Under the pieces are notes generated by a model. That model was not told where the DNA came from and ran no database searches. It worked only from the letters and a program-made list of their open reading frames with translations. From assembly GCA_020848745.1 (NCBI GenBank), contig JADLHM010000061.1, positions 1 through 34,374 on the forward strand: a DNA stretch of 34,374 nt, read 5' to 3'. Position numbers and translations under genes: made by a program. Positions 1 through 34,374 of the stretch are shown one piece after another (within the stretch, counting starts at the first letter, position 1; every line of letters begins with the position of its first letter). The stretch comes from Deltaproteobacteria bacterium. Its GTDB lineage: Bacteria; Desulfobacterota; Binatia; UTPRO1.

Positions 1-115
1 AGCGCCGAGCAGCGCAAGGAGCAACCCGCAGGAATACCTGGAAGGTATTCCGAGGACGTGCGACGCCGCGATGCGACGGCGCTCTGAAGCCCGGCGACGG
101 GAGGGGATTTTTTCA
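1..115 (+). ncRNA. Candidate structured RNA or dispersed repeat element ending in a T-tract
   Basis: No convincing gene is visible here. Positions 31-51 form a perfect inverted repeat (GGAATACCT, 3-nt loop, AGGTATTCC). Bases 1-7 (AGCGCCG) are exactly complementary to 77-83 (CGGCGCT), which would close a multi-branched fold around that hairpin. A short stem CCCG-GCGA-CGGG with a GNRA-like loop lies close behind, followed by a purine-rich stretch and six Ts, as in an intrinsic terminator. The element may begin upstream of the window. It could be a small RNA, a REP-like repeat, or the leader or tail of an upstream transcript. The strand is inferred from the T-tract. Pairing is read by eye only. 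Confidence 0.3.
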
Positions 116-122
116 CAGCCTC

Positions 123-1752
123 TCAGTCCGCCCCCGACGTACGGGTGTCCGGCGGCGCCCGGTCGGCGGCCTCGACGAAGGTCGCGTGCGCGAGCGAGCG
201 CAAGCTCCCGTCCGGCGCCGGGACGAAGCCCGTGAGGGCGCGGTGCTTCACGACGACGTTCTCCGCCCACCAGAGCGGGACGATCGGCAGATCCGCGGCG
301 GCGCGGCGCTGCACCTCGGCGTAGAGGCGGCGGCGCTCCCCGCGGTCCTCGGTCGCGCGCGCGGCCGCGACGAGGCCGTCCATCGCGGGGTCGGCGTAGC
401 CGCCGCGGTTCACGCCGGCCGGTGGCCGCATCGTCGAGTGGAACATCCGGAAGTAGATGTCGGGGTCCCGGACCCCGACCCACGCGAGCGCGTAGAGCTC
501 GAAGTTGCCGCGCTTGATGTCCTCGTAGAAGGTCGCCCACTCGTAGCTGCGGATGTCGAGGGCGAGCCCGAGCGTTCCGAGGTCGTGCTGGAACACTTCG
601 GCGATCCGGCGGCGCAGCTCGACCGTCGAGGTCTTGTAGGAGAAGCGCCGGAGCGCTGCGTCCGCGTCGGCGCCGAGCCCGGCGGCGCGCAGCAGCGCCG
701 CGGCGCGCGCCGGATCGTACGGATGGCGGGCGACGTCGCCCGCGTACGCCCAGTGCGACGGCGGCAGGAGGCCCGTCGCCGGCGTCGCCGTGCCGCGCAG
801 CAGATGGCGGACGATCGCCTCGCGGTCGATGCCGGCCGCGATCGCGGTCCGCACGCGGCGATCGGCGAGGCGCGGGTCGCGGAGATTCAGGCCGAGATAC
901 TGGAACGTCGTCCCCGGCGAGACGACGAGCTCGAGAGCAGGCCGCGCCGCGAGCCAGGGCAGGAGGTCGGGGTCGAGCGCGTTCTGCACGAGGTGGACGC
1001 CGCCGTTCGCGAGCTCGAGGGCGCGGACGACCCCGTCGGGCACGACGCGGAAGCGCACGCGCGCGAGCCGGGGCGCCCCGTCGGGCGCTTCGCCCCACGG
1101 CGCGAGATCGACGCCGCCGCCGTCGAGCAGTCCCGCCACGCGAAAGGGCCCGGTGCCGACGACGGCCGCCGGCGCGACCGGCCCCGTCGTCGTGAGCCGG
1201 GCGGGCAGGATGCCGAGGCTCGTGCTCTCCAGGAACGACGCCGACACCTCGCGCAGGCGGAAGGCCACGGTCCGCGGATCGAGCGCCTCGACCGCGACGA
1301 TCGCGGCGAGGGCTTCGCGCTTCGGGGAACCGACGGCGGGATCGAGCACCGAACGGTAGGTCGCGATCACGTCGGCGGCGGTGAGCGGCGTCCCGTCGTG
1401 GAAGCGGACGTCCGGGCGCAGGGTGAACTGCCACTCGAGCGGCGAGGGGTGCCGCCATGCCGCGAGCGCGGGGACGGCCTCGCCGCGCGCGTCGTGGGTG
1501 GTGAGGCCGTCGCTCACGAGCTCGGAGACGAGCGAGGAGTTCGCGTCGGTCGTGAAGCGCGGGTCGAGCGCCGTCGGCGCGCTCTCGAGCGCGATCACCA
1601 CGGTGCCCGGCGGCGCGGCGGTCGCGGTCGGGCGGCCACATGACAAGACGCAGAGCAGCAGGCTCGCGAGCAGCGCGCCCGCGGCGCGCGCGTGACGCCC
1701 GTCGCGTTCCGCGATGACGAAACCGCGTTGACACTTTTTTCGATCGTGCCAT
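123..1752 (-). CDS. ABC transporter substrate-binding lipoprotein, peptide/nickel (SBP_bac_5) type
   Basis: This resembles the family-5 extracellular solute-binding proteins (OppA/DppA/NikA) that deliver peptides or similar ligands to an ABC permease. It has a hydrophobic stretch ending in the lipobox VLSC, then the family core: a VIALESAPTALDPRF start, the RFHDGTPLTAADV signature and a VGTGPF motif. It ends normally in TGA at 123-125. No permease or ATPase genes adjoin, so it is an orphan here and the ligand is unknown. The start is odd. The lipobox frame has no ATG/GTG/TTG between the signal region and a GTG at 1967, which lies inside the divergent neighbour. An ATG at 1750-1752 (MARSKK) is out of frame by one base, and losing one A from the A6 run at 1735-1740 would join it. 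The true start may therefore need an indel correction, slippage or a rare codon such as the ATC at 1713-1715. Family assignment is firm and the start is not. Confidence 0.8.
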
Positions 1753-1757
1753 ACGAT
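1728..1757 (+). promoter_or_regulatory. Sigma70-type promoter for the lytic transglycosylase gene
   Basis: TTGACA (1728-1733), an 18-nt spacer and TACGAT (1752-1757) give a consensus -35 and a 4/6 -10 box. A start near 1764 would leave a leader of about 27 nt before the GTG at 1791, which includes a GAGAGGG ribosome site. The spacer holds the T6/A6 run that also decides the reading frame of the divergent lipoprotein gene. Confidence 0.55.
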
Positions 1758-1790
1758 CGTTGACCGTGACGGTGAACGAGAGGGCGGCTC

Positions 1791-3218
1791 GTGATCGCGC
1801 GTAGCGTACGGCGCTCGTTCGTCGCGCTCGTCGCCCTCGTCGCGACCGCCGGCGCGAGCCAGGCGAAGCCGCCGTCGCTCTTTCCGGAGCCCGCCGCGCT
1901 CCGCGCCCAGGTCGCTTTCTGGGAACGGATCTTCGGCGTCTACTCGAAGCACCAGATCGTCCTGCACGATCCCGAAAACCTCGCCCGCGTCTACAGCGTT
2001 CTGGACTTCCGCGATCGCGCGGCCGCCGGCGAGAGCGAGCTCGTGCTCGAGCTCGCCGAGCGCGACGCCGTCGCACAGGAGCGGGAGCGCATCCGAGGAG
2101 TTCTTCTCCGCCTCGACGCGCGCCAGGGCAACACCGGTGGCCTCGACGACGACGAGCGGAAGCTATGGGACCTCTTCGGGAAAGACAAGGATCCGAAGCG
2201 GTTCGCGCTCGCCGCCGACGCCGGACGCATCCGGTCGCAACGCGGGCTCCGCGAGCGGTTCGCCGAGGGCGTCCGCATCTCCCGTCGCTACCTCGCCGAG
2301 ATGGAGGAGGTCTTCCGTCGCGAAGGCCTGCCGGTCGAGCTCACGCGCCTGCCCCTCGTCGAGTCGTGCTTCGACATCGAGGCGTACTCGAAAGTCGGCG
2401 CCGCCGGCATCTGGCAGTTCATGCCGTCGACGGGGCGGAACTACATGGCGATCGCCGGAGTGGTCGACGAGCGCCGCGATCCCCTGCGGGCGACGCGCGG
2501 CGCGGCCCTCCATCTGAAGGAGAACTACGAGGTCCTCGGCAACTGGCCCCTCGCGATCACCGCCTACAACCACGGACGCGCCGGGATGGCGCGCGCGGCG
2601 CGCGAGACGGGGACCGACGACATCGGCAAGATCGTGAAGCGGTACCGCGGGCCGCTTTTCGGGTTCGCCTCGCGGAACTTCTACGCCGAGTTCCTCGCCG
2701 CGCTGCACGTCGAGCGGCGCTACAGGGACTACTTCGGCGAGCTGCAGTTCGAAGGGCCATTCGTCGGCGACGAGGTGCGGCTTTCGGAGGCGCTCGCAGG
2801 ACACGTCGCCGCGAGCTGCGCCGACGTCCCGCCGGCGGAGCTCGCGGCGCTGAACCCGGCCGTCGACAGCGCGGTCTTCCTCGGCGGCGGCAACATCCCG
2901 CGCGGCTATCTGCTGCGGGTGCCGCAGGGCACCGCGGGGGCGTTCCAGCAGCGCCTCGCGCAGATCGCCGCCGACGCGCGGATCGTCGCGGTGCGGTCGG
3001 GACGCAAGGCCGACGGCAGGAGCGTCGCGGTGCGCGCGACGCCGCGCGGTGCCGCCGGCGGCGAGGTCGCCGCGCGGACGCATACCGTCAGGCGCGGCCA
3101 GACGCTCTCGCACATCGCCGAGCGCTACCGCGTGCCGGTCGGCAAGCTGCGCGACGCGAACCGCCTGCGCGGGAACTCCGTGAAGGCGGGGCAGGTCCTG
3201 AGGATCCCGACGGGCTGA
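1791..3218 (+). CDS. mltD: MltD-like lytic murein transglycosylase with LysM domain
   Basis: It is predicted to cleave the MurNAc-GlcNAc bond of peptidoglycan in the periplasm, giving 1,6-anhydro-MurNAc ends. The 475-aa protein has an N-terminal signal segment (about residues 5-25, cut near SQA-K) and an alpha-helical linker. An SLT/GH23 domain lies at about 180-300. The catalytic Glu is E191 in the LPLVESCFD motif, followed by the family hallmarks GAAGIWQFMPSTGR and ITAYNHG. One LysM repeat (about 430-475, HTVRRGQTLSHIAERY) binds glycan. E. coli MltD has two LysM repeats and a lipobox; I see one repeat and no lipobox Cys. The GTG start is supported by a GAGAGGG site 8 nt upstream and a good promoter. 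The gene is divergent from the solute-binding lipoprotein and convergent with the YihY/BrkB gene. Confidence 0.88.
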   Translation: MIARSVRRSFVALVALVATAGASQAKPPSLFPEPAALRAQVAFWERIFGVYSKHQIVLHDPENLARVYSVLDFRDRAAAGESELVLELAERDAVAQERERIRGVLLRLDARQGNTGGLDDDERKLWDLFGKDKDPKRFALAADAGRIRSQRGLRERFAEGVRISRRYLAEMEEVFRREGLPVELTRLPLVESCFDIEAYSKVGAAGIWQFMPSTGRNYMAIAGVVDERRDPLRATRGAALHLKENYEVLGNWPLAITAYNHGRAGMARAARETGTDDIGKIVKRYRGPLFGFASRNFYAEFLAALHVERRYRDYFGELQFEGPFVGDEVRLSEALAGHVAASCADVPPAELAALNPAVDSAVFLGGGNIPRGYLLRVPQGTAGAFQQRLAQIAADARIVAVRSGRKADGRSVAVRATPRGAAGGEVAARTHTVRRGQTLSHIAERYRVPVGKLRDANRLRGNSVKAGQVLRIPTG

Positions 3219-3266
3219 GCCCGGCGCGGCGCCGCCGGACGGCGCGTTCCGGAGCCCGCCGGTCCG

Positions 3267-4169
3267 TCAGGCCTCCGGGGGACGGGTCGCGGTCTCGGCT
3301 CCGGCGCTGCGCGCCCGCTTCGCCGGCGGGGCAGCGGCGCGCTCGGCTTCGAAGGCGCCGGCGCGCGAGCCGTAGGTGGTCGCGTAGACGTGGGTGAACT
3401 CGGCGCCGAGGAAGAAGACCTGCGCCGAATAGTAGACCCACACCAGGATGACGACGAGCGACCCGGCGGCGCCGTACACCGATGCGACACCGCTCGAGCC
3501 GAGGTAGCGTGCGAGCGCCCACTGTCCGACGCTGAAGAGCGTGGCGGTCACGGCGGCGCCGACGCCGACATCGCGCCACGCGACGGGCGTGTCTGGCAGA
3601 ACCTTGAAGATCATCCCGAACATGAGGGCGCTCGTCACGAGCGCGAGCAGGTGCTGCGTGTAGAGGAACGTGCCGAACCACGTTTGTACCGCGGCGGCGA
3701 TCGCGTGCAGGACGAGCGATACGATCAGGAGGAACCCGATGCCGACGACGAGCGCGAAGGAGCGGAGGCGGGCGAGCACGATACTGGCGACGCCGGCGTC
3801 GGTCGTGGGCACGCGCCAGATGCCGTTCAACCCGGATTGCAGCTCGCTGAAGACGGCCGTCGCGCCGAGCAGGATCGTGACGAGGCTCGTGGCGGCGGCC
3901 ACGCCGCCCGCGCCGGGCTTGCGCGCGCCTTCGAGGAGGCCGCGGACGGCCGCCCCGCCGTCGGGGCCGAGGACGTGCGAGATCTGTTCGATGATCTGCC
4001 GCTCGGCCACCGCCGAGTCGACGACGAGGCCCGCGACCGCGATCACGACGATCAGGAAAGGCGTCAGCGAGAAGACGGTGTAGTAGGCGAGCGACGCGCC
4101 GAGGCGCATGGCGTCGTCCTCCCACCAGCACTGCAAGGTCCGTCCGAGCAGTCGTCCGAGGCCGCGCAC
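3267..4169 (-). CDS. YihY/BrkB family inner-membrane protein
   Basis: Predicted integral membrane protein of the YihY/virulence factor BrkB family (once annotated as ribonuclease BN; true function unsettled). The family markers are the opening DDAMRLGASLAYYTVFSLTP segment near residue 20, the following helix FLIVVIAVAGLVV, a central ATAVFSELQSGLNGIW block, and the late VYGAAGSLVVILVWVYYSAQ segment. Five to six membrane helices are visible. The tail after about residue 270 is Ala/Arg-rich and soluble. The GTG at 4167-4169 gives 300 aa, a usual family length. The longer open frame upstream runs into low-complexity Arg-rich sequence antisense to the next gene and was rejected. A TATATC box sits only a few bases before this GTG. 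The gene ends tail to tail with mltD, 48 bp away. Confidence 0.85.
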   Translation of the reverse strand: MRGLGRLLGRTLQCWWEDDAMRLGASLAYYTVFSLTPFLIVVIAVAGLVVDSAVAERQIIEQISHVLGPDGGAAVRGLLEGARKPGAGGVAAATSLVTILLGATAVFSELQSGLNGIWRVPTTDAGVASIVLARLRSFALVVGIGFLLIVSLVLHAIAAAVQTWFGTFLYTQHLLALVTSALMFGMIFKVLPDTPVAWRDVGVGAAVTATLFSVGQWALARYLGSSGVASVYGAAGSLVVILVWVYYSAQVFFLGAEFTHVYATTYGSRAGAFEAERAAAPPAKRARSAGAETATRPPEA

Positions 4170-4382
4170 GGCGAGCGATATAGCGGAACCGCCCGCGCCG
4201 TGCCGAGGGGGCGCGGCGGCGCCGGGAGACGCTCGGGTGTGGCCCGCGCCGCGCGGCGGCTCGCCTCGCGAGCGACTCGATCGGCGCCTCGACCCGTCGC
4301 GATGCTCCTGCGCGGCTGCGCGCACGTCCTGCCCGGCGATCCGCCTTGAGCGGCGGGGCGGCCGATAATAGGGTGACCGGGC
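4170..4382. other. Divergent intergenic region, no gene recognised
   Basis: A 213-bp GC-rich spacer between the YihY/BrkB gene and the tetrapyrrole operon. It must carry both promoters. The only AT-rich boxes are GATAAT (4364-4369), 14 nt before the GTG of the operon's first gene, and TATATC on the minus strand next to the brkB start. Neither has a convincing -35 box at the right distance. Confidence 0.3.
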
Positions 4383-5057
4383 GTGCCATATTACCCGGCG
4401 TATCTCGACCTGCGTGGGCGTCCGTGCATCGTGATCGGGGGCGGAGAGATCGCCGCGCGCAAGGTCGCGTCGTTCCGCGAGGCCGGGGCGCGCGTGACGG
4501 TGGTGAGCCCGACCCTCACCGGGGAGCTCCGCGGGCTCGCCGACACGCGCGCGATCGTCCACCACGCCCGCGCGTATCAGCGCGGCGACCTCGACGGCGC
4601 GTGGCTCGCCTGCGTCGCCACCGACGACGAAGCCTTGCATGCGGCGATCGCGGCGGAGGCCGCGGAGGCGCGCGTCTTCCTGAACGTCGTCGACCGACCG
4701 CGCCTCGGCGGCTTCATCGTCCCGGCGGTGGTGCGCCGCGGCCCGGTGCGCGTCGCGGTTTCGACGGGGGGCGCGAGCCCGGCCCTCGCGAAGCGGCTCG
4801 CGCGCGAGCTCGACGCGACGCTCGGCGCCGAGTGGGGCGTCGCGGCGCGCGTCCTCGGCGCGCTGCGCGCGCGGCTCGACGCCGGCGACGCGTCGGCGCG
4901 CGGCCGGATCTTCTCGGCGCTCGCCGACGCGCCGCTTCTCCGCGCCATCCGCGAGCGCGACGCGGCGCGCGTCGAGGCGCTCCTGAGCGAGCACGTCGGG
5001 GCGCGGACGACGCTCGCCGAGCTCGGCATCGACCTCGCGCCGGGGGCGGATCGCTAA
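4383..5057 (+). CDS. Precorrin-2 dehydrogenase / sirohydrochlorin ferrochelatase (CysG N-terminal type)
   Basis: Second half of siroheme synthesis: NAD-dependent oxidation of precorrin-2 to sirohydrochlorin and, in bifunctional members, iron insertion. The 224-aa protein matches the stand-alone CysG-B/Met8/SirC class. It has the opening YPAYLDLRGRPCIVIGGGE Rossmann nucleotide loop (GGGE at 19-22), then FLNVVDRP with D104 (the position of the catalytic Asp known in CysG), then GFIVPAVVRRGPVRVAVSTGG and ASPALAKRLARELD. The methyltransferase activity that CysG carries in its C-terminal half is supplied by the CobA-HemD fusion 3 kb downstream. GTG start. First gene of a five-gene operon, with 4 nt to the next start. 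Whether it chelates iron or only dehydrogenates cannot be read from sequence. Confidence 0.88.
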   Translation: MPYYPAYLDLRGRPCIVIGGGEIAARKVASFREAGARVTVVSPTLTGELRGLADTRAIVHHARAYQRGDLDGAWLACVATDDEALHAAIAAEAAEARVFLNVVDRPRLGGFIVPAVVRRGPVRVAVSTGGASPALAKRLARELDATLGAEWGVAARVLGALRARLDAGDASARGRIFSALADAPLLRAIRERDAARVEALLSEHVGARTTLAELGIDLAPGADR

Positions 5058-5061
5058 CCCC

Positions 5062-5883
5062 ATGGACCTCCTGCTGCTGAAGGTCGCGCTCGTCGCCTAT
5101 CTGGCCGCCACCGTCGGCCTGAGCCTGCACCTCCTGAGCCTCATGCCGGCTGCGCGCCGGATCGGCACCCTCGCCCTCGCTGCGGCGTTCGCGGCGCACG
5201 GCGCGAGCATCCTCCTGCGCTCGATCGCCGCGGGCTATCCCGCCTTCACGACCGAGTACGAGGCGCTGTCGTTCTTCGCCTGGCTCACCGTCGGCGTCTA
5301 TCTCGGGGTGCAGGTGCGCTACCACCTGCCCGCCGTCGGCGCGGTCGTCGCGCCGCTCGCCTTCACGGTGACGCTCGCGTCGTTCGCGTTCTACGCCGGC
5401 GTGCGCGAGCTGCCCCCGAACCTCCGGAGCGCCTGGCTGCCCGTGCACGTGACCGCCGCCTTTCTCGGCAACGCGGTGCTCGCGCTCGCGTTCTGCGTGA
5501 GCCTCGTCTACCTCTTCCGGGAGCGGCAGCTGAAGGAGAAACGCATCGGCGGACTCTCGAGCCGGCTGCCGTCGCTCGAGGCGCTCGATACGCTCAACTA
5601 CCGCGCCCTCGCCTGGGGCTTCCCGCTCCTCACGCTCGGCATCGTGACCGGCGCGCTCTTCGCGAAGCACACCTGGGGACGGTTCTGGTCGTGGGACGAG
5701 CGCGAGATCTTCTCGCTCATCACCTGGGGCGTCTACGCCGGGCTGCTCGAGGGCCGCATGGTGGTCGGATGGCGCGGCCGGCGCGCCGCGACCGTCACGA
5801 TCCTCGGCTTCGCGGTCCTCTTCGTGTCGTTCGTCTTCGGGCACATGATCTTTCCCGGCAAGCACGGAGGGAGCTTCGACTGA
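5062..5883 (+). CDS. CcsA/HemX-type cytochrome c assembly membrane protein
   Basis: Polytopic membrane protein (273 aa, about eight helices) of the cytochrome c assembly family PF01578. The tryptophan-rich signature WGRFWSWDERE lies near residue 210, followed by a helix and the closing FVFGHMIFPGKHGG. Candidate heme-liganding His residues are seen in LPVHVTA, AKHTWG and VFGHM. System II CcsA moves heme across the membrane and attaches it to apocytochromes, while the related HemX next to hemA affects HemA levels. Its position directly before hemA fits HemX, and the intact WWD-like motif and the many c-type cytochromes in the window fit CcsA/ResC. I cannot decide between them. Four nt after the previous stop and 2 nt before hemA, so co-transcribed. 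No ResB partner is in the window. Confidence 0.82.
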   Translation: MDLLLLKVALVAYLAATVGLSLHLLSLMPAARRIGTLALAAAFAAHGASILLRSIAAGYPAFTTEYEALSFFAWLTVGVYLGVQVRYHLPAVGAVVAPLAFTVTLASFAFYAGVRELPPNLRSAWLPVHVTAAFLGNAVLALAFCVSLVYLFRERQLKEKRIGGLSSRLPSLEALDTLNYRALAWGFPLLTLGIVTGALFAKHTWGRFWSWDEREIFSLITWGVYAGLLEGRMVVGWRGRRAATVTILGFAVLFVSFVFGHMIFPGKHGGSFD

Positions 5884-5885
5884 GC

Positions 5886-7196
5886 GTGACGCGCGACCTC
5901 TGCATCGTCGGCGTGAACCATCGCACCGCGCCGGTCGCGCTGCGCGAGCGTCTGGCGTTCCCGGCGGACGGGCTCGCGACGGCGCTCGGCGAGCTCAAGG
6001 CGGTGCCCGGCGTGAAGGAGGCGGCGATCGTCTCCACCTGCAACCGCGTGGAGGTGGTGACCGGCACGTCGGTGCCGACCGCGATGGTGGCCGGCGAGGT
6101 CGAGTCGTACCTCGAGCGCGTACGCGAGGTGGAGCGCTCGGCGTTCGCGCCGCACCTCTACGTCCACCACGGTCGCGACGCGATCCGGCACCTCTTCCGG
6201 GTGGCCGCGAGCCTCGACTCGATGGTCGTCGGCGAGCCGCAGATCCTCGGCCAGATGAAGGAGCAGTACGTCGCGGCCGCGGCGGCCGGGACGTCGGGCC
6301 CGGTGCTGCACAAGGCGTTTCACCGCGCCTTCACGGTCGCGAAGCGCGTCCGCACCGAGACCGCCATCGCCAGTAAGTCGGTGTCGGTGGCGTCGGTCGC
6401 GGCGGATCTGACGCGCACGATCTTCGAGACCTTCGAGGACAAGACTGTGATGCTGATCGGCGCCGGCAAGATGAGCCAGCTCGTCGCCCGGCACCTCCGG
6501 GCACGCGGCAGCGGCGACATCATGGTGACGACCCGCACCTTCGACAACGCGGTCGCGCTGGCCCGCGAGTTCGGCGGGCTGCCGATCCCGTTCGAGCGCC
6601 TCGGCGAGTACCTGAAGCACGCCGACATCGTCGTCGGCTCCGCGGGCGCCGTCGACCACCTCGTCGGCCCGCAAATCGTCCAGGAGGTCCTGCGGGCCCG
6701 CAAGCAGCGGCCGATGTTCTTCATCGACCTCGCCGTTCCCCGCAACTTCGACCCCGCGATCAACGAGCTCGACAACGTCTACGTCTACGACATGGACGAC
6801 CTCGCCCGCACGAGCGCCGACAACACCGGCGAGCGCGAGCGCGAGGCGCTGCGCGCCGAGGCGATCATCGAGGACGAGGTCGAGCGGTTCGTGCGCTGGC
6901 TCGCCGGCCTCGACGTCGTACCGACGATCGTGGCGCTGCGGGAGAAGGTCGAGACCATTCGCAAGGCCGAGCTCGAGAAGGCGCTGCTGTCGCTCCAGGA
7001 CGCGGCGCCGCGCCACCGCGCGCTGCTCGACGCGCTGACGTCTTCGATCGTGAACAAGATCCTGCACGGGCCGCTCGCCTCCTTGAAGCGCGAGGGCGCG
7101 CCCGACGACCCCGACCTCGTCGCCAGCGTCCGCCGCCTCTTCGACCTGCAGATCCCGCAGGCGCCGGTCGCGGACGAGCCCGAGGAGAAGACGTGA
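5886..7196 (+). CDS. hemA: Glutamyl-tRNA reductase
   Basis: Committed step of C5-pathway tetrapyrrole synthesis: NADPH-dependent reduction of glutamyl-tRNA(Glu) to glutamate-1-semialdehyde. The 436-aa product has the family opening VGVNHRTAPVALRERLAF, the catalytic Cys (C52) in STCNRVE, the tRNA/substrate region RVAASLDSMVVGEPQILGQ, the NADPH site LIGAGKMSQL, FFIDLAVPRNFDP, and a C-terminal dimerisation helix. All key motifs are intact. The GTG at 5886 is chosen because homology begins at once (TRDLCIVGVNHR) and GGAGGGAG lies 11 nt upstream, inside the end of the ccsA/hemX gene. The last codons overlap hemC by 4 nt (GTGA). hemL and hemB, needed to reach porphobilinogen, are not in the window. 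Confidence 0.95.
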   Translation: MTRDLCIVGVNHRTAPVALRERLAFPADGLATALGELKAVPGVKEAAIVSTCNRVEVVTGTSVPTAMVAGEVESYLERVREVERSAFAPHLYVHHGRDAIRHLFRVAASLDSMVVGEPQILGQMKEQYVAAAAAGTSGPVLHKAFHRAFTVAKRVRTETAIASKSVSVASVAADLTRTIFETFEDKTVMLIGAGKMSQLVARHLRARGSGDIMVTTRTFDNAVALAREFGGLPIPFERLGEYLKHADIVVGSAGAVDHLVGPQIVQEVLRARKQRPMFFIDLAVPRNFDPAINELDNVYVYDMDDLARTSADNTGEREREALRAEAIIEDEVERFVRWLAGLDVVPTIVALREKVETIRKAELEKALLSLQDAAPRHRALLDALTSSIVNKILHGPLASLKREGAPDDPDLVASVRRLFDLQIPQAPVADEPEEKT

Positions 7197-8119
7197 GCGC
7201 CGACCCGCTTCGTCTCGGCACGCGCGGCAGCGCGCTCGCGCTCCGCCAGTCCGGCATGGTCGCGGCGGAGATCGAGCGCCGCGGCACGCCCGTCGAGCTC
7301 GTCACGATCCGCACGAGCGGCGACGTCGCGACCGGGAGCCTTGCCGCGCTCGGCGGCAAGGGCCTCTTCGTGAAGGAGATCGAGGAAGCGTTGCTGCGCG
7401 GGCGCATCGACCTCGCGGTGCACTCGCTGAAGGACGTCCCGGCGGTCCTGCCCGCCGGGCTCGAGATCGCGGCGACGCCTCCGCGCGCCGACCCGCGCGA
7501 CGTGGTGATCTCGCCGTTCGGCGTCGGACTCGAACGGCTGCCGGCCGGCATGCGGGTCGGCACGTCGAGTCTCCGCCGGAGGGCTCAGCTCGCGGCGCTG
7601 CGGCCCGACCTCGGCGTCGTCGACATGCGCGGCAACGTCGACACGCGCCTGCGCAAGCTCGGGGCGGGCGAGGCCGATGCCATCCTGCTCGCCGCGGCCG
7701 GGCTCGAGCGCCTCGGTCTCGCGCCCGCCGGGCTCGTGGCGATCCCGGCGGCGCGTTTCCTGCCCGCGATCGGCCAGGGCATCCTCGCGCTCGAGGTGCG
7801 ATGCGACGATGCGGCGGCGCGCGCCGTCGCCGCCGCCCTCGACGATGCCCCGACCCGCGCCGCCGCGACCGCCGAGCGTGCCTTCCTCGCGGCGATCGGC
7901 GGCGATTGCCACACGCCGCTCGCGGCGTATGCCGCCGTTCACGGCGGTCAGCTTCGCATGCAGGCGATCGTGGCGTCGGTCGACGGCCGCGAGATCCTCG
8001 GCGACGCCTTCGACGGGCCATGCGACGCGGCGGTCGACATCGGTACGCGGCTCGCCGAGGCCCTCCTCACGCGCGGCGCCGCCGAGCTCGTGGCGCGCGC
8101 CGGCGCGAGCCGTCCGTGA
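7193..8119 (+). CDS. hemC: Hydroxymethylbilane synthase (porphobilinogen deaminase)
   Basis: Joins four porphobilinogens into hydroxymethylbilane on a covalently bound dipyrromethane primer. The 308-aa length is normal. Visible motifs: RLGTRGSALALRQS at the N-terminus, GKGLFVKEIEEALL, the catalytic Asp D81 in VHSLKDVP, the Arg-rich substrate loop GTSSLRRRAQL (about 123-133), DMRGNVDTRL, and the cofactor Cys C239 in GGDCHTPLAAYA. GTG start at 7193 with GAGGAG 5 nt upstream. The start overlaps the hemA stop, and the hemC stop in turn overlaps the next start, so translation is likely coupled along the operon. Confidence 0.96.
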   Translation: MSADPLRLGTRGSALALRQSGMVAAEIERRGTPVELVTIRTSGDVATGSLAALGGKGLFVKEIEEALLRGRIDLAVHSLKDVPAVLPAGLEIAATPPRADPRDVVISPFGVGLERLPAGMRVGTSSLRRRAQLAALRPDLGVVDMRGNVDTRLRKLGAGEADAILLAAAGLERLGLAPAGLVAIPAARFLPAIGQGILALEVRCDDAAARAVAAALDDAPTRAAATAERAFLAAIGGDCHTPLAAYAAVHGGQLRMQAIVASVDGREILGDAFDGPCDAAVDIGTRLAEALLTRGAAELVARAGASRP

Positions 8120-9657
8120 GCGTCGCCGGCCGCGTCAGCCTCGTCGGCGCCGGACCGGGCGACCCGGGGCTCCTCACGCTGCACGGCAAGCGCTGTCTCG
8201 AGGGCGCCGACGTCGTGATCTACGACGCGCTCTCCAACCCGAGCCTGCTCGCGTTCACCCGCCCCGGGTGCGAGGTGATCTTCACCGGCAAGCACGGCTC
8301 CGGCGTGCGCCTGACGCAAGCCCAGATCACCGAGGCGATGCTCGCGCACGCGCGCGCGGGCCGCTGGGTCGTGCGCCTCAAAGGCGGCGATCCGTTCGTG
8401 TTCGGCCGCGGCGGAGAGGAGGCGCTCGCGTGCGTGCGGGCCGGAGTCCCGTTCGAGGTGGTGCCGGGGGTCACGGCGGCCGTCGCGGCGCCGGCCTACG
8501 CGGGGATTCCGCTCACCCATCGCGACCACGCCTCGGTCGTGAGCTTCGTGACGGGGCACGAGGCCGAGCGCGAGGGCGACCGCGCCGTGCCGTGGGACGC
8601 GCTCGCGCGCCAGGGCGGCACGCTCGTGCTCTACATGAGCGTCCTGCAGCTCGCGGCCAACCTCGAGAGCCTGACGGCCGCCGGGCTCGAGCCCGCGACG
8701 CCCGCCGCGGCGATCCGCTGGGGCACGACCGCCCGGCAGCGCGTGGTCCGCGGCACCGTCGCGACGCTGCCGGCGCTCGTGGCGGCGGCCGAGCTGCGGC
8801 CGCCGGCGCTCGTCGTGATCGGCGGCGTCGTCGGGCTCGGCGCGGAGCTCGGCTGGTTCGAGCGGCGTCCGCTCTTCGGTCGTCGCATCGTCGTGACGCG
8901 GCCGCGCGGACAGGCGCAGGCGTTCGCCGCGCTCCTCGAAAGCGAAGGCGCCGAGGTGGTGTCGCTGCCGACGATCGCCCCCGCACCGCCCGAGTCCTTC
9001 GCCGCGTGCGACGCCGCGCTCGCCGACCTCGGCCGGTACGCGTGGCTGGTGCTCACGAGCCCGCACGGCGTCGAGGTGTTCTTCGACCGCCTGCGTGCGC
9101 TCGGCCGCGACGTGCGCGAGCTCGCGGGCGTCGCGATCGCGGCGATCGGTCCGGCGACCGCGGCCGGCGTCACGGCGCGCGGTCTGCGCGTGGCGCTCAC
9201 GCCCGCCGAGTACCGCGCCGAGGCGGTCGCCGACGGCATCGTCGCGCGCGGCGTCTGCGGGAAGCGGGTGCTGCTCGCCCGCGCCGCGGGCGCACGCGGC
9301 GTACTGCCGGGACGCTTGCGGGCGGCCGGCGCGGTCGTCGACGACGTTCCGACCTACCGCACGGCCGTGCCGCCGGAGGCCGCCAGCGCGCCCGCGATCT
9401 TCGCCGGCTCGCCGCGTCCCGACCTCGTCACCTTCACGAGCTCGAGCACGGTCACGCACTTCGTGGGGCTCTTCCCGGGCCGCGAACCGAGTGCGGTGCT
9501 CGCGGGCGTCGCCGTCGGCTGCATCGGTCCGGTGACGGCGGCGACGGCGCGCGACCTCGGGCTCCCGGTCGACGTCGAGCCGAAAGCGTACACGGTGCCG
9601 GCCTTCGCCGCCGCGATCGTCGACTACTTCCGCGCGCATCCTCCCGCGTCGGCGTAG
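8116..9657 (+). CDS. Fused uroporphyrinogen-III C-methyltransferase / uroporphyrinogen-III synthase (CobA-HemD)
   Basis: Two enzymes in one 513-aa chain. Residues 1 to about 245 are a SAM-dependent uroporphyrinogen-III methyltransferase (CobA/SUMT): VSLVGAGPGDPGLLTL SAM loop, VIYDALSNPSLL, VRLKGGDPFVFGRGGEE, the PGVTAAVAAPAYAGIPLTHR signature and LVLYMS. Residues of about 252-513 are HemD, which closes hydroxymethylbilane to uroporphyrinogen III: GRRIVVTRPRGQA, WLVLTSPHGVEVFF, then DLVTFTSSSTVTHFVG and IGPVTAATARDLGL. The fusion puts the branch point between heme and siroheme/corrin in one protein. Such fusions are known in several phyla. GTG start, 4-nt overlap with hemC. It is the last gene of the operon. 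Confidence 0.93.
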   Translation: MSVAGRVSLVGAGPGDPGLLTLHGKRCLEGADVVIYDALSNPSLLAFTRPGCEVIFTGKHGSGVRLTQAQITEAMLAHARAGRWVVRLKGGDPFVFGRGGEEALACVRAGVPFEVVPGVTAAVAAPAYAGIPLTHRDHASVVSFVTGHEAEREGDRAVPWDALARQGGTLVLYMSVLQLAANLESLTAAGLEPATPAAAIRWGTTARQRVVRGTVATLPALVAAAELRPPALVVIGGVVGLGAELGWFERRPLFGRRIVVTRPRGQAQAFAALLESEGAEVVSLPTIAPAPPESFAACDAALADLGRYAWLVLTSPHGVEVFFDRLRALGRDVRELAGVAIAAIGPATAAGVTARGLRVALTPAEYRAEAVADGIVARGVCGKRVLLARAAGARGVLPGRLRAAGAVVDDVPTYRTAVPPEAASAPAIFAGSPRPDLVTFTSSSTVTHFVGLFPGREPSAVLAGVAVGCIGPVTAATARDLGLPVDVEPKAYTVPAFAAAIVDYFRAHPPASA

Positions 9658-9669
9658 CGCCGCGAATCC

Positions 9670-9699
9670 TTGACAACTTCGACGCGGAGTCAGTAGGAA
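9670..9699 (+). promoter_or_regulatory. Possible promoter before redox cluster A
   Basis: A perfect TTGACA (9670-9675) is followed after 18 nt by TAGGAA (9694-9699), a weak -10 box. It lies in the 94-bp gap after the tetrapyrrole operon and about 50 nt before the ATG of the FAD/FHA/ferredoxin gene, so it could drive cluster A. The weak -10 keeps confidence low. Confidence 0.35.
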
Positions 9700-9751
9700 A
9701 ACGCGGCTTCCGCGTGGGCGGGGTGGGGTTTCGCAGAAGGGGTCGGAGTCG

Positions 9752-12175
9752 ATGCCTGACAAGATTGACGAGGCGGATTACACCCGCCGAGGCACGCTGA
9801 AGGTCGACCAACCGGTCGCCCTTCCCGAAGTCGTCGACGTCTTCGTCGCGGGCGGCGGACCCGCCGGAACCGCGGCGGCGGTGCGCTGCAAGGAGCTCGG
9901 ACTCTCCTGCCTGGTCGTCGACTACGACGATCTGATGAAGCGCATCCGCGACTACCCGAAGGAGAAGCAGATCCTTCCGAGCTACGGGGGCGGCGACAAG
10001 CTCCAGTTCCCGGCCGGTGGCCCGATGCTCGCGGCGCTCGCGTTCGACGACATCGACAAGGACGATCTCGTGAGGGTGTGGAAGGCCAAGTACAAGGAGT
10101 ACGGCCTCACCGCGAAGATCGGCCACGAGTTCACGGGGCTCGACCGGTTGCCCGAGGGCGCGTGGAGCGTGCGTACGTGGAATCACCGGACCGGGGAGGA
10201 AGAGCGCTACCAGGCGCGCAACGTTCTCCTCGCGATCGGCGCCGGCGTGCCGCGCCGCTTCGACATCCCGGGCAACACCGACGGCATCGCGTTCCGTCTC
10301 GACGACGCGAAGGACTACGTCGGGAAACCCGCCCTGGTGATCGGCGGCGGCACGTCCGCGGCGGAGGCGGTCATCGCCATCTCGGGCGTCAAGACTGCGG
10401 CCGAGGACCAGACCGCGGTCTACTGGTCGTATCGCGGCGGCAGCATGCCGAAGGTATCGAAGGCGCTCTCGGACGTCTTCTTCACGGCGTACATCGGGAA
10501 CGGCAACGTTCGCTACCTCGCCTTCTCGGAGCCCGTGGCGGTCGTCACCTGCGACGACAAGCTCGACTACCTGTCGGTGCGGATCGATCGCAAGGTCTCT
10601 CAAGGCAGGCCGTGCGAGACCGTTCATCTCGAGTTCTCGAAGGACCAGGTGGTGGCCTGCATCGGCGAGGACCTGCCGGTGAAGCTCCTGCAGGGCTGCG
10701 GCATCAAGATTCCGCTCGTCAACAACCGCCCGCAGATGCTGGTGAACCACGACGGCGAGGTGTCGCTCACGGGGGTCTTCCTGGTCGGCGACGCGCGCGG
10801 GCCGAAGTACCTCCGCTGCCGCGACTTCGGCGACTCGAGCTCGTACGAGCAGGTCGTCGAGAAGCGCAACATCAAGGCCGCCATGGTCGACGCGGTGAAG
10901 GCGGTCGAGGTGATCGCCGCGCGCGCCGGCATGGACGTGCCGAAGTCCGACGTGGCGCCGACGGCGGCGCCCGCGCCGCCGAAACCGGCGGCGGCGGCCG
11001 CGAGCGCACCGCCGCCCGCGGCCGTCGTGCCGCCGGCGCCGGCGCACGCCGAGGCCGCCAAGCGTCCGGCGAGCGAGGTGCAGCTGGTGAGCCTCCATCC
11101 CGACGACTCGCCGGAGGAGACGTTTCCGCTCACGAAGGATCGAGTCGCGATCGGCAAGAAGGCGCCGGACATCGCCTGCGCCGACGACGTCTACATGGCC
11201 GACACGCACGCGCTCCTCGCCCGCCGGGACGACGAGTACGTGCTCGAGGACCAGAGCGGCGGGGCCGGCGTCTGGCTCCGCGCCAGAGGGCAGGCGGGCC
11301 GGCCGCTCGCGGCGAACGATCTCGTCTGGATCGGCGCGCAGATCCTCATGGTCGTGAAGCAGGGAAGCGGCTGGGCCGCCATCCACTTCAACGCCGAGGG
11401 CGTGCAGCGGGAGACCTATCCGATCCCCGACAAGGGTCTCATCGTCGGCCGGGTCGAGGCCGTGTTCCTCGACAAGGCGGATCTCAGCCTGTCGCGGCGC
11501 CACGCGCAGTTCCGCATCGAAGGCGGGAAGCTCGGCATCTTCGATCTCGGCAGCAAGAACGGCACGTACGTGAAGCTCCTGGCGCCGGCCCCGCTCGCGA
11601 ACGGCGACGAGTTCCGGGTCGCGAGCAAGCGGTTCCGCTTCGAGCGATTCGCGCAGGTGTCGAAGCTCCCGCCGAGCGACGTCGTCGCCGAGACGTCGGT
11701 CGCCGCCGCGCCGGCCGCTGCCGCCGCCGCGCCGGTCGCTGCCGCGGCGGCCGCCGCCGCGGCGGAGCCGGCCGCTCCCGCCGCGGCACCGGCCGCCGCC
11801 GCGGGCGGCCTCGTCGCCGCGCTCGACTACGAAGCGTACAAGCTCACGATCCCGGTCGCGGCGGATCAGGACCTGCTGCACGCGTATTTCCACGAGCTCG
11901 TCACGCGCTTTCCCGATTGCAAGGTCGGCAAGGACGGCGCGCCGCGCGATCACCACGAAGAGCCGCTCGATTGGGAGTGCAAGATCGGCCAGTGCGGGCT
12001 CTGCACCGTCGAGATCGTCGAGGGCGCCGACAACTTCGTGCCCCCCGACCCGGGCGGCATGGAACGTCCCACCATCGAGAAGGTGCGCCAGCTCGACTGG
12101 GATCCCAAGAAGTATCGATTGGCGTGCGTCGCGAAGATCAAAGGTCCCGTGAAGTTGACGATTCCACCCGCCTGA
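9752..12175 (+). CDS. FAD oxidoreductase - FHA - FHA - [2Fe-2S] ferredoxin fusion protein
   Basis: An 807-aa soluble multidomain redox protein. Residues 28 to about 395 are a two-dinucleotide-fold flavoprotein resembling the YpdA/thioredoxin-reductase-like class: FAD loop GGGPAGTAAA (34-43), NAD(P)H loop GGGTSAAEA (198-206) and closing FAD motif GVFLVGDARG (341-350). The redox CxxC of true thioredoxin reductase is absent. An Ala/Pro linker (about 400-440) leads to two FHA-like domains. The first (about 455-535) is degenerate. The second (about 560-630) keeps GR (566-567), SRRH (581-584) and SKNGTYV, as expected for phosphothreonine binding. After a second Ala-rich linker comes a plant-type ferredoxin domain (about 688-807) with C743, C748, C751 and C792 in CX4CX2C...C spacing. 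Likely path: NAD(P)H, FAD, [2Fe-2S], partner. No signal peptide, so cytosolic. First gene of cluster A. Domains are clear and the biological partner is not. Confidence 0.85.
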   Translation: MPDKIDEADYTRRGTLKVDQPVALPEVVDVFVAGGGPAGTAAAVRCKELGLSCLVVDYDDLMKRIRDYPKEKQILPSYGGGDKLQFPAGGPMLAALAFDDIDKDDLVRVWKAKYKEYGLTAKIGHEFTGLDRLPEGAWSVRTWNHRTGEEERYQARNVLLAIGAGVPRRFDIPGNTDGIAFRLDDAKDYVGKPALVIGGGTSAAEAVIAISGVKTAAEDQTAVYWSYRGGSMPKVSKALSDVFFTAYIGNGNVRYLAFSEPVAVVTCDDKLDYLSVRIDRKVSQGRPCETVHLEFSKDQVVACIGEDLPVKLLQGCGIKIPLVNNRPQMLVNHDGEVSLTGVFLVGDARGPKYLRCRDFGDSSSYEQVVEKRNIKAAMVDAVKAVEVIAARAGMDVPKSDVAPTAAPAPPKPAAAAASAPPPAAVVPPAPAHAEAAKRPASEVQLVSLHPDDSPEETFPLTKDRVAIGKKAPDIACADDVYMADTHALLARRDDEYVLEDQSGGAGVWLRARGQAGRPLAANDLVWIGAQILMVVKQGSGWAAIHFNAEGVQRETYPIPDKGLIVGRVEAVFLDKADLSLSRRHAQFRIEGGKLGIFDLGSKNGTYVKLLAPAPLANGDEFRVASKRFRFERFAQVSKLPPSDVVAETSVAAAPAAAAAAPVAAAAAAAAAEPAAPAAAPAAAAGGLVAALDYEAYKLTIPVAADQDLLHAYFHELVTRFPDCKVGKDGAPRDHHEEPLDWECKIGQCGLCTVEIVEGADNFVPPDPGGMERPTIEKVRQLDWDPKKYRLACVAKIKGPVKLTIPPA

Positions 12176-12204
12176 GCGCGCGCATTCACGGAGGGTCCGG
12201 AGCC

Positions 12205-14049
12205 ATGCGGAGAGCGGTGATGGGGGTGCAGTACGGGCGGTGGTCGGGATGGGTCGCGGCGGCACTGGTGACCACACTGGCCGCGTGCGGCGGCGGCGCC
12301 GGGCAGGGCGAGGGCCCCGACTCGGGTCCCCCGCCGGCGGCGACGGCGCCGAGGCTCGAGCGCGACGAGGTGCGTTCGCTCATGGAGCACGCGGCGCGGG
12401 CGGTCGACCGCGATCTGGTCGTCGCCGTGAGCGATCGCCGCGGCGTGATCCTCGGCGTCGGCGCGAACTTCGCGATCGACGCGACGGCCTGCGAAGCGCC
12501 GAACCCGACGCCGGGCGCCGATTGCGCGGTCGCGAGCTTCGCGACCCAGCTCGCGCGCACCGCCGCCTTCTTCAGCGCCGACCAGACGCCGCTCACCTCG
12601 CGCTCGATCCGCTTCATCAGCGACATCCACTTCCCGCCGCGCATCGACAACACCGGCGCGGCCGCGCTCTTCGGCATCGAGAACACGAACCGCGGGTGCA
12701 GCTTCGACGCGGCGCAGGGCGACGGGCTCTTCCAGGCGGGCCAGGTGGTCCCGCGCGCGCGGAGCCTCGCGGCGACGCTCGTCGATCTCGCCGGCGGCGC
12801 GCCGCTCGCTTGCGAGAGCGGCGGCTCGCGGTCCGGCTGTACGACCGGCATCGCGACGCTTCCGGGCGGCGTGCCCATCTTCAAGAGCGGGCGCCTGGCG
12901 GGCGGCATCGGCGTCTTCCTGCGCGGGGAGAGCCCGGGACCCGATTCCGAGGCCGCGCCCGAGGGCGACGTCGTGCTGCGCCGGCAGGACGGCGATCCGG
13001 ACTTCGACGTCGGCGAGTTCGCGGCGCGCGCCTTCGCCGGCGACGTGAAGGCCGTGGTGCCGACGGTCGTCAACAAGGGCCTCGTGAACGTCTGCGCCCA
13101 TGCCGAGATCGCGCGCCCCGCCTGCTGCACGGACCCGGTGGATCCCTGCACCTTCAGCATCCTGCCGAACGTGCAGCGCATCGATCCGGTGATCTTCATC
13201 GACGGCATCGAGGTTCCGGAGATCGCGAACGATCCCCCGGTCGAGGCCGGTGCGGGCCCCTTCGCCCGGACGCTCTCGTTCGTGATCGACCCGGCGGCCG
13301 CGCCCGCCTCGGGCATCGTTCCGGCCGGGTGGCTCGTCGGCCCCCGCGACTCGTCGCCGGGCGCCCGGCCGCTCGGTGCCGCCGAGGTGCGCGCCATCAT
13401 CGACACCGGCGTCGTCCGGGCGCGCGAGATCCGCGCCGCGATCCGGCTCCCGCTCGAGGAGCGCACCGCGATGATGCTCGCCGTCTCCGACACGAACGGC
13501 GTGCTGCTCGGCCTCTACCGCATGGACGACGCGACCGTGTTCTCGATCGACGTCGCCGTCGCCAAGGCGCGGAACGTCATCTGGTTCAGCAACCCGGCGA
13601 TCGACCCCGTCGACACGCTCGACAGCCCGGGCCTCGACGTCACCATCGGCGCGGCCTACGAGCCAGGCACGGCGATCACCAACCGCACGCTGAGCTTCGG
13701 CGCGCAGCCGCTCTTCCCGTCCGGCGTCGACGGGACGCAACCGGGCCCCTTCCGGCGCGTGTTCCTCTTCGATTCGGCGAATCCGTGCACCAACGGTCAG
13801 GAGCCGGAGAACGGACGGCAGAACGGCATCGTCTTCTTCCCCGGGAGCGCCCCCCTGTACCGCGACGGCGAGCTGATCGGCGGCTTCGGCGTCAGCGGCG
13901 ACGGCGTCGAGCAGGACGACATCGTGACGAGCGCGGGCGCGAACGCGCCGCCGGGCTTCGAGCCGCCGGCGGGGATCCGCGCCGATCAGGTGAAGGTGCG
14001 CGGCGTACGGCTGCCGTATCTCAAGTTCAACCGGCAGCCCAATCAGTGA
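12205..14049 (+). CDS. Lipoprotein with two GlcG/HbpS-like (DUF336) domains
   Basis: A 614-aa exported protein. The N-terminus has a short charged part, a hydrophobic stretch (WVAAALVTTLAAC) and a lipobox Cys at C28, followed by a Gly-rich tether. Two halves (about 53-245 and 395-585) each show GlcG/HbpS signatures: LVVAVSDRRGVILGVG and GVPIFKSGRLAGGIGVF in the first; MMLAVSDTNGVLLGLYRMDDAT, KARNVIWFSNPA and SAPLYRDGELIGGFGVSGDG in the second. Family members include heme- or cobalamin-binding proteins such as HbpS, so a heme-related role beside the cytochromes is plausible but not shown. Several extra Cys residues could form disulfides. The ATG at 12205 has GGAGG about 10 nt upstream, 29 nt after the preceding stop, so co-transcribed. 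Tandem domains in one lipoprotein differ from the usual small single-domain GlcG proteins. Confidence 0.8.
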   Translation: MRRAVMGVQYGRWSGWVAAALVTTLAACGGGAGQGEGPDSGPPPAATAPRLERDEVRSLMEHAARAVDRDLVVAVSDRRGVILGVGANFAIDATACEAPNPTPGADCAVASFATQLARTAAFFSADQTPLTSRSIRFISDIHFPPRIDNTGAAALFGIENTNRGCSFDAAQGDGLFQAGQVVPRARSLAATLVDLAGGAPLACESGGSRSGCTTGIATLPGGVPIFKSGRLAGGIGVFLRGESPGPDSEAAPEGDVVLRRQDGDPDFDVGEFAARAFAGDVKAVVPTVVNKGLVNVCAHAEIARPACCTDPVDPCTFSILPNVQRIDPVIFIDGIEVPEIANDPPVEAGAGPFARTLSFVIDPAAAPASGIVPAGWLVGPRDSSPGARPLGAAEVRAIIDTGVVRAREIRAAIRLPLEERTAMMLAVSDTNGVLLGLYRMDDATVFSIDVAVAKARNVIWFSNPAIDPVDTLDSPGLDVTIGAAYEPGTAITNRTLSFGAQPLFPSGVDGTQPGPFRRVFLFDSANPCTNGQEPENGRQNGIVFFPGSAPLYRDGELIGGFGVSGDGVEQDDIVTSAGANAPPGFEPPAGIRADQVKVRGVRLPYLKFNRQPNQ

Positions 14050-14091
14050 CGGCGGGTCGCGGAGGCGCGAGGTAGGCGCGAGCACGGTCCG

Positions 14092-14772
14092 ATGGCGAAG
14101 GACGGGGACGACAAGGGCTTCGACGAGCACACGCGGATCGGCGGCGCGCCGCCGAAGCTGCCGGGTATGCTGCCGGCGCCGCCGCCCGCCTCGTCGGCGC
14201 CGCCGGCGCTCGACGAGCACACGCGCGTGCAGTCGGCCCCGCCCCCGATGGCGCCGCGTCCGGCCGCGCCCGCGAGCCCGCCGCCGGCGGCCCCGGCCGC
14301 GGGCGGCGACTTCGCGGAGCGCACGATCCTGCTCTCCGACCTGCAGCCGCAGGGGGCGGCGCCGGCGCGCCTCCAGCGCATGCAGCCGCCGGGGCGCTCC
14401 GACATCGTCACGCTCGATCGTACGCACTATCTGATGGGCCGGCTGCCCTCCTGCGACCTCCGACTCTACTCGCAGACGGCGTCACGCGAGCACGCGCAGC
14501 TGACGGCTCGCGACGGTCGCTGGTACCTCACGCCGGTCACCGGAAAGGTCGTGCTGGTGAACGGCACACAGGTGAAGGAGGAAGTCCCCTTGACGCACAA
14601 AATGCGACTTCAGCTCGGAGGCGACGAGCTGCTCTTCCTCGACGAGAGCGGTGCTCCGGCGGTGCAGGAAGGACCGGCGGCGGGCGCGGTGCCCGGCGCC
14701 GATCGCTGGCTCGTGATCGCGATCGGGTTGCTGGTGCTGGCGGCGGCGCTGTGGATGTGGGCGGACCGGTGA
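14092..14772 (+). CDS. Tail-anchored FHA-domain protein with N-terminal DEHTR motifs
   Basis: A 226-aa protein with three parts. The Pro/Ala-rich N-terminus (1-100) holds repeated Thr motifs: FDEHTRI (T14), LDEHTRV (T44) and a related FAERTIL (T78). An FHA domain spans about 100-185, with MGR (115-117), SREH (131-134) and VLVNG where the NG of the fold is expected. A single C-terminal hydrophobic helix (about 205-222) should leave the rest in the cytosol. FHA domains bind phosphothreonine peptides. The repeated Thr sites look like kinase targets that the same or a neighbouring FHA could bind, as in the GarA/OdhI switch; that is inference. Its stop overlaps the start of the outer-membrane barrel gene (TGATG), tying it to the envelope part of the cluster. 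No kinase gene is in the window. Confidence 0.8.
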   Translation: MAKDGDDKGFDEHTRIGGAPPKLPGMLPAPPPASSAPPALDEHTRVQSAPPPMAPRPAAPASPPPAAPAAGGDFAERTILLSDLQPQGAAPARLQRMQPPGRSDIVTLDRTHYLMGRLPSCDLRLYSQTASREHAQLTARDGRWYLTPVTGKVVLVNGTQVKEEVPLTHKMRLQLGGDELLFLDESGAPAVQEGPAAGAVPGADRWLVIAIGLLVLAAALWMWADR

Positions 14773-16487
14773 TGGCCACCCGCGCGCGCTACGACGTCGC
14801 CCCGTTGGTCGCCTGCGCCGTGCTCGCGTGCGCGTTCGCCGCGCCGACGGCGCGCGCCGAGGACGCTCCCGGCGGCGGACCGAGCGTTACGATCGAGAGC
14901 CCGGCGGTCGGCAGCAACACGCCCGCCACCGAGCCCTTCGAGGACCGCTGGCGGATGGAGCTGCCGCCCTATCAGCTCAACGCCAAGGGCCACTGGTGGG
15001 ATCCCTACAACCAGAACGTCCTCAAGGGCGACATTCCGATCCTCGGCGAAGACATCTTCCTGAAGCTCACCGGCATTTCGAAAACGAGCGTCGAGGGTCG
15101 CGGGGCTCCGTCGCCGAGCGGGGTCTCCACCGAGGACCCGAGCAGCTTCGACTTCTTCGGGAACCGCAACGCGATCCTCTTCGATCAGAAGTTCGTGACG
15201 CGGTTCGAGCTGCAGAAGGGGCAGACCTCGTTCAAGCCGTTCGAGTGGCAGATCGTCCTCGAAGGCGCGTACGACGTGAACCTGCTCGCGACCGGCGAGA
15301 ACGGCATCGTCGACCCCGACGTCCGCGACGCGACCGACCGGCTCACGACCCACGCCGCGCTCCAGGAGGCCTTCGTCGAGATCCACCTGGCGGACACCTC
15401 GGTGAACTACGACTTCCTCTCGACGAAGATCGGCCGGCAGCCCTTCAACAGCGACTTCCGGAGTCTCCTCTTTTCCGACGTGAACCAGGGCATCCGCTTC
15501 TTCGGGAACGCCAACTCGAACCGCTACCAGTACAACCTCGCCTATTTCTATCCGGCCGAGAAGGACACCAACTCCGACCTCAATACGTTCGGGCTCCGCG
15601 ATCAGCAGATCGCCATCGGCAACCTCTACATCCAGGACTTCCTGAAGCTCGGCTACACGACCCAGTTCAGCTTCCACTATCTGAACGACGACGGGAAGGA
15701 CGCCGGCTTCGTCTTCGACAACCAGGGCTTTCTGGTGCGGCCCGACCCGGTCGGCGTCGCGCGGCCGCACGACCTCGACGTCTTCTATCTCGGGTGGACG
15801 GGGGAAGGGCACCTCGGCTGGGTGAACGTCAGCCACGCCTTCTACCAGGCGCTCGGCCACGACACGTCGAACCCGATCGCGGGACGCGACGTGAACATCG
15901 AGGCGCAGCAGGTGTTTCTCGAGCTCTCGATGGACCGCGACTGGATGCGCTATCAGACGTCGGTCTTCTGGTCGTCCGGCGACAGCGACCCGCGCGACGA
16001 CACCGCGCGCGGCTTCGACACCATCCTCGACAACCCGCAGATCATGGGCGGCAGCTTCAGCTATTGGCAGCGCCAGTCGATCCGCGTCACGGATCGCGGC
16101 GGCGTCGCGCTCATGCAGCGTAACAGCGTCGTGCCCGACCTCCGCAGCTCGAAGACCCAGGGCCAGCCGAACTTCGTGAATCCCGGCATCCTGATGGTGA
16201 ACGTCGGCGCGACCGCCGACCTCACCCAGACGGTGAGCCTCATCGGCAACGCCACCTATCTCCGTTTCGTCGACACCGAGCCGCTGCAGCTCCTGCTCAA
16301 GCAGCCCGACGTCCGGCAGGACATCGGCATCGATCTGAGCCTCGGCGTCGAGTACCGGCCCTTCCTCAACAACAACGTCATCGTGAAGGGCTTCGGCGCG
16401 ATTCTCCAGCCGTTCGGCGGCTTCAACGACATCCTGGAGAGCAACACGCTCTACCAGGTCGGCACGGAAGTGGTGCTGGTCTTCTGA
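14772..16487 (+). CDS. Outer-membrane beta-barrel (porin-like) protein
   Basis: A 571-aa exported protein with a Sec signal (helix VAPLVACAVLACAFA, probable cut after ARA near residue 30) and a body of alternating polar/hydrophobic strands typical of outer-membrane barrels. Examples are VTRFELQKGQTSFKPFEWQI, YQYNLAYFYPAEKD and TTQFSFHYLND. It ends YQVGTEVVLVF, a terminal Phe with alternating hydrophobics that fits a BAM recognition signal. No mature Cys is apparent, so it binds no c-type heme itself. It overlaps the upstream FHA gene by 1 nt and lies directly before the decaheme cytochrome. The pairing resembles porin-cytochrome conduits (MtrAB/PioAB type), but I cannot place it in a named porin family; a solute porin is possible. 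Confidence 0.78.
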   Translation: MATRARYDVAPLVACAVLACAFAAPTARAEDAPGGGPSVTIESPAVGSNTPATEPFEDRWRMELPPYQLNAKGHWWDPYNQNVLKGDIPILGEDIFLKLTGISKTSVEGRGAPSPSGVSTEDPSSFDFFGNRNAILFDQKFVTRFELQKGQTSFKPFEWQIVLEGAYDVNLLATGENGIVDPDVRDATDRLTTHAALQEAFVEIHLADTSVNYDFLSTKIGRQPFNSDFRSLLFSDVNQGIRFFGNANSNRYQYNLAYFYPAEKDTNSDLNTFGLRDQQIAIGNLYIQDFLKLGYTTQFSFHYLNDDGKDAGFVFDNQGFLVRPDPVGVARPHDLDVFYLGWTGEGHLGWVNVSHAFYQALGHDTSNPIAGRDVNIEAQQVFLELSMDRDWMRYQTSVFWSSGDSDPRDDTARGFDTILDNPQIMGGSFSYWQRQSIRVTDRGGVALMQRNSVVPDLRSSKTQGQPNFVNPGILMVNVGATADLTQTVSLIGNATYLRFVDTEPLQLLLKQPDVRQDIGIDLSLGVEYRPFLNNNVIVKGFGAILQPFGGFNDILESNTLYQVGTEVVLVF

Positions 16488-16528
16488 TGACGCCCATGCG
16501 GAGCAGGCGCGGCATGGGAGGGTGGACG

Positions 16529-19500
16529 ATGAGCGATCGAACGCGATGGATCGGGGTCGGTTTGGCGATCGCGCTGGGGCTGGCGCCGCTCGGAATGCGC
16601 GGCGATGCGGGCGCCGACGACACCGTCGCGGCGGCGGCCGAAGCCGCGGGCGAGATCCCGGACAGCGCCCCGAAGCTCCTGCGCCAGACGCAGGCCGAGG
16701 CCGACGCCAAGAGCGTCGGCTGCCTCTCCTGTCACCAGGGCATCGAGCCGATGCACGTCTCGGGACAGGTGAACCTCGGCTGCGTCGACTGTCACGGCGG
16801 CAACGGGGGCCCGCAGGCTCGCGGAGCCAAGCCGGGCACCGCCGAGTACGCGGCGGCGCGGCAGGACGCGCACGTGGCGCCCCGGCGCCCCGACGTCTGG
16901 CGTGATCCGAAGAACCCCGACCGCATCAGCTCGGCGAACCCCGAGCGCAGCTACGCGGCGCTGAACGAGGAGTCGCCCGAATACATACGCTTCGTGAATC
17001 CCGGGGACCTGCGCGTCGCGCCGGAAACCTGCGGCGGGTGCCACCTGAACGAGGTGCACCAGGTCGAGCGCAGCCTGATGACGACCTCGGCGCTCCTCTG
17101 GGGCGGCGCCGCGTACAACAACGGCATCCTGCCGGCCAAGCGCTACATCGTCGGCGAGTCGTACACGAAGGACGGGAAGCCGCGGAAGCTCAACACCGTG
17201 CCGCCGCCGACGCCCGAGGAGCAACGCAAGGGCGTGCTGTCGTTCCTCCTGCCGCTCCCGGCGTGGAACGTCGCGCAGCCTCCCGATCCGCTGCGCGCTT
17301 TCGAGCGCGGCGGCAAGATCGACCGGTCGGTCGTATCCGAGGTCGGCAACCCGGGACTCGGCCCGCTCCCCGATCTCCCCGGCAAGCCCGACATGAAGTT
17401 CGGCACGCGCGGACTCGGGACCGATCTCCGTATCAGCGCCGGCGTGCTGAACATCCAGAAGACGCGGCTCAACGACCCGCACCTCTCCTTCCTCGGCACC
17501 AACGACCAGCCCGGCGACTACCGCTCGAGCGGCTGCACCGGCTGCCACGTGGTCTATGCCAACGACAAGGATCCCGTGCACGCCGCGTCGTACGCGAAGT
17601 ACGGACACGACGGGCGCTACTTCGGCAAGGACCCGACGATCCCGAAGGACGAGTCCGGCCACCCGATCGAGCATCGCCTGACGCGCGCGATCCCGACGAG
17701 CCAGTGCATGGTCTGCCACATGCATCAGCCGAACTCGTTCGTGAACACGTTCCTCGGCTACCAGATGTGGGACTACGAGACCGACGGACAGCTGCTGTGG
17801 TCCGCGGAGCAGCGGTACCCGACGGTCGACAAGCCGTGGCCGCTGAACGTCGCGGACTACGAGCCGATGCACGCGAGCCTCCAGCACAACCCCGAGGAGG
17901 CGGCGGCGCGCGGGCTCTGGACCGACCGCGAGTTCCTGAAGAACGTCAGCGCGCTCAACAGCAAGACCAAGGAGACGACCTTCGCCGACTACCACGGCCA
18001 CGGCTGGATCTTCCGCGCCGTCTACAGTCAGGACCGCAAAGGCAACCTGCTCGACAAGAACGGCAAGATCGTCGATCCGAACGATCCGAAGAAGTTCGAC
18101 AAGGCGGTGCACCTGAAGGACATCCACCTCGAGAAGGGGATGCACTGCGTGGACTGTCACTTCCAGCAGGACGTCCACTCGAACGGCAAGATCTACGGGG
18201 AGTATCCCGACGCGATCGAGATCGGCTGCGCCGACTGCCACGGTACGGTCAGCACCTGGGCGACCGTCACGACGAGCGGCCCGGCCGCGCCGGACGGCGG
18301 TACGAGCCTCCTCACAGGCCTCACGCCCTGGGGCGAGCGCCGCTTCGAGTGGATCGGCGGCGAGCTCATCCAGCGCTCCATGTTGGAAGAGGGCAAGGAG
18401 TGGGAGGTGCCGCAGGTCGTCGACGTGATCGACCCGCTCTCCAAGCACTACAACGAGAAGGCGCGCCTCGCGAAGACGATGCGCGCCGACGGCAAGACCT
18501 GGGGCGACGTGCCCGAGAAGGCCGAGGCGCTCGCGCACGGCACCGACACGATGTCGTGCATCTCGTGCCACACGTCGTGGGTCACGAGCTGCTTCGGCTG
18601 CCACCTGCCGCAGCAGGCGAACTGGAAGATCGCGAAGAAGCACTACGACGGCGGCGAGACCCGCAACTGGACTTCGTACAACCCGCAGGTCCTGCGCCAC
18701 GACATCTTCATGCTCGGCAGGCACAGCACGGTGAAGGGCCACACGATCGCGCCCGTCCGCTCGTCGAGCGCCGTCATCATCAGCACCACCAACGCCAACC
18801 GCGAGCGCCAGTACTACCAGCAGCCTCCCGTGTCGGCGGAAGGGTACAGCTCGCAGGCGTTCAACGCGCACTTCGCGCACACCGTGCGCGCCAAGGAGAC
18901 GCGGCAGTGCGACGACTGCCACGTCTCGGCGAGCGGCGACAACAACGCCTGGATGGCGCAGGTGCTGACGCTCGGGACGAATTTCGTGAACTTCGTCGGC
19001 CGCTTCGCGTGGGTCGGCGAGGGCGGGCACGGCCTCGAGGCCGTCGCCGTGACGGAGTGGGACGAGCCGCAGGCGGTGATCGGCTCGAACCTGCACCGCA
19101 TGGCGTATCCCGACAACTTCCAGAGCCACCTCGACCACGACCTCGAGCTGCAGGAGGCGTACGAGCACCCCGGGGTCGACCTCACGAGCCGCGCGGTCGA
19201 CGTGCAGTCGGTGCAGCTCCGCGGCGAATACCTCTACGTCGCGAACGGCCCCGGCGGCTTCCGCGTCTTCGACGTCGCCAACACCGACAACAAGGGCTTC
19301 TCGGAGCGCGTCATCACCGCGCCCGTGTCGCCGCTCGGCCAGCGCGCCTACGTGAAGACGCCGTGGGCGACCGGCGTCGCGCTCCCGACGAACCAGCCGA
19401 TCCACTACGGGCGCGAGCGCAACCCCGTGAACGAAGAGCAGCCGATGCACCCGCTCTACAAGTACGCCTACGTGAGCGACAAGGTCGAAGGACTCGTCGT

Positions 19501-20434
19501 CGTCGACGTCGACATGCTCGCCGACGGCGACCCCCGCAACAACTTCCTCGAGAAGGTGGCGAGCTTCAATCCGGACGGTGCGCTCGACGACGCGCGCTAC
19601 GTCACGATCGCGGGCGAGTACGCCTACGTCCTCTGCAAGCGGGGGCTCGTCGTCGTGAGCATCGCCGACCCCGTGCACCCGAGGATCGTGTCCGAGGTGG
19701 GCGCGCCCGACCTCGTCGAGCCCCGCGCCGTGCAGGTCCAGTTCCGCTACGCGTTCGTGACCGACGCGCGCGGTCTCCGCGTCCTCGACGTCACGAACCT
19801 CGCCGCTCCCCGCTTCGTCGCCGCGCTCGACATCCCCGAGGCGGGCGACCTCACGGTCGCGCGGACCTATGCCTACGTCCCGGCCGGATCGCAGGGCCTC
19901 GCGATCGTGGACGTCGAGCGCCCGGCCAAGCCCGTCCTCTTCCAGATGTTCAACGCCAACGGCGCCCTCGACGACACGCGCGCGGTGCGGGTCGGCGGCA
20001 CCGACGCCAGCATCTTCGCTTACGTGGCGGACGGGAAGAACGGCCTCCGTGTCCTCCAGCTCATCACCCCCGGCGAGACGCCCGGGAGCGCCGGGTTCAG
20101 CCCCGCCCCGACGCCGCGGCTCATCGCGACCCGGCACACCCACGGCCCCGCGCTCGCCCTCTCCCGCGGGCTCGAGCGCGATCGGGCGGTCGACGAGAGC
20201 GGCCACCAGGTGGCCGTATTCGGCCGGCTCGGCGCGCGGCCCTTCACCCGCTCCGAAATGGAGCGACTTTTCCTGCGCGGGGGCGAGGTGTTCACGGTCG
20301 CCAACGCCGCTCCCGGGAAGCCGCGCGCCTTCGTGCGGCCCGAGCTTCCCGAGGCGGGCATGGGGCCGATCGGTGGCCCGGTGGTGCAGCCGGCCGCGCC
20401 CGAGGAAGAGCGGCTTCTGCCCGGACGCCGCTAG
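16529..20434 (+). CDS. Decaheme c-type cytochrome with C-terminal LVIVD-repeat propeller
   Basis: A 1301-aa exported multiheme cytochrome. Signal peptide: RTRW followed by IGVGLAIALGLAPLG, cleaved near residue 30. Ten CXXCH heme sites lie at 65, 85, 168, 336, 393, 540, 567, 677, 688 and 794. The last third (about 885-1200) is a repeat domain with at least six blades such as YLYVANGPGGFRVFDV, YAYVSDKVEGLVVVDV, YAYVLCKRGLVVVSI, YAFVTDARGLRVLDV and YAYVPAGSQGLAIVDV, matching LVIVD repeats, likely a beta-propeller for partner or substrate binding. An in-frame ATG at 16487 overlaps the previous stop, but the ATG at 16529 is preferred: GGGAGGG lies 6-7 nt upstream and the signal peptide follows at once. 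The tight link to the barrel gene suggests a porin-cytochrome pair or a periplasmic or cell-surface redox enzyme. Catalytic activity is unknown. Confidence 0.9.
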   Translation: MSDRTRWIGVGLAIALGLAPLGMRGDAGADDTVAAAAEAAGEIPDSAPKLLRQTQAEADAKSVGCLSCHQGIEPMHVSGQVNLGCVDCHGGNGGPQARGAKPGTAEYAAARQDAHVAPRRPDVWRDPKNPDRISSANPERSYAALNEESPEYIRFVNPGDLRVAPETCGGCHLNEVHQVERSLMTTSALLWGGAAYNNGILPAKRYIVGESYTKDGKPRKLNTVPPPTPEEQRKGVLSFLLPLPAWNVAQPPDPLRAFERGGKIDRSVVSEVGNPGLGPLPDLPGKPDMKFGTRGLGTDLRISAGVLNIQKTRLNDPHLSFLGTNDQPGDYRSSGCTGCHVVYANDKDPVHAASYAKYGHDGRYFGKDPTIPKDESGHPIEHRLTRAIPTSQCMVCHMHQPNSFVNTFLGYQMWDYETDGQLLWSAEQRYPTVDKPWPLNVADYEPMHASLQHNPEEAAARGLWTDREFLKNVSALNSKTKETTFADYHGHGWIFRAVYSQDRKGNLLDKNGKIVDPNDPKKFDKAVHLKDIHLEKGMHCVDCHFQQDVHSNGKIYGEYPDAIEIGCADCHGTVSTWATVTTSGPAAPDGGTSLLTGLTPWGERRFEWIGGELIQRSMLEEGKEWEVPQVVDVIDPLSKHYNEKARLAKTMRADGKTWGDVPEKAEALAHGTDTMSCISCHTSWVTSCFGCHLPQQANWKIAKKHYDGGETRNWTSYNPQVLRHDIFMLGRHSTVKGHTIAPVRSSSAVIISTTNANRERQYYQQPPVSAEGYSSQAFNAHFAHTVRAKETRQCDDCHVSASGDNNAWMAQVLTLGTNFVNFVGRFAWVGEGGHGLEAVAVTEWDEPQAVIGSNLHRMAYPDNFQSHLDHDLELQEAYEHPGVDLTSRAVDVQSVQLRGEYLYVANGPGGFRVFDVANTDNKGFSERVITAPVSPLGQRAYVKTPWATGVALPTNQPIHYGRERNPVNEEQPMHPLYKYAYVSDKVEGLVVVDVDMLADGDPRNNFLEKVASFNPDGALDDARYVTIAGEYAYVLCKRGLVVVSIADPVHPRIVSEVGAPDLVEPRAVQVQFRYAFVTDARGLRVLDVTNLAAPRFVAALDIPEAGDLTVARTYAYVPAGSQGLAIVDVERPAKPVLFQMFNANGALDDTRAVRVGGTDASIFAYVADGKNGLRVLQLITPGETPGSAGFSPAPTPRLIATRHTHGPALALSRGLERDRAVDESGHQVAVFGRLGARPFTRSEMERLFLRGGEVFTVANAAPGKPRAFVRPELPEAGMGPIGGPVVQPAAPEEERLLPGRR

Positions 20435-20460
20435 CCCACCGCGACCCCGGGGAATTTCCG

Positions 20461-20479
20461 AGGCATCGCCTTTGTTTTT
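20461..20479 (+). terminator. Weak terminator-like hairpin after the decaheme gene
   Basis: AGGC-ATC-GCCT can form a 4-bp stem immediately followed by TTGTTTTT, 27 nt after the stop of the decaheme cytochrome. The stem is short, so this is a weak intrinsic terminator candidate at best. Confidence 0.3.
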
Positions 20480-20688
20480 CGACTTGCGGTGGAATTTTTC
20501 CCTCCCCTCGGACAACCGACCTCTGCTAGGGTTTCCACCAGGTCGTCGGCGTCACCGGCGATCAGTGCCGATGCCAATGATTCTGCGCAGCCAACGCTGC
20601 GGTGCGCCTTGAAGCCGCCGGCCGAGCGCTGCTAGCGCGTGGATGCTGACGTCAACGTAACCCCTTGCCGAGAGAGGAGGCCCCCATA
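20480..20688. other. Leader region of the Cys-rich secreted protein
   Basis: About 210 bp without a recognised gene. A perfect 6-bp hairpin (CGCAGC-CAAC-GCTGCG) lies at 20586-20601. The ribosome site GAGGAGG (20674-20680) sits 8 nt before the ATG at 20689. A promoter must lie here because the downstream gene has its own leader and terminator, but no clear -35/-10 pair was found. Confidence 0.35.
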
Positions 20689-23055
20689 ATGACGACCGGT
20701 CGAACCCGAGCGTCCATACTCGTTGCCGCGCTGGTCGCGGTCGCGCTGTCCGCGTCGTCCGCCGCCGCGCAACTGAGTGGCGACCGCCTGAAGTGCGTGC
20801 TGGCGAGCGCCAAGGCCTCCCAGAAGTACACCATCGGGAAGTTGAAGGTTCTCCAGAAGTGCAAGAACACGCACCTGAAGGACGGCACCTGCCCGATGCC
20901 GGATGGCGGCGCCCTCGCGAAGCTCGAAGGCAAGCTGTCGAGCGCGATCGGGAAGGCGTGCGCGCTCACGCCGACCGACTTCGGCCTGATGGGCTTCCCG
21001 GGGCCGTGCACCGATCCCAATCCGGGCGACGACTTCACGACCGCGGACCTGCAGCTCTGCATGCAGACCGCGCACGACGCGTTCGTGGCCGCGACGATGG
21101 ACCTCATGTACGACGCGACCGTGCCCGGTCCGCTCGGCGGCGATCTCAAGTGTCAGGCCGAGGTCGCGAAGCAGACGATCGGCTTCTCCTCCTGTGTCCT
21201 CAAGAGCGTCTCGAAGTGCCGGGACGCGCTCCTCAAGGGCAAGCCGCTCGGTGTTCCGCCGGACTACTGCGCCACCAACGATCCCAAGACGTCCGCGGCG
21301 ATCCAGAAATGCAACGACAAGCTCACGGCGGGCATCGCGAAGAAGTGCACCAATGCGCAGGTGTCCACGCTGAAGGTGTGCACGCCGGATCAGACGGACG
21401 CCGCGAGCGCCGCGACCTGTCTCGTCGATCAGGCGACCGTCTCGCTGGACGGGACCGAGATCACGGTGCCTCCCGATCTCATCGACTACGAGTACGCGGT
21501 GCGCGGCGGCCTCTGCGGCGACAACGTCGTGAACAATTTGAACGAGGAGTGCGACGGGATCGACGACTCGGTCTGTCCCGGCCAGTGCGGCACGCCGACG
21601 ACCCCCGATGGCTTCTTCGCCTGCCTCTGCAAAACCAAGCCCCGCATGGTGATCGAGGAGTGGGCCGACGTCGGCTCCGACACCGACAACGGGTGGACGG
21701 GGCTGAGCGCGGACGGCTCGGTGGTCGAAGGGGGCGGATTCCTCGTCGACCTCTACGATTGCGACATGAGCGGCCTCTGCAACGCCGGGCCGAGCTGCAG
21801 CGTGGCGCCGCACTCGTCCTGCGCCGTCCCGGACAGCGCTCCTTCGGGGACCACTTCGGACTCGGTCTGTGCGGGTCTCGGCCAGGGGACGTGCCGCAAA
21901 GAGCGCACGGCCAACGGGCCGCACTGTTTCATGGACATCAACAAGAAGTGCGACGTGAAGAAACTGAAGGATCCCGTCTGCGACGCGCCGGGCGACTTCT
22001 GCGCGTTGAGTCCCCACGCCGCTCCGGTGGCGCAGGTGGCCGGCGGCATCGCCGTCTGCAACGTCAGCACCATCAGCGAAGACGTCGTCGGCACCGTGAA
22101 TCTCGTGGACGGAACCTCGACGCTCAAGGTCCGTCAGCGGGCCGTCACGCATCAGGGCATCACGCAGGAGAAGCCCTGCCCGATGTGCGGCGGCTTCTGC
22201 GGCATCAACCGGAGGCCGTGCACGGTCGATGGGGATTGCGATCCGGGCTTCGGGCCGTGCATCAACGAGCCGGTCTGCAGCGACGGTGCTCGCAGGGACA
22301 AGGCGTGTCGGCGCACCGCGCCCTTCGGCGGCGCCGTACCGCCGTTCGGTGTCACCAGCGTCGACTGCCCGCCCGATACGGGCTTGCTCACGGCCGACAC
22401 GGGCATCGGCCTCGACATCAACGCCAACCGGACCACGGGCACGACGACGTTGCTGCCGAGCTTCAACTGTACGGGTGTGGGGTGGACTGGTAAGGCCTGC
22501 CTCGGCGGCACGAGCGAGGGCCGGCCGTGCACCGTGGCCTCCGAGTGCCCGGGCGGCACCTGCACCGGGCAGTGCTTCTGTTCCGGCCAGCTACGTCCGA
22601 ACGCGTGTGGCAAGGCTTGCGTCGGTGGCGCCAACGATGCCCTGCCGTGCACCGACGATTCGGAGTGCGACCCGCCGAACGGCTTCTGCCACGCCGGCGA
22701 CTGTCGCGCCGACCCGTCGGACCTGGACTCTAACCAGGAAGGCGCGTGTACCAACGAGACCGATCCGCACGACCAATATTGCGTCCAGACCCCGCAGTGG
22801 GGATGCCTGACCGACGCCCAATGCCAACCCTCGCTGGCGTGCCCGTTCTGTGTCGCCGGCGATACCTGTCAGTTCCGCAAGCGTGCCTGCTCCGTGAACA
22901 GCGGCATCATCCGCATCGGAACGCCCGGTACCGTCACTCGCGAGACCGGGGCGATCTATTGCGTGCCGAGCAACTCGCCGACCATCAACCAGTCGGCCGG
23001 CTTCCCGGGCCCGGGCGCGTTGATCCAGCGCGAGACGATCCACGTCACGCCGTGA
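20689..23055 (+). CDS. Large secreted Cys-rich repeat protein
   Basis: A 788-aa exported protein with signal peptide MTTGRTRASILVAALVAVAL, cleaved near AAA-Q. The N-terminal part (about 30-260) is Lys/Cys-rich and helical (SGDRLKCVLASAKASQKY, VLQKCKNTHLKDGTCP, KCRDALLKG). Near residue 280 a CGDNVVNNLNEECDG motif recalls the Cys-rich repeats common in myxobacterial surface proteins. The C-terminal third has repeated modules of the form C-x-G-G-x5-7-P-C-T-x3-E-C (CLGGTSEGRPCTVASEC, CVGGANDALPCTDDSEC). Many paired Cys point to disulfides outside the cytosol. No catalytic domain or heme motif is seen, so the function is unknown. An excellent SD (GAGGAGG) fixes the start, and a strong terminator follows, so it is a monocistronic unit. 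Confidence 0.82.
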   Translation: MTTGRTRASILVAALVAVALSASSAAAQLSGDRLKCVLASAKASQKYTIGKLKVLQKCKNTHLKDGTCPMPDGGALAKLEGKLSSAIGKACALTPTDFGLMGFPGPCTDPNPGDDFTTADLQLCMQTAHDAFVAATMDLMYDATVPGPLGGDLKCQAEVAKQTIGFSSCVLKSVSKCRDALLKGKPLGVPPDYCATNDPKTSAAIQKCNDKLTAGIAKKCTNAQVSTLKVCTPDQTDAASAATCLVDQATVSLDGTEITVPPDLIDYEYAVRGGLCGDNVVNNLNEECDGIDDSVCPGQCGTPTTPDGFFACLCKTKPRMVIEEWADVGSDTDNGWTGLSADGSVVEGGGFLVDLYDCDMSGLCNAGPSCSVAPHSSCAVPDSAPSGTTSDSVCAGLGQGTCRKERTANGPHCFMDINKKCDVKKLKDPVCDAPGDFCALSPHAAPVAQVAGGIAVCNVSTISEDVVGTVNLVDGTSTLKVRQRAVTHQGITQEKPCPMCGGFCGINRRPCTVDGDCDPGFGPCINEPVCSDGARRDKACRRTAPFGGAVPPFGVTSVDCPPDTGLLTADTGIGLDINANRTTGTTTLLPSFNCTGVGWTGKACLGGTSEGRPCTVASECPGGTCTGQCFCSGQLRPNACGKACVGGANDALPCTDDSECDPPNGFCHAGDCRADPSDLDSNQEGACTNETDPHDQYCVQTPQWGCLTDAQCQPSLACPFCVAGDTCQFRKRACSVNSGIIRIGTPGTVTRETGAIYCVPSNSPTINQSAGFPGPGALIQRETIHVTP

Positions 23056-23076
23056 TCGTCTGACGCCTCATTGTGA

Positions 23077-23118
23077 CGAGGGGGCCGGTCCCGTACGGGA
23101 TCGGCCCCCTCGCGTTTT
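23077..23118 (+). terminator. Strong intrinsic terminator
   Basis: A 17-bp stem with a 2-nt loop: CGAGGGGGCCGGTCCCG, TA, CGGGATCGGCCCCCTCG, with one G-T wobble, followed by CGTTTT. It lies 22 nt after the stop of the Cys-rich protein gene and is the clearest terminator in the window. Confidence 0.88.
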
Positions 23119-23233
23119 CGCCACGGGGCGCCCTCGGATCGGTTGAGGGGATGGCACGTCAGCGGCATCAATTTTCCTACGTGTTCAACCACTGATGATG
23201 CATGTCGTTCTTTACGGCGGCGCAGCGTATGTG

Positions 23234-23260
23234 CAAACTCGGATCTGTAATCCTAGTTTG
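23234..23260. promoter_or_regulatory. Inverted repeat upstream of the AAA/DUF4143 ATPase gene
   Basis: CAAACTCGGAT, a 5-nt spacer CTGTA, then ATCCTAGTTTG: 11-bp arms with one mismatch, ending 30 bp before the ATPase start. It sits in AT-richer sequence than its surroundings. It could be an operator, an attachment site or the end of the acquired unit. Confidence 0.5.
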
Positions 23261-23290
23261 CTTGCGTGAGGGGGTCCCCCCTGATAACGC

Positions 23291-24526
23291 TTGCCGGGCG
23301 TGGCGCGGTTTCGTGATCGCACTGCTCGCGTCGTCCTCGAAGAGGCCGCCCGGACGTTTGCGGCTGTCGTTCTGACCGGACCACGTCAGTCGGGGAAGAC
23401 CACCCTGGTGCGCGAGCTGTTCGGTGCGACCCATCGCTATTGTTCGCTCGACGACCCGGCGCTTCTCATGCGCGCGTCGGCGGATCCCAGCCTCGTTCTG
23501 CAGCAGTTCCCGCCCCCCGTCATCCTGGATGAAATTCAGTACGCGCCGATGCTCTTGCCGGTGGTGAAGCGTGAAATCGATCGCAGGCGCGCGGTGAAGG
23601 GGCAGTTCGTGCTGACCGGATCGCAGGTTTTTCCGCTCATGGCCGGAGTGAGCGAATCGCTTGCGGGTCGCGCGGCGATCTTGTCGCTGTTGTCGCTCTC
23701 GCTGCGGGAGTCCGTTGGTCTGCCCGACGGGGAGCGGTCGTGGCAGGACCTCCTCGGTACGGGCGCGGCGCCGCCGCGTCTCACGGGGGCGGTGCGGCTC
23801 AGCGAACAATTGCTGCGAGGCGGGTATCCCGAGGTGGCACTCGAGCCCGCCATGGTGCCGCGGCTCTGGCACGCAGCCTACGTACAAACCTATCTCGAGC
23901 GTGATGTCCGGGCGCTCCGAGCCGTCGGAGACCTCGGTGACTTCCAGCGCTACCTGACGGTGGTGGCGTCGCGCACCGGTGGGTTGATGAACCTCGAGGA
24001 GCTCGGACGCGATCTCGGACTGGACGGCAAGACCGTCCGCGCGTGGCTGGCGGTACTGGAGGCGAGCGGGCAGGTGCTGGTGCTGAAGCCGTACCACGCC
24101 AACGTCGGCAAACGCCTCGTCAAGCGGCCCAAGGTTTACTTCCTCGACAGTGGAACGTTGGCGTTTCTCCTGGGCGTCGATCGGCCGGAGCTGCTGCTCT
24201 CAGGGATCGCCGCGGGGCCCATGTTCGAGAGCGCCGTCCTCGGCCAGCTCCACCGTCTCCTCGTTCATCGCGGTCATCTGAGCCGGCTCTATTTCTGGCG
24301 CACGAGCGCCGGACATGAGGTCGACTTCGTGCTGGAAGACGGCCCGACGCTCATCCCGATCGAGGCGAAGCTCACGACGGCCCCGACCCCTCGCGATGCG
24401 TCCGGCATCGAGCGGTTTCAGGCGCTGTTCGGGAAGCGCGCGGGCAAGGGGTATGTCGTGTGTCTCTGTTCCGAACGCCATGCACTGACGCGTGGGGTGG
24501 AGGCGATCCCGCTGGGCGCGTTCTGA
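23291..24526 (+). CDS. AAA-type ATPase with DUF4143 domain
   Basis: A 411-aa member of the common but poorly understood ATPase/DUF4143 family, widely found as accessory genes. Walker A is GPRQSGKTT (30-38), Walker B VILDEIQ (77-83), with a FVLTGSQ sensor-like strand near 107. The central part has a winged-helix-like segment (GLMNLEELGRDLGLDGKTVRAWLAVLEASG). The C-terminal DUF4143 part has FWRTSAGHEVDFVLE and LIPIEAKLT, a D...ExK pattern like PD-(D/E)XK nucleases; whether it cuts DNA is unknown. The start is TTG at 23291 or GTG at 23300, and homology does not decide. It stands alone between the terminator and the VapBC pair, with an inverted repeat in front, consistent with horizontal acquisition. 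Confidence 0.85.
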   Translation: MPGVARFRDRTARVVLEEAARTFAAVVLTGPRQSGKTTLVRELFGATHRYCSLDDPALLMRASADPSLVLQQFPPPVILDEIQYAPMLLPVVKREIDRRRAVKGQFVLTGSQVFPLMAGVSESLAGRAAILSLLSLSLRESVGLPDGERSWQDLLGTGAAPPRLTGAVRLSEQLLRGGYPEVALEPAMVPRLWHAAYVQTYLERDVRALRAVGDLGDFQRYLTVVASRTGGLMNLEELGRDLGLDGKTVRAWLAVLEASGQVLVLKPYHANVGKRLVKRPKVYFLDSGTLAFLLGVDRPELLLSGIAAGPMFESAVLGQLHRLLVHRGHLSRLYFWRTSAGHEVDFVLEDGPTLIPIEAKLTTAPTPRDASGIERFQALFGKRAGKGYVVCLCSERHALTRGVEAIPLGAF

Positions 24527-24653
24527 ACCGCGCGGGTCGTTCGCGGAGCGCTGCGAGCGAGCCGCCGTGTAGACGTCGGATTCGAGCAGGGCCCGCAAAC
24601 AGCTCGGAGGCATTTTCAGCGCAAGAACGGAGTCGCCCGACGCAGAAAGGCTT

Positions 24654-25073
24654 TCACAATGCCCGGACCACCTCCAAGCTGAACTCGCGCACGCGTCGAA
24701 TGGCTCGGAAGTCGTCGCCGTCCGCCGTACAGAGGGTGGCTCCGAGCTGACGGGCCGTGAGGGCGATGAGCACGTCGTTTACGAGGGATGCCCGGCTCAC
24801 CTCGCGTCCAGTCATTCGTAAGCCCTGAAGGACGAGCCCCGCGTCGTCGAAGACCGTCGGGGAGGGAGCAATCAGTCTCTCCGCCGCGGCATGCGTTCGG
24901 GCGAGCTGATCGAGCAGACGTCGCGCCGGCCGCGTTCGCGCTCCTACCCGGAGCTCCATCTGGACGACCGCGCTCAGGTGCCGGACGAATCCCGGGCCGA
25001 TCATCAAAGCCTCGTGCCGCCCGCGATTGAACCAGTCCACGTAGAGATTGGTGTCCAGAATCACTTTCGTCAA
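24654..25073 (-). CDS. vapC: VapC-type PIN-domain ribonuclease toxin
   Basis: A 139-aa PIN-domain protein, the usual VapC length. The acidic metal-binding residues are visible: D7 in VILDTN, the Glu in VVQMELRVG, the Asp in NDVLIALTARQLGA, and Asp residues in CTADGDDF. VapC toxins are Mg-dependent endoribonucleases that cut tRNA or rRNA when free of antitoxin. The ATG start overlaps the stop of the upstream antitoxin gene by 4 nt (ATGA), the standard toxin-antitoxin arrangement. Convergent with the DUF4143 ATPase gene, leaving 127 bp with nothing recognisable. All key residues look intact, so it is probably functional; the RNA target is not readable. Confidence 0.9.
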   Translation of the reverse strand: MTKVILDTNLYVDWFNRGRHEALMIGPGFVRHLSAVVQMELRVGARTRPARRLLDQLARTHAAAERLIAPSPTVFDDAGLVLQGLRMTGREVSRASLVNDVLIALTARQLGATLCTADGDDFRAIRRVREFSLEVVRAL

Positions 25074-25261
25074 CGTCGGAACACGTCGTCGAAGCCGCCG
25101 ACGTTCCTGCCGCGCTTGAGGACGCGGATCAGACGCTCTTCCGCGAGCACCATGTCGAGGGCTCGTTCCAGGGTTTCCTGCTCGGTCTTGGTGCCGAGCG
25201 CTCGGCGCGCCTGGTCGATCTTGCGCTGATCGAGCTTGAGGTGCTTATGGCGTATCGTCAT
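25070..25261 (-). CDS. vapB: VapB-type antitoxin
   Basis: A 63-aa antitoxin. The N-terminal part (MTIRHKHLKLDQRKIDQARRALG) looks like the DNA-binding and dimerisation half of VapB proteins, with helix TEQETLERALDMVLAEER. The C-terminal tail (RGRNVGGFDDVFRR) would neutralise the PIN domain. The ATG at 25259-25261 is chosen; a GTG at 25265-25267 would add two residues. It precedes vapC with a 4-nt overlap. VapB-VapC complexes usually repress their own promoter, and a short palindrome lies just upstream. Confidence 0.82.
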   Translation of the reverse strand: MTIRHKHLKLDQRKIDQARRALGTKTEQETLERALDMVLAEERLIRVLKRGRNVGGFDDVFRR

Positions 25262-25268
25262 GTACACA

Positions 25269-25279
25269 ATCTAGTAGAT
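25269..25279 (-). promoter_or_regulatory. Palindrome at the vapBC promoter, possible operator
   Basis: ATCTA-C-TAGAT (minus strand) is a perfect 5-bp inverted repeat around one base, 8 nt upstream of the vapB ATG. It overlaps TACTAG/TAGATT, the most likely -10 region, with TTGCGG further upstream. It is a plausible VapBC autorepression site. Confidence 0.35.
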
Positions 25280-25416
25280 CGTGAACACCGACCGCAACGC
25301 GATTCCGGCGGTACCGATACGAGCATCGGCTGCTGCGAGAGACCCGGGATCTCGAGCCCCCGAAGAGCATCCTCGGGGGCGGCACATCAGCGGGGGGATC
25401 ACGCCCACTACGCCCG

Positions 25417-26745
25417 TCACTTCAGCTTCGCGCCCACCGCCGCCAGGCTCGCCGCGAACTGGTCCGGCTTGTATGCGAAGCGGTCGATGGCATCGAGCAT
25501 CGTGCGCATGTCGTTCTTGATGGCGTCGCAGCGGCCGCCCCAGGCCGGACGGCAGAGGGCGCGGATCGCGAGGTAGGACTGCTCGGGACCGCCCGTCGTC
25601 CACCACCAGGGCGTGCTCGGGTTGTCGATGTCGACGCAGTTGGAGCTCTTCGAGCGGCTGAAGCCGAAGCGTTCGGCGAGCTTGGAGCGATCGCCGCTCG
25701 CGGTGACGCGGGCGAGCATGCGCCGCGTCGCACCCTGGTCGATCGTGCCGATCTGGCTCTCCAGCGAGCCGAGCCAGCCGACCATCGCGTCGGACTTCTG
25801 CTTGGCGGCTTGCGGGCTCGACGGGACGGCGGCGGCGACGCCGTTCCAGAGGCCGGCGAGCTCGTCACGCTTCCCGGTCGCGACGCCCGAGAGTACGGCG
25901 TCGACCATGAGGTAGTGGCCGCGCGCCTGGCGGAGCGCGTCGTCCACGAGCTTGTGGTGACAGGTGTAACAATTGCGGTCGGCGAAGTGAGGGAACTGAT
26001 CGAGCGACTGGTAATTGCTGCCGTCGGCGCGTTCGGAGAGCATGCGGAGCGCGTCACGGAGCCCGATGACCTGACCGAGCGCCCAGATCGTCGGATCGAC
26101 GCTGAACGCGCCGGCGGGCAGCTCGTCCTGGTCGTCCCAGTGCTTCATGATCTGCGCGTACGCCACCAGCTCGAACTGGAGGGGCGGGTGGCCGCCGGCG
26201 ACGATCTCATGGTCGATTGCGACGTGGCAGCGGGCGCAATTGCGGGCGCGCAGCACGTAGTCGTCGTTGTCGTAGAAGCCCTTCGAGAAATACTGGCGCC
26301 GCGTCTGCGGCCAATCCTTCTGCGAGTGGGCTTCGAGCCAGAGCTCGGCGGGGCCGTGACAATGCTCGCAGGTGACGCCGTCGCTCTTCTTGTAGCGCCC
26401 GCCCGTCGTGGCCTGCGCGGCGGGGGCGTGGCAGGCGAGGCACTTCTCGCTCTGGGTCGCCTCGATGCCCATGTAGCGGGCGATCGTCTTGCCTTCGTCG
26501 GTCTCGAGGGTGCGGTAAGCGCGGGAATGGCGGTCGATGTTGGTGTTGATCCACTGCGTTCGCGCCGACTTCCACGGGCGCCACTTCGGGTCGGGCTTCT
26601 CGCGGCTCGGGAGACCGGCGCCGTGGCACGTCGGATTGCCGCAGCGGCCGTCGCCGAGGAACCCAGGGCCCGCCGCCGCGGGCGTCGCCGCCGTCAGGAT
26701 CCCGAGGCCGACCAAGGCGATCGGGAGGAACGTCGTACGCATCAT
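25417..26745 (-). CDS. Cytochrome c554-like multiheme c-type cytochrome
   Basis: A 442-aa exported cytochrome: signal peptide MMRTTFLPIALVGLGILTAA, cut near AAA-G (about 25). Four canonical heme sites lie at C102 (CLACH), C126 (CEHCH), C170 (CARCH) and C259 (CYTCH). A fifth candidate at C35 (CGNPTCH) is a CX4CH variant near the mature N-terminus. Spacing and the HCHGPAE segment fit the cytochrome c554 family (PF13435), small periplasmic electron carriers or oxidoreductases. The last 150 residues are helical with no further heme motif. Start at the first of two adjacent ATGs (26743-26745), with GAGGGTGGGG in front. Divergent from the deoxyhypusine-synthase-like gene by about 96 bp. It could shuttle electrons between the membrane and outer-membrane decahemes encoded on either side; that is inference. 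Confidence 0.85.
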   Translation of the reverse strand: MMRTTFLPIALVGLGILTAATPAAAGPGFLGDGRCGNPTCHGAGLPSREKPDPKWRPWKSARTQWINTNIDRHSRAYRTLETDEGKTIARYMGIEATQSEKCLACHAPAAQATTGGRYKKSDGVTCEHCHGPAELWLEAHSQKDWPQTRRQYFSKGFYDNDDYVLRARNCARCHVAIDHEIVAGGHPPLQFELVAYAQIMKHWDDQDELPAGAFSVDPTIWALGQVIGLRDALRMLSERADGSNYQSLDQFPHFADRNCYTCHHKLVDDALRQARGHYLMVDAVLSGVATGKRDELAGLWNGVAAAVPSSPQAAKQKSDAMVGWLGSLESQIGTIDQGATRRMLARVTASGDRSKLAERFGFSRSKSSNCVDIDNPSTPWWWTTGGPEQSYLAIRALCRPAWGGRCDAIKNDMRTMLDAIDRFAYKPDQFAASLAAVGAKLK

Positions 26746-26841
26746 CCCCACCCTCGGCGCGCCGAGTAACACGCGCTACGCGCCGGCCGCAACCGGCACG
26801 CAGACTGGTGCGGCATCGGAATATCGCCTACAAGCGGCGCC

Positions 26842-27822
26842 ATGAGCACCGTCCGAGCCTTCATGGAGAAGCACTTCCTCCACTTCAACAGCCGGGAGAC
26901 GGTCGCCGCCGCGAAGGCGTACGAGGCCCACATCGCCGCGGGCGGCAAGATGCTGGTGGCTCTCGCGGGCGCGATGAGCACCGCCAAGCTCGGGCAGATC
27001 CTGAGCCGCATGATCCGCGCGGGCAAGGTGCACGCCATCAGCTGCACCGGCGCCAATCTCGAGGAGGACCTCTTCAACCTCCTGGCCTACGAGGAATACG
27101 AGATCATCCAGGACTGGCGCGCGCTTTCCGCGCAGGACGAGGCGGATCTCTACGCGCGCGGCTTCAACCGGGTGACGGACACGTGCATCCCCGAGACCGT
27201 CATGCGCCACGTGGAGAGCCGCCTCCTCGAGCGTTGGCAGCTCGCCTGCGAGCGCGGGGAGCGGAAGTTCGAGGCCGAGTTCCTCCACGATCTCTTCCGC
27301 GACGGCAAGATGGAGCAGTTCTACCAGATTCCTGCCGAGAGCAGCTGGCTCCTCGCCGCGTGGGAGAAGGGGATTCCGGTCTACGCGCCCGGCTGGGAGG
27401 ACAGCACGACCGGCAACATGTTCGCGGCCGGCGTCCTGCGCGGGGCGATCCCGCATCACCAGTGCGTGAAGAGCGGCACCGAGCAGATGCAGCACCTGAT
27501 CGAGTGGTACCTGGAGCACTGCGGGGTGAAGGAGGGGAAGCCGAGCGTCGGCTTCTTCCAGGTCGGCGGCGGCATCGCCGGCGACTTCGCGATCTGCGCC
27601 GTCCCGACCATCATCCAGGACCTGCAACGCGACGACGTACCGTACTGGGGCTACTTCGCGCAGATCTCCGACGCCGTGACGAGCTTCGGCGGTTACTCCG
27701 GTGCCGTGCCGAACGAGAAGATCACCTGGGGCAAGCTCGACGTCGAGACGCCGAAGTTCATGATCCAGTCGGACGCGACGATCGTGGCGCCGTTGATCTT
27801 CGCGTATCTCCTCGGCGACTGA
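26842..27822 (+). CDS. Deoxyhypusine synthase-like protein
   Basis: A 326-aa protein of the deoxyhypusine synthase family. In eukaryotes and archaea the family moves the aminobutyl group of spermidine onto eIF5A. Bacterial members include enzymes that make homospermidine or act on unknown substrates. The signature end is clear: NEKITWGKLDVETPK with K298 at the position of the catalytic Lys of the family, then IQSDATIVAPLIFAYLLGD. An NAD-binding core is suggested by LAGAMSTAKLG, CTGANLEEDLF, PGWEDSTTGNMFA and QVGGGIAGDF. The region before WGK differs from the eIF5A-modifying enzymes, and bacteria lack eIF5A, so a polyamine role is more likely. Eight nt before hldD, so possibly co-transcribed. 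No other polyamine gene is near. Confidence 0.85.
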   Translation: MSTVRAFMEKHFLHFNSRETVAAAKAYEAHIAAGGKMLVALAGAMSTAKLGQILSRMIRAGKVHAISCTGANLEEDLFNLLAYEEYEIIQDWRALSAQDEADLYARGFNRVTDTCIPETVMRHVESRLLERWQLACERGERKFEAEFLHDLFRDGKMEQFYQIPAESSWLLAAWEKGIPVYAPGWEDSTTGNMFAAGVLRGAIPHHQCVKSGTEQMQHLIEWYLEHCGVKEGKPSVGFFQVGGGIAGDFAICAVPTIIQDLQRDDVPYWGYFAQISDAVTSFGGYSGAVPNEKITWGKLDVETPKFMIQSDATIVAPLIFAYLLGD

Positions 27823-27829
27823 GGCGGTC

Positions 27830-28804
27830 GTGACGGCGGGAGCGCTCCTCGTCACCGGCGCCGCCGGCTTCATCGGCGCGCGCTTCGTCGAGTCGTGCAA
27901 TCGGCGCGGCGTGCCGCTCGTGTCGGTCGATCGTCCCGGGAGCTTCGTGGCGCGTCTCGAGCACCGCGGCCTCGACTTCGGCAGCATGGTGGACGTCGAC
28001 GGGCTCGAGCGATGGCTCGCGGCGGAGCCGCCCGCGCTCGCCGGCATCGTCCACCTCGGCGCGTGCACCGACACGACCGAGATGGACGTCGACTACCTCC
28101 GGCGCGTCAACCTCGAGTACTCGCAGCGGCTCTGGCGCTGGGCGACGGCGCGCCGCGTGCCCTTCGTCTACGCGAGCAGCGCCGCGACGTACGGCGACGG
28201 CGCGAACGGGTACGACGACGACGAGGCGCTGATCCCGAAGCTCCGTCCCCTCAACCCCTACGGCGAGTCCAAGCGGCAATTCGATCTGTGGGTGCTCGGC
28301 GAGGAGCGCGCCGGCCGGATGCCGCCGGCCTGGAGCGGCTTCAAGTTCTTCAACGTCTACGGCTTCGGCGAGCGCCACAAGGGCACGATGGCGAGCGTCA
28401 TCCTGCACGCCTTCGACCAGATTCGTGCCGCCGGCGAGGTGCGCCTCTTCAAGAGCTACCGGCCGGACGTCGCCAACGGCGAGCAGCGGCGCGACTTCGT
28501 CTACGTCGAGGACGTCGTCGCGGTCCTGCGGTTCGCGCTGGAACGCCCGCTCGCGCGCGGCATCTACAATCTCGGCAGCGGCACGAGCCGCACTTTCCTC
28601 GACCTCGCCCGCGCGACCTTCGCCGCGCTCGGCGCGCCCCCGAAGGTCCGCTTCATCGAGATGCCCGAGAGCCTGCGCGCGCGCTATCAGTACGCGACCG
28701 AGGCCCGGATGGACCGCGTGCGTGCGGCCGGCTGGACGACCCCGTTCACGACGCTGGAGGAAGGCGCGCGGCGGTACGTCGCGCGCTTGCTCGCGGCGTC
28801 GTAA
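27830..28804 (+). CDS. hldD: ADP-L-glycero-D-manno-heptose 6-epimerase
   Basis: Epimerises ADP-D-glycero-beta-D-manno-heptose to the L-glycero form used for LPS inner core, so the organism makes heptose-containing LPS. The 324-aa extended SDR has VTGAAGFIG (8-16) for NADP, HLGACTDTTEMD (the HldD-typical motif), the active-site Ser in VYASSAATYG, YGESK with Y144 and K148, and FFNVYGFGERHKGTMASV. QRRDFVYVEDV and YNLGSGTSRTF complete the family pattern. All catalytic residues are present. GTG start 7 nt after the previous stop. Its product is unrelated to the redox clusters, so it probably sits here by chance or as part of an envelope set. Confidence 0.95.
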   Translation: MTAGALLVTGAAGFIGARFVESCNRRGVPLVSVDRPGSFVARLEHRGLDFGSMVDVDGLERWLAAEPPALAGIVHLGACTDTTEMDVDYLRRVNLEYSQRLWRWATARRVPFVYASSAATYGDGANGYDDDEALIPKLRPLNPYGESKRQFDLWVLGEERAGRMPPAWSGFKFFNVYGFGERHKGTMASVILHAFDQIRAAGEVRLFKSYRPDVANGEQRRDFVYVEDVVAVLRFALERPLARGIYNLGSGTSRTFLDLARATFAALGAPPKVRFIEMPESLRARYQYATEARMDRVRAAGWTTPFTTLEEGARRYVARLLAAS

Positions 28805-28902
28805 CGCCGTCCGACCCGAACGGCGTCCCGCTCCGGCCGCACGCCCGCTCCGACGAGGTCTCCGCCAAGGCCGCGTAACGCGTCGTCGCCGCGGCGAAAT
28901 CG

Positions 28903-28950
28903 TTGCCCCGGCTCGCGCCTTCCTGCTAAAGACCGACCGACTTTTCGGTC
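28903..28950 (+). promoter_or_regulatory. Candidate promoter and hairpin before redox cluster B
   Basis: TTGCCC (28903-28908), 18 nt, then TAAAGA (28927-28932) form a moderate sigma70-like pair. A hairpin GACCGA-CTTT-TCGGTC (28935-28950) lies at the predicted transcript start, before the SD GGGAG and the GTG at 28975. The hairpin could be a leader structure. The rest of the 170-bp gap after hldD holds no gene. Confidence 0.3.
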
Positions 28951-28974
28951 CGGCTGGGAAGCGGGAGTGGGCGG

Positions 28975-30843
28975 GTGACACGACGACACGCCGATGGTCT
29001 CGAAGGCCAGTGGCTCTCACTCGAAGAGGTCGGCGAGCTCGACTTCTTCAAGAGCAGCAAGCGCGCGAAGCTGAAGCTTCCGACGCTGCTCGGGGCCGCG
29101 CCGGACGCCGAGGAGCCGGCCATCAAGGCCGTCGTGCGGCGCGAGTACGGGCCCGGCGAGATCATCTGCGAGGCCGGCGCCTACGGCTCGACCGCCTTCC
29201 TCCTGGTCGAGGGCAGCGCGACCGCGTTCCTCCCGGAGCAGGTCGAGGCGAAGGGCATCGAGGGACGCACGCGGAGCTCACTTGCCCGGCTCTTCGACGC
29301 CTTCCGGCGCCGCACGCGGAGCGCCGAGCGGACGCCCGGACGTCCCGAGGTCGGCGAGGTGAGCCGCTACGCGACGCTCGCGCACGACCGCCGCCTCGGG
29401 CCCGTGGCGATCCGGCCCGGCGACATCTTCGGCGTCGACACCTGCGTCAATTTCTACCCGCGCGAGGCGACGGTGCGCGCCGAGACCCGATGCGTCGCCC
29501 TCGAGATGCTGCGCTCGGTGCTCGACACGATCCGCGGCGCCGGCGACGCCGTCGACGAGGCATATGCGGCGCGCGCCATCCGCAGTACGCTGCATCAGAG
29601 CGCGCTGCTCGCGGAGTTGAGCGCCCCGCAGCTCGAGACGCTCGCGGCGGCGAGCGCGCTCCTGACCCCCGACTCCGACGGCGTCTCGGACGGTGTCGTC
29701 TACGCGCAGGACGCGGCGGCCGACGCGCTGTATCTCGTGCGCGCCGGCACCATCAAGATGTCGCAGACGAAGGCCGGCGGCGAGTTCATCTTCACCTACC
29801 TCGGCCGCGGCGGGGCCTTCGGCTTCGAAGCGATCATGCCGGCGCGGGCGCGGACGCGGCTCGTCCTGCGCTGCGCGTCGCATCCGACCCTCTTTCGCGA
29901 GATGCCGGTCACGAAACCCGTCACGATCGGCCGCAGCGAGTCCTGCGACATGCCGGTGCCGAAGGAGAGCCGCGCGGTCGGACGGCGCCACTGCCGCGTC
30001 GAGGAGCGGGACGGCGACCTCTGGGTCGTCGATCTCGACAGTACCAACCACACGCTCCTGAACGGCGAGCGCATCCGCGAGGCCATCCTCACCGAGGGCG
30101 ACCGCATCGGCGTCGTCGAGTACGTCTTCGAGGTCGGGCGCGAAGACGTCACCGCGGCCGAGGCGCCGATGGCCGTGCGACTCGCGTGCGCGTCGGGGCT
30201 CGACGGCTTCGAGGTCGTCCGCGTCCCGGCGGACGCGCTCGCCCGCCTCGCCGAGGCGAGCGCGCCGGCCCTCGCCGCCGCGACCCGGGCCGGGCGAGCG
30301 CTCGAGGCGGCCGCGTTCAGCCGCTCGGCGAACGAGCAAGCGATGCTCGAGGCGGCGGTCGATCTCAACCTCTACAACTCACAGAACGTCCTGCTCATCG
30401 ACCTCGACCGCTGCACGCGCTGCGACGAGTGCGTGCGCGCCTGTTCCGACGCCCACGACGGCGTGGCGCGCTTCACCCGCGACGGGCCGCGCGTCGGACG
30501 CTATCTGGTCACGATGGCGTGCCGTTCCTGCACCGATCCGAAATGCATGGTCGGTTGTCCGGTTGGCTCGATCCGTCGCGAGGACTCGCTCGAAATCAAG
30601 ATCGAGGACTGGTGCATCGGCTGCGAGCGCTGCGCGAGCCAGTGTCCGTTCGGAAACATCAATATGGTCGAGCTCGCCGAGCTGAAGAAGCCGCCGCCGC
30701 CGCGCGAGGGTGTGTCGCTGCGCGCCACGGTCTGCGACCTCTGCGCCGGCTACGACGGCCCCAACTGCGTCTACGCCTGTCCCCACGACGCCGCGATCCG
30801 CGTCGCCCCCGGCGCGTTTCTCGCGCCCTCCGACCTCCGGTGA
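28975..30843 (+). CDS. Cyclic-nucleotide-binding / FHA / four-[4Fe-4S] regulatory electron-transfer protein
   Basis: A 622-aa cytosolic protein with an unusual order. A cNMP-binding-like domain (about 50-185) has YGPGEIICEAGAYGSTAFLLVEG and PGDIFGVDTC, with a 45-residue basic insert (about 92-137). A second (about 205-430) has ALYLVRAGTIKM and LGRGGAFGFEAIM, then an FHA module (about 305-390; TIGRS, GRRHC, DSTNHTLLNG), then resumes with VRLACASGLDGFEVVRVPAD, the closing strands of a cNMP fold. The FHA therefore appears inserted inside it. The C-terminal part (about 470-615) is a DmsB/NrfC-like ferredoxin with 16 Cys in four groups: 480/483/486/490, 516/519/524/528, 547/550/553/557 and 587/590/598/602. 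It would carry electrons between a soluble donor and the membrane cytochrome b, whose gene overlaps it by 4 nt (GTGA). Domains are clear; control by cNMP or phosphorylation is inferred. GTG start with GGGAG upstream. Confidence 0.87.
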   Translation: MTRRHADGLEGQWLSLEEVGELDFFKSSKRAKLKLPTLLGAAPDAEEPAIKAVVRREYGPGEIICEAGAYGSTAFLLVEGSATAFLPEQVEAKGIEGRTRSSLARLFDAFRRRTRSAERTPGRPEVGEVSRYATLAHDRRLGPVAIRPGDIFGVDTCVNFYPREATVRAETRCVALEMLRSVLDTIRGAGDAVDEAYAARAIRSTLHQSALLAELSAPQLETLAAASALLTPDSDGVSDGVVYAQDAAADALYLVRAGTIKMSQTKAGGEFIFTYLGRGGAFGFEAIMPARARTRLVLRCASHPTLFREMPVTKPVTIGRSESCDMPVPKESRAVGRRHCRVEERDGDLWVVDLDSTNHTLLNGERIREAILTEGDRIGVVEYVFEVGREDVTAAEAPMAVRLACASGLDGFEVVRVPADALARLAEASAPALAAATRAGRALEAAAFSRSANEQAMLEAAVDLNLYNSQNVLLIDLDRCTRCDECVRACSDAHDGVARFTRDGPRVGRYLVTMACRSCTDPKCMVGCPVGSIRREDSLEIKIEDWCIGCERCASQCPFGNINMVELAELKKPPPPREGVSLRATVCDLCAGYDGPNCVYACPHDAAIRVAPGAFLAPSDLR

Positions 30844-31748
30844 GACTCAACAAGGATCACCGCGGCTGGCTCGTGTTCACGATCGTCGCGACGGTCGTCG
30901 GCGCGGTGAGCTATCGCATGTACGTCGCGGCGAGCCCGTACGGAGCGTCGGGAGGCAGCTGGCCCGGACTCGCGTACGGCATGCTCGGGACGCTCGCGAT
31001 GCTCCTCGCCGGCCTCCTCGCGGGACGGAAGAAGGTGCGCACCCGGCGGATCGGGCCGGCGCGCGCCTGGATGCAGATGCACATCTGGCTCGGGATCCTC
31101 GCCGTGCCGCTGATCCTCTTTCACGCCGGCTTCCGGCTCGGCGGCGCCCTCACGACGACGCTCATGGCGCTGTTCGCGGTCGTCACGCTGAGCGGCCTCT
31201 TCGGGCTGGCGCTCCAGCAGTACCTGCCGGCGATCATGACCGAGCGCGTTCCCCTCGAGACGCTCGTCGGCCAGATGGACCACGTGCGCGACGGGCTCGC
31301 GACCGACGCGTACGAGCTCGTCGCGAGCATCGCGGGCATCGTTCCCGAGGCCGCCGCGGAGCAGGCCAGGCTCGCCGCCGAGCAGGCCGCCCTGCAGGCG
31401 CGGCCGGGCAACTGGAAGGCCGTCACGCGGAAGACCCCGGCGACCGATCCTGTGCCCGAGGCCGCGCTGCTCAAGGACGTCTACCTGCGCGAGATCCGCC
31501 CGTATCTCCTCCGCGACGCCCGCACGCGCACCAATCCGCCCGACATCCTCACCCTCGCCGTGCGGACGCCCGAGGAGTGGGCCCCGAAGCTCGAGCGCCT
31601 GGCGGCCATCTGCGAGGAGTCGTACCAGCTCGCGGTGCAGCGCCGCCTTCACGACGCGCTGCACGGCTGGCTCTTCGTCCACGCGCCGCTCTCGTTCGCG
31701 CTCTTCGTGCTCGCGGCGTTCCACATCGTCATGGCGCTCAAGTACTGA
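30840..31748 (+). CDS. Membrane cytochrome b-like protein with two HX13H pairs
   Basis: A 302-aa integral membrane protein with about five helices (10-28, 46-62, 80-97, 106-125, 277-298). Helix 3 carries H81 and H95, and the last helix H281 and H295. Both pairs are spaced HX13H, the pattern that holds two stacked b-type hemes in cytochrome bc1 and ferric-reductase proteins. Between helices 4 and 5 lies a long soluble stretch (about 128-270), Ala/Glu-rich then basic, perhaps docking the Fe-S protein. I cannot assign a named family. It likely passes electrons between the upstream [4Fe-4S] protein, quinone and the downstream decaheme. The GTG start at 30840 overlaps the previous stop (GTGA), and the next gene begins 12 nt after its stop, so these form one operon. 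Confidence 0.8.
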   Translation: MRLNKDHRGWLVFTIVATVVGAVSYRMYVAASPYGASGGSWPGLAYGMLGTLAMLLAGLLAGRKKVRTRRIGPARAWMQMHIWLGILAVPLILFHAGFRLGGALTTTLMALFAVVTLSGLFGLALQQYLPAIMTERVPLETLVGQMDHVRDGLATDAYELVASIAGIVPEAAAEQARLAAEQAALQARPGNWKAVTRKTPATDPVPEAALLKDVYLREIRPYLLRDARTRTNPPDILTLAVRTPEEWAPKLERLAAICEESYQLAVQRRLHDALHGWLFVHAPLSFALFVLAAFHIVMALKY

Positions 31749-31760
31749 GCCGGCGTACCG

Positions 31761-33134
31761 ATGGCACGGAACAGCAAAGATCTCGCGAAACGTCTCCGCT
31801 TCGACCGCTTCCCGCGTCCCGATTTCTTCCGACGCTGGTACTGGCTCGTGGGCATGCTGTTCGTCGTCATCGGCGGCGCCGCGTGGTGGGCGCTCCACGC
31901 CGGCACGAAGCAGCGCCAGTACCTGCCGGGACCGGTGTCGCAGGGGCACGCGAGCTTCGGCGACCGCTGTGAGACCTGCCATGCCCCGTACGCCGGGGTT
32001 CCGACCGAGGCGTGCCTCGGCTGCCATACCGACCGCACGCACTCGAAATTCGAGGTGAAGGCGCCGGAGTGCGCTTCCTGCCACGTCGAGCACCGCGCGA
32101 CCGGCGTGTTTCTCGCCGTCTCGAACGCGAGCTGCGTCGATTGTCACGGCGAGCTCGCGTCGACGCGCGAGCAGCCCGAGATCCAGCACTCGATCCGGAC
32201 CTTCGCCGACCACCCGGAGCTCGGGCCGCTCCGCGCCGGGCGCCGCGACCGGGCCGCCGTCCGGTTCGATCACAAGATCCACCTGTCGAGCCGCAAGATC
32301 GATTCCGACGACACGCTCTCGTGCGTCACGTGCCACGTGCCCGCGAAGGACGGCGCGCTCATGCTGCCGATCGACTTCGAGCGGCACTGCAAGAAGTGCC
32401 ATGCGCAGTCGGGGCTCGGCCCGGACTCGTCGGTCGAGGTGGTGCACGAGGCGCCCGACGTCGTGCGCGAGGACCTGAAGGCGAAGCTGCTCTTCGCCGC
32501 CGTGAACAACCCCGACGGCATCTTCGGCTCGACCGATCCGGGCCTTCCGGGCCGCGTCCGCCGCGACCCGCTCGATGCCTCGATCTCCCTCGCCGCGTTC
32601 ATCGACCCGACCAACCCGAAGAGCGCGCTCGCCAAGGCCGAGGCCAGGCTCTACCAGCCGCTCGACCCGAACCTCGGCGACGGCGCCTCGTCGCTCCTCG
32701 ACGCCAACAAGTACTGTTTCTTGTGCCACGACGAAGACGGCACGCGCGCACCGGGCGACCTGCCCAAGATCGAGCCGACCGAGATCCCGACGCGCTGGCT
32801 CGTGCACGGCGAGTTCTCGCACCGGGCGCACGACCTCCTGACGTGCGAGCACTGCCATCCCGACGTGCGCGAGAGCGCCGAAACCATAGACGTGAACCTC
32901 CCGAAGAAGGACGTCTGCCAGCGCTGCCACATCGACGACGAGACGCAGTCGGCGGGCGCGAGCTGCATGCTCTGCCACCTGTACCACGACACCAGCAAGG
33001 ACCACGTGCTGCGGGATGCGCGGCGCAAGGAGATCACCATCGAGGCGATCTTCGGCAAAGAGGCGCCGCGGGCTCAGACGCCCACGCGGCCCGGGTCGAC
33101 GAGACCTGTGCCCTCGCGCTCGCCGCCGAGCTGA
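31761..33134 (+). CDS. Membrane-anchored decaheme c-type cytochrome, 3' end altered by an IS element
   Basis: A 457-aa protein with a basic N-terminus, one uncleaved helix (about 27-46, WYWLVGMLFVVIGGAAWW) and a periplasmic domain with ten CXXCH sites at 70, 85, 104, 125, 188, 210, 319, 362, 386 and 402. Extra His residues (HKIH, HRAH) can be distal ligands. It resembles NapC/cytochrome c7-type chains that take electrons from a membrane quinol-linked partner, here the HX13H cytochrome b encoded 12 nt upstream. The natural coding end is probably lost: after about residue 437 the tail (AQTPTRPGSTRPVPSRS) is Pro/Arg-rich and read out of frame through the 3' end of an IS21-type istA. All ten hemes precede the junction, so function may survive. 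Confidence 0.87.
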   Translation: MARNSKDLAKRLRFDRFPRPDFFRRWYWLVGMLFVVIGGAAWWALHAGTKQRQYLPGPVSQGHASFGDRCETCHAPYAGVPTEACLGCHTDRTHSKFEVKAPECASCHVEHRATGVFLAVSNASCVDCHGELASTREQPEIQHSIRTFADHPELGPLRAGRRDRAAVRFDHKIHLSSRKIDSDDTLSCVTCHVPAKDGALMLPIDFERHCKKCHAQSGLGPDSSVEVVHEAPDVVREDLKAKLLFAAVNNPDGIFGSTDPGLPGRVRRDPLDASISLAAFIDPTNPKSALAKAEARLYQPLDPNLGDGASSLLDANKYCFLCHDEDGTRAPGDLPKIEPTEIPTRWLVHGEFSHRAHDLLTCEHCHPDVRESAETIDVNLPKKDVCQRCHIDDETQSAGASCMLCHLYHDTSKDHVLRDARRKEITIEAIFGKEAPRAQTPTRPGSTRPVPSRSPPS

Positions 33135-33298
33135 TCGACGTCACGCGCCTCAAGCGCATGCTCGCGCTCGCCACGCCGCCTCCACCGACCGCGCCCGCCC
33201 CCGCGCGCCCGCTGGCCGGCACGCGCTATCTCCGCGCCGTCCGCGAATACCGGCTCGGGCGGCCGACCGTCCCGGGGGAGGGCGACCATGACGCCTGA
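33071..33298 (+). pseudogene. istA: istA transposase 3' remnant (IS21 family)
   Basis: In the frame ending TGA at 33296-33298 the sequence reads like the C-terminus of an IS21 IstA transposase: ARVDETCALALAAELIDV, RLKRMLALA, a Pro-rich linker, then GTRYLRAVREYRLGRPT. The DDE catalytic core and N-terminal helix-turn-helix (well over 400 residues) are missing. Its 5' side runs straight into the decaheme cytochrome gene in another frame. The stop overlaps the istB start by 11 nt, the usual IS21 istA-istB coupling. The left limit is estimated from where IstA-like sequence stops making sense. Confidence 0.6.
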
Positions 33299-34097
33299 GA
33301 CGATCACGCCCGAGCTCACCACCGTGCTGCGCCGCTTGAAGCTCGGCCGCCTCCTCGCGACGCTCCCCGCGCGCCTCGTCCTCGCCCGGCAGCAGCAGAT
33401 GCCCTTCCAGGACTTCCTGCTCCTGATCCTGAGCGACGAAGTCGCGCGCCGCGACAGCGCCGCCGTCACCCTCCGTGCCGCCCACGCGCAGCTCGATCCG
33501 ACGATGACGCTCGAGCAGTGGGACGCGACCGCCAAGGTGACCTACGATCGCGCGCTCTGGAACGAGCTCGTCGCGCTCCGCTTCCTCGAGCGCCAGGCCC
33601 ACGTCGCGATCGTCGGCCCGGTCGGCACCGGCAAGACCTTCCTCGCCCACACGCTCGGCTGGCTCGCGTGCCAGCACGGGCGCTCCGTCCTCGCGATCAC
33701 CGCCGATCAGATGCTCAAGCAGCTCAAGCACGCCCGGCTCGATCACACCTACGAGGCCGTGCTGCGCAAGCTCCTCGCCGTCGATCTCCTCCTCCTCGAC
33801 GACTTCGGCCTCGACGCCCTCGATCCCGTCGAGAGTCGCGACACCTACGAGATCCTGAACGAGCGGCATCGCAGTGGGTCGATCGTCGTCACCTCCAACC
33901 GCGGTCCCGACGAGTGGCTCGCCACCTTCGCCGATCCGCTGCGCGCGCAATCGGCCATCGATCGCTTCGTCAACAACGCCTACGACCTCGTCCTCGACGG
34001 CGAGTTGTATCGCCGACGGCAGAAGCCGTCGCTGGACACGGCCCCACCCGCCGGGGCACAGGAGACCCCAACCAAGACACGCTTACGCCGACGCTAA
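33288..34097 (+). CDS. istB: IstB helper ATPase of an IS21-family element
   Basis: A 269-aa AAA+ ATPase that helps the IstA transposase choose and bind target DNA, related to DnaC. Motifs: N-terminal LRRLKLGRLLATLPARL, Walker A GPVGTGKTF (110-118), Walker B LLLLDDFGLDAL near residue 165, and the family run RDTYEILNERHRSGSIVVTSNR with the sensor TSNR. FADPLRAQSAIDRFVNNAY follows, as in other IstB proteins. The length is normal and the reading frame intact. The ATG overlaps the istA remnant by 11 nt. With istA truncated it has no partner here. Confidence 0.92.
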   Translation: MTPETITPELTTVLRRLKLGRLLATLPARLVLARQQQMPFQDFLLLILSDEVARRDSAAVTLRAAHAQLDPTMTLEQWDATAKVTYDRALWNELVALRFLERQAHVAIVGPVGTGKTFLAHTLGWLACQHGRSVLAITADQMLKQLKHARLDHTYEAVLRKLLAVDLLLLDDFGLDALDPVESRDTYEILNERHRSGSIVVTSNRGPDEWLATFADPLRAQSAIDRFVNNAYDLVLDGELYRRRQKPSLDTAPPAGAQETPTKTRLRRR

Positions 34098-34124
34098 CTC
34101 GTCACGCGGGAGGGACGGACCCAG

Positions 34125-34167
34125 GGGGGAATGCTTGTGAGAAGGCCGGGGGGAAAGGTCGTGAGAC
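34125..34167 (+). repeat. Two direct repeats at the right end of the IS21-type element
   Basis: GGGGGGAATGCTTGTGAGA at 34125-34143 and GGGGGGAAAGGTCGTGAGA at 34149-34167 share 16 of 19 positions and start 24 bp apart. Repeats of this kind near IS21-family ends are transposase-binding sites. Confidence 0.65.
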
Positions 34168-34279
34168 GCCACACAGGGCGCGAGAAGCGGTCTTGCGGAG
34201 CCGTGGGGCACGTCCTATACGCGCCCTCCCGGGCCCCCGCGCGGGCTCGCGCCGCACGACGATTCCGGAGGGCGCTTCG

Positions 34280-34374
34280 ATGATCGACGGTCTGGGTCCG
34301 CACCACGAGCGTGCCCTCTCGCGGGAAGGTCCCACCCGTCCGCGCCGCGCGGCGGCGCTCCTGCCGCTCGCCCG
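34280..34374 (+). CDS. 5' end of an unidentified gene, cut by the window edge
   Basis: An ATG at 34280 follows a clear CCGGAGGG ribosome site with good spacing. The 31 visible residues (MIDGLGPHHERALSR, then GPTRPRRAAALLPLA) have a basic stretch leading into hydrophobic residues, so a signal peptide or membrane segment may begin here. Nothing more can be said about its function. Confidence 0.4.
   Translation, partial: MIDGLGPHHERALSREGPTRPRRAAALLPLA

Follow-up and report, generated by a model that had tools for sequence, protein, structure and literature searches.

The porin-cytochrome conduits known so far are discussed as respiratory wires fed by quinones. The porin-cytochrome cluster PCC4 has been predicted and remains untested (He et al. 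2017, PMC5566968), and for both PCC3 and PCC4 an inward flow of electrons to the quinone pool has been proposed. The inner-membrane protein (IMP) of PCC4 is a 5-TM protein with two WX3HX13H motifs (TM3 and TM5) and an SGxxG motif (TM4), the gene for an Fe-S protein (PF13247) lies directly upstream of the IMP gene in subgroup II, and the inner half includes decaheme and tetraheme cytochromes. The locus described here was found in a window of 34,374 nucleotides, the whole stretch of DNA analysed, which holds nearly all of a gene set that recurs intact in many unrelated bacteria. The inner half of this set matches that of PCC4: B2 has the same IMP architecture, the Fe-S protein gene (B1) likewise precedes it, and decaheme and tetraheme cytochromes are again present. 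In PCC4-like clusters (L191-L199, four checked) the Fe-S protein also carries cNMP domains. The outer half, however, rules out a simple identity with PCC4, as a decaheme-LVIVD protein (A5), an AlgE-like barrel (A4) and an HbpS lipoprotein (A2) take the place of the pentaheme cytochrome and porin. The heme counts here are 4 (c554-like protein), 10 (B3) and 10 (A5) with no pentaheme, and clusters of the 4/5/10 type form a separate group. Furthermore, quinone is the donor proposed for PCC4, whereas an association with FHA, PP2C and cyclase genes was seen here. The words 'FHA' and 'cyclic' are absent from the main text of He et al. 2017 (PMC5566968), the supplement not being covered. A literature search for FHA together with multiheme and cNMP found no paper, one for LVIVD with cytochrome returned nothing relevant, and post-translational on/off control at the entry of a porin-cytochrome conduit was not found in the literature searched. 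For the signal-sensing part there seems to be no earlier description.

Three other systems show partial likeness. The extHIJKLMNOPQS cluster of Geobacter also combines a porin, several multiheme cytochromes and an inner-membrane b-type cytochrome, and the heme half of A5 is weakly similar to ExtM. However, its inner part is of the Rieske/bc type, no cNMP/FHA entry protein has been described for it, and A5 scored only 87.3 bits against ExtM (NF040943), far below the curated cut-off of 800, with A5 homologues at 65-76 bits. MtrAB, MtoAB and PioAB share the concept of a trans-outer-membrane barrel with a decaheme cytochrome, but A4 matches no Pfam family at all and A5 has no MtrA-type family match in Pfam or NCBIfam. 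The NADPH oxidase/ferric reductase family also leads electrons from NAD(P)H through FAD and two b hemes (HX13H pairs) to an outside acceptor. In the present locus Fe-S clusters are interposed and c-type cytochromes lead onward, and B2 scored 16.6 bits against the ferric reductase family PF01794, under the cut-off of 28, despite its HX13H pairs.

Gene content and conservation of the locus

A first-pass annotation had placed the parts of a trans-envelope electron conduit in two clusters, A and B, with FHA modules in both and cNMP folds in one. All the parts that it named are present in the sequence at the coordinates given, and domain searches agree that FHA occurs in A1, A3 and B1 (PF00498; 50, 49 and 58 bits, cut-off 20.7) and cNMP folds in B1. 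Its inference of a common role for the two clusters, which an independent distribution across genomes would have refuted, is supported by their co-occurrence, adjacency and fusion. Both clusters were found together in all nine carrier genomes among the 148 of the class, and full-length A1 and B1 occur in exactly the same nine (P ~1e-14). In Alphaproteobacteria, A5 was found in 20 of 289 genomes, all 20 among the 27 with strong B2 matches (P 2.6e-25); the Poisson and hypergeometric tests used in this work treat genomes as independent. Adjacency was predicted for genomes without the island between the clusters, and A and B do adjoin in three genomes (G084, G085 and G144) which lack the island, hldD and the Cys-rich gene. 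A1 and B1 form a single fused polypeptide, made up of the FAD reductase, two cNMP domains and four [4Fe-4S] clusters, in 37 of 50 distant homologues. Independent distribution is thus ruled out, and we are confident that A and B belong to one conserved conduit system.

Of the genes in the gap, hldD, the Cys-rich gene and the island had been regarded as interrupting the system. This holds for all three; the island (DUF4143 ATPase and PIN-domain toxin-like genes, 23121..25409) is missing from the sister genome G147, where its flanks lie ~67 bp apart. The periplasmic c554-like tetraheme cytochrome (25417..26772, minus strand; PF13435 3.3e-11), which also lies in the gap, is a conserved cluster member in relatives and a core member of the system. 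As candidate parts, the island, hldD, the Cys-rich gene, a deoxyhypusine-synthase-like gene and haem-biosynthesis genes were rejected, since they do not accompany the cluster outside the genus.

Cytosolic entry proteins and probable electron donor

A1 (9752..12175, plus strand) was assigned as the cytosolic electron entry protein from Pfam/NCBIfam matches and co-occurrence. It contains a pyridine-nucleotide/FAD oxidoreductase domain (PF07992, 1.4e-18), an FHA domain (3.7e-13) with a second FHA-like stretch, and a C-terminal plant-type [2Fe-2S] domain. B1 (28975..30843, plus strand) is a cytosolic electron-transfer protein with two cNMP stretches (PF00027; 61.7 bits, cut-off 27.5), an FHA domain (1.3e-15) and four [4Fe-4S] clusters; PF13247 is weak in it (0.0055) and was found in 44 of 50 homologues. 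Across homologous loci this core is served by three unrelated reductase modules, namely Pyr_redox, a NuoEF/NuoG-like module, and FAD_binding_6/NAD_binding_1/Fer2, the last of which was seen in a PCC4-type cluster. Such interchange of unrelated modules points to NAD(P)H, and not quinone, as the pool that supplies the electrons, and NAD(P)H is likely the donor.

Inner-membrane, periplasmic and outer-membrane components

B2 (30840..31748, plus strand) is a bis-heme-b inner-membrane protein with four invariant histidines, an IMP of the PCC3/PCC4 type. Its motifs WMQMH-X13-H, SGLFG and WLFVH-X13-H correspond to the two WX3HX13H motifs and the SGxxG of the IMP of He et al. (2017). In the homologue comparison W76/H80/H94 and W276/H280/H294 were invariant, and both W-motifs were kept in 52 of 53 homologues. 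The inner-membrane-anchored periplasmic decaheme cytochrome B3 (31761..33134, plus strand) has 10 CxxCH motifs and nine extra histidines conserved at at least 85%, and its cytosolic end carries a fused FHA domain in 23 of 50 homologues. The final ~45 bases of its frame (33090-33134) are not B3 but part of an inserted IS21-type sequence (33090..34374, plus strand; istB at 33288-34097).

A2 (12205..14049, plus strand) is a lipoprotein with an HbpS-like haem-binding/degrading domain (PF03928, 5.7e-17), a conserved neighbour of A4/A5 (58 of 80 loci) and not named in the first-pass annotation. A3 (14092..14772, plus strand), an FHA protein (PF00498, 9.7e-13) with a C-terminal membrane helix, was found in four of five relatives with a complete locus. 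For A4 (14751..16487, plus strand) the AlphaFold model is an 18-strand outer-membrane beta-barrel (pLDDT 84) with AlgE as its best PDB fold match (Foldseek E 5.5e-17, Z 28), while its sequence has no match in PDB. No MtrB-type protein appeared among the fold matches listed for A4, which does not prove a difference. A5 (16487..20434, plus strand) is an exported decaheme cytochrome (10 CxxCH) with an LVIVD beta-propeller (PF08309, 2.5e-25); ten hemes are present in 65 of 80 homologues. The function of A5 could not be taken from its fold, as the AlphaFold pLDDT is only 68 and the PDB matches concern a generic propeller only. When its profile was run against the sequences in PDB, the sole match was to eight-heme nitrite reductases, over a short heme stretch. 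A sheath of the MtrB type is larger than the modelled 18-strand barrel of A4, so that A5 may lie at the cell surface instead of within the barrel. As in B3, the extra histidines of A5, which are invariant, are enough for bis-His ligation, and such hemes are typical of wires rather than enzymes.

Signalling domains and neighbouring genes

Three of the seven FHA domains of the genome lie on this 34-kb contig (0.05 expected, P 2e-5). Across phyla, within 10 kb of A5 there were 23 FHA matches (0.83 expected), six PP2C (0.30 expected) and four cyclases (0.48 expected), the last rising to seven within 13 kb (0.61 expected). The Ser/Thr kinase and nucleotide cyclase genes that had been anticipated do adjoin the cluster in relatives, together with PP2C, and the cyclase is fused to FHA. 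The genome of the window keeps the PP2C and cyclase-FHA genes on contig C133, parted from B3 by the IS21-type sequence and apparently ~10 kb beyond it.

cNMP domains were present on all 50 homologous Fe-S proteins checked, and most homologues keep the canonical FGEM...RRxAT cassette. The B1 of the window reads FGVD in place of the family's FGEM in its phosphate cassette, losing a Glu present in 48 of 50 aligned homologues and keeping the Arg (PRE); in its FHA domain Gly replaces the canonical Ser. Because this Glu is missing and the second pocket is degenerate, cNMP binding by this particular B1 is doubtful as judged from its residues, and the term 'cNMP-gated' is weaker for its lineage than for the wider family. 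Phospho-signalling is not universal either, since two alphaproteobacterial genomes (G157 and G158) have the conduit and no FHA or PP2C detectable in the genome.

Proposed electron path and alternative explanations

What the sequences show is the content of the locus, the co-occurrence and fusion of its genes, the motifs for hemes and Fe-S clusters, a barrel fold by prediction, and an excess of signalling genes nearby. On this basis we think it somewhat probable that the locus encodes a porin-cytochrome-type conduit, controlled by signals inside the cell, which leads electrons of cytosolic NAD(P)H to the cell surface. Electron flow, its direction, the gating and the acceptor are inferences with no measured function and no biochemical or physiological data behind them. 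NAD(P)H would reduce the FAD of A1, from which electrons would pass to its [2Fe-2S] and the four [4Fe-4S] clusters of B1, and then across the inner membrane by the two b hemes of B2. The anchored decaheme B3 and the periplasmic c554-like protein would carry them to the barrel A4 with the decaheme-propeller A5, and A5 would deliver them to an acceptor outside the cell, which has not been identified and could be ferric iron or some other oxidant. Sensor domains are found within or next to the cytosolic entry step, as CRP-type folds fused to the Fe-S protein and as FHA on A1, B1 and A3 (or B3 in Proteobacteria), and genes for cyclase, PP2C and Ser/Thr kinase adjoin the cluster. These domains would act as a switch for the entry complex or help to assemble it.

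Sequence alone does not tell in which direction the electrons run. An outward, NAD(P)H-driven flow is argued from the interchangeable NAD(P)H modules, and it appears likely. If electrons instead entered through A5/A4 from a cathode, or from Fe(II) or Mn(II) outside the cell, and passed by B2 into the quinone pool, the FAD protein would form a side branch or make NADH by reverse flow. Such an inward conduit would agree with the direction proposed by He et al. 2017 (PMC5566968) for PCC4, with which the B2/Fe-S/decaheme half is shared, and one relative is a Haliea MAG (L116) whose isolate name suggests a biocathode. Yet the cytosolic flavoprotein is so often fused to the Fe-S protein, NuoEF or another reductase replaces it where it is missing, many of the organisms with A5 are not known to oxidise metals, and flow to NAD+ would, by inference, be uphill and oppose the membrane potential without evident coupling; we therefore regard inward flow as unlikely. 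Less likely still, the multihemes would make up a reductase, in the periplasm or at the surface, that acts on one defined soluble compound (a nitrogen, sulfur, selenite or tellurite oxyanion) and is no general conduit, with the CRP-like and FHA folds merely structural. The weak ExtM similarity of A5 (87 bits against 800), the effect of the ext porin ExtI on selenite and tellurite reduction (PMC5877670) and the occurrence of the c554 family in nitrogen metabolism point this way, but no recognizable nitrite, sulfite or hydroxylamine enzyme is among the conserved genes, the extra histidines of B3 and A5 suit wires, and a purely structural fold would not need the canonical cNMP cassette that most homologues keep.

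Signal gating is inferred from domains and neighbours alone, and we consider it rather more probable than its absence. The conduit may also be real while its signal domains serve constitutively for the localisation or assembly of the entry complex and do not gate flow, the kinase, PP2C and cyclase genes being neighbours for another reason. This possibility, towards which we lean less but which deserves serious attention, gains from the degenerate pockets in the window's lineage, from the genomes without FHA and PP2C, and from the general richness of Binatia genomes in cyclases (12-21 each). It does not readily explain the intact cassettes of most homologues, the FHA-fused cyclases directly adjoining the cluster, or an enrichment of signalling genes that extends across phyla.

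Distribution and significance

The same gene set recurs in Alpha-, Beta- and Gammaproteobacteria, in Acidobacteriota and Nitrospirota and in further groups, and candidate stretches with it number in the hundreds across many phyla. Tentatively, and with some reservation, the locus may represent a widely distributed class of trans-envelope lines for electron export driven by NAD(P)H, with cyclic nucleotides and Ser/Thr phosphorylation as the switch at the entry. Such a line would be a bacterial counterpart of a regulated NADPH oxidase, with a cytochrome wire at its end and with exchangeable NAD(P)H input and outer-membrane modules. Ordinary aerobic soil and marine bacteria would have such lines too, and one would lie on a conjugative plasmid. 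Electron export that draws on NAD(P)H and has a signal-sensing entrance could be common, also among genera regarded as aerobic (Sphingobium, Steroidobacter and Parahaliea, for example). The set has cultured hosts, among them Parahaliea mediterranea, Steroidobacter agaridevorans and Sphingobium herbicidovorans, and a single-operon version is present in Parahaliea (L125), which makes the system directly testable. On plasmids, the gene set is annotated mostly as 'hypothetical protein'.

Components of the putative conduit in the window

The window is one entire contig of 34,374 bases from a draft genome of 4.88 Mb, and the parts named in the first-pass annotation were found in its sequence. Cluster A comprises A1 (9752-12175), an FAD/NAD(P)H oxidoreductase with FHA and [2Fe-2S] domains; A2 (12205-14049), an HbpS-like lipoprotein; A3 (14092-14772), an FHA domain with a membrane helix; A4 (14751-16487), a barrel; and A5 (16487-20434), a decaheme protein with an LVIVD propeller, which has a close named relative (66-68%) in a 'Candidatus Binatia' MAG. 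Cluster B comprises B1 (28975-30843), with two CRP folds, an FHA domain and four [4Fe-4S] motifs; B2 (30840-31748), a bis-heme b protein; and B3 (31761-33134), an anchored decaheme. Between the clusters lies a c554-like tetraheme gene (25417-26772, minus strand). A Cys-rich secreted protein (20665-23055) is encoded between A5 and a 2.3-kb insertion carrying a DUF4143 ATPase and a PIN-domain gene (23121-25409).

Clusters A and B as one system

It had been proposed that the two clusters form one system, to be checked by their co-occurrence across genomes and their adjacency where the DUF4143 island is absent, and both expectations were met. Across 148 genomes of the class, A1 and B1 in full-length form occurred in the identical nine and in no others (hypergeometric P 1.4e-14, genomes treated as independent). 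The core genes were clustered in five of the nine (G147, the sister genome, and G094, G144, G084 and G085). The c554 gene was the sole gene separating A1 and B1 in G084 and G085 (gap about 1.7 kb), and it linked cluster B to cluster A in G144, where A3 had no match. The ATPase and PIN genes were absent from G147, where the homologous flanks lie 67 bp apart and the empty site is kept. Based on this site and the gene arrangement in relatives, the DUF4143/PIN island is an insertion and c554 is a member of the core.

Among the five genomes, hldD and its neighbours had matches in G147 only, which has the haem genes, the Cys-rich gene, a deoxyhypusine-synthase-like gene and hldD in common with the window. 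The Cys-rich protein, confined to the window's genus among the loci compared, is 76% identical to its G147 copy, versus about 90% for its neighbours. Immediately upstream of cluster A are ccsA, hemA, hemC and cobA-hemD (5062-9657), a placement common only to G147 among the relatives compared.

At the other end of the window, the last codons of B3 are replaced by an IS21-type sequence (33090-34374) reaching the contig end. The cyclase-FHA gene of this genome (97% identical to the G147 copy) and its PP2C gene are both on another contig, C133, whose end has 98 identical bases in common with that of the window. Homology to G147 ends exactly between B3 and PP2C. The break and the overlap are consistent with an insertion of about 10 kb, including the IS21 element, between B3 and PP2C; the contig join is inferred.

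Proposed electron path and input modules

In the homologue alignment of B2, W76/H80/H94 and W276/H280/H294 were invariant, and the four histidines match the ligand set that two b hemes would need. Ten CxxCH motifs are present in B3, together with nine more histidines conserved at 85% or above, a pattern expected for mostly bis-His hemes, and A5 has ten CxxCH motifs and more than ten conserved extra histidines. Judged by residue conservation, these patterns would fit wires better than enzymes. The predicted structure of A4 is a confident 18-strand barrel, nearest to the alginate exporter AlgE.

The proposed cytosolic entry proteins occur in several fusions. In Parahaliea maris, a single protein of 828 residues unites an A1-type FAD reductase with a pair of cNMP domains and four [4Fe-4S] motifs. 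Of 50 homologous Fe-S proteins examined, all had the cNMP family and 37 the FAD reductase. B3 carried an FHA domain at its cytosolic end, ahead of the membrane helix, in 23 of 50 homologues. Acidobacteria and relatives have NuoE-F and a NuoG-like N-terminus in place of the FAD domain. At loci L085, L099, L065, L067 and others, the FAD protein is replaced by NuoE-F together with a NuoG-like domain fused to two cNMP domains and [4Fe-4S]. The same core is found with three unrelated NAD(P)H-type modules, namely Pyr_redox, NuoEF/G-like, and a FAD_binding_6/NAD_binding_1/Fer2 protein (the last in a PCC4-type cluster). Because these modules serve one core, and because outward flow would follow the membrane potential, NAD(P)H as donor and an outward direction are favoured, both by inference.

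Possible gating and signalling neighbours

In most homologues the phosphate cassette is of the canonical form, FGEM...RRxAT, with its Glu present in 48/50. The window B1 has FGVD at the cassette and a degenerate second pocket, and in other Binatia B1 proteins the Glu position is occupied by V, L or I (alignment without the G094 and G107 rows, which were in the wrong strand). Loss of this Glu was consistent in the Binatia lineage where B1 gained its FHA domain. Inspection by eye showed G-R, S-R-x-H and N-G residues, as is usual for FHA domains, in those of both A1 and A3, and the FHA domain of B1 has Gly in place of Ser. Phospho-signalling is the likelier switch in the window's lineage, switching itself being inferred, and Binatia B1 may have shifted from nucleotide to phospho-control.

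The Ser/Thr kinase and nucleotide cyclase genes that such gating had been predicted to involve were both located next to the core in relatives. Adjoining it are PP2C and a cyclase-FHA fusion in G147; PP2C and FHA-GAF-cyclase in G085; FHA-GAF-cyclase, a kinase and two PP2C in G084; a kinase and PP2C in G074; and PP2C, a double-FHA membrane protein and a kinase in Parahaliea. In G094, a Ser/Thr kinase with a C-terminal WD40 propeller lies between B1 and c554 (locus L052, 9183-12389). Enrichment was calculated over 29 whole genomes (128 Mb), treated as independent, with hit positions transcribed by hand; FHA and cyclase were counted among the matches listed, the weakest hits being left out. Within 10 kb of A5, 23 FHA were observed versus 0.83 expected (13 genomes, P 2.5e-25), 6 PP2C versus 0.30 (P 7e-7) and 4 cyclases versus 0.48 (P 1.5e-3); within 13 kb, cyclases numbered 7 versus 0.61 (P 3.5e-6). 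Neither FHA nor PP2C was detectable in genomes G157 and G158, both of which have the conduit.

Comparison with PCC4

B2 satisfies the definition of the inner-membrane protein (IMP) of the porin-cytochrome clusters PCC3 and PCC4 (He et al. 2017, PMC5566968). The PCC4 heme counts are 4, 5 and 10, compared with 4, 10 and 10 here. Clusters with 4/5/10 hemes formed a separate, more distant group (loci L191-L199), whose Fe-S proteins had cNMP domains in 4/4 checked; their identity with PCC4 is an inference that rests on heme counts, the IMP and gene content rather than on accession numbers in common. One of them, L192, has an FAD/NAD/[2Fe-2S] reductase gene, and a similar-sized gene is present in other such clusters. 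Loci L200 (7422-18522) and L202 (4793-13472), from two genomes, combine the inner half of the window system with a pentaheme and probable barrel as in PCC4, so that their outer-membrane module is inferred to have been exchanged. Judged from gene content, the window system has half in common with PCC4 and falls outside the definition of that cluster. The terms 'cyclic' and 'FHA' are absent from the main text of He et al. (2017), although the domains may be drawn in its supplement.

Distribution

An alignment scan with A5 gave at least 554 candidate stretches encoding a relative, and the best 80 loci were analysed. These belonged to Binatia, Nitrospirota, Chlorobi/Ignavibacteria, Acidobacteriota, Rokubacteria and Alpha-, Beta- and Gammaproteobacteria, including the isolates Parahaliea, Steroidobacter, Limnobacter and Sphingomonas. 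In the 39 loci longer than 20 kb, the gene set comprised the barrel (39/39), HbpS (37/39), B3 (34/39), the Fe-S protein and B2 (32/39 each) and c554 (25/39). In a sample of 289 alphaproteobacterial genomes, A5 was found in 20, all within the 27 with strong B2 matches. A5 was also present on thirteen Sphingobium/Sphingopyxis plasmid records, and the plasmid carrying it in S. herbicidovorans is of conjugative type. On this megaplasmid, pMSHV (locus L151), the gene set adjoins two-partner-secretion (ShlB/FhaC-type) genes and metallophosphoesterases.

Follow-up and report, generated by a model that had tools for sequence, protein, structure and literature searches.

The window, the whole stretch of 34,374 nucleotides analysed here, belongs to a genome of the Binatia. 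On its forward strand lies the gene for a 622-aa Fe-S protein, P0001 (28975-30843), followed by the genes of P0002, a membrane protein, and P0003, a decahaem cytochrome c. The open reading frame, frame and coordinates of P0001 were verified as right. The protein is predicted to comprise two cyclic-nucleotide-binding (CNB) domains, the second with a nested FHA domain, and a C-terminal domain with four [4Fe-4S] clusters. The first CNB domain (29125-29538, about residues 51-188) has 'FGVDTCVNFYPREATV' as its phosphate-binding cassette (PBC), in which Gly153 and Arg163 are kept and the Glu is lost; residues 95-138 form a low-confidence loop in the AlphaFold2 model. The N-terminal part of the second CNB domain (29542-29844, residues 190-290) extends to the PBC helix, with Gly283 kept and the Glu replaced by Phe284, and its C-terminal part (30166-30324, residues 398-450) contains the PBC Arg402, a strand (405-418) and helices (419-448). 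Between these two parts lies the FHA domain (29848-30153, residues 292-393), which keeps GR at 319-320, R337, H339, N358 and T360, and in which the Ser of 'SRxH' is replaced by Gly336. The HycB/DmsB-type domain (30382-30810, residues 470-612) contains 16 cluster Cys. All of these features are encoded on the forward strand.

The three domain families expected from the preliminary description were all detected in P0001 above the Pfam cut-offs: cNMP_binding (PF00027, 61.7 bits vs 27.5), FHA (PF00498, 58 bits vs 20.7, residues 316-378) and Fer4 (37.2 bits vs 21.1), with five Fer4 models exceeding their cut-offs. Among the best 25 of 63 NCBIfam matches none reached its cut-off. No C-terminal helix-turn-helix of the CRP/FNR type was detected with Pfam up to E 1, the Fe-S domain being found there instead, and Pfam matched P0001 to neither a kinase nor a DNA-binding domain. 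The 16 cluster Cys form four four-Cys motifs; all are kept in 9/9 FHA-bearing rows (alignment A1) and in 61 of the 62 rows of a wider alignment (A2). The sequence relatives of this part in the PDB are of the HycB type (HycB3, 7qv7_A, E 8.5e-12, residues 473-609). The fusion of 16 cluster Cys to cNMP and FHA modules, as first described, thus stands, and the assignment of the C-terminal part as a predicted four-[4Fe-4S] electron-transfer domain of the HycB/DmsB type is supported.

It had also been proposed that the FHA domain breaks the second cNMP fold after GAFGFEAIM, and both the homologues and the structural model agree with this. In P0001 the second CNB domain is interrupted after GAFGFEAIMP and continues at VRLACASGLDGFEVVRV. 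The same stretch is unbroken in FHA-less homologues (FGEMGL..APRSATCTAVDHVEVVRI), in which the PBC helix (FGEMGL) leads straight to the PBC Arg (PRSATC) at the position of the FHA domain in P0001. When 84,980 species genomes were scanned, 79 loci turned up, most of them in Planctomycetota and Acidobacteriota. In the 62 rows of A2 the insert at the PBC site measures 109-113 aa in six rows of the Binatia type (the window clade), 107 aa in three others (L043-L045) and 3-36 aa in 53/53 FHA-less rows. In the AlphaFold2 model of P0001 (62 sequences, mean pLDDT 77.9, FHA blocks 86-96) one CNB fold spans residues 190-450 with the FHA domain within it, and the strand and helices that follow the FHA domain finish the CNB fold. 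The M. loti CNB (4muv) matched model residues 190-450 with Z 16.3 and rmsd 3.1 over 141 of 142 residues, and the FHA domain of GarA (6i2r) matched residues 295-389 with Z 16.8 and rmsd 1.6 over 93 residues. The Foldseek matches listed for the model were tandem CNB regulators and FHA domains, which brought no further insight. Two separate folds with no nesting are ruled out by the FHA-less homologues together with the model. Judged from alignment and predicted structure, the FHA domain sits inside the PBC of the second CNB, between its Gly and its Arg, and there is good support for an electron carrier with a conserved, nested CNB-FHA unit.

Full-length FHA-bearing copies were found in nine of 98 related genomes (that of the window included), which led us to reject a chance or frame artefact as the source of the architecture. 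Three homologues in this set gave matches that skip the FHA domain, covering residues 52-287 and 401-616 of P0001 (G017), 52-293 and 404-615 (G024), and 52-307 and 436-617 (G030). The eight other FHA-bearing copies are 52-89% identical to P0001 (A1). Since no further match at E 1e-60 was detected in 394 other genomes drawn from the phylum, the CNB-FHA-Fe-S form looks rare and narrow.

A second lineage, comprising one MAG each of Acidimicrobiia (L043), Terriglobia (L044) and Solibacter (L045), carries a divergent FHA-like insert at the same PBC site and a clear FHA domain at the C-terminus. The insert scores weakly with the FHA profile of the window clade (1.6-8.2 bits), and the best FHA stretch found by Pfam is the C-terminal one in all three proteins, not the insert; in hhalign its probability was 75% with the window-clade FHA as reference and 86% with the proteins' own C-terminal FHA. 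Nesting in a CNB is supported here also, because the AlphaFold2 model of L044 has an insert of 11 strands (pLDDT mostly 86-96), and the CNB of SthK (4d7t) matches across it on model residues 197-447 (Z 19.2, rmsd 1.6, 138 residues). Among the 50 structure matches listed for this model none fell on the insert alone. In a tree built without the insert, the window clade and L043-L045 were each fully supported and the insert state changed twice; an AU test of one clade for both insert lineages gave p 0.017. These results mildly reject the view that the insert arose once for the two lineages, which possibly represent two separate insertions. The insert may instead have been gained once and lost later. 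Loop inserts of 8-36 aa were found at the PBC site in 19/53 FHA-less rows, and the PBC loop seems to be a hot spot for insertions. An 18-aa insert in this loop occurs in 10/53 FHA-less rows, mostly of Pirellulaceae (L074-L077, L081, L083 and others). In L045 a Ser/Thr kinase gene directly follows the cytochrome gene.

P0001 is part of a three-gene module. The GTG start of P0002 (30840-31748, forward strand) overlaps the stop of P0001 (GTGA). P0002 has two pairs of His 14 residues apart (H80/H94 and H280/H294, A4 numbering), invariant in 10/10 rows; its Pfam scores stayed below the cut-offs for Ferric_reduct (16.6 vs 28) and Ni_hydr_CYTB (13.3 vs 30.1), and it is a probable dihaem b-type subunit by sequence. 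P0003 (31761-33134, forward strand) has 10 CXXCH motifs, a cytochrome c7 match in Pfam and an N-terminal hydrophobic stretch, read by eye as an anchor. Its last residues are altered by an IS21-like element (33089-34374, IstB at 33288-34097), which replaces the sequence after this gene. The combination of Fe-S protein, dihaem-b-like membrane protein and decahaem cytochrome c is conserved in loci of Binatia, Acidobacteriota and Planctomycetota, and relatives of P0002 and P0003 accompany most P0001 homologues. The window contains further genes of note. A cytochrome c554-like protein is encoded on the reverse strand (25420-26772), with relatives near 6/8 FHA-bearing and 46/71 FHA-less loci. On the forward strand, a cytochrome whose 10 CXXCH motifs precede LVIVD repeats (16487-20434) has relatives near 20/71 FHA-less loci; a further FHA protein, which has a hydrophobic stretch at its C-terminus (14092-14772), is encoded just upstream of a decahaem cytochrome gene; and a deoxyhypusine-synthase-like protein (26842-27822), here in a bacterium, lies beside a sugar epimerase.

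A probable partner of P0001 is encoded at 9752-12175 (forward strand), an FAD/NAD(P)-type oxidoreductase with a Pyr_redox_2 domain, two FHA-like domains and, at its C-terminus, a 2Fe-2S domain. Homologues covering most or all of its length were found in the same 9/98 genomes that hold an FHA-bearing P0001 (in two pieces in G004 and G049, and over 7-669 of 807 residues in G080) and in none of the other 89, except for a partial Pyr_redox match in G095. The chance value of this exact nine-genome co-occurrence, 6e-13, ignores kinship and overstates the strength. In 6/9 genomes flavoprotein and Fe-S protein are encoded on one contig, separated by about 2 to 17 kb. A search for a Pyr_redox-FHA partner at 10 other loci, covering their genomes, gave only partial Pyr_redox matches, in 3/10 cases (among them G098, the genome that contains L043). 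A NuoE-NuoF fusion was found near 35/71 FHA-less and 0/8 FHA-bearing loci (neighbour count by tblastn), and some FHA-less proteins have an N-terminal 2Fe-2S/NuoG-like part (L056 and L102, the two scanned). The NuoE-NuoF genes point to NADH as the putative donor at those FHA-less loci, and since NuoE-NuoF neighbours and NuoG-like N-termini both occur among the FHA-less relatives, a pyridine-nucleotide donor would be the general theme. In the window clade the flavoprotein is the more likely donor.

FHA domains usually read phosphorylated proteins; the GR, SRxH and N residues have recognized roles, and the Ser of SRxH contacts the phosphothreonine. In the window clade GR, R337, H339, N358, T360 and NG are invariant in 9/9 rows. 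The Ser is retained in three rows (L007-L009) and is Gly in the other six, P0001 included, so that phosphothreonine binding by its FHA domain may be weak. An earlier neighbour count by tblastn was biased, as its queries came from FHA-bearing loci, and Ser/Thr protein kinase (STPK) and PP2C genes were recounted with profiles in flanks of up to 6 kb. With profile seeds that came from both groups and include some of the tested sequences, such genes were found at 5/8 FHA-bearing and 4/71 FHA-less loci of the 79 from the species-genome scan (Fisher p 2.7e-4, kinship ignored). In G010 a kinase-WD40 gene lies 48 bp upstream of the Fe-S gene on the same strand. A PP2C gene and a cyclase-GAF-FHA gene were found near the operon of G047, and a cyclase-GAF-FHA gene in G054; the encoded FHA-GAF-cyclase proteins lie at L117 3428-5332 and L118 16695-18593. 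No kinase, phosphatase or cyclase was detected near the genes of G004, G080 and G049 (a 3.9-kb contig), though these are FHA-bearing. Directly downstream of the operon in the congeneric genome G001, on the other strand, are genes for a PP2C and a class III cyclase-FHA fusion. In the window genome both are found on another contig (G000:C133), where the cyclase-FHA copy is 97% identical, and the similarity of this contig to G001 ends about where that of the window ends, the point at which the window runs on into the IS21-like element. Given the kinase and PP2C genes that neighbour FHA-bearing loci, the FHA domain is the more plausible of the two inputs proposed for P0001.

The PBC Glu next to the Gly has a role in ribose binding. 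It is present in 52/53 FHA-less rows in each CNB; the Arg is present in 53/53 (first CNB) and 49/53 rows (second CNB). The CNB domains of FHA-less relatives look able to bind cyclic nucleotide. All nine rows of the window clade have another residue in place of the Glu, V/L/I in the first CNB domain and F/L/A in the second, while Gly153/Arg163 and Gly283/Arg402 are kept in 9/9. The first CNB domain has in addition a new Asp after the position of the lost Glu (9/9) and an acidic residue directly after Arg163 (8/9; Glu164 in P0001). Phosphate-binding residues are hence not missing from all homologues, an outcome that would have spoken against the preliminary description. Because of the loss of the Glu in both domains and the acidic residue after the Arg in the first, a cyclic nucleotide is an unlikely ligand in the window clade, and cyclic-nucleotide sensing was probably lost or changed there. 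L043-L045 have an intact Glu and Arg on either side of the insert, and binding may persist there.

These residues bear on the suggestion that P0001 couples two signal inputs to electron transfer. The structural part of this suggestion holds, as the nesting and the fusion to a four-cluster domain are both found; that both inputs work is less likely given that the PBC Glu is missing and that the FHA domain of P0001 itself has Gly in place of the Ser. One could still picture a protein in which either or both CNB domains bind a cyclic nucleotide made by the cyclase-FHA protein, the FHA domain reads phosphothreonine, and both gate electron transfer. The invariant Gly and Arg, the intact residues of L043-L045 and the cyclase genes near the operons of G001, G047 and G054 would fit such an arrangement, and since a cyclase-FHA gene adjoins the G001 operon and has a 97%-identical copy in the window genome, cyclic nucleotide may still matter for the system. 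With both Glu gone throughout the window clade and an acidic residue beside Arg163 in nearly all of its members, we nevertheless consider integration of the two signals unlikely.

The same Gly-Arg pairs raise the question of a different ligand. According to a review of the CRP family, an Arg-Gly pair binds the acid group of cAMP and, in NtcA, that of 2-oxoglutarate (PMC12937710). By this precedent the degenerate pockets of P0001 might sense another small acid, the FHA domain changing only access or specificity. Glu164 could neutralise Arg163, however, and the same review describes salt bridges that fill the pocket in non-allosteric members of the family (PMC12937710); we hold a small-acid sensor to be improbable. 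Of comparably low probability is mere structural decoration, in which a tolerant PBC loop, a Ser-to-Gly change in six of nine FHA domains and FHA domains on both partners would reflect a phosphate-independent dock that holds P0001 to the flavoprotein with no regulation, since the other FHA residues are invariant in 9/9 and kinase/PP2C neighbours are enriched.

The best explanation, which we regard as having about an even chance of being right, is that P0001 is a phospho-regulated CNB-Fe-S electron carrier in a membrane redox module. As the cytosolic electron-carrying subunit, it would connect an FAD/NAD(P)-type oxidoreductase (most likely 9752-12175), through its four [4Fe-4S] clusters, with P0002 and P0003, the two CNB domains serving as the regulatory head of the protein. 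The window clade, with an FHA domain in the PBC of the second CNB, would probably have given up the nucleotide input. The FHA domain would dock on a phosphothreonine of a partner, or on a partner surface in a manner switched by phosphorylation, as in OdhI/GarA. Such docking would shift the PBC together with the helices behind it, and the electron path would thereby be gated or assembled. The anatomy of the protein, the nesting, the conservation, the gene module, the co-occurrence and the neighbours are observed; we infer the identity of the partner, the direction of electron flow, the control by phosphorylation and the gating; a role of the FHA domain as a phospho-responsive gate or dock has moderate support. 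A bolder version, in which the insertion converted the switch from cyclic nucleotide to protein phosphorylation, FHA engagement replacing nucleotide binding, moving the PBC and gating electron flow to the membrane, with two lineages doing so in the same place, is put forward tentatively, as a possibility rather than an expectation.

P0001 is made of known parts in a new arrangement. It shares two CNB folds with tandem CNB regulators (the regulatory domains of PKA and PKG, the M. loti CNB, CRP/FNR) and differs from them by the loss of both PBC Glu, the FHA domain in the second PBC and the four-cluster Fe-S output. The Cys pattern is common to HycB/DmsB/FdhB-type subunits, from which the fusion to CNB and FHA domains sets P0001 apart. 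Uncharacterised FHA-less CNB-CNB-Fe-S proteins of Planctomycetota and Acidobacteriota have the same core (31-42% identity, A2) and the same cytochrome b/decahaem c neighbours, but they lack the FHA domain, retain PBC Glu and Arg, and often have a NuoEF neighbour and, in the two scanned, a NuoG-like N-terminus. Among the structure matches of P0001 was also G-Flamp1 (PDB 6m63), an engineered cAMP sensor in which a whole domain, a fluorescent protein, is inserted in a CNB. That insertion is artificial and the one in P0001 is natural and lies in the PBC; the likeness is one of domain insertion, irrespective of site. The closest FHA folds include those of GarA of mycobacteria (6i2r, above) and OdhI of Corynebacterium (4qcj, Z 16.4). 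Binding and inhibition of 2-oxoglutarate dehydrogenase by FHA proteins of this type are controlled by phosphorylation (PMC10415282), and two sources describe Ser/Thr kinases that control a redox enzyme through an FHA domain (PMC10415282, PMC9769921). In OdhI and GarA the FHA domain is a separate small protein, whereas in P0001 it is nested in the CNB of an electron carrier. Among the papers listed by full-text searches there was none on an architecture combining FHA and cyclic-nucleotide-binding domains with Fe-S, oxidoreductase or insertion, and none on cyclic nucleotide with iron-sulfur and multiheme in Planctomycetes or on CNB with cytochrome c3, 4Fe-4S or NADH; a recurrent match, PMC12419801, concerns VanZ fusions.

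Sensor engineering makes use of domains inserted into CNB folds. P0001 is a natural case, with the insertion in the ligand cassette and an electron carrier as the host protein. Its FHA-less relatives display how the fold looks when the insert is absent, and the exact co-occurrence with an FHA-bearing flavoprotein provides a testable partner. If the proposed gating is true, P0001 would be a direct example of one signal input rewired to another with the output kept, and an uncultured group of bacteria would have a respiratory-type complex in which Ser/Thr phosphorylation and cyclic-nucleotide logic meet.
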